Source: Methanohalophilus profundi (GTDB lineage: Archaea; Halobacteriota; Methanosarcinia; Methanosarcinales; Methanosarcinaceae). Taken from it: DNA of 64,000 nucleotides. Of this stretch, positions 1 through 64,000 are shown in pieces. The notes beneath the pieces are model-generated. The model was not told the DNA's origin and did no database searches. It saw only the letters and a list, made by a program, of their open reading frames with translations. Both the position numbers and the translations under genes were made by a program. Position 1 is the first letter of the stretch. The number at the start of each line of letters is the position of its first letter. The stretch lies in NCBI RefSeq assembly GCF_004137855.1, contig NZ_QBKB01000002.1, positions 1,048,180 to 1,112,179 of the forward strand, given 5' to 3'.

Positions 1-1
1 C

Positions 2-289
2 TATAAGGCTGAAAAGTCGGGTAAGAGAACAATAAGAATTGATGAATCATATACTTCAAAAAAATGTTGTGTTTGCGGAACTATCAAGAATATACCACTC
101 GGGGATCGAACATATGAATGTAGTGTATGTGGAAATATTCTGGATAGAGATTCAAATAGTTCAGTAAACATTTTATTGAGGTATCTCAAACATAATGCTC
201 TGTGGACGAGCTATCAACAAACAGTTGATAATCTGCGACAAACAGGTTTATTGATCGGAATTATTCCTAACGGAATGATATCGAGATGA
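2..289 (+). CDS. tnpB: TnpB-family RNA-guided nuclease, C-terminal part
   Basis: These 95 C-terminal residues belong to a TnpB/OrfB protein of an IS605-type element; the N-terminal part lies outside the window. The zinc ribbon is visible as CCVCG and CSVCG. It is followed by the last RuvC acidic residue in DRDSNSSVNI, which matches the family pattern DRDxNAAxNI. TnpB proteins are RNA-guided DNA nucleases that help retain the transposon; that role is family knowledge. The visible part is uninterrupted and ends in TGA. It differs clearly from the TnpBs of the other two elements, so the three elements are not recent copies of one another. Confidence 0.85.
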   Translation, partial: YKAEKSGKRTIRIDESYTSKKCCVCGTIKNIPLGDRTYECSVCGNILDRDSNSSVNILLRYLKHNALWTSYQQTVDNLRQTGLLIGIIPNGMISR

Positions 290-363
290 AGTAAACACTC
301 GCCGGAAGCCGCTTCCTCAAATTAACGTGTCTTTGACACGCTAATTAGGGAGGGGTAGTTCAC
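290..363 (+). ncRNA. Candidate omega-RNA scaffold / right-end hairpin
   Basis: The stretch between the tnpB stop and the right end is where IS605-type elements encode the scaffold of the TnpB guide RNA. It holds a strong inverted repeat around 332-352 and a purine-rich end. If it works like characterised omega-RNAs, the guide would be the flanking host DNA from about position 364. Assignment rests on position and the hairpin only. Confidence 0.35.
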
Positions 364-408
364 TTGTGCAAATAGAATACAAATGTCTAATGCTCTTGTC
401 TGACTAAC

Positions 409-624
409 TCATCCCCCTCCCATATCCGCAAGTTTCCCAACCACCCTCTCCGCAACCTCATCGACCTGACCTTTGCGTTTGCGTTTCTCATACTCTCCAA
501 CAATATGGTCAACCGCTGCACTTTTCCTGCACTCCCTCTCCTTCATCACCCTGTGGATTACCAAAAGAGTATTCCTGTCCACGGTGGTATGGATTATCGT
601 CCTCAGAAAGCCACCTCCTGCAAG
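409..624 (-). pseudogene. Short basic ORF, remnant of unknown gene
   Basis: An open frame of about 70 codons reads toward the left end, with ATG at 546 (45 residues) or alternative upstream starts. The C-terminal half is highly charged (motif EYEKRKRKGQ) and ends in TGA. Neighbouring text upstream at 629-833 looks like another fragment of the same decayed island. I do not recognise a family. It may be a phage or plasmid remnant left between the TnpB element and the defence pair. Confidence 0.3.
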
Positions 625-628
625 AAGA

Positions 629-833
629 TCAGTCCTTGTCCTCCTCGCATAACGTATTCAGTTCTCCGGACAGCGCGTTGGCCTTCTCCAGCACCTCCGG
701 CGAATTGGCGATTTTGGCAGGATTTACCTGCGTGCGGGATACCTCCTGGTTCACATTGACCTTCTCATCCAGTCATAATAGGTGGTGGGATCTATCCCCA
801 CAGCATCACATGCATAGGTTATGAAAACCCCGG
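629..833 (-). pseudogene. Decayed HTH / phage terminase-small-subunit-like fragment
   Basis: On the minus strand the peptide ACDAVGIDPTTYYDWM resembles the helix-turn-helix of phage terminase small subunits and related transposase-like proteins (pattern A-GI--xTYY-W). After a one-base frame change near 765 it continues as a charged helical peptide (SPEVLEKANALSGELN) to a TGA at 629. The N-terminal start is missing. I infer a provirus remnant; the family call is tentative because only about 65 residues are left. Confidence 0.35.
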
Positions 834-850
834 GACTGCAAAAAAGATAA

Positions 851-1493
851 TTACCAGCGCTTTTTGCGGTTTTCTTTTTTTATTTTGTCAATTCTATCGA
901 TTACTTCGTGTACCTGCGTACAGGGATTACTTTCTGTGCTGACAATGTTTATTCCATTGTCATTGTGCATTTTGACCAGTTTTTTGGAGTTTTGAATTGC
1001 ATCTTCCATATTTTCACAGAGCAATTCATAGTAATTTTTACTTTTGGAATATTTTGTCATATATTTATCCAGTCTCTGATATATTCTTTCTTTCACCTGT
1101 CTTTCGGTAACTCTTTCAAAATGTAATAGGAACCAGAGTTTAAAAAAAAGGATTTGAAAAACATATATTTATGCCATTTTTGTTTGCTTTTTCTATTGCT
1201 TCACGCAACTCTTTATTGGTTACTGTTTTGTCCTGATTATCACAATCAAACACACAATAGACATATTCTCCGTCATTTTGGGGATTATACCCGTCATGCC
1301 TCATTCTCTCTATAGCGTATTCAACAACACCTTTTGCATCTTTGTCCTGTGAAGACATCGTTTTAATTGTCAGGTAGGCACCCTTTTCCCTGAAATTTTC
1401 AAAATACAGACGTTCTGTTTTTTCACCCTCACAGACAAGCAACATAATAGAGTTTGTTTTTCTGTTTCCTTTTTTACGATTTCTGGGACTCAT
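851..1493 (-). pseudogene. rloB: RloB / AbiLii-like TOPRIM protein, frameshifted
   Basis: RloB-family protein, the partner of the AAA ATPase encoded just upstream. Such pairs are known as RloAB and as the abortive-infection system AbiL. The TOPRIM-like core is visible as LLVCEGEKTERLYFENF near residue 20 and the acidic CVFDCDN near residue 80. The frame stops at NPFF in a run of eight T (minus strand) near 1140. Removing one T restores FKLWFLLHF and runs on to a TAA at 851, giving about 210 residues, the usual family length. The ATG overlaps the upstream TGA by four bases, so translation is coupled. The break is either an assembly error or a recent homopolymer mutation. Confidence 0.8.
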
Positions 1494-2794
1494 TTTAACA
1501 GACCCTCAAGATTACCTATGAATGGAAGTGCTCCATACTTACCATTAAGATAACCTTTATCAATATTTGCATTTTTCCTCGGATTATATTCGAGAAGTGA
1601 ATACAGGTCTGTAACACCGCCTTCATTCTTTTCCGTAAACCATATCTGGTCTCTTCTAAGTAGATCAACATCTAAGAAATGAGTATTATGACTGGTAAAA
1701 ATTAGTTGTGCACCATTCCTGTTAATCTCCGGGTTATTAAATAAAGATAGTAAAGCTTCACAAAGTAATGGATGTAATTTACTCTCTAACTCATCCACCA
1801 ACAGAACATATCCTTTCTTTAAGGATTCTGTAAATGGCCCGATTAATGAAAAAAATCTTTTCGTACCTTCTGATTCATCATCGTATTCAAATGGCACAGT
1901 TATAGGATTTCCTGTTTTATCCCTGCCATTATGGTAAAACTTAACATCTGCCTTCTTTATCTCAGGAATACTATTCTTTTCTTCTTTTTTGCTGCCTTCT
2001 TCTTGTTCTTTTGCAGTTTCATATTTAATAAAGGATTTAAGATGGTCTGGTAATTCATCGACATCCACTTTTTTTATCGTTGCATCTAAATTACTTATAC
2101 CGAAATCTGCCAAATAGAGCAGATCTATAACCCAATCCTCTATACCTTCATTTTCCTGCATAATTTCAACTGTTATTTCACGTGGCATTCTCTCAGAACT
2201 TATCATTTGTAACTTTCTTGAAAACCACATGAAAGGTATTTTTGTTTTCTCATAATTCTGCTGGGCAGAATTAGAAAAATAAAGTACATTTTCAAGCGTA
2301 CGATCCGCTATTGACCTCTGTTTTCCTTTATCTTTTGTAAATTTGTAGTCGTTTGTATTACTTCTTTCAAAAATAATTGATTTAGTACCCTTTGGATAAT
2401 AATACAAATATTCATCAATTACTTTTTCAGCATTTAACGAGACTCCGTAATTATATCGGACCCCATCCTCTATGAAATCAACTTTTATTTTACAGGGTTT
2501 TGAAAACTGTTCACTGTCAAGTTTAAAGGGGTAAAAAGGAATCTTTTCCCCGGGTACATTTTTAGAAGAATTAAGAATCAGGTTACGGGTATAATTCAGA
2601 GCATGAATCACATTACTTTTTCCTGAAGCATTTGCCCCGTAAATAACAGCTGATCTTAGTAACCTGTCTTTTTTCAGTGTCTTCTTATCTGATATTAAAT
2701 TATATTCATGGGAATTGTCACTCGAAGCAAGCATACTGAATAATACTTCATCTTTCATAGACAGGAAATTTTCTATACTGAAATCTATTAACAT
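1490..2794 (-). CDS. rloA: RloA / AbiLi-like AAA15 ATPase
   Basis: AAA_15/21-type ATPase of 434 residues with an SMC/ABC-like nucleotide-binding fold. Walker A is GANASGKSN at residues 53-61. The region DDESEGTKRFF near 325 is signature-like and VLLVDELESKLHP near 350 is Walker B. These are followed by the conserved histidine switch in FTSHNTHFLD. The N-terminus MLIDFSIENFLSM is typical of the family. It is the first gene of a two-gene operon with RloB. Such pairs act in phage defence by abortive infection; that function is inferred from the family. The gene looks complete. Confidence 0.85.
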   Translation of the reverse strand: MLIDFSIENFLSMKDEVLFSMLASSDNSHEYNLISDKKTLKKDRLLRSAVIYGANASGKSNVIHALNYTRNLILNSSKNVPGEKIPFYPFKLDSEQFSKPCKIKVDFIEDGVRYNYGVSLNAEKVIDEYLYYYPKGTKSIIFERSNTNDYKFTKDKGKQRSIADRTLENVLYFSNSAQQNYEKTKIPFMWFSRKLQMISSERMPREITVEIMQENEGIEDWVIDLLYLADFGISNLDATIKKVDVDELPDHLKSFIKYETAKEQEEGSKKEEKNSIPEIKKADVKFYHNGRDKTGNPITVPFEYDDESEGTKRFFSLIGPFTESLKKGYVLLVDELESKLHPLLCEALLSLFNNPEINRNGAQLIFTSHNTHFLDVDLLRRDQIWFTEKNEGGVTDLYSLLEYNPRKNANIDKGYLNGKYGALPFIGNLEGLLK

Positions 2795-2877
2795 TTTTCC
2801 ATCCTATTAATGAGAAAAAGGCGATCTGATTGATTTTAGAGGATATTTTGCATTTTATGTGCAAATATAAACTGAAA

Positions 2878-2912
2878 TTTGCGTGCAATCTTATAAATGT
2901 ATTGCGTGCAAT
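2878..2912 (+). promoter_or_regulatory. Paired repeat flanking a TATA box (operator-like)
   Basis: TTTGCGTGCAAT (2878-2889) and ATTGCGTGCAAT (2901-2912) are near-identical direct repeats, each close to palindromic. They bracket TTATAAAT (2890-2897), an archaeal TATA-box-like sequence. A repressor bound at the two repeats would cover the promoter, as in autoregulated toxin-antitoxin operons. The plus-strand transcript would read through the decayed hicB relic into the antitoxin at 3075. Confidence 0.5.
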
Positions 2913-2922
2913 AATGTATGAG

Positions 2923-3010
2923 AATGGAACTTAATACAAAAACACAACAGAATTAATAATTATACAATTCACAGCCACCCCCGAGACTGCAGAAGAAAGT
3001 CGACACACGT
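2923..3010 (+). pseudogene. Decayed copy of the hicB promoter and start
   Basis: About 88 bases align without large gaps to 6261-6350, which covers the leader and first codons of the intact hicB at 6300. Shared words include AACTTAATA, GAATTAA/AAATTAA and GCAGAAGAA. The start codon has become ATA (2962) and a TAA appears about 17 codons later, so no antitoxin can be made. This is a relic of a second hicBA locus. Confidence 0.6.
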
Positions 3011-3074
3011 AAAAACCAATTTATTTATACGCCTAACGACATATTTGAGTATACCAAAGCAATGAGGAAATTAC

Positions 3075-3368
3075 ATGTCAAAAACAAGCAAACTACCAAC
3101 TGTTCATTCTATCTTTGATGGACAAATCGGTGCACCAACATGTAAAGACTTCGCAGATTTGCCACGGGATGAACAATCTAAACGCCTTGAAGAAATGGCA
3201 CGGAAGGCAACAACCCGTGCAGCAAAGGATGCTCTCGAAAATGGCAGATCTATTACAATCCAACAGGGTAATGCTATTGTCAGGAAACATCCAGATGGTA
3301 GGATTGAAGTGCTAAAAACACTTGAAAATGCATTTGTAACCCCAAAAAAACGTGTTTATAAGATATGA
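3075..3368 (+). CDS. Putative antitoxin of a zeta-like toxin module
   Basis: A 97-residue basic protein whose TGA overlaps the ATG of the downstream kinase-like gene (ATGA at 3365-3368). This arrangement is typical of a toxin-antitoxin operon. The central part is helical and rich in K/R/E (EEMARKATTRAAKDALENG). The C-terminal part (QQGNAIVRKHPDGRIEVL) looks like a small beta hairpin. I do not recognise a named antitoxin family; the role is inferred from size, overlap and partner. It is intact although the partner gene is interrupted, so the antitoxin may persist alone. Confidence 0.6.
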   Translation: MSKTSKLPTVHSIFDGQIGAPTCKDFADLPRDEQSKRLEEMARKATTRAAKDALENGRSITIQQGNAIVRKHPDGRIEVLKTLENAFVTPKKRVYKI

Positions 3369-3455
3369 AACGGATTCGAATAATCGCGGGTCCAAATGGA
3401 TCAGGCAAATCTACTCTGGTCAAACAATTTACTGAAGATAAGCCCTGGTTACTGA

Positions 3456-4764
3456 GTGAACCACACCACGCTTACGCATGGTGCTTCCTGCTTCATTCTT
3501 TTTCCCAACGGAAACAAGTCCACAGGCTCTTCCCGTAGTTCCTACGGTGCTTCAAATACCTATCAAATTCTGTTTATTTAAGGCAAACTTCTTAATGTTG
3601 ATTGCAGCATTGACATCTCTGTCATGGGACATACCACAATCAGGACATTGCCATTTACGGTTTGCAAGTGTAATGCTTTTGTTATGATACCCACATACAT
3701 TGCATATTTTAGTAGATGGTTCAAATTGTCCAATTCTCAATATGCTTTTGCCGTACCATTCTGCTTTATATTCCAATTTGGTTACAAAAGAACTCCATGA
3801 TACATCACTAATGGATTGTGCAAGTTTATGATTTTTCAACATTCCAGATACGTTTAATGTTTCCAGTGCAATCGCTTGGTTTTCGCTAATTAATCTGGAA
3901 GTTAATTTATGCTGAAAATCATTTCTCTGATTTGCTATTTTCTCATGAAGTTTTGCTATCTGCTGTCTTGCTTTATCTCTATTGTTTGAACCTCTTTGTT
4001 TTCGTGAGAGACGCTTTTGTAATACTTTCAAACGTTTTATTGAATTATTAAGATGCTTGGGATTATCTATTTTTTCACCGTTAGACATGATGGCAAAATC
4101 CTTAATTCCAACATCAATACCAACCGTACTATTTACATCAAACTTTTGTTTGGCAGGTAAATCTTTACCATCATCTACAAGAATACTAATGAAATATTTA
4201 CCAGATGGTATTTTCGATATTGTTGCAGTTTTCAAGTTACCTTCAAAACATCGATGCACTTTGTTTTTATCCAACCGATTTTAGGTAATTTCACTTTATC
4301 ATTATCAAAATCTACTTCATAATGTTGTGGAACAGAAAATGATTGTACTGGATTTTTTTTTGATTTAAATTTAGGAAAACCCTTTTTTTTCCCTAAAAAA
4401 TCTGGTAAATGCATTATCCAGATTAAGAGTAGCCCCTCGTAAAGATTGTGAATTCACCTCTTTCAACCATTCCATTTCATCATACAATGTTGGAATCATT
4501 TTATTTAATGTGAATCTGGATACCGATTTTCCATCTTGTTCATAAGTTTTAATTTTCTGTTCTAACGCCCAATTATAGATTACCCTCACACATCCGAAAT
4601 GTTTGCTGAACATTTCTTCTTGTTGTTTTGTAGGATACATTCTATATTTGTAGGCTTTTAACATGTATATCCACTTATGTATTTAACATTATTTATGCTT
4701 TGCGTCAAAACAACAAAAAAGACGCATTCATCTCCTACCTTGCGGAAGGAGTCTTCTGCTGTTT
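3456..4764 (-). mobile_element. IS200/IS605-type element (TnpB only) inserted in toxin gene
   Basis: The element is about 1.3 kb, reads on the minus strand and lies inside the zeta-like gene. The left end (near 4764) carries an imperfect hairpin with stem CTCCT/AGGAG and loop GCAA, nearly identical to the left end of the element at 18587. The right end (near 3456) has a hairpin CACCA-T-GC/GC-G-TGGTG and ends GTGGTTCAC. The boundaries were chosen as the positions that restore the host reading frame, so they are accurate to a few bases. There is no target duplication, as expected of this family. No tnpA is present; movement would need a TnpA from elsewhere. Confidence 0.85.
3552..4664 (-). pseudogene. 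tnpB: TnpB with two compensating frameshifts
   Basis: TnpB/OrfB nuclease of the element inserted in the zeta-like gene. Pieces in order are an N-terminal OrfB_HTH (MLKAYKYRMYPTKQQEEMF, 4664 down), a middle piece (GFPKFKSKKNP) and the RuvC/zinc-ribbon part. RuvC acids are seen in GIDVGIKDFA, ALETLN and DRDVNAAINI; zinc ligands in CNVCG and CPDCG. One extra A in an A-run near 4388 and one missing A near 4256 break the frame and then restore it. Correcting both gives about 370 residues, normal for TnpB. As written it is a pseudogene, but both changes are in A-runs and may be sequencing errors. Confidence 0.8.
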
Positions 4765-5402
4765 AAGATAAACAATTCCATATTGATCCTGACAAACTCA
4801 ATATCACAGACACTATTGATTTTGGAAAATTTGGGATACAAACAAATATATCCGAATTCAAAGACCATCTTTTAAGATCAACCCTATTTCCAAAAAGTAA
4901 TATTGACATTGAAGATATCAAATTTGGAAACAATTGTCTTATCAATGATCTAAACAATCCATATGTTGGTTCACTGGTAGCAGATTTCATTAGAGATCAG
5001 CTAGTTGAGTCAGATATCAATTTATTTTCATTTGAAACAGTATTTTCACATGAATCTAAACTTGAATTCATGGAACGAGCTAAGCAAAAAGGTTGGAGCC
5101 TATATCTTTATTTTGTAAGTACATCAGATATTACAATTAATCAAGATCGAGTGAAAGAACGTACTGAGAAAGGAGAGCATAGTGTTCCTGACCAGAAAAT
5201 AATAGATCGATATATAAAATCTAATAATTTTTTATATGACGCATCAAAGCTATGCAGAAGAGCATATGTATTCGACAATTCAACTGAAGGTTCAGCTGTC
5301 TTAATTGCAGAAAAAGATATTGATGGAACTATTCTGATAAAAACTGAAAATCAGTTACCACGCTGGGTTGTTACATATCTTTTTTCGAAACTTGAATCTT
5401 AA

Positions 5403-6299
5403 TTTATCCTGTTTCATAAAATTGATACTGATGATATGAAAATATCATTTTGAATTATTTTTCGGTCAGCGATGTGAATTATCGGTCAAATCGATTTTTC
5501 GGACAAAATAGTAGTTCACCCCTGATCTTCACCAGGATTGCACTTCCGGGAGCCGGAGGTTGTATTTTACAGTAAATAGGGACCTCTGCCCACTGTGGAG
5601 GAGCCGTATATTCTGGAAGATGGGTGAATTATTGTGTTTGTATTCATGGTTTGATCAGGCCTGATTGGACTAAATCCATATGTAATATAATTATTTGGAT
5701 TCAAAATTTCAGAAAAAATATCAGACAAGACCCACTTAAGTAATACTACAACTCCCCAGAATTAAATAAAGCCTGCACACCAACCTTCTCCGGCCCCGAT
5801 CCCCATCAGCCCTGCAAACAACACCTCAGAGTACAGTACAATTTCCTGTCAGCCAGTTTTTCGTCCACTTCAAACGTATTCCCGCATACCGGGCAGATTT
5901 TCTCGATTAAACGCAGTTAAATTTAGCCGTATATTATAATATTTTGTGTATATACAGAATAGAACTCTTGCCTGTGAAATAATCCTGAGCCAAAAGTACC
6001 GGAAAAGTTGATGCGGCCCGTTTAACAAATCCGCCTCCTGACATGAGATGTGCGACATTGCAGGGTCGCAGATATCCGTAATGTCGGGCAGAATACAGAA
6101 GACAGTACCTGTACGCAGATGTGAAAAGTTGTTGGATATAGCCGGATAATGACAGCAAAAAAAGAAAAGATGAGAGTACATGCACCCCCGACACTACCGG
6201 AAAGTGTCGACTATTTATCCTGAATTTCTTTCTGTTTTTTAGTGTTAGCCGCTCCAACGAAATGAAACTTAATATACAAGCACGACAAAATTAACAGAT
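5403..6299. other. Intergenic region with gene fragments
   Basis: About 900 bases lie between the split toxin gene and hicB with no complete gene. Near 5510 the bases AGTAGTTCAC resemble the end of the TnpB elements and could be a solitary right end. At 5806-5916 there is a zinc-finger fragment on the minus strand. At about 6186-6206 an inverted repeat (CGACACT/AGTGTCG) lies next to text resembling the decayed hicB leader. The region is AT-rich and looks like accumulated debris. Confidence 0.5.
5806..5916 (-). pseudogene. Zinc-finger protein C-terminal fragment
   Basis: Thirty-six codons ending in TGA read KICPVCGNTFEV and then KLYCTLRC. They form a CxxC...CxxxC zinc-binding unit of the kind found in small archaeal zinc-ribbon proteins. 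There is a TAA directly upstream in the same frame and no start codon, so only a C-terminal remnant is left. Its length and family cannot be determined. Confidence 0.4.
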
Positions 6300-6506
6300 A
6301 TGCAATACACAGTCGTACTTACAGATGCAGAAGAAGGCGGATACACAGCACATTGCCTCGAACTTCCTGCTGCTATCAGTGAAGGCGATACTCGAAAAGC
6401 AGCCCTCGAGAATATAAAGGAGGCAATCCAGCTTGTGCTTGAGGTCACCGAAGAGCAGGCCAGAGTACTTGGTGAAATCACAAAGGTTGATGTTGCAAGT
6501 GTCTGA
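6300..6506 (+). CDS. hicB: HicB-family antitoxin
   Basis: A 68-residue protein with the partial RNase-H-like HicB fold: MQYTVVLTDAEEGGYTAHC at the N-terminus, then SEGDTRKAALENIKEAI. HicB binds and neutralises the HicA mRNA interferase and usually represses its own operon. The hicA start lies inside the last codons of hicB (6490 against stop 6504-6506), so the two are translationally coupled. The leader upstream is duplicated as a relic at 2923-3010. The gene is complete; there is no C-terminal DNA-binding domain, as is common in short HicBs. Confidence 0.9.
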   Translation: MQYTVVLTDAEEGGYTAHCLELPAAISEGDTRKAALENIKEAIQLVLEVTEEQARVLGEITKVDVASV

Positions 6507-6717
6507 ATTACCGGTTATTTCCGGCCAGAAGGTAATCAAAACTTTGGTTAAGATGGGATTTGTGGTTGTCAGGCAAAGGGCCAGCCATGTATTTTTACAA
6601 CGTGGAGAGAATACTGTAACAGTACCTTTGCACAATCCACTTAAAAAAGGAACTCTGAAAAGCATCCTCAAACAATCGGATGTTTCTCTCGAATTATTTG
6701 TTATGAGCCTTAAGTAA
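6490..6717 (+). CDS. hicA: HicA-family mRNA interferase toxin
   Basis: A 75-residue dsRBD-like HicA toxin. The start ATG at 6490 overlaps the end of hicB in another frame and gives the expected length. Family features are GQKVIKTLVKMGFVV, then RQRASHVFLQR with the catalytic histidine, then TVPLHNPLKKGTLKSILK near the C-terminus. HicA cleaves mRNA and is held inactive by HicB. Both genes look intact, so this is the only apparently functional toxin-antitoxin pair in the island. Confidence 0.9.
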   Translation: MLQVSELPVISGQKVIKTLVKMGFVVVRQRASHVFLQRGENTVTVPLHNPLKKGTLKSILKQSDVSLELFVMSLK

Positions 6718-7064
6718 CAAATCATCTCACATAGATACAGTACTTGTTTTTTCCTAAAAACATAATATTTTTACTGCTATGTGTACATGCATACGGATGC
6801 TACGCATCGTAGATGATAGTAGAGTATGGAAGGCATGGATATGCCTGTAAAGGGGAAAACGCAGAGTCGAAAATGCTTGTTGAAGATTGTATCATGTAGA
6901 ATTATTGCGAATAATCTCTTTCATATATTGCAAATTTGAGATGATTTTTGCAGCAAACGATTGTTTACAGCCGTTCCTGACAAATATTTCAAAATAAGCG
7001 TTCTTTTCACGTCTGAAAAGGTTTTGTGGGATAGATTGGAAGTGGTTTTTTGCTCACAATAATG
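6718..7064. other. Intergenic region, no gene seen
   Basis: There are 347 bases without a supported gene between hicA and the relB-like gene. It contains a perfect short inverted repeat GATGCTACGCATC near 6797 and otherwise AT-rich text. No tRNA or other RNA fold was recognised. Confidence 0.4.
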
Positions 7065-7087
7065 GAGATGTTGATATATATCATCTC
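7065..7087 (+). promoter_or_regulatory. Palindrome before relB-like gene (operator candidate)
   Basis: GAGATG (7065-7070) and CATCTC (7082-7087) form an inverted repeat around the AT-rich centre TTGATATATAT. It lies 24 bases before the antitoxin start and includes the TATA-like centre. RelB-type antitoxins bind such palindromes to repress their operon; the assignment is inferred from position. Confidence 0.45.
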
Positions 7088-7110
7088 AATAAATATGCAA
7101 TGGTGATTTC

Positions 7111-7350
7111 ATGAAGCGGTACACCGTAGCCCTACCGGACGACCTCAAAAAGGAGATACGCAAACGCAAGATCTTTGAAACCTATATCAGAAACAATACC
7201 ATCTCCAAATCTGATGCCTCCTTTTGTGAATCTATCGACTGGCATCCCGTTGACGAATTGCCCGTCAAGGAAGAGGTCGTTGATAGGATTAAATCCGAAG
7301 ATAAAAGTTCCCGTGTAAAGGTCAATGATGTAGCCGACATATTCAGGTGA
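7111..7350 (+). CDS. RelB-like antitoxin
   Basis: A 79-residue protein with an N-terminal ribbon-helix-helix-like start (MKRYTVALPDDLKKEIRK). The acidic C-terminal half (PVKEEVVDRIKSEDKSSR) is the usual toxin-binding part. Its TGA overlaps the ATG of the RelE-like gene by one base (TGATG at 7348-7352), so the genes are coupled. The palindrome just upstream suggests autoregulation. The named family is uncertain: it fits RelB/VapB-like antitoxins by layout rather than by a diagnostic motif. Confidence 0.6.
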   Translation: MKRYTVALPDDLKKEIRKRKIFETYIRNNTISKSDASFCESIDWHPVDELPVKEEVVDRIKSEDKSSRVKVNDVADIFR

Positions 7351-7611
7351 TGAAAGTGGGCCACTCCCTATACATATTACCCGCCTGCCAGAAAGATATA
7401 AAAAAACTGACCAGGAAAGATCATTCTCGAAAAGAAAATTACAGAAATTCTTGATAACCCTACTCGATACAAGCCACTGCGTAACGATCTTACCGGATAT
7501 TATAGGGTTCATGTCATGAGCAGTTTTGTATTGATTTTTGGAGTGGATACAGTAGAAGAAACAGTAACACTGGTACGATTCTCTCATCATGACGATGCCT
7601 ACGACAGGTGA
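7350..7611 (+). pseudogene. RelE-like toxin, frameshifted
   Basis: RelE/ParE-superfamily mRNA interferase. The frame from 7350 gives LPACQKDIKKLTRKD and then stops. A frame change near 7420 gives EKKITEILDNPTRYKPLRND, then GYYRVHVMSSFVLIFGVD and a C-terminal FSHHDDAYDR, ending in TGA at 7611. Conserved family features are the PLR-x(2)-L-x-GYYRV block and the C-terminal H-DxxY. With one base corrected the protein is about 87 residues, the normal size. It is a pseudogene as written, but a sequencing error is equally possible. Confidence 0.7.
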
Positions 7612-7741
7612 ATTTCCAAATAGAACACACGACCTGCATCACACACCTGGAAAAATAATGGTTACAAAAATAATGATTATAAGATAATGTAACCGGCAAT
7701 CAGAAAGACACATAAAGGACTACCAGCCATTTTTTAGTACG

Positions 7742-8251
7742 ATGAATAATCCAGAGAACAGGGATTTCGAGATCATACCCTCAGAACCCAGGCCAGGAGA
7801 TGACGTTACTATACGCGGCACATCCTCTGCAGAATCAGTGGATATAGCAATGACCTTTACCAGGACCGTGCCGGTGAAAGGTGGAAAATACAAATGTCGT
7901 ATGCCCGACACAGAAGTACCAGAAAGGCCCAATCGTTTAACGGTGAGAGCCGAAAACGTGAAGAACCTGAAGGTCAGGGTTAAGATATTGTTCTGGATGA
8001 CCAGACGTGCAAGGGCTTCAGACGGTGTGGCGCAAATCCGCGAATCCGATGTACCTTCAGGCAAATATGATATCCGCATCGAAGGTAATGCCGCAGAAGG
8101 CCAGTCTCAGGTGGATCTCACGGTCGCTGCCAGCCGGACCATAAAGGTTGAGAACGGCAGGTTTGAAGAAACCTTTCCTACCAGGGCCATTCCCGCAGAT
8201 GAATTTGAAGTAACAGTCGCAGAACAGACTGAAACTATCAAACTGCACTGA
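7742..8251 (+). CDS. Hypothetical protein, beta-rich
   Basis: A 169-residue protein with no signal peptide or membrane segment. Spaced V/I-x-V patterns (DDVTIRGTSSAESVDI, GKYDIRIEGNA, TIKVENGRFEETFPT) suggest two Ig-like or carbohydrate-binding-like beta sandwiches. I do not recognise a named family. It stands alone, with LysE 47 bases downstream on the same strand, so a shared transcript is possible. Codon use resembles the housekeeping genes of the window rather than the AT-rich island to the left. Confidence 0.7.
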   Translation: MNNPENRDFEIIPSEPRPGDDVTIRGTSSAESVDIAMTFTRTVPVKGGKYKCRMPDTEVPERPNRLTVRAENVKNLKVRVKILFWMTRRARASDGVAQIRESDVPSGKYDIRIEGNAAEGQSQVDLTVAASRTIKVENGRFEETFPTRAIPADEFEVTVAEQTETIKLH

Positions 8252-8298
8252 AATTTTCACGCCGGTAAATGGACTCCTCCCAAAGCTAAGAAGAGAGA

Positions 8299-8931
8299 AT
8301 GATGTATGAAATTGCAGAATTCCTGGTAACAGGGATCCTTCTCGGTTTTGCTGCAGGTATTTCTCCGGGTCCGCTGATGGCCATAACAATATCCGAAAGC
8401 CTGCAACACGGGTCAAAAGAAGGTTTCAAGGTTGCTGTTTCTCCCCTCATAACAGACTTGCTGATAGTATCAGCTGTAATTTACATACTAATGCATTTCC
8501 AGCAGCAAAATTCGGTGATCGCCCTTATCAGCCTGGCAGGAGCACTCTACCTGATGCAGCTGGGCATTGCTTCCCTGAAGACCAAAAATATCAATATCGA
8601 AGTAAGTAACCTGAAGAAGGAATCCCTGAAAAAAGGCATACTGGCAAATTTCCTGAATCCCCATCCCTACCTGTTCTGGATTGCAATCGGAGGGCCCATT
8701 CTCTTCAGGGCTGTTGAGGTTGACAGGCTCGCACAGATAATGTTTGTTATCGGATTCTATGCATTGCTTGTAGGTTCAAAAATTGTGATTGCCCTGTTTG
8801 TAGGCAAAAGCAGGAATTTTTTGAAAAGCAAGTATTATCTTCAGCTGTTTCGAAGTCTGGGAATCCTGTATCTCCTCTTTGCCTTGTTTTTCATACAACA
8901 GGGAATGGAACTGCTGGGATTGCATATCTGA
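8299..8931 (+). CDS. LysE/RhtB-family exporter
   Basis: A 210-residue integral membrane protein with about six hydrophobic segments. The N-terminal family motif GFAAGISPGPLMAITISES at residues 17-35 is characteristic of LysE/RhtB exporters, which expel amino acids or related solutes. The second half contains FLNPHPYLFWIAIGGP, the conserved NP motif of the family. Substrate cannot be read from the sequence. The start could be 8299 or the next ATG codon at 8302. Confidence 0.9.
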   Translation: MMYEIAEFLVTGILLGFAAGISPGPLMAITISESLQHGSKEGFKVAVSPLITDLLIVSAVIYILMHFQQQNSVIALISLAGALYLMQLGIASLKTKNINIEVSNLKKESLKKGILANFLNPHPYLFWIAIGGPILFRAVEVDRLAQIMFVIGFYALLVGSKIVIALFVGKSRNFLKSKYYLQLFRSLGILYLLFALFFIQQGMELLGLHI

Positions 8932-9075
8932 ATCGCTAAAATTTTATCCCTTCCATAAATTCGGGACTGCTGCTCTATATTATAGATTCCACCAAAACAA
9001 CCATTACAGCGTTTATTATATAGGCAAATAATTATTAGCATAGAGGAAGACTAAATTTAAGGTGTACTGTCAAAC

Positions 9076-10520
9076 ATGAGTGGATTAAGGATTAATGTAG
9101 TTCTTGGCGCCATCGGTTCAATCCTGTGGATCATTGGTATTTTAATGATAATCCCATTCATGGTAGCCGTTTACTACGGCGAACATCTTTTTCCATTTTC
9201 CCTTTCCCTGACAATCACCCTCCTGATTGCATTCATTTTTTCGCTGTTGCTCACAGAGGAAAAGGGCGAATGGAACATGAGAGAAGGTTTCATGATCGTA
9301 GCCCTGGGCTGGCTTACCGCTGCCATCTTTTCTTCAATGCCCTATATATTTGAAGGTACACCCCCGATCAATGCCCTTTTTGAAGCCATGTCAGGAGTAA
9401 CTGCAACCGGTGCTACCGCTCTTGCAGATATTGAAAGTTATAGTAAAAGCTCCTGTTCTGGAGGGCAATGACCCAGTGGGTGGGTGGAATGGGTATCATT
9501 GTTCTATTCATAGTGATCCTGCCAAAACTCGGGGTTGCGGGCAGGCAGATGTTTCGTGCAGAAGTACCCGGTTTGAAAGAAGAACAACTGCGCCCCAGGA
9601 TCAGGGAAACGGCAACTCTGCTCTGGTTTGTTTATATTGGGTTGTCAATTCTCGAATTTATCTTGCTGTATTTCGCAGGATTGAACGCTTATGATGCCAT
9701 AACCCATACCTTCACCTCCATATCATGTGCAGGGTTTTCGACATATTCAGACAGTATAGCAGCTTTTAATAGCCCCATGGTAGAAGGTATCTTCTTAATT
9801 TTCATGATTCTTGGCGGAGCCAACATTGCCCTGCATTACAAAACTATCTTTTCTGACAGGACAAGTCTGATTAAAGATGAAGAGTTCAGGTTCTACCTTT
9901 TAATCATTTTGCTTGCAACCGTGGTACTGGCATATACCCTCACCAGAGGTGAAGTATACGCATTTACAGATTCTTTCAGATACAGCATCTTCCATGTTGT
10001 ATCCATACTGACAACCACGGGTTATGCTACTGTGGATTTTAACATGTGGCCGGACTCCTCCCGTTTTATCCTGTTTTTACTGATGTTTATTGGAGGATGT
10101 GCAGGTTCTACATCAGGCGGAATTAAAGTAGTACGTGTTTTGCTTATGATGAAATATGCAGACAATGTACTTTTCAGAACAGTTCATACAAAAGCGATCA
10201 AACCCATACGGTTCAATAATAGAAGAGTCCCCGAAAATATCATGCATGCCATTGTTTCTTTTTTGATCATATATTTCATGATCTTTATCACAAGTGCAAC
10301 ACTCCTTTCCCTGATGGGAGTGGATTTTGTCACCACTCTCACGTCTTCGATCGCAACCCTGGGGAATGTGGGACCGGGACTTGGGCTTGTGGGACCCATG
10401 GCGAATTTCGGAAATCTTCCGGACCCCGGGATGCTGATCCTTACTGCAAATATGTGGATCGGGAGGCTGGAAGTGTTTACAGTAATAGTGCTTTTAACGC
10501 CTGCTTTCTGGAGACACTAA
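9076..10520 (+). pseudogene. trkH: TrkH-family K+ transporter, frameshifted
   Basis: Potassium uptake membrane subunit of the Trk/Ktr type, about 480 residues. All four selectivity loops are visible: [35 protein letters not shown] and ATLGNVGPGLGLVGP. The C-terminal GRLEVFTVIVLLTPAFWR is typical. The frame breaks near 9445: the first part ends ESYSKSSCSGGQ, while the correct frame gives KLLFWRAMTQWVGGMG. One missing base explains it. A TrkA partner is not adjacent. Since every functional loop is conserved, an assembly error is more likely than inactivation. Confidence 0.85.
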
Positions 10521-10646
10521 AAAAAGCGGGGAAGAAAGCTCACTTCAGATAAGTATCATCAGCCAGACCTGCATGGTGGTTACTATCTGGGAGACGATGA
10601 TGGAGGAGATTGAGGGTACTCTTCAAAAAATGCAGAAACAATGGAA

Positions 10647-11002
10647 TTATCCTTCAAGATACAATTTCTGCAAATTTTCCTGAACATGAGGAATAATATA
10701 AGCACTCAATGATCTTTCAGTAACCAAATCAACTTTTATCCCGAACAAATATTCCAGTTCTTCTTCCATTCTTATGTGATCAATCAAACTTTCTTTTCAG
10801 AAAATCTAACAAGAAAGTCAATATCGCTACCTTTGATTTGTTCTCCCCTGGAAAAGGAGCCAAAAATACCCAGAAAAGCAATATCGTTACGTCGACAAAA
10901 TGTTATGAGTTGTTCACCCACATTCCTTTCAAGGTCCAGAGCTTGTGCAAGTTCAAATGGATCGTTTATTCCATGAGAATTTTCTTTGACTTCCATGTTC
11001 AC
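10647..11002 (-). pseudogene. MNT-type nucleotidyltransferase (MntA-like), frameshifted
   Basis: Minimal nucleotidyltransferase with the hallmark GSFSRGEQIKGSDIDFLV (GSx10DxD) near residue 47. After a one-base frame change near 10787 it continues as SLIDHIRMEEELEYLFGIKV and DLVTERSLSAYIIPHVQ to a TAA at 10647, about 118 residues. MntA proteins are usually the antitoxin partner of HepT and can AMPylate it; that is family knowledge. No HepT is adjacent, but a HepT-like gene lies on the same strand 6 kb upstream at 16980, beyond the glm operon. Confidence 0.75.
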
Positions 11003-11147
11003 TCAATATTTAAGTTACTATAATAGATATATTTTGTCAACTACTTTTCTTCATCACGGAAAGGTATTTTGATCTATAGTTCTCACAGCCTTGAGAAAGC
11101 CTACATATCTCAAAAAAAGTAGTCAGATTCAACTACTTTTTGATCGC

Positions 11148-12338
11148 TTACTTCACCACTTCTCCCAGTCCCGTACACCTGCCCGTTTTAAGCACACAAC
11201 CCACATTGATACAGGTATTGATGCCGGTATGCACATCATCCCCCATGATCACTCCGAGTTTACGCCTACCTGAATCAACCTTTTTCCCCTTGACCATGAC
11301 CCGGATAGTGCGCCCGTCATGTCGGAGATTGGCAACCTTGGTCCCGGCTCCAAAATTACAATCCCGGCCAATCACGCTATCGCCCACATAACTCAGGTGT
11401 CCGATATTGGTTCCATCCATTACCACGCAATTCTTGATCTCCACTGCATTGCCGATACGCACATTATCCCCTATGGCAGTGGACGGCCGGATAAAACAGT
11501 TCGGTCCTATATCGCAGTTCTTTCCAATAACCACCGGCCCGATGATGTAGGCACCGTTGCGGATAACCGTACCTTCCCCCACAACCACTTCACCCTTTAA
11601 GGTAGCATTGGGTTCCACTTCTGCCTCAATATTGCCGGTAAGCCCGTCCAACACATGCTTGTTGGCAGCAAGCAGATCCCAGGGTCTGCCGATATCTATC
11701 CATTCGTCCCTGAACACTTCATAACCCACACTGGCCCCTGCATCGATCAGCATCTGTATGGAATCCGTGATCTCGATCTCCCCGCGAGGTGATTCAGGAG
11801 TTTTACGGATATAATCAAAGATTGCCTGTGGGAACAGATAGATTCCCGCATTGGCCAGATTGGTCGGAGGCTTTTCGGGTTTTTCCACAATCCGGGTCAC
11901 TTTTTCCCCGGCAGTACAAATAACTCCAAAATTACAGGGATCTTCCACTTCCTTAACTGTCAATACCGCATCTTCATCCCTGTCGATCAAATTTTTAATC
12001 TGGACAGAACTTATCAGCATATCCCCGTTAAGCACAAGGAAACTGTCATCCACATACTCTTCAGCACAGCCGATTGCATGTCCCGTCCCGTTCTGTTCTT
12101 CCTGGAGAACGTAATCGATACTCACATTTTTCTGCGAACCGTCCCCGAAATAGTCCCGGATAGAATTTTCCATATAACCGGTAACTATCACAAATTCCCG
12201 GATACCGGCAGCCACAGCCTCATCAATGATATGTTCCAGTATGGGTTTGTTCCCGATGGGCAGCATTACCTTGGGTCGCCTGTCCGTTAAAGGACGCATT
12301 CTTGTACCCTGCCCCGCTGCCAGAATAACCGCTTTCAC
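11148..12338 (-). CDS. glmU: GlmU-like sugar-1-P nucleotidylyltransferase/acetyltransferase
   Basis: A bifunctional enzyme of 396 residues. The N-terminal Rossmann-like nucleotidylyltransferase has [13 protein letters not shown] (residues 6-18) and FLVLNGDML near 100. The C-terminal left-handed beta helix has hexapeptide repeats ([20 protein letters not shown]) and a GlcN-1-P acetyltransferase-like end. It would make UDP-GlcNAc from GlcN-1-P. It is the last gene of the glm operon and overlaps glmM by four bases. The paralogue at 15474 has the same architecture. Confidence 0.85.
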
Positions 12339-13630
12339 TGTATTGCACCCCTTGCAATACTTCCAACTCTATCAAACAACTCATCCACATCCTTCCTGGC
12401 CTCAGCAGTGATCCGGATCTTGGATTCGGTACCAGACGGCCGCACAAGCACCCAGCCATCCTCCAGATCCACCCGAATTCCATCAATGGTAGTAACATCT
12501 CCCATCATTTCCAGAGATTGCTTGATCTGCTGCATCGCCTCTTCCTTCCTGTCCTCAGGACATTCGATCGTACCCCTGCGGGTGGGATAATGAGGCAGAT
12601 CCGCAACCATCTTTGATAACGGGCTGTCTGCGATCAAATTCACAATCCGGGCTGCTGCATAGATACCGTCGGGACAATACGATACGTCCGGGAAAATCCA
12701 GCTGCCTGAAGGCTCGCCTCCAAAATAAGCCCCTGAAGCCTTGATCTGTTCTGCCACGTATACATCCCCAACCCTGCAGCGCAGCACCTCGGTATCCCCT
12801 AGCGCATCATCCACTATCATGGAAGTATCCACAGGCACCACTACTTTTTCCTGTTTGTCCTGCAGGGCAAACAGGGCTAGCAATTCATCTCCCGAGACAA
12901 AATTACCCTGCTCATCCACAACCATCATCCGATCCGCATCCCCGTCATGCGCAATCCCGATATCCGCCTCAAACGCCACCACCGCCTTGATAAGTTGACC
13001 CAGGTTTTTTTCCACGGGTTCGGGACTGCGTGCCGGGAAATAACCGTCCGGCTGGCAGTTCAATGTAATAACCTCGCAACCCAGTTTCCGGAGTAGATAA
13101 GGAGTAATCGTACTCCCGGCCCCGCACCCACAATCCACAACCACACGTTTGTTAGAAGATTGCATCTTGCTCAAGATCTTATTGCAATGCCGCTCAACAA
13201 AACCTTCCCCGTACTTCACAGCCCCCACTTCATTCCAGATAACGGTTGCATACTCGTTATTCTCAATAATATGTTCAATCCGTTCTTGCTGCTGCGAATC
13301 AAAAGCCATACCATCGGGATTCCATAACTTGATCCCCACATCTTCTGCAGGGTTATGTGAAGCCGTTATCATAATCCCGCAATCATAATCCGCGGTGGCA
13401 AAAGCCAGAGTGGGCGTACTCATCAATCCTCCCAGGGTCACTTCACAGCCGGTGGCAGACAGCCCTGCAATCAATGCCTGCTCGATCATATCCGCAGCGA
13501 TACGGGGATCCTTACCGATCACAATCGAATCGGCAACTGTACCCACGGCCATGCCCACATTCAATGCCAGTTCGGGACCGATTACCTTATTGGCCGGCCC
13601 CCTGATTCCCGATGATCCGAAAAGTTTCAA
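12335..13630 (-). CDS. glmM: Phosphoglucosamine mutase
   Basis: Alpha-D-phosphohexomutase of about 431 residues. The phosphoserine loop is [15 protein letters not shown] near residue 90 and the metal loop is [10 protein letters not shown] near 230. The sugar-binding loop GEPSGSW is near 300 and the phosphate-binding loop [11 protein letters not shown] is near the C-terminus. It converts GlcN-6-P to GlcN-1-P between GlmS and GlmU. I place the start at TTG 13630 because AGGAG (13639-13643) lies eight bases before it. The GTG at 13639 would overlap that ribosome binding site. Confidence 0.9.
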
Positions 13631-13643
13631 AATACACACTCCT

Positions 13644-15464
13644 TCATTCCACAGTCACACTTTTGGCCAGGTTGCGCGGTTTATCGATCTCACAACCCTT
13701 TTCCAGGGCGGTATAATAGGCAAGCAGCTGCAAAGCCACCGAGGACAGGACAGGTGATAGCAGGGGATTGGTAGCAGGTACCGGGATTACAATATCGGCA
13801 TACTTGCCTATCTCCCGATCCCCGGCATCGGCCACTGCAATCACTTCAGCTCCACGTGCCTTGACTTCCTTGATATTACTCAGCATTTTTTCATAGGTTC
13901 GCCCCTTTGTGACGATCGCCACCACGGGCATGCCGTTTTCCAGCAGGGCCAGGGGTCCGTGTTTCAGTTCTCCGGCAGCATACCCTTCCGCATGGATATA
14001 GGATATTTCCTTGAGTTTCAAAGCCGCTTCCAGTGCCGCCGGATAATTAAGTCCCCTGCCAATGAAATAATAATCCCGGTTGGCCGCATACTTTGCTGCA
14101 TGCCTGCGTATAACATCCCTCTGGTTCAATACCTGCTGCACATTACCGGGTAGTTCCTTGAGATTTTTGATGATAGCCTTTGCTTCATCCGGCAAAAGAT
14201 AATTCCTGCGCCTGCCCAGATGTACAGCCAGCAGATACAGCGCTATTAATTGAGCCGTAAACGTCTTGGTCGCAGCCACTCCGATCTCAGGGCCGGCATG
14301 GGTATACACTACATTTTCGGCCTCCCGGGTAATGGTGCTGCCCACCACATTGGTTATCGCGATGGTACTTGATTCATACTGTGCCACATTCCTGATTGCA
14401 GCCAGCGTATCGGCCGTCTCTCCGGACTGAGTGATTGCAATTGTAAGGGTATTGCAATCCATCACCGGGTCCCGGTATCGAAACTCCGAGGCTGCACTGA
14501 CATCGGTATGTATGCCGGCCAGTCCTTCAAGCAGGTATTTGCCAAACAACCCGGCATTCCAGGACGTGCCACAGGCAATTATCTCCACCCTGCCAATATT
14601 TCTGATCTGTTCATCTGTAAGGTTGAGTTCAGGTAATTGAACATTGCCTTCCAGTTCTGATAACTTGCCGGCAAAGGTCTTCTGGAGGGAACGGGTCTGC
14701 TCATGGATCTCTTTGAGCATGAAATGTGCATACCCACTCTTTTCTGCCGCCTCCACATCCCAGTCGATCGTGGAAACCTGCTTTTCCAGCAATTGGCCTT
14801 CCATATCATAGAACTCCACCTTCTCAGGAGTCAGTTTCACGAGCTCCCGGTCATCCACAAATACCACATTGCGGGTATGAGCCACAAAAGCCGTCGCGTC
14901 AGAGGATGTGAAAAATTCATTCTCCCCCAGACCCACTATCAGGGGACTGTCCTTCCTGGCAGCGATAAGGAGATCCGGATTATTCTTACTCATGACCACG
15001 ATCGCATAGGAGCCTTCCAGCACTGTCATGCTTTTGCGTACCGCCTCGAACAGGTCCAGGGAATTACTGTAAAAATGCACCAGATGGGCAATTACCTCGG
15101 TATCGGTATCGGATACAAATTCATAACCTTCAGCTTCCAGCCATTCCTGCAATTTGAGGTAATTCTCAATAATCCCGTTGTGTACGACCACGATATCCGA
15201 AGAACGGTGCGGATGAGCATTGACATCATTGGGTATCCCGTGTGTGGCCCAGCGTGTATGCCCGATCCCAATATTACCTTCGATCTCTGCAGGCAGCACT
15301 TTATCCAGTTCACCGATTCTGCCGGCAGTCTTGTACGTCTGCAGATCACCGTTTAAGATACTCAACCCGGCAGAATCATAACCCCTGTACTCCAGCCGGC
15401 GCAGGCAATCCATAATCACCGATGATGCATCGGTCTTTCCCACATATCCTACAATCCCGCACAT
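13644..15464 (-). CDS. glmS: Glutamine--fructose-6-phosphate aminotransferase
   Basis: A 606-residue enzyme making glucosamine-6-P from fructose-6-P and glutamine. The N-terminal class II glutamine amidotransferase domain begins MCGIVGYVG with Cys2 as the nucleophile, followed by HTRWATHG near 75. Two SIS domains follow (ACGTSWNAG near 297; [20 protein letters not shown] near 467). The C-terminus [13 protein letters not shown] is the canonical catalytic tail. It lies between the first glmU-like gene (9 bases upstream) and glmM, so the three steps to UDP-GlcNAc are co-transcribed. Confidence 0.95.
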
Positions 15465-15473
15465 AATATCCCC

Positions 15474-16694
15474 TCACAGTACTGTGGAATTTGCAGGCAG
15501 ATGTCTATTCACAGTTGTACCTGATCTCACGGTACAGTTATTGCCCACAAGGGTGCCTGCTTCAGTAAGGGTCCTTGAACCAAATTTACAGCCGTCCCCG
15601 ATAACCACGCCGCTCTTTTCCACAGGCACAAGCTCATTCTCGATCTCGATATTCACATCATTGTCCACTTCACAGATGGAGTAGGGACCTAAATTACAGT
15701 TAAACCCTAAAATACTTTCAGAGACATGGCTGTGGGAATCCACACGTACATTATCCATCAGGATACTGTTCTGGATATAGGTATAGGGGCCCAGCGATAC
15801 ATTATTCCCTATACTGGTGGAAGGCAGAACCGTCACCTGGGGCCCGATATCACAGTTATCCCCGATCTTTACCGGTCCTACGATATAGGACCCGGCCCTG
15901 ATGACCGTATTTCCCCCGATCTCCACATTCCCTATCAGGGTAGCGGTATCATCAATTATGGAAGTATCCTCGATAGCAGATTCACAACTTGCCAGTAACC
16001 TGGCATTGGTATCAAGCAGATCCCAGGCATACACCGAATCCATCCACAGGTTCTTAGTTACAGTGACCCTGACATCCCTGTCTCCTTTCACCATATTCTG
16101 CAGGGTATGGGTAATTTCATATTCCCCTCTCCCGGAGATCTCGGTATTCTCTATCTCTGCAATAATATCCCGGTTAAAAGCATAGATACCGGTATTTATC
16201 ATATGACTTATCTGGCGTTTGGGTTTTTCAAAAATGCCTTTTACCTTTCCCGCAGCACTCATGACCACTCCATATCCACATACCTTCTCCCGGGGAGTGG
16301 TTAGTACGGTGGCATCCCCTGCATGATCTGCGATCAGTTTACTGATAGTCTCTTTTTCGATGATGTTATCCCCATTGAGTACCAGGAAATATCCATTATC
16401 CTCCCCCAGTGCAGGGATGGCCTGACTTATCGCATGAGCCGTACCCAATTGTGAAGTCTGGGCCACATAAGTAATCCTTGCCCCGAAATCATTCCCGTCT
16501 CCAAAATAGTCCATCACCTTCTCCTTCTCATAACCCACAACCAGCACTACCTCCTCGATCCCGTTATCCACAAGCGCGGATATAACGTATTCCAGAATCG
16601 GACGATTGGCTACCGGTAACATGACCTTTGAACGGGTGTTTGTGAGAGGTGTACATCTGACACCTTCCCCTGCGGCAAGAACGATGGCTTTCAT
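15474..16694 (-). CDS. GlmU-like nucleotidylyltransferase, second copy
   Basis: The first gene of the glm operon, 406 residues. Its N-terminal nucleotidylyltransferase has LAAGEGVRCTPLT and FLVLNGDNI near residue 100. The C-terminal beta helix has hexapeptide repeats (IGDNCDIGPQVTVLPSTSIG). It is clearly paralogous to the gene at 11148 but diverged throughout. Archaeal enzymes of this type use glucose-1-P or GlcN-1-P with UTP/dTTP, so one copy may make UDP-GlcNAc and the other another nucleotide sugar. Assigning which is which needs biochemistry. The promoter probably lies upstream of 16700. Confidence 0.85.
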   Translation of the reverse strand: MKAIVLAAGEGVRCTPLTNTRSKVMLPVANRPILEYVISALVDNGIEEVVLVVGYEKEKVMDYFGDGNDFGARITYVAQTSQLGTAHAISQAIPALGEDNGYFLVLNGDNIIEKETISKLIADHAGDATVLTTPREKVCGYGVVMSAAGKVKGIFEKPKRQISHMINTGIYAFNRDIIAEIENTEISGRGEYEITHTLQNMVKGDRDVRVTVTKNLWMDSVYAWDLLDTNARLLASCESAIEDTSIIDDTATLIGNVEIGGNTVIRAGSYIVGPVKIGDNCDIGPQVTVLPSTSIGNNVSLGPYTYIQNSILMDNVRVDSHSHVSESILGFNCNLGPYSICEVDNDVNIEIENELVPVEKSGVVIGDGCKFGSRTLTEAGTLVGNNCTVRSGTTVNRHLPANSTVL

Positions 16695-16811
16695 GGAACT
16701 AACATGAAACGTGAAAGAATTTATAGGTTATCTTTGGGAAGTGGATTGTCCCTGAAGGAAATCATGGACTTCGTTCTAATTTGTCATGAAAGTGAGTCTT
16801 TCCAATTGAAA

Positions 16812-16867
16812 AGTATACTATACAGTATATTACTGGGTAGTATATTACTGAATGGTATATTATGAGG
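16812..16867 (+). repeat. Four imperfect ~15-bp AGTATATTACTG repeats
   Basis: Units start at 16812 (AGTATACTATAC), 16824 (AGTATATTACTGGGT), 16839 (AGTATATTACTGAAT) and 16854 (GGTATATTATGAGG). They sit between the glm operon start (16694) and the end of the hepT-like gene (16980). The phasing, about one and a half helical turns, and the AT-rich content suggest a protein-binding array, probably an operator for the glm promoter. The first unit also contains the palindrome AGTATACT. Confidence 0.55.
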
Positions 16868-16979
16868 AATAATAGGGGATATGGACATCGTCTCAGTAAA
16901 AGAGAAAGTAATTAACACATATTTGCCTGCTAATCAAATGAATAAACTATCTGACATAATGAGTGGATGGCCCAAGAAT

Positions 16980-17399
16980 TCAATCCGTTTTTTCAAGATA
17001 AAGGGTAATATAGCGTGCAAACTTCTCCAGATCACCTGGATGGTTTTGCAAAGAAAGATACACTTTATCCATATCAATGTCGGCATACATGTGCAGAAGT
17101 TCGCCTCTAAAATCTGCAGCAGGAGAGATTTTCCTGGAAAAATCCTGGGGCAAAATTCCATTGTCACCCAGAATGATAAGAATTTCTTTATAGGATTCGG
17201 GTTTTTTCAGTGATTGTCGGGAAATTATCATCTCCCCTACATCTATCATGCATTCAAGAGATACCTCAAGATACCTTTCCACTGCTCCTCTAAGGGTGTG
17301 GTCCTGATTGATGTCATCGAGACTGCAATCCTGATAGCCTTTGAGGATTTCGATCTATTCTGCCAGTAATTCCAGTTTCGAATACATAACCTCATTCAT
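16980..17399 (-). CDS. HepT-like (DUF86) toxin with in-frame TAG codon
   Basis: HepT/DUF86 RNase family, 139 codons from ATG 17399 to TGA 16980. The catalytic RX4HXY motif is visible as RGELLHMY near residue 107. Typical family text is ERYLEVSLECMIDVGEMIIS near 40-59 and ESYKEILIILGDNGILP. Codon 15 (17355-17357) is TAG: the frame reads YSKLELLAE-TAG-IEILKGYQD, continuous on both sides. HepT kills by cleaving RNA and is neutralised by MntA; the only MNT gene nearby is at 10647. If TAG is read as pyrrolysine or suppressed, this is one intact gene. Otherwise translation would have to start downstream, leaving a truncated protein that still has RX4HXY. Confidence 0.75.
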
Positions 17400-17629
17400 T
17401 TTCCACTGCCCCTGTAAGTTTTACTTGTGCTATTCTAGGTATTACATGATAAATCAAAAGAGGGAGATTGGTTTATTAAAAAAGAGTTCGTATCTGTGTC
17501 AGCAAACCATCCCAATTAATCAGACTGGGATTGATATTTCCGATAGATTGTGCACACTTTAACTATAAAAAAATGATGAACACATTGGTCATTAATTCAA
17601 AATAAAGGCCATAAAAAGATGAGGTATCC

Positions 17630-18058
17630 ATGAACCATATTGGAAAAAGTGCAAAAAAGACCCTCAATGCTTTAAATCAAAGTTTGCCTGTGGTTGTGGG
17701 AGTCATAATGGCGATTAGTCTTCTCAAAACTGCAGTTCCTGAATCCCTTTATTCTACAATCTTTACCGGCAATATTCTGATTGATCCTTTTATAGGTAGT
17801 CTCATCGGCAGTATTGCTGCAGGGAATCCGATTACAAGTTATATAATTGGGGGCGAACTTATCAAACAAGGGGTATCTCTTTTTGCTGTTACAGCCTTCC
17901 TGTTGAGCTGGGTTACTGTAGGAATTATTAGTTTGCCAGCTGAGATGGATATTCTTGGAAAGAAATTTGCCCTCGCCAGGAACATCATCTGCTTTATTGT
18001 ATCTTTTCTTGTAGCCATATTAACAGTAATTACTTTAGGAATAGTAGGAGAACTGTAA
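17630..18058 (+). CDS. Permease half, DUF318/COG0701-like (N-terminal half)
   Basis: A 142-residue membrane protein with four hydrophobic segments. The segment with SLIGSIAAGNPITSYIIGGE at residues 57-76 matches the conserved glycine/asparagine loop of the DUF318 (ArsP/YraQ-like) permeases. In most organisms this permease is one polypeptide of about 300 residues with two inverted halves. Here the first half is a separate gene, directly followed (2-base gap) by the second half. Substrate is unknown; some relatives export organoarsenicals. Confidence 0.7.
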   Translation: MNHIGKSAKKTLNALNQSLPVVVGVIMAISLLKTAVPESLYSTIFTGNILIDPFIGSLIGSIAAGNPITSYIIGGELIKQGVSLFAVTAFLLSWVTVGIISLPAEMDILGKKFALARNIICFIVSFLVAILTVITLGIVGEL

Positions 18059-18060
18059 CC

Positions 18061-18576
18061 GTGAGACAATATTATTTTGTTGGATTTATGATTGCAATCT
18101 ACCTGGTGGTTTATTTTACATCTCCCGTCCTTTTCCACGATTCCATGCTGGAAAACTACTCAATCCTTTTACAAGTAATTCCAATCCTTGCACTGGTATT
18201 TGTCTTCATATTCTTTTTTAACCTCTTTCTCAAGCCTGATAAGATCAAGAAACATCTGGGCAAGGAGGCCGGAATGAAAGGATGGGTATTTTCGATCGTA
18301 GCGGGAATCTTAAGTAGCGGCCCCATTTATGTATGGTATCCTCTGCTTTCAGATCTCAGAGAAAAGGGAATGAGAACATCTTTCATGGGCACTTTCCTTT
18401 ACAATCGTTCTGTAAAACTTCCTCTACTTCCTATAATGATATATTATTTCGGGTTTATCTACACTCTAATACTTACAGTATACATTATTCTGACATCGGT
18501 TATTGTAGGCTATCTTACAGAACTGGTAGTGGATGATGAATCCAAATCTAACTTATACAAAAGAAAAGACAATTGA
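18061..18576 (+). CDS. Permease half, DUF318/COG0701-like (C-terminal half)
   Basis: A 171-residue partner of the preceding gene, starting with GTG two bases after its stop, so the two are co-translated. It has five or six hydrophobic segments. The conserved loop AGILSSGPIYVWYPLLSDLR near residue 80 mirrors the loop of the first half, and a cytosolic C-terminal tail is charged. Together the two proteins should form one permease. The insertion element begins about ten bases after its stop, but the gene itself is complete. Confidence 0.7.
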   Translation: MRQYYFVGFMIAIYLVVYFTSPVLFHDSMLENYSILLQVIPILALVFVFIFFFNLFLKPDKIKKHLGKEAGMKGWVFSIVAGILSSGPIYVWYPLLSDLREKGMRTSFMGTFLYNRSVKLPLLPIMIYYFGFIYTLILTVYIILTSVIVGYLTELVVDDESKSNLYKRKDN

Positions 18577-18586
18577 TTTTCAACTT

Positions 18587-19873
18587 TTAGAGCAGCAGTC
18601 TCCTTCCGTAAGGTAGGAGAGGAATGCGCCTGATATTTCACAAAAGCAATTTTTTATAATAAGTAAGTGAACATACTATTGTATGTTTCTCACTAAAACA
18701 GTTATCCTGAAAATAGCAAATCCTGATAACGATTTAGTGGAAACTATGAAGAAATATTCAGATGGAATGAACTATGCTTCTGAAATCGTTTTTGACAAAG
18801 GTAAACCAATTCCAGCAATGAAATTACAGAAGGAAGTTTACTCCTATCTTCGTGAAACATTAAAATTAAAATCCCAGATGAGTTGCAACATTCCAAGACA
18901 GGTTACAGGGTGTTACAAAACATTGTATAAACTGAAAAAGTCGAAATGGCAAAAGGTACGATTTTCACCGTCTTCGATGACCTTTTCTTACAAAAGGGAT
19001 TTTACTGTTAGTGAAGACACAGTCAAAATAACCACTATTAATGGAAGAAAATCTTATTCCATTTTGAATTATGATCACGCAAAACAGTATTTTGATGGTT
19101 TATGGAAATATCAGGCATCCAAAGTCGTAAAACACAGGGATGGAGATTATTATTTCCATCTGTGTGTAGAGAAAGAAATCCCTGATAAAGAATTGACAGA
19201 TGCATCTACCTTTATGGGAATTGATGTTGGTATGAACTATCTTGCTGTTGCTTCCACCACTGACAAGAAATGTAGTTTTTTTGCTGGTGGTGAAATTAAG
19301 AATCTTCGCAACCAGTACAAGTCAATGCGAGCACGTTTACAATCGAAGGGAACTTCATCTGCAAAACGTATGTTGAAACATATTGCAGGTAAAGAGAAAC
19401 GTCTTATGCGAGATGTAAACCATACAATCTCAAAAGAAATTGTGAAGTTCGCAACTGAAAAAGGTGTATCTGTAATAGGTCTGGAAGACTTAACAGGAAT
19501 ACGTGAAACCACGCATTCCAAAGTTTCTAAAAAGAGAAGACATAACCACAGTAGTTGGGCTTTTCGCCAATTACAAGCGTTCATTGAATACAAAGCAAGA
19601 GAAGCAGGCATAATTACACATTATGTTGATCCCTCTTATACTTCTCAAACATGTATTCGGTGTAAGCACATATCTAAGAATAATCGTAACAGATTATCAT
19701 TCAGATGTGAAAAATGTGGTTATGAGAATAATGCAGACCTAATCGGTGCAATGAATATTGAACACAAAACACGGGATTACAGGTATATCCTGGAATCTCA
19801 GGGGTGCTTGTCAGCCACCCAGACGAATGCTTAATTGACATTCAAGCGCCTTGTCGTAAGGGGGGTAGTTGAC
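18587..19873 (+). mobile_element. IS200/IS605-type element (TnpB only), apparently intact
   Basis: The element is about 1.29 kb. Its left end carries the hairpin CTCCTTCCGTAAGGTAGGAG, matching that of the 3456-4764 element except in the loop base. The right end has a hairpin CCTT-GTCG-TAAGG and ends GGGGTAGTTGAC. Boundaries are accurate to a few bases. It carries one intact tnpB and no tnpA. On the right it abuts a truncated sensor gene, and on the left it follows the permease stop by ten bases. That suggests a deletion joined these genes at the element. Confidence 0.85.
18683..19834 (+). CDS. tnpB: TnpB RNA-guided nuclease, intact
   Basis: A 383-residue TnpB. The RuvC acids are Asp in GIDVGMNYLA (near residue 180), Glu in VIGLEDLTGI (near 268) and Asp in NNADLIGAMNI (near 350). 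The zinc ribbon is CIRCK and CEKCGY. The N-terminal part has a helical recognition lobe rich in Lys. All catalytic residues are present, so nuclease activity is plausible with an omega-RNA from the 3' flank (19835-19873). It is only distantly similar to the TnpB at 3552-4664 although both elements share the same left-end hairpin. Confidence 0.9.
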   Translation: MFLTKTVILKIANPDNDLVETMKKYSDGMNYASEIVFDKGKPIPAMKLQKEVYSYLRETLKLKSQMSCNIPRQVTGCYKTLYKLKKSKWQKVRFSPSSMTFSYKRDFTVSEDTVKITTINGRKSYSILNYDHAKQYFDGLWKYQASKVVKHRDGDYYFHLCVEKEIPDKELTDASTFMGIDVGMNYLAVASTTDKKCSFFAGGEIKNLRNQYKSMRARLQSKGTSSAKRMLKHIAGKEKRLMRDVNHTISKEIVKFATEKGVSVIGLEDLTGIRETTHSKVSKKRRHNHSSWAFRQLQAFIEYKAREAGIITHYVDPSYTSQTCIRCKHISKNNRNRLSFRCEKCGYENNADLIGAMNIEHKTRDYRYILESQGCLSATQTNA

Positions 19874-19912
19874 GTTTAGAAAGCAGGTGTACTGATTTTG
19901 TATTTTCCTTTG

Positions 19913-20798
19913 CTAGTGCATGATTGGTATATTGCCCTGATAGGGGTCGTCTACAAAAAGCAGCTCATTTGTTTCTAAAACTGTCCTGATGTAATCAGGG
20001 ATCTCACCATTTTTCATTTTTGATGAAAGGATTGAAAATTTACTATCCCCGCCACAATCCTCAATCATGATTGGATTTTGATTGTGGTCCATCAGGCAGA
20101 TCCATACACTGTAAAAACTATGGGATTCTGTAAGACTAGCACAGATACCCTGTACAAGTTTAAATTTGTCGTTTTCTGTTACGATAAGCTGGTTTACATT
20201 GCGTATGGATTTTAACACCGAAGTCAGGTACTCAATCCTTTTTTCACTCGTTTTACGTTCGGTGATATCATTGATAATACATATCGTTCTTTCATAATTT
20301 CCATTGGTTTTATTCATACCAGAGGAATTTATTATGACATCAATAAAAGTGCCATCCTTTCTGACCATCTTGTATTCTTTATCGTAGGAATAACCGGTTT
20401 CAAGGATTTGCTGAAGGGATTGGGAAGCTTTATCCAGATAATCAGGATGAATTATCTTTGCCATTGAGTAACCTATGATTTCCTCTCTTTTGTAGCCTAG
20501 GAAATTTTGGACCTGATTGTTGCAGTCAACAATTATGCCCTCCGCATCGACAGAGGTAATCAGATTTGCAGCGGTATCAAAGATGGACCTGTAGTCCTCT
20601 TTGGCTTTCAAGGCCTGTTCGTAGGAGTTGTTTATCTCATTGATCTGGGGTATTACGTAAAATAAAAATGAAAGGCCAGTTACAAGAACAAAGAACCATC
20701 CTTTATAGGTTTGCAGCAGGCTATATAGCCTAATATCAGAAACAAACCAGCCCAATACCATATCTGAAAAAAGGATACAAAGGCTCAAAAAATAACAT
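19913..20798 (-). pseudogene. Membrane PAS-GAF sensor, 3' end lost at insertion element
   Basis: The N-terminus has two hydrophobic segments. They are followed by a PAS domain (YRSIFDTAANLITSVDAEG to TICIINDITERK, about residues 65-185) and the start of a GAF domain (SFYSVWICLMDHNQNP). The frame reaches TAG at 19913, 40 bases before the TnpB element, and the expected kinase domain is missing. An ATG at 20798 would fit the N-terminus if the following T-run had one base fewer. The remaining protein could sense but not signal. The lost 3' part was probably removed by an insertion-linked deletion. Confidence 0.75.
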
Positions 20799-20954
20799 AT
20801 AATAATGTGGTTGTTAGAACTGCATTTATATCCTTTTTAATCGGTGATGATTTTTTTATGATTATTGTGATTTATAAAGTTGCTGGGTTTGCAGAAAAAC
20901 CACCAACTTAAAAAAAAGATTCTGGGCGAGTGATTCCGCTCATTTTCAAGACTT

Positions 20955-23900
20955 TTAGTCCCTCCTCATTATCAGTGCTGCACCTGCAATCAGTGCCACT
21001 GCAAACATGGCGGTAAATCCGGGTGTCTGAGCACTTTCGTCTTCGGTTTCAGATGCAGGTTCTTCTACTTCTTCGGCAGGAGGCTGTTGTTCGGTAGCAG
21101 GTTCTTCCTCAACTGCCTCTTCTTTCACCTTATCGCCAACAATGCTGAATATAGAAAACCCGGGTGTTTCAGCGTTGAAGTAGAAGTATTCGTCATCTTC
21201 TCCAACTGAATCGCTCGGAAGGTCCTGCCATTCTCCGTCATGGAATCTGGTCATACGGATTGTGGAAGGATCGATATTGTTCTCCTCAATCCATTCTTTG
21301 CTAACCTTAAATTCAATCAGGATATTGTCGGCATTTTCATCTGAGATAGTACCTTCACTACCTACAGTGATACTCATGACCTTGTAGGGATTGCCGGTTG
21401 GATCATCCACATCATCGAGTTTATCTTTCAGTACCTGCACCTTTGCTACAACTGTGCCTTTGTCATCCTTTGCATCAAAACTGATTCCAAGTACAGGTCC
21501 TTCTCCATCTGAGAAATCATATTTCACATTCGATCCAGCAAGCACACGTTTAATTCCGGAATCTGTACCTTCGACATCTTCAGGGGGCATACTTGGACCT
21601 ACTGAAGAGCGTCCACCGGAACTGCTCTCTTCATCGTCATCTGCTTTGACAGTATCATCCATGATCACGGACAGGTTGACTGTGTTGTTATAATTACCCA
21701 GAACATCAGTGGCGTTTATATTCAGGTAATATGTGTCTTCAGCATCTGTATCAACCATAATGGAATTGTTTACCCAGTAGCCACTGACATTGGTAAGAAC
21801 CGCTTCATCTACTGTATCATTTATACTGGAGACATTGACCACCACAGAGGAAATGCCAGAGGCGTCTTTTACCGAAACGTTCAGTTCAAGAGTATCTCCA
21901 ACTTTTACACTTTTCTCCTTTGGAGAAATAGCAGTGACTTCGGGAACTTCACCATCAGCAATATATGTTGACCAGTGATTCACACTGAAAGTCAGTGTAC
22001 CATTTTCTGCATCCCATTCAAGCCCTGAAACCGAGTCACTGGAGGTATTTCCTGCTTCCAGGATTGGCTGGCCATCGAGCAGTATGCCCGGCTGGTTGTC
22101 GAAGGATCCAAGGCCATACATTGTAAGACTGGTTGAATTATTCAACCTGCTCAGGTTTGCAGAATCCAGGGAGGTCTGTGCTGTGGTGAAATTTATATAT
22201 TCCCCGAATTGTTGCAGCCGCTGGGCAAATTCAATGTCACAGAGATTTACAGTTTCTGTGAATTCCAGACTTCCAAGTACATTACCATTGCTGTCACTTG
22301 CCCCAAAGGTCAGGTTACTGACATTGGTAGGATCTTCGATAGTAGTCCAATCTGTAGTATTTGAATTAAGAACATCTATGCTTGATTGTGGGTTGAAATT
22401 CAGCATTACAGGACAGACGGTATTGTTTGTCATTATACCCTTTGTAGCAGTAATGAAAATATTATAAACACCAGCATCAGCATCCGGTATCGAATGGTTC
22501 AGAAGAACGAATACACCATCGCCCTGATATTCAAATGGAATATCATCAAAGCTTTCGTTTATTTCAGAAAAATCTGCAACTACGCTGGCATCAGACTCAT
22601 TATCCAGTTTCGTCCACAAACTGATATTCTTTCCACTGTAAGCAAAGGTAAAATTTGTATTCACAGACCTGTTATTGCCATCATTATTGATGAAAAAGAC
22701 AGCCGGGGATTCTGTGAAATTAAGGGGAGGCGGCATTACAAGAGGGAGAGAGTCATTATTATTCGTATTTATGGTTTTAGTAGAGTCACAGAATCCATCC
22801 CCATCAGAATCTGTGTTTAACTGACTGAAACCGGTGCCATCCGGGGTTGCCCAGAAGTTACCTCCTATATAAGGACCACCTATTATATTGGGACCGGTGG
22901 TTTTTGTGGTGTTCCATTCATTATCAAAATCATTAAGATATGGGTAGTCAATATCAACGTTTTCAGAATTGTTTAAATAATTGTTGAAGATTTGGTTATA
23001 ATTGGAATCCTCCAAATCAATTCCATAGCCATTACCACTATCCTCACCATTGCCTGAAATTGTATTACCAGCTAAAGATAGATAATAACAATCCTGCAAA
23101 TACACACCAGAATAACCGTTACCGGCGATAGTATTGTTACTAATTAAATTGGTATTGCCGATATTAGTAGCCCAGATACCATATTCATCATTGTCTGAAA
23201 TTGTGTTACTAGTCAAGTTGGTATTGATGCAAGCATCTAATAAAATACCCCTATGATTGTCTGAAATTGTGTTACTAGTTAAATTGGTATTGTTGCAATC
23301 ATTCAGATGGATTCCATAATAATCTGTACCATCATATGGATTACCATTGTTTTCTATAGTGTTCCCTACAATAGTGTTATTGTCACAATCTCCACTCATA
23401 TATATTCCATTATCTCTGTTGTATGAAATGGTGTTATCAATCAATTTATTTTCATTACTTGAATATTGCAAATAAATTCCAAATCCGGGATTGTCTGATA
23501 CATCGTTTCCTGTCAAATTGTTATTGTTGGAACTACCTCTTAACCAAATACCAATGTTATTACCAAAAGCAATATTATTACTTATAGTGTTGTTTTCAGA
23601 ATTATCCAGATAAATCCCCGCGCTGGTCATAATATTTGAAACAGTATTGTTGGTTAAATTGCAATGGTTTGCTGCGTGCAAATAAATTCCCGCAGTATTA
23701 CCACCCACAGTACCACTCACATTGAAACCATTAATTGTCACATCATCATAATTTATAACTAAAACATACTTAAAATCTGAAGTGATATTGGTAACAGAAG
23801 CACCGCCTACCGAAGTTATATTCAATTTTTTATCAACTTCGAAACCCGTCTCAAAAAACGAAGTATCGTCCTCATTCTCTCCGTATGTACCCGGATAAAC

Positions 23901-24053
23901 AAGAATTGTGTCACCACTACTTGCATTATTTACTGCATATTGAATTGTTGTATAATTATTCTCTCCGTCTACATCAGTCACATTTATTGTACTCGCACCT
24001 GCTGTACCAACCATCAAAATGGTTAAAATCAGAAGAATTAGGGGGATTTTCAT
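20955..24053 (-). CDS. PGF-CTERM surface protein with beta-helix repeats
   Basis: A 1032-residue exported protein. The signal peptide is MKIPLILLILTILMVGTAGA. Residues 40-370 are parallel beta-helix repeats of the NosD type (units such as NLTSNTISDNHRGILLDA). A module of about 270 residues ending HWSTYIADGEVPEV is shared with the neighbour at 24699. Then come an Ig-like domain, a PGF-pre-PGF domain (near 830-960), an acidic Thr/Glu/Pro linker and a C-terminal PGF-CTERM tail (TPGFTAMFAVALIAGAAL, then RR). Such tails are cut and lipid-anchored by archaeosortase. Many NxS/T sites suggest heavy N-glycosylation. It is probably an S-layer-associated or adhesion protein. Confidence 0.85.
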   Translation of the reverse strand: MKIPLILLILTILMVGTAGASTINVTDVDGENNYTTIQYAVNNASSGDTILVYPGTYGENEDDTSFFETGFEVDKKLNITSVGGASVTNITSDFKYVLVINYDDVTINGFNVSGTVGGNTAGIYLHAANHCNLTNNTVSNIMTSAGIYLDNSENNTISNNIAFGNNIGIWLRGSSNNNNLTGNDVSDNPGFGIYLQYSSNENKLIDNTISYNRDNGIYMSGDCDNNTIVGNTIENNGNPYDGTDYYGIHLNDCNNTNLTSNTISDNHRGILLDACINTNLTSNTISDNDEYGIWATNIGNTNLISNNTIAGNGYSGVYLQDCYYLSLAGNTISGNGEDSGNGYGIDLEDSNYNQIFNNYLNNSENVDIDYPYLNDFDNEWNTTKTTGPNIIGGPYIGGNFWATPDGTGFSQLNTDSDGDGFCDSTKTINTNNNDSLPLVMPPPLNFTESPAVFFINNDGNNRSVNTNFTFAYSGKNISLWTKLDNESDASVVADFSEINESFDDIPFEYQGDGVFVLLNHSIPDADAGVYNIFITATKGIMTNNTVCPVMLNFNPQSSIDVLNSNTTDWTTIEDPTNVSNLTFGASDSNGNVLGSLEFTETVNLCDIEFAQRLQQFGEYINFTTAQTSLDSANLSRLNNSTSLTMYGLGSFDNQPGILLDGQPILEAGNTSSDSVSGLEWDAENGTLTFSVNHWSTYIADGEVPEVTAISPKEKSVKVGDTLELNVSVKDASGISSVVVNVSSINDTVDEAVLTNVSGYWVNNSIMVDTDAEDTYYLNINATDVLGNYNNTVNLSVIMDDTVKADDDEESSSGGRSSVGPSMPPEDVEGTDSGIKRVLAGSNVKYDFSDGEGPVLGISFDAKDDKGTVVAKVQVLKDKLDDVDDPTGNPYKVMSITVGSEGTISDENADNILIEFKVSKEWIEENNIDPSTIRMTRFHDGEWQDLPSDSVGEDDEYFYFNAETPGFSIFSIVGDKVKEEAVEEEPATEQQPPAEEVEEPASETEDESAQTPGFTAMFAVALIAGAALIMRRD

Positions 24054-24354
24054 CTGAACACCTTGCTGTTTTGATTTGAATTATGCAAGCCCGGGATTAA
24101 AGAGGGGCTAATAGTTCATATTATTAATATTTAAGACTTAAATTATATAATAATATCTATCCTATGCAAAACATGCTTTGTCTAGAAATCACACAAAAAT
24201 TCTATATCGGCATTCATGGATGCCTGTAATGATGGGGAAATCTGCAACCATCCTTACCCAACCCCTAACATATGTAGCCCAATTCCAGCAGTATAAATAT
24301 CTCCCCGCCAATCTACTCTTCAGGGTTAAAACCTCAAGAAGTGGGGATAAATAA

Positions 24355-24498
24355 ATGATAGAAAAAGTGCTGCTATACAAACATGGAAAAAATATTGATC
24401 CGGCAATTGTCTTTTCAGCCATTTTGGACAATAACGGTAAAGTACGTCGCAACAGGATGTATCGGCTCTATTCGGGCCACGGGTACAACCGGGGGTGA
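24355..24498 (+). CDS. Small protein of 47 residues, unknown
   Basis: A short plus-strand ORF: MIEKVLLYKHGKNIDPAIVF at the start and a basic end with KVRRNRMYRLYSGHGYNRG. It has a TATA-like GTATAAATAT at about 24291 and GTGGGGAT close before the ATG. A strong rho-independent-type terminator follows at 24555. The arrangement of promoter, ORF and terminator supports expression of this strand, but I do not recognise the family. It lies in the intergenic region between the two giant surface-protein genes, on the opposite strand. Confidence 0.5.
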   Translation: MIEKVLLYKHGKNIDPAIVFSAILDNNGKVRRNRMYRLYSGHGYNRG

Positions 24499-24554
24499 GG
24501 GAAAAATCTAAAATGGCCTTTCTACAACCTCCTTCCTGTGTTTTGGATTGTTAA

Positions 24555-24581
24555 AGCTCCCTGTAAAGGGAGCTCTTTTTT
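24555..24581 (+). terminator. Stem-loop terminator after small ORF
   Basis: A perfect 8-bp stem AGCTCCCT/AGGGAGCT with GTAA loop is followed by CTTTTTT. It faces the plus strand, so it ends a transcript coming from the small ORF side. The neighbouring surface-protein gene ends on the minus strand at 24699 and would not use the T-run. Confidence 0.7.
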
Positions 24582-24698
24582 AAAATATCCTACAACTTTA
24601 AATTGACTGTATTTCAAAAAATAGTTACTTCTTAATATATTTAAAAAATAGAAATGACCCTGAAAATAATCAGGGCCAACAGCCAAATCCCAATGGTT

Positions 24699-27600
24699 TT
24701 ATTTTTCCTTCCTTTTGAAGATTATGAGTAATATGACTATCAATCCTAATAGCCCGATACCCATTACTGCCAGATTATTGTCTCCATCTGCAGTAGTTGT
24801 ATCCTCCTTATTGGTATCTTCTGTTATGTCTGTGCTATCTGGTTGTTGTGAAGAAACCGTATCTTCTGATTGTGGTTTTTCAACATCCACAACTTCATCA
24901 TCTTCAGTGGAATCTTCCATTTGCTCTTTAAACATCTTCAATTTAAGATATGCAGGAAGACCATCATCTGATTCGGTTGCTGAATCATACTTATAGTCAG
25001 CTGACACAGCATAGGGTGAGAATCCCGGTATATCCCTTACTATGAAATACGAATAGGTGTCATCATCTTTTACAAATTCGGGTTTGTAAGCTTTCCATTC
25101 TGAAGTTTCCTTATGTCTCAACCAAACAGTATCTATCAGCAGGGATCCGCCATTTACTTCATTGTGAACCTTAAACTCGATACTTCTGTTATTACTACCC
25201 TCATTTACCAGGCTCTCATTGTTGAAACTGATATCCATATACTGATATATTGATTCTTTTGCGAAATCAATCTCAGATTCATTGAGTGCAGACGTATTTA
25301 GCACCTCAATCTTGATCTGAATACCATCGGTTTCATTGCTTGTATTGAACGAAACCGTGTTGATGCTACATTCAATTCCAGTCTTCTCGGATGTCTCATT
25401 ACTGGTATTGAACGTACATGTGATTCATTACCAGATGTATTTACCTCAGGTGTTGTATTGATCAGATGATCAATTTCATCTCCTTTGTTTGCTGATGAAT
25501 TTGTTACAGTCCACTGCCAGGAAATTACGTCAGTTCTGCCAATACTCTCATTGCTGACGTGTGCCGAGATATTGTACACATCCATGAAAAAGTCATCCTG
25601 ATCGATGTACTGGCTGGTATTCACATTGCAATAAGACAGGTGGACAGAATCATTGGTATTGTTATTGTGCAATGTTACTCCTGAACCATTTAGTGGTGTA
25701 CCATCAATGAACCATTCATAACTGGAAGACAGTGTACTGTTGATACTGAAATTCTTCTCGTCTCCATATGTTGATAAAAGTTCTGTTTCTTTCGGAGACA
25801 CTACATAAACCGGTTCCTCGGCAGCCCTGATATTGAGTTCTTTGCTGGAAGTCCCGTTACTATTATTCACGGTAAGATTTACATTGAAGTTGCCCGAACC
25901 AAATACATGTGAAGTGTTCTGGTCGGTGGAAGTATTGCCATCGCCAAAGTCCCAGTTCCATTCCTCAACAAGACCTGAAGAATTATCGGTAAATTCCACA
26001 CTCAATGGTGTATTACCCCTTGTCACGTTGGCCGAGAAATCGGCAATCGGCAGGATGGAGACATCGACCACAGTGTTTCCAGTACTGTTCATGTTGCCTT
26101 CACCATCAACAAAGGTACAATTGTATGTTATCGAACTTACAAGTGTACCAGAATCACTTGCTGGGATGGAGATGTTGTGTGTATAATTTCCAGACTCATT
26201 GACCATCTGGTATTCTTCACCGTCTACAGTGATGATGTGTGTTTCAACTCCAATGTTATCTGTGGCATTGAGTTTAATGGTTATGTTGTCTCCAGTGTTG
26301 GCAGATTCCACCTTATTAAACCAGTTGTAGGATGGTTTGATGTTGTCAGAGACATTTACGGAAATGTCATCAGTTGCATTGAAATTGCCTGCAGCGTCAG
26401 AGAAAGTGGCATTGAACACAATGTCATCTACTGAATCTTCAGGTACAGTCAGAGTATAGTTGTACCAGTTACCGTCTTTTGCGAGTTCGGCAGTATCGTT
26501 AGTTGAAATGTTGAAACTGGTACTGGTAATTCCAATGTTATCATTTACATTGAATCCAATACCAACAACGTCACCTGTATTGACATTTTCTTCATAAACG
26601 ATATCCTGAATTACTGGAGCAATATTATCTGTGACATTTATTGTCTTGTCACTGCTTGCATTGGAATTGCCTGCAGCGTCAGAGAAAGTGGCATTAAAGT
26701 CAATGTCGACAACTGAATCTTCAGGTACAGTCAGAGTATAGTTGTACCAGTTACCGTCTTTTGTAAGTTCAGCAGTATCGTTAGTTGAAATGTTGAAACC
26801 AGTACTGGTAATTCCAATGTTATCATTTACATTGAATCCAATAACGACAGTCTGACCTGTATTGACATTTTCTTCATAAACCGTAGTTTGAATTACAGGA
26901 TCGATATTATCTGTGACATTTACGGAAATGTCATCAGTTGCATTGAAATTGCCTGCAGCGTCAGAGAAAGTGGCATTAAAGTCAATGTCGATAACTGAAT
27001 CAACCGGGACATTAAGAGTATAGTTGTACCAGTTACCATTCTCTGTAAGTTCAGCAGTATCGTTAGTTGAAATGTTGAAATCGGTACTGGTAATTCCAAT
27101 GTGATCAGTCACATTGAATCCAATACCAACAATCTCGCCTGTATTGGTGTTTACAGGAAATTCAACAGCATTGATCACAGGAGGATTACTATCAAAATTG
27201 AATACATTGGATACCGAGTGGTTGATGTTACCGGCGATGTCGGTAGCTCTGATGTGCAAATACCAGTCTCCATCGACTCCTTCCTTACTTAAAGTATCAC
27301 CATTAGTAAACTCATACCAGCTACCTGCAGATTCTTCTGTTTGGGTCCAGGAATACTCGAGTTTTTCGATACCTGAAAGCGAATCACTTGCACTTACTGT
27401 GGTGCTGTGATTTGCAGAATAAGTACTGTTGCCGTTGGTTCCAAAATTAATGATTGCATCAGTAGTATCTATTTTGGAAACCTGAACCAAACTTATGTTC
27501 TCATTACCTGCAGCATCTTGTGCATATACTGTGTATGACCCATTGCTTGTTACTGTGAAATCGTAGGGAGAAGAAAGCTCATTACCACTTGTTTCAAAAT

Positions 27601-29866
27601 GACTTGCTTCATGATTTCCGCTATCCCATCTTACTTTTGCAATTTCGTTGTCATCATTGAGATTCACATCAATGAGTGCACTGGAATTCTGCCATTGAGT
27701 GAAATTGCCAGAGATTTCTATTTCAGGAGGGACAGAATCCATAATTACTGAACAGTTCACGCTACTGTTGGAATTTCCGACAGCATCTGTTGCATTGATG
27801 TTCAGATAATACTGACCATCAATTGCAGCATCAGCAACAACAGAATTGTTAGTCCAATAGCCATTGTTATTGCTTAAAATGGCTTCATCTATTGTGTTAT
27901 TTATGCTGGAGACATTGACAACTACAGAAGATACACTAGATGTGTCGCTTACAGAAACATTCAGTTCAAGCAAATCTCCGGGTCCAACTACTCCTTCAAT
28001 AGGTGAGTTAGGAATTACTTCTGGCACTTCACCGTCCGCGGTATAAGTGGACCAGTGTTCTGTACTGAAAGTTAGCACACCATTATCTGCATCCCATTGA
28101 AGACCTGATACAGTATCACTGGCTACTTGCCCTGTTTGTAGGATCGGCTGACCATTGAGCAATATTCCAGGTTGGTTGTCAAAGGATTCAAGACCTCGCA
28201 TTGTAAGGTTACTGGAAACATTCAATCTGCCCAGGTTGGCAGAATCCAGGGTTGTTTGCGCTGTGGCGAAATTTATATATTCCCCGAATTGCTGCAATTT
28301 CTGTGCAAATCCAATATCACATAAATTTACGTTTTCCGTGAATTCCAGACTTCCAATTACGTTACCATTACTATCATTTGCTTCAAAAGTCAGATTGCTT
28401 ACATTGGTAAGATCATTGGTTATGGTCCAGTCAGTCGTGTTTGGATTTCCCAGCCCAGCAATGTCTGTTTTCGGGTTGAAGTCTAACATTATAGGGCATG
28501 TTGTAGAATTCATCTGGCCGGAAGAATTTGCCAGAATGGTGATGTAATATATTCCCGGTTCTGAATCAGGAAGCGTATAATTGAGAAGAGTGAAAACGCC
28601 CTCACCCTGATATTCGAAAGGAACTTGTCCGGCAGATTCACCCGGTATATTCGAAAAGTTCGCAGTTACTGCTGTTACTGAACTGTTATCCAGTTGTGTA
28701 CTGAGACTGATGTTTGCCCCGCTATAGCCAAAAGTGAAATTCGTATTTACATCCCGACTGGTTCCATCATTATTAATGAAAAAGGCCTCTGGTGTAGAAT
28801 TGAATTTAGGAGGAGCGGGATCAGGATTGCCTGCATCTTCTTCAACATCTGAAATTGTTTCGTCAATGTCTGTGGTCAGGCCGATGTAAAATGTATAATT
28901 CACCGATTCACCAGGTGCAAGAGCACTTTTGTTAAATGTCACTGCAATGTAGGTGTCAGCCTCTACACTATAACCTTCCGATGGTGCGGAATCCCAATCA
29001 AGTTCTCCATAAGGAGGATTGATTGGTGTTAAGCCACTACTACTATTACCGCTGGAAACCCTAGCATCCTCATCCTGAGTGTAATAGAATATGGGTATGC
29101 TCGATATCTGACCTAATTCTGTACTGAGGTCAGCATCTCGGAGTTCAGCTTTTACGATTGCCTTATTACTTGTACCCTGCTGGTTGACTATCGTATTATT
29201 AGTAATGTAAACACCGATTACATCATGTCCATTATCCGGATCGAATGAGCGCTGATAGCGTACATTTTCCATCATATCGGAGCCAGCATTTGTTAGGGTA
29301 ACATTTACTTTCAGGAATCTTTCCGTGGGCTTGAGTTCATAAGTTTGGTTGATGACCAGTTTGTCCTTGAAAATACTATCTACTGCCACTCTCCCTGCCT
29401 CGCTATCGGTAATATTCGTAATTGTTGTTGAAATTGCAGTACCTGCAGAACGACCATTAGAAGCCTGATTCACACTTCCATCATTCACAAATCCCACGGA
29501 CCAACGTTCTTCTGGAGTCCCGGGAAGGAAATAATCATAACGGTAGTCGTAAGTGTCATTGTAAAAGCCATCTACATCTGAATATAAACCAATTTCACCA
29601 CGACTCACTCCAAAAAAATTAGCTGGAGGCGTGACATCTGCTCCAAAGCCACCATTAGGCAAAATACCAACTTCTATAAAATCACTGCCCAGGAACATGC
29701 ATCCATCTTTCTCAACAGCTCTTACACCTCCTATAGAAGTGTCTTCTCCGCTGTCAGCCATGGCCATTCCAGAAAAAAATGAAATACTTACTAATATTGA
29801 TATTGTTACTAAAATTGATAGTGAACCACTTTTTCTTATTTGATTTTGATTATATTTCATTTTCAT
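24699..29866 (-). pseudogene. Giant surface protein with Ig-like/PKD repeats, frameshifted
   Basis: An exported protein of about 1720 residues after one correction. The start at 29866 is chosen over the further upstream codons because it precedes KMKYNQNQIRKSGSL and a signal peptide (ISILVSISFFSGMAMA). The order is an N-terminal beta-rich domain and the shared module ending HWSTYTADGEVPEV. Ig-like repeats follow (three of 94 residues at 26336-27181), then a PKD domain with WDFGDGNTSTDQN, a PGF-pre-PGF-like domain, an acidic Thr/Asp linker and a C-terminal membrane helix with KRKEK. A frame change near 25425 separates the last 230 residues. Abundant NxS/T sites point to a glycosylated cell-surface protein, paralogous to the neighbour at 20955. 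Confidence 0.8.
26336..27181 (-). repeat. Three tandem 282-bp repeats encoding 94-residue domains
   Basis: Units lie at 26900-27181, 26618-26899 and 26336-26617 within the giant surface protein. Each encodes an Ig-like domain containing GFNVNDNIGITST, then NISTNDTAEL, then ATFSDAAGN. Long stretches are identical at the DNA level, pointing to recent duplication or gene conversion. Assembly may have collapsed or expanded the copy number. Confidence 0.85.
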
Positions 29867-30145
29867 CACAGGTAAATTCTTATGAGAATCCAAGTTGCCC
29901 TACGTTTTTTGATTTATTTGTATAATAAAATTAAGTATAATAATATATAAAAATAACCATTAATAGTACATTAAGAAATCTTGTATATAATAACTGTATT
30001 TGCGTTTGTACAATTTATGAAAATTAAATAAGTAATATGATGATTTTAATAAATAATGAGCAATTCTTGTTCAAATACAACTTCTATAACGATTTAATTA
30101 TTCACCGCTGATACCCTTATGTAACATCAGTACAAATTTCAGTAC

Positions 30146-31318
30146 ATGAAGCAGACAAACAATTTCCCGGACGTTACTGCAGCCCTTGCAAAAAATCGAT
30201 GTGAAGCCTACCTCCTTGTTGCCGATTCTTCCAATGCCGATATGTATTTTGCCACGAAATTCCTGGCAGGAGACCCTTTCTGTTATATCCAGACCCGCAA
30301 TGCCAGGGACATTATGCTGATATCGGATATGGAAAAGGGCAGGGCTCAGAAGGAAAGCAGGATAGAGGAGATCGTGCCTTTGAGTTTCTGCGATTACAAA
30401 AAACGTCTCAAGGAAACAGCCGACCCGGGCAGGGCCTACGGAGAATGTATCGGGCAGTTACTGCAGAAGGAAGGAGTAAGACATGTGGCAGTACCCCGGG
30501 ATTTTCCCGTTTATACAGCCCAGGTGCTCAAGGAGATGGGCTTTACCGTCAATCCAATCCAGAGCCCCTTAAGAAAATTGCGTGAGGTCAAGGAAAAGGG
30601 AGAGGTCAATCTCATCAGGCAGGTCCAGCAGGCCAACGAAGAGGCAATGCAGGCAGCCATTGAAGCCATCAGGACCGCTGAGATCGATGACAATAAGCTC
30701 TTCCTTGAAGACCAGCCCCTGACAGCGTCCAGGGTACGCAGGATTATTGAATACTGCCTGCTTGATCATGATTGCCGGGCCCATGGAACCATTGTGGCCT
30801 GTGGCAAGGGTGCAGCCGATCCGCACTGGCATGGTGATGGACAGCTGCTGGCAAACGAGCCCATTGTGATCGACATCTTCCCGCAGCATAAACTGCATCA
30901 CTACTGCGGCGACATGACCCGTACCGTAACCAGGGGAGAAACTACAGAACAATTACAGCAGATGTACGATGCAGTACTTGCAGCCCAGGAAAAGGCTTTG
31001 GGAATGCTTAAACCCGGTGTTGCAGCAAATGATGTGCATCAGGCGGTCTGTGACGTGTTCGAAGAAAGAGGATATTCCACAGATGCTGAGAAGGGAGAAG
31101 GATACATCCATTCCACAGGGCACGGTGTCGGACTGGAAGTGCATGAAGCACCTTCCATCGGTCTAAGGGAGATACCCCTGCAGGCGGGTAATATCATTAC
31201 CATTGAACCGGGGCTCTACTACCCACAGATCGGCGGGATACGCCTGGAAGACCTGGTCCTGATAACAGAACATGGTTATGAGAACCTGAACACTTTTGAA
31301 AAGGAATTTGTACTATAA
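30146..31318 (+). CDS. pepQ: Xaa-Pro aminopeptidase-like M24 peptidase
   Basis: A 390-residue enzyme with an N-terminal creatinase-like domain (1-150) and a C-terminal pita-bread domain. Metal ligands are visible: Asp in PIVIDIFPQ, Asp in GDMTRTVTRG, His in HSTGHGVGLEVHE, Glu in ITIEPGLYY and Glu in GGIRLEDLVLI. It would remove an N-terminal residue preceding proline or cleave X-Pro dipeptides. It precedes methionine aminopeptidase by 33 bases on the same strand, giving a two-peptidase unit. The gene symbol is a best guess between pepP and pepQ types. Confidence 0.8.
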   Translation: MKQTNNFPDVTAALAKNRCEAYLLVADSSNADMYFATKFLAGDPFCYIQTRNARDIMLISDMEKGRAQKESRIEEIVPLSFCDYKKRLKETADPGRAYGECIGQLLQKEGVRHVAVPRDFPVYTAQVLKEMGFTVNPIQSPLRKLREVKEKGEVNLIRQVQQANEEAMQAAIEAIRTAEIDDNKLFLEDQPLTASRVRRIIEYCLLDHDCRAHGTIVACGKGAADPHWHGDGQLLANEPIVIDIFPQHKLHHYCGDMTRTVTRGETTEQLQQMYDAVLAAQEKALGMLKPGVAANDVHQAVCDVFEERGYSTDAEKGEGYIHSTGHGVGLEVHEAPSIGLREIPLQAGNIITIEPGLYYPQIGGIRLEDLVLITEHGYENLNTFEKEFVL

Positions 31319-31351
31319 CTATTATCTCCAGAATCATAACAGGTGATGAGC

Positions 31352-32242
31352 ATGCAGGATAAAGTTCAGGAAATCGAGGATATTCTCGATAAGTATCTAA
31401 CCGCCGGTAAGATTCTGTCACAGGTACGCGGGGAAGCCGCGGATAAAATCAAGGTAGGAGCAAAGCTGCTGGATGTAGCCGAGTTTGTGGAACAACGTAC
31501 AATGGAACTTGGAGGCAAACCCGCTTTCCCCTGCAATCTTTCACGTAATGACGAAGCCGCCCATGCGACCCCGATGGCAGGAGATACGGAAGTTTTTGGC
31601 AAGGACATAGTCAAACTGGATATGGGAGTACATGTGGATGGCTATATTGCCGATGCCGCCCTGACCGTTGACCTTTCAGGAAATAAGGATCTGGCAGATG
31701 CTTCCAGAGAAGCACTGGATGCAGCCATAGATACTGTCAAAAACGGTGTGAATACTGCAGAAATCGGAGCGGTTATCGAGGACACAATCCGTGACAAGGG
31801 ATTCAAACCGGTTGCAAATCTCACGGGCCACGGCCTTGCACGTTATCAGGCACATACCCCGCCAAGCATTCCCAATCGCCATATCGGAGAGGGAACGCAA
31901 CTTCAGGCAGGCGATATCATAGCCATCGAGCCCTTTGCGACAGATGGTGTGGGTAAGATCTCAGATGGCAGCTTCACGGAAATTTACCAGTTCATACAGA
32001 AAAAGCCCATACGCATGCCTGCAGCCCGCAAACTTCTCAAGGAACTGAAAGAGTACAGCACCTTACCCTTTGCCAAAAGATGGCTGACCTCTCCCAAGAT
32101 CGAACTTGCCCTGATGCAACTTGAAAAGGCTGAAATCATCACTTCCTTCCCTGTACTGAAAGAGGTGGGCGGAGGAATGGTATCCCAGGCCGAACACACT
32201 TTGATTGTCACTGAAGATGGGTGTGAGATCACTACTCGCTGA
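31352..32242 (+). CDS. map: Methionine aminopeptidase, type II
   Basis: A 296-residue enzyme that removes N-terminal methionine from nascent proteins. Metal ligands and catalytic residues are His in DEAAHATPMAGD, Asp in VKLDMGVHVDGY and the following DAALTVDLS, His in TGHGLARYQAHTPPSIPN, Glu in IAIEPFATDG and the last Glu in SQAEHTLIV. The archaeal/eukaryotic type II insertion is present. I place the start at ATG 31352, five bases after AGGTGA (31341-31346), rather than at the GTG inside that site. Confidence 0.9.
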   Translation: MQDKVQEIEDILDKYLTAGKILSQVRGEAADKIKVGAKLLDVAEFVEQRTMELGGKPAFPCNLSRNDEAAHATPMAGDTEVFGKDIVKLDMGVHVDGYIADAALTVDLSGNKDLADASREALDAAIDTVKNGVNTAEIGAVIEDTIRDKGFKPVANLTGHGLARYQAHTPPSIPNRHIGEGTQLQAGDIIAIEPFATDGVGKISDGSFTEIYQFIQKKPIRMPAARKLLKELKEYSTLPFAKRWLTSPKIELALMQLEKAEIITSFPVLKEVGGGMVSQAEHTLIVTEDGCEITTR

Positions 32243-32243
32243 G

Positions 32244-32864
32244 GTGTCCGTTTTGCGTAAACTTGTGGTTGCAATACATATCCTGCTTGTACTATTTATC
32301 CTGATTATGCCCGCATCCGCCCAGATGACCTGGAGCAATCACATAATACTCAAAAACGACAGCATGGAATGGAATTACAACGAAAGTTACACAAATTCCT
32401 CCGCCATTCTTTACAGAGATTACATTGATTCACAGCTGGGAGACGGCAGCGGGCTTGTCAACGCCTGGGAAGTATTGAAAATGGATGTCAAAGTGCGCAA
32501 TTACCTCAAAGGAGAACTGGAAGAGGAGATGGATGTACAGATCAATGGTTCCTCCGAGAATATCCAGGTGACCGATATCGCAGCACAAATGGGATTTGAA
32601 ACACTGGGTGACATCAACAAAACAGACAGGATAGAAAACAGTTACAGTGTCGACTATATTTTTGATACTCCAGTTCTCAATTCCGGCACGAACTTTACCT
32701 TCAGGGGACAGAATCAGTCTGAAGTGGTAATCGAACTTGCCGATACAGTGGAGATAAATTCCACAGCAGGAATGGAGAATGTTACTGTTTCAGAAGGCAA
32801 AAATACTACTTTTGTGAGGGGCAATATAGGGAATACATCATATTTTTCCCTTTATCTTGAATAA
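32244..32864 (+). CDS. Exported hypothetical protein
   Basis: A 206-residue protein starting with GTG at 32244, one base after the map stop. The N-terminus RKLVVAIHILLVLFILIMPA is a signal peptide or anchor. The mature part is beta-rich with several NxS/T sites (NSSAILY, NGSSENIQ, NTSYFSL). I do not recognise a family. Its tight spacing with map upstream and DUF1805 downstream shows it belongs to the same operon. Confidence 0.75.
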   Translation: MSVLRKLVVAIHILLVLFILIMPASAQMTWSNHIILKNDSMEWNYNESYTNSSAILYRDYIDSQLGDGSGLVNAWEVLKMDVKVRNYLKGELEEEMDVQINGSSENIQVTDIAAQMGFETLGDINKTDRIENSYSVDYIFDTPVLNSGTNFTFRGQNQSEVVIELADTVEINSTAGMENVTVSEGKNTTFVRGNIGNTSYFSLYLE

Positions 32865-32877
32865 CCGGGTGAGCAAA

Positions 32878-33165
32878 ATGATAATAGAACAGATCGAACT
32901 GGAAAATGGTACAGCACAGGGTCTCAAATGGGAATTTGAAAACGCTTCCTTGCTCCTGATCAAAGCCGACATGGGTTATGTAATGTGTGGCTATCTCAAT
33001 ATGGAAACTGCAGACAAGCTGGGAGATTTGGCTGCTGTGGTAAGCGGTGTGGACAGTTTTGAAGATGTACTGCAGGCATCTCTGAAATCTGTGAGCAAAA
33101 AGGCCCTTGACATTGGAATTGAGGAAGGTATGACCGGCAGACAGGCCCTTGAAAAGATGTTCTGA
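32878..33165 (+). CDS. DUF1805 (YunC-like) protein
   Basis: A 95-residue DUF1805 protein. Family features are KADMGYVMCGYLNMETADKL near residue 35 and the C-terminal GMTGRQALEKMF. The ATG at 32878 is preferred because it follows the previous stop and gives the usual length. Function of the family is unknown. It sits in the map operon and its stop overlaps by spacing with the Trm-G10 gene (two bases between). Confidence 0.8.
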   Translation: MIIEQIELENGTAQGLKWEFENASLLLIKADMGYVMCGYLNMETADKLGDLAAVVSGVDSFEDVLQASLKSVSKKALDIGIEEGMTGRQALEKMF

Positions 33166-33166
33166 T

Positions 33167-34203
33167 ATGCGCTACGCTTTTGAGCTTTCCGGAGACCATG
33201 AAGAAATCGCTGCAGACGAGGCTCTGGCCTGTCTGGCTACCGAAGGTCTCAATCCGGTATACACGCAGCATTATGATCACTGTCTTGTGGTGGAACTTGA
33301 AGAGCCGGATGCCGAAATCAGGTTGGAAAAAATCGCCGGCAAACTGGCCATGGGCCATCATATCCTGCGGGTTGCTTTCATCTGCAATAATGAACCCGAA
33401 ACCATCATTCCAGTGCAGAAAACTGCGACATAAAACCCCATCTTTCTGCAGGCCAGACCTTTGTAGTGCGTGTCCGGAAGGTCAATCACCATACCAGCGA
33501 GGAAGGCTCCTACCTGGAACAGAGGGTAGGCGGAGCTGTTTTCAGGAAGGGATACAGGGCCAATCTCAACCAACCCGATGTTACCCTGAGGCTCATACTG
33601 ACTGAAAAATGCGTGTGTGGCTCTGTCATTGCATCCATAGACCGCAAGGCCTTCCATGCACGTGCACCCCACAAGAAACCCTTTTTCTATCCCGGAGTAC
33701 TCATGCCCATTACAGCCCGGGCGCTGGTAAACCTTGCAGGGGTAAACAAGGATACCAGACTGCTGGATCCGTTCTGCGGTACCGGCGGCATACTTGTGGA
33801 AGCGGCCATGCTGGGTTCAGAGGTAATCGGTCTGGAAGCACGCAATGAGATCATACAGGGAGCAAAACTAAATCTGGAATATTTCGGCGGGGGTTATAAC
33901 CTGCTGCAGGGAGATGCCTGTAAATTACCCCTCAAAAACAGCTGTATTGATTCAGTGATCACCGATCCACCCTATGGCAGGTCTGCCATGATCAAGGCAG
34001 AATCCATCCGGCATTTATACGAAGAATCTTTCGCAGAAATGTACAGGGTCCTCAAACCCGCCAGTAAAGCAGTGATCGTCTCGGAGATGGAGATTAACAG
34101 AATCGCACTGGATGTGGGATTCACCATATTAAAACAGTACAGCCAGAAAATACACAGAAGCCTGACCCGCAATATCACAATTTTGCAAAAAAATAATCAG
34201 TGA
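33167..34203 (+). pseudogene. tRNA (guanine-10-N2) methyltransferase, frameshifted
   Basis: Trm-G10/Trm11-type enzyme of about 345 residues, modifying G10 in tRNA. The N-terminal THUMP-like part (MRYAFELSGDHEEIAADEAL) is followed by a Rossmann methyltransferase. It carries the SAM motif LLDPFCGTGGILVEAAMLG near residue 200 and the catalytic DPPYGRS near 265. The frame breaks near 33420: one part ends PVQKTAT, while the correct frame reads ENCDIKPHLSAGQTFVVRV. One base explains it. All motifs are conserved, so an assembly error is likely. Its stop meets the convergent YgjP-like gene at 34197-34203. Confidence 0.85.
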
Positions 34204-34756
34204 AATGTCCTTTTAATTAGATGCCAGTATGCTGCAAGTTCCAGGTCATACTTTTGTCGTTGAGGATATCTGGCTTCTACCAGGTTCCAGAATCTCTTAT
34301 TGTGCTTAAACTCGATAAGATGAAGTAGCTCGTGATACACAATAAATTCTATCAGATTATCCGGCAGATACATCATGTGCCGGTTGAAAACAAGTTTTTT
34401 GTTACTGCTGCAGCTGGCCCATTTCCTCTTCATTTTCCTGAAAGTTAAATCCCTTACCTCTACTTCCAGTTCACGTTGCAGCCTTTGTACAATATTTTCC
34501 ACCAAACTATGAAAGTGAGGCTCAACGCGCTTTTTTCCAGTCTCTTTTCCCCGGCTAGAGCAATCACCCGCTGCAAATGCAAATGTTTGTTGTAAATCCA
34601 GTCTGTATTTTTCTCGATAAAGGCTGCAGTATTACCATATCCCTCGGGAACTATTACCCGCAACATTCCGTCCCTAAACTCCAGCCTCCCGTATTTGACG
34701 GGACGGTGAACTATCTCATAATCTATTACAGCATCCCTGATATGTAACTGCATCAT
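34197..34756 (-). pseudogene. YgjP-like zinc metallohydrolase (DUF45), frameshifted
   Basis: YgjP/SprT-like metal-dependent hydrolase of about 185 residues. The zinc motif HELLHLIEFKH is near residue 130, preceded by FRKMKRKWASCSSNKKLVFN, the family hallmark. The frame breaks near 34545 in an A-run (GEKRLEKSALS against EKKRVEPHFHSL); one extra A restores it. ATG 34756 overlaps the truA stop by four bases, so the genes are coupled. Some relatives hydrolyse UTP or act in DNA-protein repair; substrate is not readable here. Confidence 0.8.
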
Positions 34757-35574
34757 TCAGCCTTTTGTTCTTTTGGCAAAAACTGGTCCATTACCTCGGC
34801 TAGCACCTGATGATAAACAAGATATTCCTCTATTCTTTCACGGGAGCGACGCATGGAGTAACCGTCATCAAACCACTGGACTGAATCGCCATAATTCACA
34901 TCTGTCAGGATTAGCCCATAGGGTTTTGCAGGTTTGATACCCTCTTCATAGGAAACAGGATCCAGCATGTTTTCCAGCCATTCCAGATCCCTGGCACCAC
35001 TGCCCACAAGCAACAGGACAGTTACAATCTTGCGAATCATTTTCCACAGGAAACTGTTGGCCGTGATGTCGATTCTGAGCAGGTTCCCGGCAAGTCTCAC
35101 ATCGATCTTTTCGATGCTGCGAATGGTACTGCGCCCGTTATCCCTGAAACAAAAATTAGCAAAATCATGACTGCCTTCAAGGATACTGCAAGCGGCTCTT
35201 ATTTTTGAAATATCGGCATCCATTGCAGGTGTTATGTAGCGATAGGTACGATTTCTGGCATATCTTCTGGGATGAAAATCACTGTCAACTTCAGCACGGG
35301 ACCACGCCCATATATCCCCCGGTAGTTTGGAATTTATCACCCTGGGAATGGCCAGGTTGGGTTTATCAGTATCAAAAGCCACCACCTGTCCCATGGCATG
35401 CACTCCGGTATCCGTACGCCCGGCACTTACAAACCTGGCAGAGGAAGGATCCTCGATAATCTCAAGGGACTGCAGGGCTTCAAAAAGTGTCCCTTCCACG
35501 GTGGATACTCCGGGTTGGACCTGAGAACCACGATATGAAGAGCCAATATAAGCGATTTTGAGAGCAACTCTCAT
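34753..35574 (-). CDS. truA: tRNA pseudouridine synthase A
   Basis: A 273-residue TruA, which makes pseudouridine at tRNA positions 38-40. The catalytic Asp is in SAGRTDTGVHAMGQVVAFD near residue 53. The N-terminal KIAYIGSSYRGSQ and the later TANSFLWKMIRKIVTVLLLV are conserved, as is the C-terminal GLILTDVNY. The gene is complete and is the first of the pair with the YgjP-like gene (4-base overlap). Confidence 0.95.
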   Translation of the reverse strand: MRVALKIAYIGSSYRGSQVQPGVSTVEGTLFEALQSLEIIEDPSSARFVSAGRTDTGVHAMGQVVAFDTDKPNLAIPRVINSKLPGDIWAWSRAEVDSDFHPRRYARNRTYRYITPAMDADISKIRAACSILEGSHDFANFCFRDNGRSTIRSIEKIDVRLAGNLLRIDITANSFLWKMIRKIVTVLLLVGSGARDLEWLENMLDPVSYEEGIKPAKPYGLILTDVNYGDSVQWFDDGYSMRRSRERIEEYLVYHQVLAEVMDQFLPKEQKAE

Positions 35575-35594
35575 AAAGGATCACTTGTGCCCAA

Positions 35595-36301
35595 TTACAC
35601 CTTTCTCCTATTATAAATTTCCCACAACGCAAGTACTGCTATTATAAACAGGCATCCGAAGAAGAACCACACGCCTATATGGGAGAGGAAATCCACAGAT
35701 ATCAGACTGCTGGCATCTGCTGCACCTGCCGATTCACCGGCTGCCCTGGCAGCTTCTGTGGTTGCGTTTGTGGGAGCTCCGCCAGCAAAAAGGGCCGTAT
35801 CATTGCTGGTATTGCCAGCCGCATCTCAGACATCACCGCAGGGGCAACCGGTGGCGTGGTCTGGCCCAGAGGTTCAAAATCCCTGAGATATTCAATACCC
35901 AGTGCTGCAAATAGAGCCGCTCCTGCCATTGCCACATATTTGCGCAGCATACCGAGGATACTGGAGCGATCGGTTTTGCTGCTACCCGGGACCACCACGA
36001 TCATTTTTTGCATGGGTTCATATATCTTGATCTCCCTGCCCTTGCGACTCCATTTGGTCTCCTTTACCTGTATGAGTTCGCTTTCCAGCAAGCCATCCAG
36101 ATTATACTTGATAGTGGTAAGGGGCATATCAAGCTCTTCGGCTATCGAAGTTGCAGACATGGGCTGTCTTGCGAGTAATTCCAGGATCTTCAGGGATTTC
36201 TCATTGGAAAGGGTCTGGGTGATTTTACGTGAATCTTCATTTAAAGGTAAAACCAATACTTTTTCCGTATTGTCATCGTTTTCCATACAAAGGAGTATCA
36301 A
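35595..36301 (-). pseudogene. Winged-helix regulator with membrane segments, frameshifted
   Basis: The N-terminal half is a winged-helix DNA-binding domain of ArsR/MarR-like type (LKILELLARQPMSATSIAEE, then LTTIKYNLDGLLESELIQV). It is followed by a hydrophobic segment (KYVAMAGAALFAALGIEYL), a Pro-rich linker and, after a frame change near 35815, a second linker (GGAPTNATTEAARAAGESA). A C-terminal membrane helix (IGVWFFFGCLFIIAVLALW) ends with NRRKV. The frameshift-corrected protein would have about 235 residues. Such membrane-tethered one-component regulators are common in methanogens. The start could also be ATG 36286. Confidence 0.75.
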
Positions 36302-36404
36302 TCAATAAACTAATAAATTTAGTGTAATGTGCGGAACGTTTTGTAGTAATCCTTAAATTTAAATATTACTTCCGACAATGTGATGTAACTTTTAAGGCGA
36401 TATC

Positions 36405-37472
36405 ATGATCACGAAAAAGCAAATTTCCGACATCCTGAAAGACTACAATACCGATGACCTGGCGATTGCAACGGTATGTTCTCATTCCAGCCTTCAGATA
36501 TTCCATGGAGCCAGGAAAGAGGGGTTAAAAACAATCGGAATTTGCATAGGTGAGCCTCCGCGCTTTTATGATGCCTTTCCCTTGGCCAAACCCGATGAGT
36601 TCATTTCCGTTGACAGTTACAAGAATATTCCCGATATCGCCCCCCTTTTGAGGCAGAAAAACGCCATAATAATACCACATGGCTCCTTTGTGGAATACAT
36701 GGGTGCCGATAAATTCCTTGATCTTGAAGTGCCCAGCTTTGGTAACCGTGCTGTACTCAATTGGGAATCAGACCGCACAAAAGAGCGGGAATGGCTGGAG
36801 GGAGCAGGGATCCACATGCCCCGGCTTGTAGAACCCGAGGACATCCACGGTCCTGTAATGGTAAAATATCACGGCGCCAAAGGAGGACGTGGTTTCTTCA
36901 TTGCCAAGAACTATGAGGAATTTCTGGAAAATATCGATGAAAGTGAGAAGTACACTGTCCAGGAGTTCATTGTAGGCACACGCTATTATCTACACTATTT
37001 CTATTCACCCCTCAAGCAAGAAGGATACAACCTCAGTAAAGGAACACTTGAACTGCTGAGCATGGACAGGCGTGTCGAATCCAATGCCGATGAGATATTC
37101 CGCCTGGGTTCTCCTAAAGAACTGGAAAAAGCAAGTGTGCAGCCGACCTATGTTGTTACCGGCAATATCCCCCTGGTAGCCAGAGAATCCCTGATGCCCA
37201 AGATATTTTCCCTCGGGGAACAGGTTGTAGAAGAATCCCTCGAACTGTTTGGCGGCATGATCGGATCCTTCTGTCTGGAAACGGTTTTTACAGACCAGCT
37301 TGAGATCAAGGTCTTCGAGATTTCAGCCAGGATAGTAGCAGGGACCAATATATACACCAATGGTTCACCATATTCCGATTTCATAGAAGAAGGATTATCC
37401 ACGGGCAAACGTATTTCCCAGGAAGTCAAACTTGCAGCAGAGCAGGAGAATCTGGAAGTAATCCTTTCCTGA
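36405..37472 (+). CDS. purP: FAICAR synthetase (IMP biosynthesis)
   Basis: A 355-residue PurP, the archaeal ATP-grasp ligase. It uses formate and ATP to formylate AICAR in purine synthesis. Conserved features are CSHSSLQIFHGARKEGLKT near residue 25, then GSFVEYMGAD, VKYHGAKGGRGFFIAKNYEE (ATP-grasp), and FEISARIVAGTNIY near residue 305. The gene stands alone and is divergent from the winged-helix regulator at 35595. A T-rich terminator-like run follows at about 37500. Confidence 0.95.
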   Translation: MITKKQISDILKDYNTDDLAIATVCSHSSLQIFHGARKEGLKTIGICIGEPPRFYDAFPLAKPDEFISVDSYKNIPDIAPLLRQKNAIIIPHGSFVEYMGADKFLDLEVPSFGNRAVLNWESDRTKEREWLEGAGIHMPRLVEPEDIHGPVMVKYHGAKGGRGFFIAKNYEEFLENIDESEKYTVQEFIVGTRYYLHYFYSPLKQEGYNLSKGTLELLSMDRRVESNADEIFRLGSPKELEKASVQPTYVVTGNIPLVARESLMPKIFSLGEQVVEESLELFGGMIGSFCLETVFTDQLEIKVFEISARIVAGTNIYTNGSPYSDFIEEGLSTGKRISQEVKLAAEQENLEVILS

Positions 37473-37790
37473 AAAACTCAGGAAGACAATAATCCAGTCT
37501 TTCTTTTTTTTGATTTTTTATTAATTATGTACCAATAGCCATGCTAAGCTTTGAAAAAGAAAAAAGAAGACCAAAAAGGAGGGGGTTGTTGAGGAATACT
37601 CGATGATGGGGGGATGAGTTTTGGAGGATCAGTACTGCAATACTCAATTGGGGGAGTTTGGGGGTATTTTCGCAGTATTCCTCAACTATTCCCCTCAAAT
37701 AATCTATAATATATATAGTTTCTTATTTTTCGTTATGTTTTTGAATGTCCAAAGATGGCAACTACTCCATATTACAATCAAGTTTGACTT
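37473..37790. other. Intergenic region with structured G-rich element
   Basis: There are 318 bases without a gene between purP and the convergent lipoprotein gene. A T-rich run at about 37501-37520 is a likely purP terminator. An inverted repeat TTGAGGAATAC (37589-37599) / GTATTCCTCAA (37675-37685) encloses a second, imperfect stem (AGTACTGC/GCAGTATT) and two GGGGG runs. It could be a structured RNA, but nothing known was recognised. Confidence 0.45.
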
Positions 37791-38255
37791 TCAATTGTTG
37801 AGAATTAACGAATCATTTACAAAAGCCATATTTTTCTCAACTCTCTGCAGGGTTGTTTCATTTGTAAAATTAAGAGTGGCTGCATTTTCTTCCAGAAAAG
37901 TACCCAGACTGCAGGATTGATTGAGAATTTGACTGTACCTCTCTGTCACAGGTTGCAGGCTTGGAGATGGACTGAAAGATTGCATTGTTTCTTTGGATTC
38001 CCTGCAGTGAGTAGTAAGATTGCCAGCAGCTCTTTCCAGTGTTACCATGTCCTGGACTTCAAGAGACTGTTTGATATCGGCATAATCGGAATGAATGACA
38101 TCGAGTGAACCCTTCATCCATTTCAGGTACTCAACATCTTCCTTGCCCTGAGCCATGGTTTCATTAACATCATTCACCGTGTCCCCTATGTCAGAACAGC
38201 CAGAGGTAAACAGTACTAAAATCAATAACAAAAAAAGCAGGCCTCTCCTCTGCAC
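37791..38255 (-). CDS. Putative lipoprotein
   Basis: A 154-residue protein with a lipoprotein signal: LLFLLLILVLFTSGCSD, lipobox FTSGC near residue 20. The mature part is helical and acidic, with Gln/Glu-rich segments (DIKQSLEVQDMVTLERAAGN) and a few NxT sites. I do not recognise a family; similar small lipoproteins occur in methanogens. It is convergent with purP and precedes dnaG on the same strand by 58 bases. Confidence 0.75.
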   Translation of the reverse strand: MQRRGLLFLLLILVLFTSGCSDIGDTVNDVNETMAQGKEDVEYLKWMKGSLDVIHSDYADIKQSLEVQDMVTLERAAGNLTTHCRESKETMQSFSPSPSLQPVTERYSQILNQSCSLGTFLEENAATLNFTNETTLQRVEKNMAFVNDSLILNN

Positions 38256-38313
38256 GATATTTCCTCCTGCAAAGGAGAGGTATGAAATATTGATATAATT
38301 TACGGCACATGGA

Positions 38314-39633
38314 TCAGGCAGACGTGTAAACCTTTACGTTTGCAGGACTTTTGGTTATATTGCCCTTTTTCACACCCATCAGGGTATCGATCCCTTTGTT
38401 GGATGCTATGTCCAGTATACGCTGGGTAACAACACCGTCAAATACCACACTTTTCACATTCTCTTCTGAATTCTTCAACGTATTCACAAGGTCACGTACA
38501 GGTGTTTCATTGACAACCTTATCATCCTGGTCAAGCAGGCGTGCTCCAAGGGTACCTGCAAGCGATTCCGAATGAGGACTTAAACGTTTCAGAACGGGAT
38601 TTTGCGATGTTGCAGGCTTTGACTTGGAAGGTTTAGGCTTTTCTTTTTTAATAGGTGGCTCTGAAATCTTTTTCATTTTGGCAGCGGGATTCCTGGCACG
38701 ATCAGGTTTGACCCTTTTCTCACGTTTTGGAACCCTGGCGATACGGCCACCCTTTTTAGGACCTGACGGGGTGGAGGGTTTGGCTTTTTCAGCAGGTTGA
38801 TCGATAGAATAGGCTTCCATGGCCTGTTCTACCGGTACTTTCTGGCGGAGGGCACGTATGATTTCCCGCTGTACAAGGTCCTCAACCGTTTTACCATCCG
38901 GGGCACGGGCCACATAATCGATATCTGCTACCTGCAGCAGTTCCTTGATAATAAGCTTGCCTCCCCTGTCACCATCGGTAAATGCGGTTACGGTCTTTTT
39001 CCGGGTAAGTTCTGCAACCTCAGGAGGCACATTCGTACCACCCACACAGATGGCATTCTTGATACCATAACGCAGCAGGTTCAGGACATCGGCACGTCCT
39101 TCTACAACTACAATGGCATCGGAATCAAGTACATTGGGACCGCAGGGGATATTCTTATTCTTGCCAAAGAACTGCATCTCTTCGACACGTACGGATTGAC
39201 GTACTTCGTCAGCGATTTCCTGGGATTCGGGCAGGTTGGCATCGAACATACCTGTGAGAATGAACTTGGCCCTTTCAACTATGTGTTTGCGTTTGGTCGC
39301 ACGCACATCCTCTATATTGCTAACTTCGATATTCGCAGAACAGGGACCTACCCTGTCAATGGTTTCCAGGGATGCTGCGAGGATTGATGTCTCGATCCTG
39401 TCCAGACTGGAAGGAATGTGTATGTTGCCCTTGGTCTTTCCACCCTTGGTGCTTACAACGACCTCGATCCTGCCGATCCTGCCGGTCTTCTGGAGATCAC
39501 GCAGATCAAGATCAGACCCCAGCAAACCTTCGGTCTGTCCGAAGATAGCTCCTACGATATCAGGGCGTTCTATCACCCCGTCAGCATTGATTTTTGAATG
39601 AATGATATACTTTGTTGTATCAGTACTTTGCAT
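38314..39633 (-). CDS. dnaG: Archaeal DnaG-like primase
   Basis: A 439-residue archaeal DnaG, with a TOPRIM domain. The conserved motif [19 protein letters not shown] is near residue 170, with the DxD-type [11 protein letters not shown] near 220. The N-terminal ALSO-type domain ([20 protein letters not shown]) is typical. The C-terminal half is a Lys/Pro-rich linker and a small conserved domain. The start is ATG 39633 (MQSTDTTKY), not an upstream codon at 39702 that would add an unrelated hydrophobic run. Archaeal DnaG binds the exosome and primes RNA synthesis. Confidence 0.9.
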
Positions 39634-40214
39634 TGTTGATTCACTCCTTATTCTTAGAGAATGCAGTAAAATCGCGATCAGAACAAAGAAAAACAGAATC
39701 AATATTTCCAGAAGTCACCACATCAAGCCCGGATAATGCCGGCTCTATGCTTTTGTCCCCCACGGACAATGTTGTACCAACAGTCCGAATGAACACATAA
39801 GACTGTGAACTAACTTGTTTAAGTTCAATTTTGCTTGTGTGATTGGATCTAATCTAAATTATCCAATGTTATATAACCGACCCTATCGGAAATATATGCT
39901 TCTATGAGTGATGAAATCTGATAATGCTTCCGTTTTATTGATCATTGGCCACCCATGTTGGTAGCCAATCGTAATGATCCAAATTTATCTGCATTGGCTG
40001 ATTATTCATTAGATCATAACACCTAATGAAATTTGATAATGTTAATAATGATCATATATTTTTAATGACCAATTCTAGTTGGATTTTGTCCTTTAAGAAC
40101 TTTATGGTACTTACCAAAGAACAAAAAGATCAGACTAAAAGAAAAATGTAGATGTGTCTCCAGTGGAAATATGGGGGTCTGCTGTTGGTCTTTTGCCATT
40201 TAACGAGGGATCGT
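39634..40214. other. Long AT-rich intergenic region with repeats
   Basis: About 580 bases lie between dnaG and kptA with no supported gene. The direct repeat ATGAAATYTGATAATG occurs at 39911-39926 and 40026-40041. The inverted repeat at 39940-39979 (GATCATTGGC...GCCAATCGTAATGATC) is flanked by further GATCAT words. It probably contains the promoter of dnaG (reading left) and regulatory sites. A small ORF at 39612-39800 looks like a shadow and was not accepted. Confidence 0.45.
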
Positions 40215-40838
40215 TTATTCATCTACAACTTCTATATATTCAGGTAAAACTTCTTTGCTGAGTACTATCTCGTCGTTGGCACAGAGGAACTCGTATCCAT
40301 CTTTTGCAGCACTGGCTGCATCTATCTCAAGTATCACCGGATTATCGGTATGCACCGAAGCCGCCTGCCTTGCACGCTGGCTGGTATTACTCAGATGAAT
40401 ATAGGTCTGCCTGTAAGGTTTGATACCATTTTCCAGAAGCATATCAACCTCTTCCTGACTGACCCCATAATAGAGTACATCAGAATCATACAGGGGATAA
40501 TCAAGATCCACATCTATAGAATGACCATAGCGGGCACGTATGAAAGAGTCATCAATTTCATATCTCTGTTTTGGATCAGATTCCACAAGGGACACCAGAC
40601 GCAGCTTGCCTGCCCACTTATACCGTTTTTTCATTGCCTCACAAAAAGCATCAAGCTCGATCCACCCCTGGGCATCCATATCAAGCCCTACATCATCCGG
40701 AAAATGCCTGAGGACACCGGAAACGAAACGCCCCAGTCTCATCTCATGCTCATCATCGAGCATAAATTTACCTCTTTCCCCGCATTGGGGGCATTCCTCA
40801 CCACGGAAATAGCCGTGTTCTCCACACTTTCGGATCAT
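40215..40838 (-). CDS. kptA: RNA 2'-phosphotransferase (Tpt1/KptA)
   Basis: A 207-residue KptA, removing the 2'-phosphate from spliced tRNA using NAD+. The N-terminal zinc-binding part (CGEHGYFRGEECPQCGERG) is followed by the KptA core (FVSGVLRHFPDDVGLDMDAQ, then YGHSIDVDLDY, and HLSNTSQRARQAA). I place the start at ATG 40838 because the next upstream possibility, 40922, would overlap the divergent RPA gene. Its divergent neighbour starts at 40922. Confidence 0.85.
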   Translation of the reverse strand: MIRKCGEHGYFRGEECPQCGERGKFMLDDEHEMRLGRFVSGVLRHFPDDVGLDMDAQGWIELDAFCEAMKKRYKWAGKLRLVSLVESDPKQRYEIDDSFIRARYGHSIDVDLDYPLYDSDVLYYGVSQEEVDMLLENGIKPYRQTYIHLSNTSQRARQAASVHTDNPVILEIDAASAAKDGYEFLCANDEIVLSKEVLPEYIEVVDE

Positions 40839-40921
40839 GATATCAGGAAAAGGATGGAACTTATGGTTAATTATATTATCGGAATGACAGGTTTCGTTAG
40901 GTTTATCACATTCGCCCTGCA

Positions 40922-42091
40922 ATGAAGACTAACTATTCATTATTATCAAAGATTGCAGGTGTGCTGATGGACGATATCGATACAGTATATGAAAAACTGG
41001 AAGGCATAATTTCCAGGGAAGAATTTGAAGCAAAGGTAGAGGAAAAAATAGAGGAGATGCATAACCTCTGTGATGTCCAGACAGCCGCCCTGCTGGTAGC
41101 ACATAACCTCGGTGCTACGGAGGCGGGCGTTGAGACGATCAAGATTGCAGACATAAATGAGGCATCATCCAACGTGAATTTCACAGGAAAGGCCGTTTCT
41201 GTTTTTGAACCAAAGGAATTCAGCCGTGACGACGGCACCACAGGCAGGGTTGGAAATATTATAGTGGCGGATGAAACCGGTTCGATCAGGGTAACCCTCT
41301 GGGATGATCTTGCAGACCTTTTAAAGACCGGTGATATCAGTGCCGGTAAGAGTTACAATATCAGTGGCTACGCCAAAGAAGGTTATTCAGGAATTGAAGT
41401 TAATATCGGCAGAGGTGGAGGCATTTCTGAAAGTGAGGAAAATGTCGAGGCAAATATAAACCTCTCAGGTATCTCGGACATAAAGGACGGGGATTCTGAT
41501 GTAAATGTCGTTGGAATGGTCCTGGATGTATCGGATGTGCGCACTTTCCAGAAACGCGATGGTTCTGAAGGACGGGTACGCAACATTACAATAGGGGATG
41601 AAACCGGCAAGATCCGGATTACCCTGTGGGATGGGCGTACCGAACTTGCAGATAAGCTTGAAACAGGGGATAGCGTGGAAATAATCAATGGTTATGCCCG
41701 GCTTAACAACTACAGCCAGGAAGTAGAGATACAGGTGGGCAACCACAGCAGTCTGCGCAAAACCGACAGGGAAGTGGAGTTCGAAGAAGATTATACCCCA
41801 ATTGCCGACATAATCCCCGGCCAGCCCTATTCAATCAAAGGAGCAGTTTCCGGTATGGGAGACCTCAAGGAATTTACCCGCAGCAACGGCAGTGAAGGGA
41901 AGGTTTCCAATATATATGTCTCCGATGAAACGGGCAGGATCAGGATTGCTCTCTGGGATGAAAAGGCCGAGCTTGTGGACAAAGTCGATATAGATACACC
42001 GATTAAGATAATCGATGCTTTTGCTAAATCCGGTTTCAATGAGGAAGTGGAGCTCAATGCCGGAGGACGAAGTAAAGTGATTGTTGACTGA
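40922..42091 (+). CDS. Replication protein A / ssDNA-binding protein with three OB folds
   Basis: A 389-residue protein. After an N-terminal helical part, three OB folds repeat the motif V-x-F-x-R--G--GRV-NI-(I/V)-DETG-IR-(T/A)LW at about residues 95-130, 205-240 and 325-355. Examples are GRVGNIIVADETGSIRVTLW, GRVRNITIGDETGKIRITLW and GKVSNIYVSDETGRIRIALW. This is the archaeal RPA architecture that coats single-stranded DNA. No zinc finger is seen. The start at 40922 is used; the ATG at 40967 is an alternative. A terminator follows at 42118. Confidence 0.85.
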   Translation: MKTNYSLLSKIAGVLMDDIDTVYEKLEGIISREEFEAKVEEKIEEMHNLCDVQTAALLVAHNLGATEAGVETIKIADINEASSNVNFTGKAVSVFEPKEFSRDDGTTGRVGNIIVADETGSIRVTLWDDLADLLKTGDISAGKSYNISGYAKEGYSGIEVNIGRGGGISESEENVEANINLSGISDIKDGDSDVNVVGMVLDVSDVRTFQKRDGSEGRVRNITIGDETGKIRITLWDGRTELADKLETGDSVEIINGYARLNNYSQEVEIQVGNHSSLRKTDREVEFEEDYTPIADIIPGQPYSIKGAVSGMGDLKEFTRSNGSEGKVSNIYVSDETGRIRIALWDEKAELVDKVDIDTPIKIIDAFAKSGFNEEVELNAGGRSKVIVD

Positions 42092-42117
42092 AAAAGTGAG
42101 TTTTGTCTTCCAATTTT

Positions 42118-42148
42118 TCCACGGCTTAAGGCTGTGGACTTTTTTTTA
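42118..42148 (+). terminator. Stem-loop terminator after RPA gene
   Basis: TCCACGGCTTAAGGCTGTGGA forms a stem-loop directly followed by CTTTTTTTT. It ends the plus-strand RPA transcript and lies 80 bases before the corrinoid protein gene. Confidence 0.7.
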
Positions 42149-42225
42149 CTCATGCACACTGTTATACGACAACTTTTAATACATCTATTATAAAATATTG
42201 ATTATAATATATCAGGGCAGTTATA

Positions 42226-42872
42226 ATGAGTTATTTACACAAAGATAAATCTCTTGATTTTGAAAATGCATTACTTAAATTTGATCGAGTGCATGCTAAA
42301 CAGATACTTGAAGGCGCCCTTTCGGAAAATGATACTTTTCAGGTAATCGATGAAATTGTGTCTCCTGCCCTTACAAGAATCGGAACCGCCTGGGATACAG
42401 GGGAAATTGCCCTTTCCCAGAATTACATGGCAGGCAGGATTGCAGAACAACTTATCAACGAGATTTTGCCTGCCGCAAGTCCTGAAAGAATTGATTACCC
42501 GAAAATAGCCATAACTACACTTGGTGATTATCACATGCTGGGTAAAAAGGTTGTTACTTCAATGCTGCGATCAACGGGACATTCAATTAAAGAATACGAT
42601 AACATGGACCCCGACCAGCTCGTTGAGAAACTCAATGAGGATGGTATCGATCTGCTCCTCACATCAACCCTGATGCTTAATATTGCCCTGAAGATCAGGG
42701 AACTCAAAAAACGTATGGATAAAAGGGGACTGAAAACGAAGGTTATTGCCGGGGGTGCCCCTTTTTGTTTGACGATATGTTGTACAGGGAAGTTGGGGCT
42801 GATCACATGGCAAGGACTTCCTCTGACGTATACAAACTGATTGACCAGTATAAAGAGAAGGTGCACCAATGA
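42226..42872 (+). pseudogene. Corrinoid (methylcobalamin-binding) protein, frameshifted
   Basis: About 215 residues with an N-terminal helical cap (AWDTGEIALSQNYMAGRIAE near residue 55) and a B12-binding Rossmann domain. The lower-ligand motif DxHxxG is visible as TLGDYHMLGKK near 100-110. The C-terminal part changes frame near 42770 (GGAPFCLT against FDDMLYREVGADHMARTSSDVYKLI); one base restores it and it ends at TGA 42872. The ATG of the next gene overlaps the stop (ATGA). It would carry a methyl group on cobalt for the adjacent UroD-family methyltransferase. The substrate is unknown. Confidence 0.8.
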
Positions 42873-43907
42873 AAAACGCAATGACACCTATGGAACGTGT
42901 ACTTACAACTCTTGGTCACGAAGAACCTGACAGGGTTCCTTATTTCCTTCTGCTTACGGGACATGGTGCACAGTTATTGAATATGCATCCAGAGGAATAC
43001 TTTTCAAATGGGGAAAACGTTGCCCGGGCACAGCTTAAAATGCAGGAAACCTATGGGCATGACTGCTTCTATCCTTTCTTTTATGCCTCTCTTGAAACCC
43101 AGGCTGGGCGGTTCAACCGTATTCTATGATGATGGGCCACCCAATGCAGGCAAACCCATAATCGAATCATTCGAACAAATCGATGAGCTGGAAGTTCCTG
43201 ATGTAATGGGATACAAAGGATTTGATGAGGTACGTAAGGCCATCAATATTCTCTACAGGGAAAAAGGCGAAGAGATCCCTATTATAGGGGTTGTGATGTC
43301 CCCGTTTTCTTTACCTGTCATGCAAATGGGTTTTGACAGGTATTTTGACCTGATGTATGAGGACAGAGAAAAGTTCTGGGAATTAATGGAAGTGAACAAG
43401 CAGTTCTGTACAGAATGGGCCAACTCACAGCTTGAAGCCGGTGCTACGGCAATTTGTTACTTTGATCCGGTTTCATCCCCAACCATAGTGCCCAGGGAAA
43501 CATTCCTCGAAACAGGATATAAGGTTGCAAAAGATACAATCAGCAATATCAATGGTGCTGTGGCCACACATCTGGCTTCCGGACGCAGTATGCCAATCCT
43601 TGAAGACCTTCAGGATACAGGGGCTGCTGCACTGGGTGTAAGTGCAATGGAGGACCTGGCCGAGCTAAAAGACAGGTGCAGGGGAAAAACCTCCCTGCTG
43701 GGCAATCTCAATGCTATTGAAATGAGGCACTGGACAGCTGAACAAACAGAAAATAAAGTGAGGGAAGCCATACAGAAAGCAGGTGACGGTGGCGGATATA
43801 TTCTTTCAGATAATCACGGGGAAATGGTATGGGATGTCTCGCATGAAACACTTCTCAGCATCACAAATGCTGTGAAAAAATATGGTAATTACCCACTGGA
43901 AAAATAA
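42869..43907 (+). pseudogene. UroD-family methyltransferase (MtaA/MtbA-like), frameshifted
   Basis: A TIM-barrel methyltransferase of about 345 residues, coupled to the corrinoid protein (4-base overlap). The N-terminus MKNAMTPMERVLTTLGHEEP is followed by GHDCFYPFFYASLE. A frame change near 43110 is corrected by one or two bases to GGSTVFYDDGPPNAGKPI. Where MtbA-type enzymes have the zinc ligand pattern HxC, this protein has THLASG, and near the end LSDNHGEM instead of a Cys loop. It may therefore use a different metal site or act on another methyl carrier than CoM. The frame otherwise looks functional. Confidence 0.75.
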
Positions 43908-43916
43908 CTGAGAAAT

Positions 43917-45330
43917 ATGGAATTGAAAACCCCTATACTGTTGCTTTCAAATGACCTCTATGTCCATGGTGAGTGGCTCACTTCCAATAAAAAGATGGTA
44001 AAAGACGCATCCATACTTAATATGCAGGATTTCAGGAACTTAGCCCCTGAATCACAGCAAGAACTGCTAGAAAGCCATGGTACTCTGTATATAATTACAT
44101 CTGCCAATGAAGGATCTTTGCCCCAAGTACTGGACATATGTAATAATGAAATATACCACATAAAGGCTGAAGAATGTCAGGACGGCGATAAATCCGCTTA
44201 TTTGCATATCCTCAATGCAAAACTTATGGAATTAATGCTTAAGCAAAAAGAAACAGAAAATCAGAAGCTCGAAGAACAGCTTGCCTCTTACTTAATAGCA
44301 ATGGATTCAGTTTATACTTTATCCTCATATGAACGGAAAGAGGATATTATAAATCATACAAAAGAATTCTTTGCAATGATGTGCCTGCCCGAAAACCTGT
44401 GTTATTTTGAGGCACATAACACAAAAGCACAAAGTGGCATACATCTTACTGATTTCCAGAAAAAGGAAATTGTAGCTTTTCTTAAAAGCAAAGAATATTA
44501 CAAAATAGCCCCCTCAAAAAAGAGTTTCTGTTTCAGGTTAAGTTTAAAGGACGGGGATGAAGGGATATTTGTTCTGGAAAATATAGCCTACCCGAGTCGC
44601 TTACATGAATTCCTGAATTTAACATTGAGCATTCGCACTGTACTTACACTAATGCTGGAGAATATTGCCAGGCAGAATGAACTGGTGAAGTCACATAATT
44701 TGCTTGCCGATGCAAACGATATGCTGCAAGTAATTAACAAGATCTTGCGTCATGACCTGGCTAATAACCTGGGCGCTATTAAAATGTCCCTGGAGATGAA
44801 TGAAGCCAGGCCTAATCCAAAATACATCCAGATTTCCAAAAAAGCTGTTGACCGCAGTTTTGAAAAAATCAATGACATGAAAGGACTTGAAAACCTTATT
44901 GGTACCGGGAAAGACCTTGACTGTTATGAAGTGAAGGAAATAATAGAAAAAATTGCAGGTACAGATATTGAAATGGATATTTCCATTGATGGCCATTGCA
45001 AGGTTCTGGCAGATAACGCCTTATCTTCCGTTTTTGAAAATATAATAAAAAATGCAATTGCTCATGGTAAAGCCAATAAAATGAGGATAAAAATGGCACC
45101 TTCCGGGAAGTATTGTCATATTTCCATAGAGGATAAACGGCACAGGAATCCCCGATGAAATAAAGACCAAAATCTTCAAGGAAGGATTTACTTAGGGAGG
45201 GGATAGCAATTCTGGACTGGGTCTGTATATTTCAAAAAAGGTTATAGAAAGATATGGAGGCCAAATTGAAGTAAAGGATAACACACCACATGGAGCAAAG
45301 TTCATCCTTGATATACCCTCTACAAAATGA
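43917..45330 (+). pseudogene. Histidine kinase with frameshift and in-frame TAG
   Basis: About 470 residues: N-terminal sensor-like domain, a coiled coil near 110-125, a GAF-like domain, then a HisKA-like region with HDLANNLGAIKMSLEM (phosphoacceptor His) and a HATPase domain. The N-box is SVFENIIKNAIAHG. After one extra A near 45130 is removed, the frame reads GTGIPDEIKTKIFKEGFT, then TAG at 45193-45195, then GGDSNSGLGLYISKKVIE and a normal C-terminus ending in TGA 45330. The TAG replaces the residue before the GG of the G2 box, usually Tyr. No receiver domain is adjacent. It follows the corrinoid/methyltransferase pair and may regulate it. Confidence 0.8.
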
Positions 45331-45499
45331 TTTTTCCTCAACAAACCTAATATAAATAATATTTGGTGATATTCACCTTCATGCATGCTTATTTTTCATA
45401 ACTAGTACTCCATCATTTTCCCAGAAAATTTCTTTTCAATGCAAAATGAACATCTATATAAGGCATAAACAGAAATATTCTATATAGGAGTGTGATGCA

Positions 45500-46102
45500 A
45501 TGGTCGTGCAGGAGCATAACAGCGAAGACTCGTCTTATGGGGGAATCGAGAGTCAAATACCTGTGGGGGATCTTATGTCCCACAATGTTGTGAGCTTAGA
45601 TGCTACCTGGAACATTTTTGAGGTTGCCAGGGAAATGATGGCTAAAGGTACCGGCAGCGTCATAATAAGCAGGGAAAATAAACCTATTGGCATAATCACA
45701 GAGCGTGATATTGTTGGCAAGGTGGTAAAACAGGACCAAACACCCAGCTCTGTCCCGGCAACAGAGATCATGTCATCTCCGATTATAATGGTAGAGGCTT
45801 CTACTAACGTTATAGAAGCATCCAGGCTGATGGTAAAGTCGAATATACGTAGACTTGCAGTCAATAAGGGGGAAGATATTGTTGGTATTATTACAGATAG
45901 AGACATCCTTACAATTTCTCCGGGTCTCAATACTATTTTAGAGAACCTCATTGAAATGAACCGGGAAACAGGGATTCCTGAAGAGAGCTATCTGGAAAGA
46001 GGAATATGCCAGCGTTGTGGTTCGTATGTAGATGAACTCACAAACATAAACGGGCTGGCCCTTTGTGAAGACTGCAAGGAAGAAGAAGGATACTACGACT
46101 AA
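45500..46102 (+). CDS. CBS-domain protein with C-terminal zinc ribbon
   Basis: A 200-residue protein with one CBS pair (residues 20-145: GDLMSHNVVSLDATWNIFEV, GIITERDIVGKVV, then EIMSSPIIMVEASTNVIEA and GIITDRDILTI). It is followed by a small zinc ribbon (CQRCGSYV...LALCEDC). CBS pairs bind adenosyl nucleotides and act as energy sensors. It is the first of five consecutive CBS genes. A start at ATG 45500 is supported by AGGAG 14 bases upstream. Confidence 0.85.
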   Translation: MVVQEHNSEDSSYGGIESQIPVGDLMSHNVVSLDATWNIFEVAREMMAKGTGSVIISRENKPIGIITERDIVGKVVKQDQTPSSVPATEIMSSPIIMVEASTNVIEASRLMVKSNIRRLAVNKGEDIVGIITDRDILTISPGLNTILENLIEMNRETGIPEESYLERGICQRCGSYVDELTNINGLALCEDCKEEEGYYD

Positions 46103-46161
46103 AAAACCATCAAACCAACGCCGCAAATAAGGGGGATTTTTGCACGCAGATAAATGAAACT

Positions 46162-46914
46162 ATGTCAGGGGACGCAGTATATCTACACGAAAGTGACACT
46201 GTGACCCATGCTCGCCAGTTGATGAGAGATCATTTTCTAAGGGGAATTCCTGTTGTGAACGACAATGGGAAGGTTTCGGGAATGATCACTGATCAGGATA
46301 TTTTAAAAGTGGCATCCACAAAATCAAATGTCACTGTTGCCGGTTTTGTGAACCCGGTCCCACAGATAACACCTGAGACTGATATTTAGAGGGCCGCTTC
46401 CTTGCTACTGGAAGCAAAACTTGAAAGATGTCCCGTGGTTAAAAGTTCCATTGAACAAAACCTGGCAGGAATTGTAAGCAATACCGATCTTCTTGGCAAA
46501 ATGGTGAAGCGGGATTTATCAAAATCAGTCAGGGAGATCATGACCTCTCCTGTCACCACATGCACACCGAAAGATAACATCGGGGAAATCTGGTCTGCTA
46601 TGCTTGAAAATGATTATACAGGCCTTCCGGTGGTCTCAAAGAAAAATAAACTGATGGGCATGGTTACCAGGAGAGACCTGATAAAATCGGGGTTTGCACG
46701 TATAGGAGTCAGGGAAAAAGACGGCAGCATACATAATCAGCCAGTTGAGAAAGTAATGTCAACACCTGCCTACAGCATCAAACAGGATACATCCGTTAAA
46801 GAATGTACAGAAAAAATCCTGCATTATGATATCGGCAGATTAACAGTGGCTGTTGAAGACAAACCTGTAGGCATTGTAGACAGAAGCGACCTGCTCAGGG
46901 CCTATACCGAATAA
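46162..46914 (+). CDS. CBS-domain protein with in-frame TAG codon
   Basis: About 250 residues with four CBS motifs (two pairs). The first is MSGDAVYLHESDTVTHARQL, with GMITDQDIL. Between the first and second motif, codon 46387-46389 is TAG: PVPQITPETDI-TAG-RAASLLLEAKLERCPVV, continuous on both sides with no frame change. The second pair follows (EIMTSPVTTCTPKDNIGEI and GMVTRRDLI). Related CBS proteins have an aromatic or small residue at the TAG position. No clear ribosome binding site precedes ATG 46162; the leader at 46131 (GGGGG) may serve a start about 22 bases upstream if one base is missing. It is the second of five CBS genes. Confidence 0.8.
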
Positions 46915-46960
46915 GTAGGCTTTGTATAGATGATATAACACATTATACCGGGTGGTATAG

Positions 46961-47971
46961 GTGAATTCAAAGGATAAAACACGTATTCAAAAAGAGGATA
47001 AAATGAGTTCCAGACAAAAAAATGCCGGTAATCCAGGAGGGACAGATATCAGCAAGGATCCAAAGGCCTACAGTATGGAGAGTACAATGGATAGGGGGAA
47101 TGTCAACTTCAAGGCTCATATAGCCCAGCATGAGGGAAGTATGCTGGCCGTTGCAACAAAAGATGTAATTTCCGCAAATCCCACTACTTCCATAATAGAT
47201 ATCATTAAAAAAATGAGCAAGATGCATTTCAAGCATATGCCTATTGTCAATGCAGGGACATCAAAACTTGAAGGAATAATCACTTCAGTGGATATAATGG
47301 ACCTGCTGGGGGGAGGAGAAAGAAGCCTTTTCGTGGAGAAAAAATTCAAAGGTAACCTGCTTTCAGCTATAAATGCACAGGTGCGCTACATAATGGAGCA
47401 TAATGTCCACAGTTTGAGGAACGATGCGCATATTGAAAAGGCCTTTGAGTTGATGATAGACAAACATATTGGATGCGTGCCCTTAGTGGACAATGATGGT
47501 CATCTGGAAGCAATCTGTACAGAAAGGGATTTCCTTACCTTTATAGAAGGAGTGCTGACCGGGAAAAAGGTCGAAAAATGGCAGACCAGAAATGTCAAAA
47601 CTGCGGATGCAGCTACCTCGATTTGGGATGTTGCCAGGACAATGGTTGAAAATGAGTTCAAAAGAGTTCCTATTGTCAGGGACAATATACTTGTCGGAGT
47701 CGTTACATCTTCCGACATACTCAGTTATCTGGGAACCGGGGAAGCTTTTGAAAAACTAACCACAGGTAACATCCATGAGGCTTTCGACAGCCCGATTAGC
47801 TCCCTCTTGCATAATGAGCTTATCTGGACAATACCGGATGCTGATCTCGGCGAAGCAGCAGAAATTATGCTTGAAAAAGGAATCGGATGCCTTCCTGTAA
47901 TAAAAGATGGTAATCTAGAGGGAATCCTGACAGAAAGGGATATCCTGCTTGCACTGGCAGACAAACAATAA
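46961..47971 (+). CDS. CBS-domain protein, four CBS motifs
   Basis: A 336-residue protein with two CBS pairs. After a Ser/Gly-rich N-terminal region, motifs are [20 protein letters not shown] with [12 protein letters not shown], and [19 protein letters not shown] with [12 protein letters not shown]. The next are [20 protein letters not shown] with [12 protein letters not shown], and [20 protein letters not shown] with [12 protein letters not shown]. The start is GTG 46961 with GGGTGG upstream. It is the third of the five CBS genes and likely senses adenylate nucleotides. Partner unknown. Confidence 0.85.
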
Positions 47972-47994
47972 AATTTCTTACGGAGGATAGGAAA

Positions 47995-48834
47995 ATGAAT
48001 GTATCGGATATAATGAGTACTCCGGTCTATGTGATTGGAACAGAGGAACCTGTATCACACGCAAGGAACCTGATGTTTCGTCACAAGATCAGTACTTTGA
48101 TAGTTGTTGAAGAGGATGAAATAAAGGGAATTATCACAAAAAGTGATATCAGCAGCCGCCTTGCACAGGCAGAACCAATGTGGAGACGGCGCCCCATTGA
48201 CAAGATCCCGGCAAAAATGGTGATGACTGCTGAACCGGTTATCACTATTTATCCCGATGCATCCGTATCCCAGGCCATTAACCTGATGCTGGAAAATCAG
48301 ATCAACAACCTGCCGGTGTTCAAGAACAAGCTACAGGGAATCGTAACAATCGGGGATGTAGTCCGTTATGTAGCAGATAAAGCCATAACAACTAAAATTT
48401 CCGAAGTGCTTACCGATGACGCTGTGGAGGTGCACCGCCATCATACAATCAACCATGTAATAGATGAAATGGAAAAGCACAGAGTCAGTAAAGTAATAGT
48501 GATAAACGATGTTGGGGACACTGTCGGTATGATCTCCACCAGGGATATTGCTCTTAGTGCCATGGAGGATAATGAAGGTAAGATGCAGTCAAAGAATATC
48601 AAAATGGCACGTAAATCCACTCCCGCGGGTGAAAGAACATACAGGTATGTAAAAGATGTACCTCTGGTAGCAGAGGATATAATGGTCGAACTTGACGGGG
48701 TTGTAAATATCGAAGATAACCTCTCAGATGCAGCCAAAGTAATGGTAGAAAACAATCGTACAGGCCTTCCTGTCGAAAAGGAAGGAAAGATAACAGGAAT
48801 CTTGAGCAGAATCGATATAATAAGGGCTGCTTAA
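47995..48834 (+). CDS. CBS-domain protein, four CBS motifs
   Basis: A 279-residue protein: two CBS pairs covering nearly the whole length ([20 protein letters not shown] with [32 protein letters not shown] with [11 protein letters not shown]; then [20 protein letters not shown] with [10 protein letters not shown]; and [20 protein letters not shown] with [12 protein letters not shown]). It is the fourth of five CBS genes, with GGAGG 11 bases before ATG 47995. The family is conserved in methanogens. No catalytic domain is attached. Confidence 0.85.
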
Positions 48835-48862
48835 GCAGGTAAATTCCCGGGAGATGTTTATT

Positions 48863-49639
48863 ATGCAGGTAAAGGACATAATGGTACAACCAATAGGCGT
48901 AGATAAAGCAGACACTATTTCTCATGCACTGGACATAATGGAAAAGAACGATACAAGAAGGCTGCTGGTGACTCACAGTGGTCAGCTTGTAGGTGTCCTG
49001 ACTATGAGGAACCTTACCAAAGAACTGGGAACCCGCAAGAAGGGGGCCAAACCTGCCTCTTCCCTTCATGTGGCCACTGCTGTATCGGATAATTTCGTGA
49101 AAGTTCTGCCAGACACCGATCTTGATGATGCCATTACCCTGATGAAAAAGAAAGGCGGGGTTCTGATAGTCACCGATAATGAGGATATAATGGGCTGGGT
49201 TACTCCTCAGGAAATTCTTCAAAACCTGTATTTCGATGGTTTTGCCGGTGAAATGATGATAAAGGAACCTGTAGTCGTCAACCCGGCCGACAGGGTAAGT
49301 CATGTAAGGCACATAATACTCGAGAACAATATGGGCAGGTTCCCTGTAATGGATAGCGGTGAACTGCTGGGCATAATTACCGAACAGGATATTGCCAAAG
49401 CGATGAAAGCCTTCCGGGAACTTGTATCCGGAAACCAGCAGGATTCCAGGATCAAAAATCTGATTGTCGAAGATATAATGAAAATGGGTACCAAGACCGC
49501 CTACACCAACACACCAGTTGCCGAGGTGGTTGATATGATGCTCAAGAACAATATCGGTGGAGTACCGGTACTCAACCTGGAGGAGGATTTCGCGGGCTTT
49601 ATCACCCGGCGTACCCTTGTAGATACCCTGGCAAAATGA
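48863..49639 (+). CDS. CBS-domain protein, four CBS motifs
   Basis: A 258-residue protein with two CBS pairs: [20 protein letters not shown] with [12 protein letters not shown]; then [20 protein letters not shown] with [12 protein letters not shown]; then [20 protein letters not shown] with [12 protein letters not shown]; then [20 protein letters not shown] with [15 protein letters not shown] 48863 is preferred over 48854 because GGGAG lies at the proper distance. It is the last of the CBS series and lies 9 bases before the RNA ligase gene. Confidence 0.85.
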
Positions 49640-49648
49640 AGGAAAAGG

Positions 49649-50812
49649 ATGAAAGGTTCGCAGAAACCAGAACTTGATATGGAAAAGACAGCCCGCTTTT
49701 TAGGGCTGTCAGTCTCCAGACTGGAAAGGCTGCTTGAAAAAAGACTCCTATCAAGAAACTGGGGAAAGTACACGAATTTTTTCAGGTTCGAAACTTCCGT
49801 CTCAGGTATAGAAAGAGGAAGTGTGCTCCTGCAAAAGGGCGATGGAAAACTGGACTTAATCCTGGGTTTCCCGAAAATACAGCGTGCGATGCTGCTTGAG
49901 CCTTCCATAAATAACCAGTTTTCAGAAATTGATAAACTCATAGTCGAAGAAAAAATGAACGGCTATAATGTCCGTGTAATTGAAAACGCAGGGAAACTTA
50001 TCGCTTTCACCCGCAGCGGGCATATCTGTCCCTATTCCACAGAAAAAGTCAATTATCTTTTAGACCCCTCTTTTTTCAGACAATACCCTGACCTGGTAGT
50101 GCACGGGGAAATGGCAGGACCCGAAAATCCTTATGTCTCCAAAAAGGTCTACGATACACAGACACTGGATTTTTTGTTTTCGATATACGCCACAAAAAGA
50201 CTGGTGAACCCCTGCCTGTCAGACAAAGAAGAGAATTGGCCACTTCCTTTGGTTTTAAGCAGGTTCCTTTCCTGGGAGAGTTTGAAAGGAAAGAGGCTGC
50301 TGAAAAGATCATGCAAATTATAAAAAAACTGGGTGAGATGGGACATGAAGGGGTGGTCATCAAGGATTTGGATATGGACATGGCACCTATCAAATATACA
50401 TGTTCTCAGAGTAATTGCGCCGATCTCGAACATGCTTTCAAGTTCTACAACGAGGTGGGACGGGATTACCTGTATTCCAGAGTAGTCAGGGAAGGTTTCC
50501 AGACCGTGGAATGGGATGAGGACGAAGAGACAATGGATCAACGATGCTTAAGACTGGCAGAAGCATCATCTCTCCTATGGCCGATCTGTCCGAAGGGTTG
50601 GCAACGGTGAAAAACTCTATGATGAGGTTACCCTGCGGTTTCAGAATCCACAAACCCTGCAGGAATTTGAGGAATATTTCCGCCGGCTTGGTATTGATGC
50701 TATTTTTGACCGGGTGGGGTATTCAGGGGGAGAACTTATGGTTAACCTGCAAAAACTCAACCAGAGTACCACCGACAAGACCAAATCAATGTGGGAAGGC
50801 AACCTCTGGTAA
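49649..50812 (+). pseudogene. Archaeal ATP-dependent RNA ligase, three frameshifts
   Basis: Pab1020/Rnl3-type RNA ligase of about 385 residues. The adenylation lysine motif is EEKMNGYNVRV near residue 105, followed by FTRSGHICPY and HGEMAGPENPYV. Frameshifts occur near 50168 (one T missing in a T-run; correct text FDIRHKKTGEPL), near 50550 (LGRSIISPMADLSEG) and near 50598 (NGEKLYDEVTLRFQNP). Each is a single missing base. The protein ends TTDKTKSMWEGNLW at TAA 50812. Three indels in one gene with all motifs conserved make sequencing error likely. It follows the CBS genes in an apparent operon. Confidence 0.8.
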
Positions 50813-50859
50813 AGTAACACATTTATGCACCAAGCACCTGTTAGTGCATAGGTGTAACA

Positions 50860-51900
50860 ATGACTAAAATCGCAATTATCGGAAGTGAGGGAAGCGGCAG
50901 GACTTCCCTGGCGGCAAAACTGGGTAAAAAGAGCACAGCTGCAGATATCACCATGTATGATTATGCCAAGAACGATGTGGTGATGACAACAATCGATGCC
51001 AACGGCTATCCCAAATCCGTCAAACCCCTTGTCACTGCCCTGCAACTTTCCGACATAGCCCTGCTCTGCATTCCACCACAAGGCCCTGATGCCTTTGCCG
51101 GGGAATGTATCATGGCTCTGGACCTCATGCAGTACAAGCACGGGATTGTCGTGCTCACCAAAGCGGATACCTCATACCCCTACGCCCAGGAAGAACTCCA
51201 GAAAAATTTACAGAAAATCCTGTCCCCGACCACTCTGGCAAGCTGGGAATTTGTAAACCTGTCCACCCAGTCCTTCGAAGGTCTGGATGAGATCAAGGAA
51301 AAGATCTTTGAGCTTGACGGGCAGGTCAATTCCGAATATGAAAAACTCAACGATAAACCTGTCCGTATAACTGTTGACCAGTCCTTCAATGTCACGGGAA
51401 TTGGCTGTGTGGTACTGGGAATTGTGGAACAGGGTACTGTGAATGCAAAAGATAAATTGACAGCCTACCCTGCGGACAAGCCTCTGGAAGTAAGGTCTAT
51501 CCAGATGCATGATGAAGATGTAAAAAGTGCTCCTGCGGGCGCCAGGGTCGGCCTTGCCCTTAAAGGTGTCCAGTCAAAGGATATTGAAAGGGGTTTCATT
51601 ATTTCTGAAAAGGAAGAGGTTGCTGAATCCCTCGTACTGGAATGTACCCTTTCCTCTTTTGCTTCTCCTCTCAGGATATCCGATGTACCCCATATTTTCA
51701 CAGGCCTGCAATCATCGCCCATGCGTATTGAGAAAATCGAGATTGATGGAACGGAAGCCGAGCAGGTTAATGCCAGTCAGCAATGCACACTTCATTTAAA
51801 CGGCTCCCATGAAATAGCCTACAGACAGCAGGACAGATTCATAATCACAAACCTGGATGCAAAACAGCGTTTTACAGGTTACGGCTTCATCAAAGAATAA
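50860..51900 (+). CDS. SelB-like translation GTPase (aSelBL type)
   Basis: A 346-residue EF-Tu/SelB-like protein. The G1 motif is degenerate (GSEGSGRTSL instead of GxxxxGK[ST]) and G3 is not recognisable (CIPPQGPDAF). A G4-like LTKAD is present near residue 105. Two beta-barrel domains follow (RITVDQSFNVTGIGCVVLGI near 170, typical of SelB domain 2). This matches the archaeal SelB-like family described as having lost the canonical GTPase motifs. The function is unknown. It lies between the RNA ligase (47 bases upstream) and the convergent KaiC-like gene. A link to UAG decoding is tempting but not established. Confidence 0.75.
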   Translation: MTKIAIIGSEGSGRTSLAAKLGKKSTAADITMYDYAKNDVVMTTIDANGYPKSVKPLVTALQLSDIALLCIPPQGPDAFAGECIMALDLMQYKHGIVVLTKADTSYPYAQEELQKNLQKILSPTTLASWEFVNLSTQSFEGLDEIKEKIFELDGQVNSEYEKLNDKPVRITVDQSFNVTGIGCVVLGIVEQGTVNAKDKLTAYPADKPLEVRSIQMHDEDVKSAPAGARVGLALKGVQSKDIERGFIISEKEEVAESLVLECTLSSFASPLRISDVPHIFTGLQSSPMRIEKIEIDGTEAEQVNASQQCTLHLNGSHEIAYRQQDRFIITNLDAKQRFTGYGFIKE

Positions 51901-52635
51901 TTATCTTCTGCCGAGTACCTCGATGCCTTTTTCCCCGAACCGGAAAGCCTGTCTGGATATGGGATGAGGCACACCCCTCATTTTTATGATCTGGAGAGAG
52001 CGATCTTCATCATCTGAAGCCGGGTTATGGAATAATATCACACCATCGGCAGCGAAATGCTCGGAAGATACACGTACCGGAGTTGGATGATCGTCTATAA
52101 GAAGGGTTGTGCAACCCAGCGCCTGTAGATTGCGCACAAATCGTGCCATTTCCATTTTTTCCAGACATTCGTCCTGATTGGAACGTATGGATGAGAGAGG
52201 ATCCACTACAACCCTTTTGATATCATTGGCCGCTACATGTGCAGCTATTTTCTTGAAAACAGTTGAGGCAGAGGGAGGTTCTCCTTCCACAGGATAGGGA
52301 TTCATGTCGGATTTTGGAGTTATGACTTCCTTTAGTTCATCCATATACCCATATTCCATTTCCGGACCCAGGTCTGCAAAGAATATTTTTTTCATTTTCA
52401 ACAGGGCCGGCAGGTTGAGGGAGTAAGTAGAAATATCGGCTACTATATGCTCGGAATTCTGCATCAATGTGACATAGAGACCTGCAGCACCAAAAGACGC
52501 CCCGTGTGTCAGATACTGCATACCAAAGGTAGTTTTACCACTTCCAGGCGAGCCATTCAATAGATAGACCCGCCCCTGTGGCAAACCTCCTCCTATCAGT
52601 TCATCAAGCCCTTCAATTCCAGTCTCTGCCTTCAT
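51901..52635 (-). CDS. KaiC/RecA-superfamily ATPase
   Basis: A RecA-like ATPase of about 244 residues with Walker A GSPGSGKTTFG near residue 30 and the hydrophobic strand VVVDPLSSIR (Walker B-like) near 160. The N-terminus KAETGIEGLDELIGGGLPQG is typical of KaiC-like and archaeal RadA-like ATPases. I use GTG/ATG near 52635 (VVMKAETG) rather than the upstream codon at 52674, which would add an unrelated segment. It converges on the SelB-like gene with no gap. The role is unknown. Confidence 0.8.
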   Translation of the reverse strand: MKAETGIEGLDELIGGGLPQGRVYLLNGSPGSGKTTFGMQYLTHGASFGAAGLYVTLMQNSEHIVADISTYSLNLPALLKMKKIFFADLGPEMEYGYMDELKEVITPKSDMNPYPVEGEPPSASTVFKKIAAHVAANDIKRVVVDPLSSIRSNQDECLEKMEMARFVRNLQALGCTTLLIDDHPTPVRVSSEHFAADGVILFHNPASDDEDRSLQIIKMRGVPHPISRQAFRFGEKGIEVLGRR

Positions 52636-52768
52636 CACTACCCTCAAATAATATATGCAAAACCTTCTAGGCATTTAATGCAAACATCAGGTTATATTAA
52701 ACTAAATGAATATTATACTTCAGAGGTATATTAAAGTTATAGTTAATATTCCCAAAAATGGTCACAAC

Positions 52769-53770
52769 ATGTCATCCAAACCAAATTTCCTGATAAAATG
52801 GCCTGCTTTTCTGTGGTGTCTGAAAATATTTACCTATTCAGCCATATTAACAGCTTTACTGGCACTGGCATCTTATGCAATCATGACGATGCTGGCAGAA
52901 CCTGTAACTATAAATGAGACTATTGATAGAGCCGCATCCGCAGCAACTTCAAAAGTCCAGCGGGGTGCAGTATATGTGGGTATTACCTGGTCGGTCTTCC
53001 TGTTTAACAGCCTCGCTGCCCTTACCGCTTCGGCAGGGACTGCACTTTTTGTCTATTTAAACCGTTACCTGCTGAAAGATATCACATCCCGCAGGCAGCA
53101 TCACAATTATGCAAAAATCTCCATTGCAATGGAAAGAGGACTCTATCCAATCTACAGGGTACTGGAGTGGCCTGCCGAGCGTTTCTTTGGATTCCGGTCC
53201 ATTAATACCCAAACAGCAGAAAATTCAGTGTGGAATTATACAGGCTACAGCAGGTATCATTTCCAGCTGCTTACAGCAATAGTGCCATTTTCAGTTCCCC
53301 TCCTCGTAGCAGCCGCCAACGGGGCCATTCTGGGAATGCTTTTTGCTTTCCACTTATTCAATGGAGCTTTTTCGGGTTACCATCTGGCCGGAATCAATGG
53401 AATTGTGGGTGGGGTTGTCTATAATGTTACTTTTTTCATATCCGCAATCCTGCCCCATGGGATAATCGAAATTCCAGTCATCCTTGTCAGTACTTCCATC
53501 GGGTATGTAATTGCAGATTCCAATTGCCGGCTTGTAAGGGACAAACATCTTTTCGTTTCCGATAATATAGCAGACCTGGAGGCAGATATAGCAACAGAAG
53601 AAAGGAATACAGGTACAATCCTGTTTTCCCCCTTATTCTGGAAGATTTACTTATTGTTTGTACTATTGCTTCTAATAACTGCTTTCATAGAGACAGAGGT
53701 TACACCCGACATAATTACCCGGGCCCTTTCAATAGTGGAACCCTTTGTATCCTCACTACTCAATTCCTGA
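52769..53770 (+). CDS. SpoIIM-like membrane protein
   Basis: About 333 residues with six predicted membrane segments. It fits the stage II sporulation protein M family (DUF95). The central region GGVVYNVTFFISAILPHGII is the family signature (G-x-F-P-HG-E-like block), followed by VIADSNCRLVRDK. In archaea the function is not known. ATG 52769 is used; an upstream ATG at 52706 would add 21 residues. The gene overlaps the end of the convergent MetE-like gene by 11 bases. Confidence 0.75.
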   Translation: MSSKPNFLIKWPAFLWCLKIFTYSAILTALLALASYAIMTMLAEPVTINETIDRAASAATSKVQRGAVYVGITWSVFLFNSLAALTASAGTALFVYLNRYLLKDITSRRQHHNYAKISIAMERGLYPIYRVLEWPAERFFGFRSINTQTAENSVWNYTGYSRYHFQLLTAIVPFSVPLLVAAANGAILGMLFAFHLFNGAFSGYHLAGINGIVGGVVYNVTFFISAILPHGIIEIPVILVSTSIGYVIADSNCRLVRDKHLFVSDNIADLEADIATEERNTGTILFSPLFWKIYLLFVLLLLITAFIETEVTPDIITRALSIVEPFVSSLLNS

Positions 53771-54782
53771 AAGTATCAAGAGCCTCTGCTACATTACCAA
53801 GCAGGGTAGAAGCTATTTCCGGAGTCGGCCAGGAGCCCAGACCACAATCCGGCCCGACATATTTGACCCGATCCCCGAATATTCCATAAGCATGTTCCAG
53901 ACGCTTGAGGATTGTAGAGGGAGTTTCCATGTCAGTTACCAGTTCCTGGAGCATTGCAGGCTTCTGCCAGGCATTGGTTGAATATTTTTCATTGAGAATG
54001 GCGACAAGATTGAAAATATCCGTTCGTGCCACACCGGCCCTGAGGAAAGAATCTGTTTCCTCGAGAACTTTTTTATCAATAAGTTCCAGATAGGTGGGAC
54101 TGGCTGCTGATTCCACACCAATTACATTGATACCTGATGTACGACAGGGAAGCTCGTAGTACAGCGGGGAATGCAGGTGGATCTCTACGTCCACTCCCTT
54201 GCGGGAAGCGGTTGCAGAGGCTTTTTCCAGTGCATTTATGATCTCATCATCATCAAACATAACCTGCGGGTTGATACCAATACTGGGCTCATCAATGGAC
54301 ACGGTACGCACATTGAAATTGGAAGCGTTATCTATTGCATTGGTTACAAACTTGTCAATGCTTTGTCCAAGGAGTTCCAGTATATCATCATAGGAAGTTC
54401 CACCGAATTCCTGCAAGTATAATTCCAGAGGCCCTGTCACACACACACGGACATCGGGTTTTGTACCGGTTTCCGCTCGATATTCTTCTGCAGCTTTTTC
54501 AATCGCTTCAAGTTCAATAATCTTCGCACAACTTGCCTTTACGTCAAAGGGACCCTCTATGCATTCAGGATCATTGAGGATTGAAAGGAATTGCTTATTC
54601 ATATCCTGAAACTGAGGATAGGTTGCAACGTCCACACCGGCATCCAGTTTTTGCCGGAATGTGGATTTGATGACATCAAAAGCCGCAGGTTCATGTGCGG
54701 GTATTGCTTCTCTTAACCACTCTGCACTTATTCCTCCCTGAAGAGGGAAACTGCCGATATCATCGAAAATCAGTTCTGTCAT
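53760..54782 (-). CDS. MetE-like core methyltransferase
   Basis: About 340 residues forming the C-terminal-type barrel of cobalamin-independent methionine synthase, without the N-terminal domain. Zinc-type ligands are suggested by EIHLHSPLYYELPCR (His/Cys) and YVGPDCGLGSWPTPE (Cys). Other conserved text is VRTVSIDEPSIGINPQ. Archaeal core-MetE proteins (MesA-MesD) make methionine from a methyl-corrinoid or another donor. ATG 54782 is used rather than a TTG at 54791. It is divergent from the MtbA-like gene at 54851. Confidence 0.75.
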   Translation of the reverse strand: MTELIFDDIGSFPLQGGISAEWLREAIPAHEPAAFDVIKSTFRQKLDAGVDVATYPQFQDMNKQFLSILNDPECIEGPFDVKASCAKIIELEAIEKAAEEYRAETGTKPDVRVCVTGPLELYLQEFGGTSYDDILELLGQSIDKFVTNAIDNASNFNVRTVSIDEPSIGINPQVMFDDDEIINALEKASATASRKGVDVEIHLHSPLYYELPCRTSGINVIGVESAASPTYLELIDKKVLEETDSFLRAGVARTDIFNLVAILNEKYSTNAWQKPAMLQELVTDMETPSTILKRLEHAYGIFGDRVKYVGPDCGLGSWPTPEIASTLLGNVAEALDTFRN

Positions 54783-54850
54783 GCTTTCCAATGAGCAAGC
54801 TTCATTAATAACAATTGCGCAATATTCAATGTAGGAGAATGGGAAGCAAA

Positions 54851-55870
54851 ATGCAATATGGACTCAGAGAAAATTTACTCAATGTTCTAGCCGGAAAGGA
54901 AGAAGAACTAATACCTGTAATATCGGTGACCCAGACAGCCACAAACGGTCTGATGGAAACTACCGGAGCATTCTGGCCACAGGCTCACTCCAGCGCATTT
55001 CAGATGGCAGAACTCTCCCTGGCAGCACATACTATAGGGGGACTGGAAGCAATACGCTACCCCTTCTGCCTGACGGTGCTTGCTGAAGCGCTTGGATGTG
55101 AAGTTGACCTGGGAACCATAAATAAGCCTCCCGAAGTGATGTCCCATCCCTTTGCCGAAAAAGTGGAAAAACCCGATGTTCCTGCCGACCTTTATGAAAG
55201 GGCAAGAATACCGGTGGTACTGGAAGCCACCCGCAGATTGAAAAAACTTGCACCGGATGTACCACTGATTGCAGGAATGGAAGGGCCGGCTACATTGGTC
55301 TACCATCTCATAGGAGCACAGAATTACCTGAAATGGGCTCTTTTCAAACCTGAAACCTTCAAGATGTATATCAGGGAAGCAACCTGCATTTGTGAAGGGT
55401 ATGCAGAATTACTTTTTGAAGCCGGAGCTGATGTAATCTGCCTGAATGATACGGTTGCCGGACCGGAAACGCTCGATTGTCTGTTATTCGAGACCCTCAT
55501 CAAACCATCATACCAGCATTTTACCCATTCCATTGAAGGACCGGTTGTTATGCATATGTGCGGTAATACAACATCCATCCTCTCCTCACTGGCAAACTGT
55601 GGTTTTGAAGGAATAGGTATTGAAGAAAGTGTCAGTGTAGCTGAAGCAAAATCCCAGATCGGCTCACGAACCATCCTTATAGGGAACATATCAACGACAA
55701 ATACCCTGCTTTACAGCACACCAGAAGAGGTTGAGGAGGAAGCATTCAAATGCCTGGAGGAGGGAGTGGATATACTGGCTCCGGGTTGCGGTCTTGCACC
55801 TGAAACCCCGGTTGTGAACATAAGGGCAATGGAACAGGTAAGGGACAAATACCTGAATGATTTTGAATAA
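54851..55870 (+). CDS. Methylcobamide:CoM methyltransferase-like (MtbA/MtaA)
   Basis: A UroD-family methyltransferase of about 339 residues. Zinc ligands HxC are present as VMHMCGNTTSI near residue 250 and a third Cys in LAPGCGLAPETP near 320, the pattern of MtaA/MtbA. The N-terminus MQYGLRENLLNVLAGKEEE fits the family. It would move a methyl group from a corrinoid protein to coenzyme M. ATG 54851 is preferred; ATG 54839 lies too near the AGGAG at 54833. It shares a 68-base divergent promoter region with the MetE-like gene. Confidence 0.85.
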   Translation: MQYGLRENLLNVLAGKEEELIPVISVTQTATNGLMETTGAFWPQAHSSAFQMAELSLAAHTIGGLEAIRYPFCLTVLAEALGCEVDLGTINKPPEVMSHPFAEKVEKPDVPADLYERARIPVVLEATRRLKKLAPDVPLIAGMEGPATLVYHLIGAQNYLKWALFKPETFKMYIREATCICEGYAELLFEAGADVICLNDTVAGPETLDCLLFETLIKPSYQHFTHSIEGPVVMHMCGNTTSILSSLANCGFEGIGIEESVSVAEAKSQIGSRTILIGNISTTNTLLYSTPEEVEEEAFKCLEEGVDILAPGCGLAPETPVVNIRAMEQVRDKYLNDFE

Positions 55871-56235
55871 ATTATAATTTCAAGATTTACAATCTGTGTC
55901 ATAGAAAAATTTTTAATATATAAAAAGACGGTTTTGTTTTTAGCAAGTGCTAATTATAGAATGCGCATTTCAAAGATATAATAAATTATTGTCACCATAC
56001 GCATTATCTATAATTCAATATCAAAAAGAAAGTATAAACTACAAGAAGCAATAATATAAAGCCCGTAACAATTTTGTATGTTTTTTCCATATCAACCAGT
56101 CCTTTTGATCTTTATTCAAACCCAATATGCAAATATTTCTTAAAATACCTTAATAACATATAAAAAATTTAACTAAAAATGATTTCACGGCGCTGCAAAA
56201 AGCGCCGCTAAATACATCTTGAATGGTTCTTTTTA
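55871..56235. other. AT-rich intergenic region with convergent terminator
   Basis: There are 365 AT-rich bases between the plus-strand MtbA-like gene and the minus-strand exported protein gene. A GC-rich stem-loop CGGCGCT/AGCGCCG with a GCAAAA loop at 56188-56207 is the only strong structure and probably ends one or both transcripts. No gene or RNA was recognised. Confidence 0.5.
56188..56207. terminator. GC-rich stem-loop between convergent genes
   Basis: The stem CGGCGCT/AGCGCCG with a 6-base loop stands out in AT-rich surroundings between two convergent genes. No long T-run follows on either side, so it may act as a bidirectional terminator or mRNA end stabiliser. Confidence 0.45.
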
Positions 56236-57006
56236 TTAAAGAGCGGTTTCTTCAAAAATAACTGAATAATCCCCAGTTTGATCACATTTTATGTAAAGAT
56301 TGTCATAGAATTCTTTTAAAACTATGCCATAATCACTTACGAATATTCCATACTGGAAATTTCCTCTACCGTAAATATCTGAACGAGTGCCTGAGCTATA
56401 CTCATATCCACCTTCTTCCCAATCAGTGACTTTCCAAAATGATGTGGCACCTGCAGCTCTTACATACCACGAATCTATATAATGAGCATCTACAGTCTGA
56501 CCATCATAACTAAAATACCCTTTTGTGTAGATTGTATAGACTTTAACGCCAAGCCAAGAATAGAGTGTCTTGTACCCTGTAATAGTAGGAGTATATGAGA
56601 CACTTTTTGTTGAAGTAGCACTTTCAGTTAATGCTTTATTATTTGATTTTTTTTCAATACCACTAATGAAAAAATAATCTCCATCTGTAAAAGTTATATA
56701 TGATCCGTCTTCTAGCTGATATGTCTTGAAATTAGAATTATCTGAAACACTAGTTTTCCTTTTAAGATGATTTATTGATATTTGGTCCTTGTTTGCTTCA
56801 ACATAATTTGCTATTACCTCTTCCGTTGATATTCCTTTAGTATTAGAATTTAGTGCATCTATTAAACCTTGTTCCAATTCGAAAGAAGATTCAATAGACA
56901 TCCTTACTTTCTGGTCTGTATCAGCCATAGCAGGCACAACTGCAAATATACTCATAAGCAGCATCGCCACAAAAATTGCTGCAATTCTTGTTCCTTTAGT
57001 TTCCAT
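56236..57006 (-). CDS. Exported hypothetical protein
   Basis: A 256-residue protein with a signal peptide (MLLMSIFAVVPAMA, cleavage near residue 28). The mature part has a helical N-terminal half and a beta-rich C-terminal half with many Tyr/Gly (YSWLGVKVYTIYTKGYFSY, and EEGGYEYSSGTRSDIYGRG). No transmembrane anchor follows. I do not recognise a family. AT content is higher than in the housekeeping genes nearby, which may indicate recent acquisition. Confidence 0.75.
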   Translation of the reverse strand: METKGTRIAAIFVAMLLMSIFAVVPAMADTDQKVRMSIESSFELEQGLIDALNSNTKGISTEEVIANYVEANKDQISINHLKRKTSVSDNSNFKTYQLEDGSYITFTDGDYFFISGIEKKSNNKALTESATSTKSVSYTPTITGYKTLYSWLGVKVYTIYTKGYFSYDGQTVDAHYIDSWYVRAAGATSFWKVTDWEEGGYEYSSGTRSDIYGRGNFQYGIFVSDYGIVLKEFYDNLYIKCDQTGDYSVIFEETAL

Positions 57007-57293
57007 ATATTCACCTCATATTTAGTGCTCATGAGGCAAAATCACGTAAATTTTAAAAATTATTAAAATCAACAATAGTTTTGCCTATGGGCGAATTGGG
57101 GTTCAACTCAATCTTCCAGAGAACAGCTGAACCCCACATTATAAAATAATACTACTGTTATATATGCTCTAGTAAAAGGTTAATATATGTTATCCGTTTG
57201 AATAACATAAAATTTCAGATATCAAAATTTGAATGCTTAGAAAACAAATTGACAGTAACTTTGAATCGGATAGAAATTTCAGTTTTTAAAATA

Positions 57294-57572
57294 TTAAGCA
57301 AACATAAAATAAAGATATATCTCCAGAATAAGGATGGCAGGAATACCCAGTTTGAACTTCCAGCGGCGAACCTTATGCTTAAAGATGTACATGCCTGCCA
57401 GGATACCCGCGCTGCCCCCTGCAAAGGCGCAGGTGAAAAGGAAGTTCTCCGATATGCGGTAGGTACCCTTTACAGCTTTTCTCTTATCAATTCCCATTAT
57501 TCCAAATGAAAAAAGACTGGCAAGGCCAATATAGGCCACTACCAGCTGTTCGAGGACAAACATGGGTGTCAC
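57294..57572 (-). CDS. DUF1294 membrane protein
   Basis: A 92-residue membrane protein with three hydrophobic segments. The family text MGIDKRKAVKGTYRISE and FAGGSAGILAGMYIFKHKVR is characteristic of DUF1294 (often fused to cold-shock domains in bacteria). Function is unknown. Its ATG overlaps the argS stop by four bases, so it is translated after argS. Confidence 0.85.
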   Translation of the reverse strand: MTPMFVLEQLVVAYIGLASLFSFGIMGIDKRKAVKGTYRISENFLFTCAFAGGSAGILAGMYIFKHKVRRWKFKLGIPAILILEIYLYFMFA

Positions 57573-59272
57573 ATTGATTCTGGAGCGCCCATACCCAGGG
57601 TATCCAGTACATTGGCCAGCGCTATCCGGGCACAGTCCACAAGACCCAATCTGGCATCCCTGAGTTCTTCAGTCTCGGCACCCAGCACAGGGGAGAACCG
57701 GTAGAACTGGTTGAAAGCATCGGCCAGATCTCTGCCATAAATAGCGATTATGTGAGGTTTGAGATCGTCTGCAGCCTGTTTCAATACTTTATCAAACAAA
57801 GCAATTTGTTTTATCAGGGTAACCTCGGACTCATCGGTCAGTACTGAAGCATTGGGTTTTGACGCGGGATCCCATATTCCTTCCTCACCAGCCTTTTTGA
57901 GGATACTGCTTGCACGGGCATGGGAATATTGTATAAAGGGCCCACCCTGTTTTTCAAAATCAAGGGCCGCTTTCCAGTCAAACACCGTGGATTTTTCCGG
58001 GGAAACCTTGATTATATCATACCTGACAGCACCGATACCGACCATACCAGCAACCTCTTTCATAAATTCAGGTGACATTTCTGGGCGGCGTTTTTCAACT
58101 TCCTCGAAGGCTCTTGCCTGAACCTTGTCCAGCAATTCATCAGCGGTGATGAACTGGCCCCTTCGGGTACTCATGGAACCCTCGGGCAGGGATACAAATT
58201 CAAAGATTACAATCTCAGGTTCCTTTAACCCGACAGCATTAAGGGTGGCTTTGAGCTGGCCGGAGATAAGTTTGTGATCCGCTCCCAGAATATCAATTAT
58301 CCGATCTGCCTGCCTGGCTTTCCATTCATGATAGGCAAGATCCCTTGTAGTATAAAGGGAAGTGCCATCACTGCGCTGCACAACAAGGGTTTTTTCAAAT
58401 CCGTAATCGGAAAGATCCACCACAAGGGCTCCATCATCCACATCGGTGCGACCGGTTTTTCGGATTTTATCCACGATATCCGACACTTCCCCCGAGCGGA
58501 CAAAACCGGATTCATTAACAAAAGAATCATGATGGACATTCATACGAAGCAAGGTACTGCGGATACCTTTTACAGCAAGGTCCACGGCATCATCAAAGCG
58601 TTTTATGACTTCCTCGTCCCCGGATTCCACCAGCTGCATCAATTTATCGATGTGTTCAACCTTCTGGGGATCATCTTCAAGCCGGGCATTTGCCTTGATA
58701 TATACATTGGCAATTGCATGATCCGATTTGAGACTGGGATCCATTTCGAAATGTTCCAGGGCCCAGGAAACTATGGCAATCTGCCTGCCCATATCATTGA
58801 CGTAATACTGGGCATCCACCTCATACCCGGTTTTTCTCAGAATCTTGGTCAGGGTGTCACCTATTATGGAATTGCGTATGTGGCCCACATGCAGGGGACC
58901 ATTGGGATTGGCCGAGGTGTGTTCCAGTAATATTTTTCCTGAATAAAAATCTCCGCCAAAAGCTTCCTTTTTGCTCCTGACTGTCTCAAAGGTACGGTCA
59001 ATATAGGTTCTACTGGCCTTGATATTGATGTAGGGGCCGGTAGTCCCAATACTTTCGATCAGACAATTTTCCCGAAGCTGGACATTTTCCACGATCTGGT
59101 TTGCTACTTCCACCGGACTTTTCCTGGCAACTGCGGCCAGCTTGAAAGCAACCCTGGAAGAGAGATCTGCGTGCTGGGAAGGTTCGGGGACTATCTCCAC
59201 CGGTTCAAAACCCGCTCTTTGTACGGCATTTTCCAGTACCGATACTACCTGGTTAACAAATTCAAGATACAA
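57569..59272 (-). CDS. argS: Arginyl-tRNA synthetase
   Basis: A 567-residue class I synthetase. The HIGH motif is HVGH in SANPNGPLHVGHIRNSIIGD near residue 130. The KMSKS-like site is SMSTRRGQ near 370. The N-terminal Add1 domain and the C-terminal DALR anticodon-binding domain (FNQFYRFSPVLG) are visible. The gene ends in TGA. It begins 10 bases downstream of the aRF1 stop, which suggests a shared transcript for translation genes. Confidence 0.95.
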   Translation of the reverse strand: MYLEFVNQVVSVLENAVQRAGFEPVEIVPEPSQHADLSSRVAFKLAAVARKSPVEVANQIVENVQLRENCLIESIGTTGPYINIKASRTYIDRTFETVRSKKEAFGGDFYSGKILLEHTSANPNGPLHVGHIRNSIIGDTLTKILRKTGYEVDAQYYVNDMGRQIAIVSWALEHFEMDPSLKSDHAIANVYIKANARLEDDPQKVEHIDKLMQLVESGDEEVIKRFDDAVDLAVKGIRSTLLRMNVHHDSFVNESGFVRSGEVSDIVDKIRKTGRTDVDDGALVVDLSDYGFEKTLVVQRSDGTSLYTTRDLAYHEWKARQADRIIDILGADHKLISGQLKATLNAVGLKEPEIVIFEFVSLPEGSMSTRRGQFITADELLDKVQARAFEEVEKRRPEMSPEFMKEVAGMVGIGAVRYDIIKVSPEKSTVFDWKAALDFEKQGGPFIQYSHARASSILKKAGEEGIWDPASKPNASVLTDESEVTLIKQIALFDKVLKQAADDLKPHIIAIYGRDLADAFNQFYRFSPVLGAETEELRDARLGLVDCARIALANVLDTLGMGAPESM

Positions 59273-59281
59273 ACAATCACC

Positions 59282-60529
59282 TTACATACCTGTATTATAC
59301 CGCAAAATCGCAACAATGCCACCAAAAGCATTGAGAAGCTGGCCGCCTTCCTCAAAATCAGTTGATATGAAAGCCACATCACTTCCCATCTGATCACTCA
59401 GTTCCGAGAGTTCATCCACGATATCTACCCTTTCAACAACTTCCAGGGAAGATCCGCATTTAGGACAGTTGCCAAAGTCATCCACATTTTCCTGGTCCGG
59501 TTGGTTTTCCCGGGTTATATTATCTTCATAATCCCCGGTGGTACACCTGATCTTTATTCTTTCAGACCTCAGGTCCTCGGATATCAGCAGTGTCTCCACA
59601 GCCCCTATCATCAGGTTCTGACGCACTACTTCCTCACCATAGGCAGCCTTTCCGGAATCGGATACCAGTTCCTTGAAAAACTTTTGCATCAGGTTCTTTT
59701 CCACCATCAGGTCCAGATCCTGCAGACGGTCACTTGCAGCATTGACAAGTTCCTGTAATCCTGATTCATCGGTGTAGGCCACATCAAAGAGGCCCAGTAT
59801 TTTCCTTCGCAACTCATGATGCAGGAAATCTCCTGATTGGAATTCTTCCTTGGTCGGGGAAGGCCCACCCAGCAATATTCCCTCAAAATCCTTCATGTCA
59901 ACCGCCATGAAGATTTCACTGGCCGCATTTCCTATACGCTTGTAGAAATCGTGTATCGCTATAAGCCTCAGCTGCTGGAAACGCTGTGCACTCTGACCAC
60001 CTTTTCTCTGTTTACCCGGCACTGTTGAGGTAAGGTTACGATAGGGTTCTATATGTTTACCTGTAAGTAAACCAATTGTAGCTTCCCTTCTGTCAAGCAC
60101 AAGCAAACCGTAGGTCTTGGCTTCCTTGAGCATTCCTTCAAGAGGTTCGAGGAAAAAGTCAGAGTCGCAGTGATACTTGTAGATGGTAAGAGGTTGGGGA
60201 GGGATTATGGTCGTGGTTTCCATATTCGTTTTGTCCGCACCTACATCCACAGCTCCAGTAAAATAAACGATACCGTTTTCCGGGATCTCAAGATATTTAA
60301 GACGGGAAAGTAGAGAATCAATTGCAGACTGTACATTGGTCTTTGTGACCTTGGATTTTATGTTAGAAGCCTGACTGTGTTCGGTCTTAAGCTGTGAGGT
60401 CACATCGGACAGCTGTTTGTCAGGCGGTATGTAAAGGGATATGAGTTCAGTACCCCTTCCCTTTTTATTTCGGAGGGATTCAAGTTTTTTCTTGAATTCA
60501 TATTTTTCATGAGCAGATTGTTCGGCCAT
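59282..60529 (-). CDS. prf1: Peptide chain release factor aRF1
   Basis: A 415-residue aRF1 that recognises stop codons and triggers peptide release. The anticodon-like motif NIKS is in QASNIKSKVTKTN near residue 55, and YxCxxxF is in YKYHCDSDFFLEPL near 125. The GGQ peptidyl-transferase motif is in RKGGQSAQRFQQLRL near 180. All motifs are canonical, so this factor should read UAG as well as UAA and UGA. That matters because in-frame TAG codons occur elsewhere in this window. The gene is followed by argS. Confidence 0.95.
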   Translation of the reverse strand: MAEQSAHEKYEFKKKLESLRNKKGRGTELISLYIPPDKQLSDVTSQLKTEHSQASNIKSKVTKTNVQSAIDSLLSRLKYLEIPENGIVYFTGAVDVGADKTNMETTTIIPPQPLTIYKYHCDSDFFLEPLEGMLKEAKTYGLLVLDRREATIGLLTGKHIEPYRNLTSTVPGKQRKGGQSAQRFQQLRLIAIHDFYKRIGNAASEIFMAVDMKDFEGILLGGPSPTKEEFQSGDFLHHELRRKILGLFDVAYTDESGLQELVNAASDRLQDLDLMVEKNLMQKFFKELVSDSGKAAYGEEVVRQNLMIGAVETLLISEDLRSERIKIRCTTGDYEDNITRENQPDQENVDDFGNCPKCGSSLEVVERVDIVDELSELSDQMGSDVAFISTDFEEGGQLLNAFGGIVAILRYNTGM

Positions 60530-60635
60530 TGTAAGGATACTCCATAATCAGAAATTAATCAAAATGTCGGGATATTCGCTATGCTCTAGGCTTACCATAT
60601 AAGCCATTATTATAAATATAAGTTATGACAGTGCG

Positions 60636-61568
60636 TCAAACGGGCAATTTAGAAGCGACAAACTTTCCATCACGACAGAGCATGACAACACGACTTATTT
60701 CAACCTGATCGCCAACTTCATAGCCCAATTCACAACCAAGCTGATTTGCAAAATCAAGAACTTCTTCATGGCCTGGCATGGCATCCCTTTCAAGCCGGTT
60801 TCTGGAAAAACCCAGATGCATATAGGCTTTTACCTCAATAATATCAGGCTGTGCCTTTCTGATAAGGTCCGCATAACCTTTCACATCAAACATATTCACA
60901 CCCTTGATTAGAGTAATACGAATAGCAGTCCTGCATTCTTTATCTTTAAGGACACTGAGGGATTCATTTATGTTATCCCATAAACACGGATCCTTTGGAG
61001 AACAAACCTTCATGTAGGTCTGCCTGTCAGGAGCATCCAGGCTCATGTAGAGCTGGGAAGGTTCAATGCGTTTGATCATTTCGACAACAGTGCCGTTGGT
61101 TACCACAAAGGTACTCACGCCTCTGCTGCGAAATTCTTCGATCAGTTCATCCAGATAAGGATAAAGGGTAGGTTCACCGGATAGGGAGATAGCCACATGT
61201 GCGGGTTCATTGGCCTGTTGCCACAATTCTCTTGAGGCCGAACCTCCAAAACCCGAAATGAGGTTGCGCTGACACTCTATTGAAGACCCCATTATTTCCA
61301 CTGGAGAATCCCATTTTGAGGGAGTTGGGACATCAAGCTCAACCGGCCTCCAGCAGTGCAGGCAGCGCTGGTTACAGCACAGGGTAGGAGTCATCTGCAA
61401 ACATCTGTGGGAAGCTATCCCATAAAAACGGGCTTTATAACATTCTCCTTCCTCACGCACAGCCCTTCTCATCCACAGACATGTTTTGACAGCTGAATGG
61501 GATCCTGCAAGTCTGTATCCCTGTTTTTTTATTAATGTATCAATATCAGGTAATAAATCTGAAGCCAT
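60636..61568 (-). CDS. taw1: 4-demethylwyosine synthase (Taw1/TYW1)
   Basis: A 310-residue radical-SAM enzyme. The CxxxCxxC cluster motif is in LCCNQRCLHCWRPVELD near residue 65, with further Cys in GECYKARFYGIASHRCLQ. A Ser/Gly-rich SAM-binding segment SLSGEPTLYPYLDE is near 128. It makes 4-demethylwyosine at position 37 of tRNA-Phe from pyruvate. It lies alone between aRF1 (106 bases) and DP1 (39 bases). Confidence 0.9.
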   Translation of the reverse strand: MASDLLPDIDTLIKKQGYRLAGSHSAVKTCLWMRRAVREEGECYKARFYGIASHRCLQMTPTLCCNQRCLHCWRPVELDVPTPSKWDSPVEIMGSSIECQRNLISGFGGSASRELWQQANEPAHVAISLSGEPTLYPYLDELIEEFRSRGVSTFVVTNGTVVEMIKRIEPSQLYMSLDAPDRQTYMKVCSPKDPCLWDNINESLSVLKDKECRTAIRITLIKGVNMFDVKGYADLIRKAQPDIIEVKAYMHLGFSRNRLERDAMPGHEEVLDFANQLGCELGYEVGDQVEISRVVMLCRDGKFVASKLPV

Positions 61569-61607
61569 CCGGACTAACTCTTAACTGGCATTATATAAAA
61601 TGCACGT

Positions 61608-63068
61608 TCAAAACTGCAGCATGGTCGGCTGGAAAGTGGCAAGATCAACCACCGGAACCCTTGCAGGTTCGGGTACCACATTCACCCGCTTCTGGAATTC
61701 GGTCTGGTCCTGCCATGTTCCTGAATTAATGAGCAGGGTGCCCCTGTACTGCTTCACCCCTACGGTATGGACATGTCCACAATGCAGTATATCGGGGATG
61801 TGATCGATAACAAAATGGTCAGTCTTCTCCGGGGCTATAGAAACCCTGCTGCCATAGGTAGGGGATAGATGGCGACGCTTTACCATTTCCAGCATTGCTT
61901 TTTCAGGTTCACTGTAGGAAATTCCCTGTATACTCGCCACAAAATCATCTATAGAGCGGCCGTGGTACATCAGCACAAGCACACCATCCAGATCCACCAG
62001 AGCAGGATTGCCCACGAATTTTATCCTGGGATCAAACATTTTCCTGATACGCTCCGGGAATGTGGGCTGGGGTTCAGCCTGGCGTACAGCATCGTGGTTA
62101 CCAGGACCGATAACTACTGTAATATCAGAAGGTATCTGGTTGAAATAGTGGGCAATTTCCTCATACTGGTCATAAATATCCGGTATGGTAAGCTCATTTT
62201 CCTGTCCTGGATAAATACCCACCCCATCTACAATATCACCGGCAACCACAATATAGCGTAATTGCTGTGCTATTTTGTTAAGCTCGGGGTTTTCAGATTC
62301 CCTCTTGACAAAAGTCATGAAATCGTCCCATTGCTCCTGCAGGAAGGTATTGCTGCCTATATGCACATCTGAAATGAAAAGGGCTTTCCCCTGGCTACCG
62401 GTTTTGGATAAACCCATATTGGGCAGATCCGGAAACACAAGTTTTTTGGCTATCAGGAGTTTGCCGTCATTGGTGAGATTGCCACTTACCCCCACCACAT
62501 CATCCAGGACAAGTTTGTTAGATTCCTCATAAATATCCTTATCATTCATACTGAAAAGGACCTGGAAGGAACCCGTAGGGTCTTCAAAACGTACCAGACG
62601 ATGACCATTGGATGTATTTTTAATCTCAGATACCATACCGATTATGGAAATCTCATCCCCGGGAACACGTCTTTTGCCTTTCAGGCTTTCCATGGGTCTG
62701 GCATTGACCCTGCCGCGGATCATCTCACTCAGCCGGCTGTAACGGTTGCGGAAATACTGTACAAATTCCATGTATTCCCCCACACAGGTGGAACAATCGG
62801 TTATATCGCAAAGCACAGAAATAGGATTTGCAGAAGTTGTATTTGCAACAGGTTCCTTTTTGCATGGAATCTCTGCTTCTCTTACTTCTTCAAATCCCGT
62901 GAAATCAATATCCTCAACGTCTATAACAAATACCGAATCATCCACACTCCCCAATATGTGATTTATAAGGGCACGGGGATTGTTGTGAGAAGTTATAAGC
63001 TCGGCTGCTTGGGGACTTACCTGGTAGCCTGCTTCAAGCAAATCGGAAAGAAGAGACATTTCTTGCAT
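61608..63068 (-). CDS. polB: DNA polymerase D small subunit (DP1)
   Basis: A 486-residue DP1, the exonuclease subunit of archaeal DNA polymerase D. It has an N-terminal helical part, an OB fold and a calcineurin-like phosphoesterase with motifs FISDVHIGSNTFL near residue 228, GDIVDGVGIYPGQ, GPGNHDAVRQAEP near 320, MYHGRSIDDF and LHCGHVHTVG near 435. The Cys cluster CDITDCSTCVGEYM near 88 is present. The DP2 partner is not in this window. The start could also be three codons downstream at MSLLSD. Confidence 0.9.
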   Translation of the reverse strand: MQEMSLLSDLLEAGYQVSPQAAELITSHNNPRALINHILGSVDDSVFVIDVEDIDFTGFEEVREAEIPCKKEPVANTTSANPISVLCDITDCSTCVGEYMEFVQYFRNRYSRLSEMIRGRVNARPMESLKGKRRVPGDEISIIGMVSEIKNTSNGHRLVRFEDPTGSFQVLFSMNDKDIYEESNKLVLDDVVGVSGNLTNDGKLLIAKKLVFPDLPNMGLSKTGSQGKALFISDVHIGSNTFLQEQWDDFMTFVKRESENPELNKIAQQLRYIVVAGDIVDGVGIYPGQENELTIPDIYDQYEEIAHYFNQIPSDITVVIGPGNHDAVRQAEPQPTFPERIRKMFDPRIKFVGNPALVDLDGVLVLMYHGRSIDDFVASIQGISYSEPEKAMLEMVKRRHLSPTYGSRVSIAPEKTDHFVIDHIPDILHCGHVHTVGVKQYRGTLLINSGTWQDQTEFQKRVNVVPEPARVPVVDLATFQPTMLQF

Positions 63069-63209
63069 TACAGACCTCTATATTGATAATGTAGTTACAA
63101 GAATTTTCCTGTATAACAATACTTTGGTAAACATTCTTTTATCAAGAATAAACCAATAAGTTTAAAGTTCTTACAGACAAATTTGGTTTGTTAATTCGGA
63201 GAAATATTC

Positions 63210-63764
63210 ATGGAAATCGGGGAAATAATTCATACTTTTAAAAACAGCGATAATTTTTGGGTAGGAATCGCACGTGACGGGTTATCGGTACTGGCTATTC
63301 TTGCAGTTATCGGCATCCTATCCCAGCTATTCTTTGGCATGTGGACCCCAATGGTTGCGGTGGAGTCGGGAAGTATGGAACCCCACATGTACAGGGGAGA
63401 CATAATCTTTATTGAAGATCTGGACAGGACGCAGATAGAAACACTCCGGAATGCACCTGCGGACTATATCTCATTTGAAAAAAAGGGAGACGTTATCTTA
63501 TACCGACCCTACGGGCAGAAAGGGGTGACCCCGGTAATCCACAGGGCCATGTATTTTGTTGAAGAAGGCGAACAAATGTGGGAAGGGGGACCTGAAGCTC
63601 CACATGAAGGTTACATAACCAAAGGGGATAATACGAAAACAAATAGCTACTATGACCAGCAGGGCCAGATCAGTTATCTTACTCCTGTAAAAGAAGAATG
63701 GATCATCGGTGTTGCCCGTTACAAGATTCCTTATATTGGACATATAAGGTTACTATTGTCCTGA
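63210..63764 (+). CDS. sip: Signal peptidase I (archaeal S26B type)
   Basis: A 184-residue membrane peptidase. An N-terminal membrane helix (VLAILAVIGILSQLFFGMW) is followed by the catalytic Ser in ESGSMEPHMYRGDIIFIED near residue 52. The archaeal His is in TPVIHRAMYFVEEGE near 110 and the Asp block is YITKGDNTKTNSYYDQ. This Ser-His-Asp pattern is that of archaeal and ER signal peptidases. It would cleave the Sec signal peptides of the many exported proteins in this window. Confidence 0.9.
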   Translation: MEIGEIIHTFKNSDNFWVGIARDGLSVLAILAVIGILSQLFFGMWTPMVAVESGSMEPHMYRGDIIFIEDLDRTQIETLRNAPADYISFEKKGDVILYRPYGQKGVTPVIHRAMYFVEEGEQMWEGGPEAPHEGYITKGDNTKTNSYYDQQGQISYLTPVKEEWIIGVARYKIPYIGHIRLLLS

Positions 63765-63788
63765 TATATTTCTAAAAAGAAAGACAGG

Positions 63789-64000
63789 TTACACCTGCTT
63801 AATATATAGCCCCAGGATCATATCTTTATAATCACTTCCGGCAGGAACCTTTGGATAGAGTACTTCTTCCCTGTCTGTGAGAATTTCCAAAAAACAGGGG
63901 CCCTTTGCTTCTAAAAAGGTATTTATTGTCTCTTCCAGTACTTCTCTTTCAGTTATCCGTGCCGTATAATTGAAACCAAAAGATTGTGCAATTGCTGCAA
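63789..64000 (-). CDS. Acetolactate-synthase-like TPP enzyme, C-terminal end
   Basis: The last 69 residues of a thiamine-pyrophosphate enzyme whose start lies beyond the window. The text AAIAQSFGFNYTARITERE, then GPCFLEILTDREEVLYPKV and PAGSDYKDMILG, matches the end of acetolactate synthase large subunits and related decarboxylases. It ends in TAA. The full function cannot be assigned from this piece. Confidence 0.65.
   Translation of the reverse strand, partial: AAIAQSFGFNYTARITEREVLEETINTFLEAKGPCFLEILTDREEVLYPKVPAGSDYKDMILGLYIKQV

Follow-up and report, generated by a model that had tools for sequence, protein, structure and literature searches.

The window, that is, the whole stretch of 64,000 nucleotides of Methanohalophilus profundi DNA analysed here, contains four genes in which the earlier note had pointed to a TAG inside or at the end of the frame. 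All four triplets are in the sequence, and two of the genes are otherwise open. The first encodes a protein with four CBS domains (46162..46914, plus strand), interrupted by TAG at 46387-46389, codon 76. With the TAG read through, the Pfam CBS profile scores 173.8 bits over four stretches. Five orthologues are uninterrupted at 94-97% identity, and codon 76 is Tyr (TAC) in four of them (G031, G032, G034 and G035) and Gln (CAA) in G036. The second encodes a HepT-family RNase of a toxin-antitoxin pair (16980..17399, minus strand; NCBIfam HepT 97.8 bits, cut-off 60), and its TAG lies at 17355-17357, codon 15. Three same-genus copies of this gene run without interruption, and codon 15 is Tyr in 17 of the 19 relatives read, the remaining two being misplaced alignments.

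The other two examples did not hold as intact genes, and they carry little weight. The histidine-kinase-like gene (43917..45330, plus strand; TAG at 45193-45195) has a +1 insertion near 45135, one base in a run of A, which splits it into frames 43917-45134 and 45136-45327; the break is visible in the alignment with G035, G032 and G034 and in a split tblastn match. Pfam gave no match for the first part of 413 aa, so the name kinase is based on visual reading of an ATPase-like sequence at the C-terminus. The PAS-domain sensor fragment (19913..20788, minus strand; Pfam PAS families) ends in TAG at 19913-19915. Similarity to G035 is lost after residue 281 of its 291, ahead of the TAG, which is therefore taken as chance sequence past a break.

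With regard to termination, a stop was counted as supported when the C-terminus could be aligned in another same-genus genome. The window has 42 such ends, namely 25 TGA, 17 TAA and no TAG, in agreement with the earlier claim that its complete genes never terminate in TAG; given that TAG makes up 16.9% of the stop triplets in the DNA, the probability of this outcome by chance is 4e-4. The skew is equally strong in a sample of 464 kb, roughly one quarter of the genome, where the 249 supported ends comprise 130 TGA, 118 TAA and a single TAG (0.4%; probability of at most one by chance, 8e-20), so that UAG is practically absent as a terminator over the DNA covered. The only supported TAG stop is that of pylB. 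Mechanically called ORFs give TGA 31, TAA 27 and TAG 2 in the window at a minimum of 100 aa, and 13, 10 and 0 at a minimum of 300 aa; over the sample, TAG closes 16/377 of them, or 15/353 in a second count, the raw share being 4.2-4.7%. This share is higher owing to the inclusion of frameshifted genes, of ORFs for which no orthologue was fetched and of frames that break off at a pyrrolysine codon. Mechanical ORFs alone were tried as a stop census and set aside in favor of orthologue-supported ends, since they overstate TAG ends.

The machinery for pyrrolysine is present. The genes pylT(CUA), pylS, pylB, pylC and pylD stand consecutively in one row, including the two, pylT and pylS, on which the earlier reading hinged. 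ARAGORN places tRNA-Pyl(cta) at L104:8880-8951. PylS reaches 695 bits with the full-length profile and 370 bits with that of the C-terminal domain, and PylB (517 bits), PylC (446) and PylD (350) are all above their NCBIfam cut-offs. In-frame UAG occurs in two mtmB genes, in mtbB and in mttB. A codon-score read-through scan picked out these four and one in the prolyl-tRNA synthetase gene proS, five TAGs in all, as having coding sequence both before and after them. The window itself encodes the archaeal release factor aRF1 (59282..60529, minus strand; TIGR03676, 598.9 bits), with the canonical motifs that had been described for it: NIKS at 56, YHCDSDF at 119 and GGQ at 177. It also encodes a SelB/EF-Tu-like GTPase (50860..51900, plus strand; TIGR00475 selB, 139.8 bits, under the cut-off of 242), probably of the aSelBL kind, which had earlier been put forward as EF-Pyl. 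For this kind of GTPase, compare PMC3037878 and PMC4329189.

The in-frame TAG of proS lies at G000:C2:161534-161536 on the minus strand, where G000 is the present genome. The gene is essential, and one full-length copy was found in an assembly about 90% complete; with the TAG read through, it scores 639 bits against TIGR00408. In the five closest same-genus relatives the codon is Trp (three), Gly (one) or Ser (one). The part 3' of the TAG differs from G035 by 21 synonymous and 7 non-synonymous codons, and it is no more skewed than the pair G035 and G036 (33 and 14). The proS of G037 carries its own TAG at another position. That of G073 holds an internal TGA, so a stop in proS can also be an error.

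Comparison of TAG positions among strains, as the earlier note had proposed, shows that those of HepT, CBS and proS are absent from close relatives. Together with one in an amidohydrolase gene, they are private to this genome, none being present in any same-genus relative whose gene was read. One more TAG, about 19 residues into a query of 507 aa, is listed in all five genomes compared for internal stops and was taken as a difference in start site.

The reading that we favor, with a probability of about 0.88, is that this Methanohalophilus makes pyrrolysine and a CUA tRNA for it, and that UAG is translated as pyrrolysine in competition with a normal-looking aRF1, purged as a terminator and tolerated within genes. 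UAG would have been lost as a terminator because genes ending in it would often be extended, and new internal UAGs would be tolerated because they are read, leaving private changes such as those in the CBS, HepT, amidohydrolase and prolyl-tRNA synthetase genes. We infer that these private UAGs are each truly in the organism and translated, as pyrrolysine.

Could the private TAGs be base-calling errors instead, with pyrrolysine decoding limited to the methylamine methyltransferases? This is the alternative that survives best, and we consider it unlikely, though by no means negligible. Frameshifts affect 22/215 loci of this genome, compared with 0/270 in G032, 1/243 in G034, 5/357 in G035 and 0/88 in G036; single-base errors are therefore possible at the private TAGs, which need confirming, and their absence from relatives also counts for errors. 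Relatives with few frameshifts (G032, G034 and G036) nevertheless have private TAGs of their own, and three of those in this genome lie one base from a relative's codon by unlike changes (TGG, TAC and TAT to TAG). The raw counts of internal stops show no clear TAG excess, since all those listed (n=49; TAG 20, TAA 17, TGA 12) are near the mutational expectation for TAG (0.33-0.40). Against this, no lone TAA or TGA is listed beyond residue 40 of an alignable gene in this genome, two being present at residues 37 and 38 (TAA at window position 7685; TGA at L095:12651). Restricting the list to lone stops located after residue 40 and within the first 90% of the length puts TAG at 6/9, and at 5/6 where identity is at least 85% (p 0.02-0.04), with a filter that was picked after the list was seen and that just drops those two non-TAG stops; a cut at residue 30, in fewer genomes, gives 4/6.

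Much less probable is that TAG is rare by base composition or chance and that the in-frame examples are pseudogenes. Many genomes use TAG least of the three stops, and the kinase and sensor genes are indeed broken, but a share of about 17% among stop triplets is far from 0.4% of supported ends, Methanolobus loci of similar G+C (0.437) reach 15.9% TAG, and an essential proS found in a single full-length copy, in a genome about 90% complete, fits poorly with a pseudogene. Least credible of all is a near-cognate tRNA or second suppressor in place of tRNA-Pyl: Tyr, Trp and Gln, which a suppressor might insert, are among the residues at these codons in relatives, but within the quarter of the genome scanned with ARAGORN, namely the window plus 20 loci, tRNA-Pyl is the sole tRNA with a CUA anticodon.

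As for the family, PylS is above the cut-off in 99/111 genomes, yet TAG closes 13/82 ORFs in Methanolobus loci and 6/40 in ANME-3 loci, with 1/69 in Methanococcoides, in a genus table of small groups (n<30 in eight). The earlier view of TAG avoidance as a sign that UAG means pyrrolysine is supported: neither of the outcomes that would have refuted it, a normal TAG share or missing pyl genes, appeared when looked for. It needs one qualification, in that avoidance is not a simple mark of pyl genes. Neither do the aRF1 motifs explain the difference, because all 56 aRF1 sequences in the comparison have the canonical form, whether their group is TAG-poor or TAG-normal; six other aRF1 columns separate the two kinds of group and may merely reflect kinship. 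In the closest relatives, orthologue-supported TAG ends number 6/338 (G032), 8/321 (G034), 11/443 (G035) and 2/100 (G036), pylB being among them in each. One ORF of 355 codons in G034 and two in G035 also end in TAG, and L268, the only one of these that was checked, proved to be mtbB truncated by its pyrrolysine codon; a 203-codon ORF in G036 is three residues short of its orthologues. The rest are ORFs of at most 84 codons, many repeated, which could include real small genes.

A conserved gene with a UAG stop does exist in pylB, unless its 39-codon extension is made. The stop is TAG in 30/50 family genomes read and in 8/8 Methanohalophilus, and TAG-ended pylB had already been published for three species. 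In 29 of the 30, one base follows and then ATG, GTG, TTG or CTG in the pylC frame (G065 is the exception, by eye). When genera are grouped by their pylB stop for a Fisher test, TAG ends 51/2144 ORFs in the seven where it is mostly TAG (g1, g3, g4, g5, g7, g12 and g13) versus 25/142 in the four where it is mostly TGA (g2, g10, g11 and g14), a comparison of related, non-independent genomes in which g11 and g12 have pylB TAG counts of 1/3 and 1/2 and which leaves out g6 (2/27), g8 (0/5) and g9 (no locus). Why would genera that purged TAG keep it here? One speculative answer, which we think unlikely, about as much so as base-calling errors, is that this UAG has been retained to sense charged tRNA-Pyl. 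Under a shortage of pyrrolysine, ribosomes would stop at it and could restart on pylC; with an ample supply, they would continue for 12 to 42 codons, in a different frame, beyond the start of pylC and so reduce PylC output. The proposed switch would resemble the feedback loop of bacterial release factor 2.

The phenomenon is mostly known for this group, and a few details are new. A 'Pyl code' of archaea, in which every TAG means pyrrolysine, has reportedly been described by Kivenson and others in Science in 2025; the present reading shares with it TAG as a general sense codon, but here pylB retains TAG as an apparent stop and the basis is sequence. Methanosarcina, Methanococcoides and Methanohalophilus mahii likewise have pyl genes, UAG in mtmB, mtbB and mttB and few TAG stops. 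PMC3941956 and PMC4153887 report TAG-stop avoidance in pyrrolysine-decoding Methanosarcinaceae, and PMC6491703 a tRNA for pyrrolysine in Methanohalophilus genomes. The TAG share of 4-5% in Methanosarcina (PMC4153887) is close to the raw 4.2% here; the stricter 1/249 is lower, but by another method. Candidatus Methanomethylophilus alvus, of a different methanogen order, shares scarce TAG stops (1.6%) and in-frame ambers in conserved genes, with 16 further predicted Pyl proteins (PMC4153887). Thg1 of M. acetivorans was seen to contain pyrrolysine (PMC2933860) and the citrate synthase of M. mahii has an amber codon (PMC3017947), each a private in-frame amber in an otherwise intact conserved gene, as here; the present candidate, predicted from its gene, differs in being part of translation, a prolyl-tRNA synthetase.

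What is added is a Methanohalophilus genome in which UAG acts almost like a sense codon and an essential tRNA synthetase has a candidate pyrrolysine. If that residue is real, the strain would need pyrrolysine to make any protein at all, beyond the use of methylamines. One family contains both genera that have purged TAG and others in which its use is normal, with PylS and the same aRF1 motifs in both, which makes the question of how UAG is discriminated more testable, and the pylB junction offers one concrete site at which to look.

Stop-codon usage bears out the earlier note's claim that TAG is avoided as a terminator. Mechanically called ORFs of at least 100 aa in the window end in TGA (31), TAA (27) or TAG (2); when an end was kept only if its last residues aligned with an orthologue from another same-genus genome, 42 supported ends remained: 25 TGA, 17 TAA and no TAG. 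The whole sample, about a quarter of the genome, with 6 of its 20 added stretches chosen over pyl, methyltransferase or tRNA-synthetase matches, gives 130 TGA, 118 TAA and one TAG (n = 249). TAG makes up ∼17% of stop triplets within the same DNA, and the depletion is real (chance probability of so few TAG ends: 4e-4 for the window, 8e-20 for the sample). Same-genus relatives show 1.8% to 2.5% TAG among supported ends, comprising pylB, mtbB-length ORFs (the one checked proved to be mtbB interrupted at its UAG codon), one ORF stopping three residues early and short ORFs of no assigned identity.

By sequence, the window organism is a Methanohalophilus: its aRF1 shares 95% identity with the Methanohalophilus euhalobius protein. 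Its genome, G000 (1.83 Mb, 4 contigs, ∼90% complete), is closest among those searched to G035, with protein identities of 98% (proS) and 97% (CBS protein). Among ends of ORFs of at least 150 aa, TAG accounts for 15/353 in the G000 sample, 25/1509 in Methanohalophilus relatives, 1/69 in Methanococcoides, 9/152 in Methanosarcina, 13/82 in Methanolobus, 6/40 in ANME-3 and 38/178 in Methanotrichaceae, outside the family. Where a genome carried no genus name, one was assigned by eye from agreement between aRF1 contig coordinates.

The machinery for the proposed pyrrolysine decoding is present. On the sampled stretch L104, pylT (anticodon CUA, 8880-8951) is followed by pylS, pylB, pylC and pylD, and UAG lies inside two mtmB copies, mtbB and mttB of G000. 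PylS exceeds the cut-off in 99 of the 111 family genomes. A third MtmB-family gene (L098:8931-10430, minus strand; G000:C2:384930-386429; Pfam MtmB, 294 bits) adjoins mttB and is TAG-free, a pyrrolysine-free MtmB homologue within a pyrrolysine-using archaeon.

Does termination at UAG persist? All 56 aRF1 sequences in the comparison carry NIKS, YxCxxxF and GGQ, whether their group is poor in TAG stops or uses TAG normally. PMC2933860 reports that one M. acetivorans aRF1 recognises all three stops, the second copy being inactive, and that apparent read-through of a reporter UAG in this species is 20-30%. UAG termination should therefore compete with read-through, as had been argued from the canonical motifs. 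A second full-length aRF1 (60-66% identity) occurs in genus group g5 (G006, G007, G009) and 12 Methanosarcina genomes; at the cut-off used, none was found in other family genera, Methanohalophilus included. Besides aRF1, the window holds a SelB/EF-Tu-like GTPase (50860-51900, plus strand), perhaps of the kind formerly proposed as a pyrrolysine elongation factor.

The in-frame TAGs noted earlier stood in part: those of hepT and the CBS gene are in frame and absent from close relatives, but the kinase gene (43917-45327, plus strand) also carries a frameshift, and the sensor gene is truncated upstream of its TAG. In the five closest relatives the CBS codon is TAC (4) or CAA (1); the HepT codon is Tyr in 17 of 19 relatives read, the other two alignments being misplaced. 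Two more TAGs lie in proS (TGG in three, GGC and TCC in one each of the five closest relatives) and an amidohydrolase gene on stretch L112 (Tyr in G032, G034 and G035). None of these four was seen in the same-genus relatives compared. The proS of G037 has a TAG elsewhere, with Lys where G000 has TAG, and that of G073, from another genus, contains a TGA. HepT-like matches in the Methanosarcina genomes G087, G092 and G095 have one internal TAG each.

How far can such private TAGs be trusted? Frameshifts affect 22/215 loci in G000 versus 0/270 in G032, 1/243 in G034, 5/357 in G035 and 0/88 in G036, from which we infer an error-rich G000 assembly. Window genes at 9076-10517, 33149-33906 and 43917-45327 (plus) and 35598-36301 (minus) are frameshift-split relative to G035 or G036, likely through assembly errors. 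All internal stops in five genomes (20 TAG, 17 TAA, 12 TGA; n = 49) are indistinguishable from mutational expectation. Restricting the set to lone stops that lie beyond residue 40 and within the first 90% of the length leaves 6 TAG, 2 TAA and 1 TGA (5 TAG and 1 TGA at ≥85% identity), but this filter was picked after data inspection and omits two G000 stops, at residues 37 and 38, that are also lone and are not TAG. Private TAGs also occur in low-frameshift relatives: G032 (kinase orthologue), G036 (a UPF0020-type methyltransferase gene, labelled from its G035 orthologue) and genes of G034. The strongest single argument for them is proS, since ProRS is essential, only one full-length copy was found in G000, and its frame is intact apart from the TAG. 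Prolyl-tRNA synthetase is a pyrrolysine candidate, an apparently new detail.

The sole supported TAG stop of the G000 sample is that of pylB (L104:11321-11323; G000:C2:829320-829322; plus strand), one base ahead of the pylC ATG; pylB ends in TAG in 5/5 same-genus genomes of the supported-end count. A family survey matched pylB in 98 genomes and read its stop in 50: TAG 30, TGA 15, TAA 5. TAG was found in 8/8 Methanohalophilus, 7/7 Methanococcoides, 6/6 Methanosarcina, 4/4 g5, 2/2 g4, 1/1 g3, 1/3 g11 and 1/2 g12 genomes; Methanolobus has TGA overlapping ATG in 9/9 read. By eye, a single base separates TAG from a pylC-frame ATG (22), TTG (4), CTG (2) or GTG (1) in 29 of the 30.

The pylB TAG may be a chance retention in a few lineages. 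PMC2933860 gives the pylB stop as TAG in M. mazei, M. acetivorans and M. burtonii and as TAA in M. barkeri, and describes M. acetivorans PylB as functional in E. coli after a switch to TAA; no mention of a regulatory role was found in the parts consulted of that paper, PMC3941956, PMC11467909, PMC8211752 and PMC9499178. Read-through would extend PylB by 12-42 codons, and a conserved extra domain is disfavoured because this length varies between genera.

Both the stop-usage observation and its pyrrolysine interpretation are right, and the biology is known in kind; the breadth of the pylB TAG across genera is an apparently new detail.
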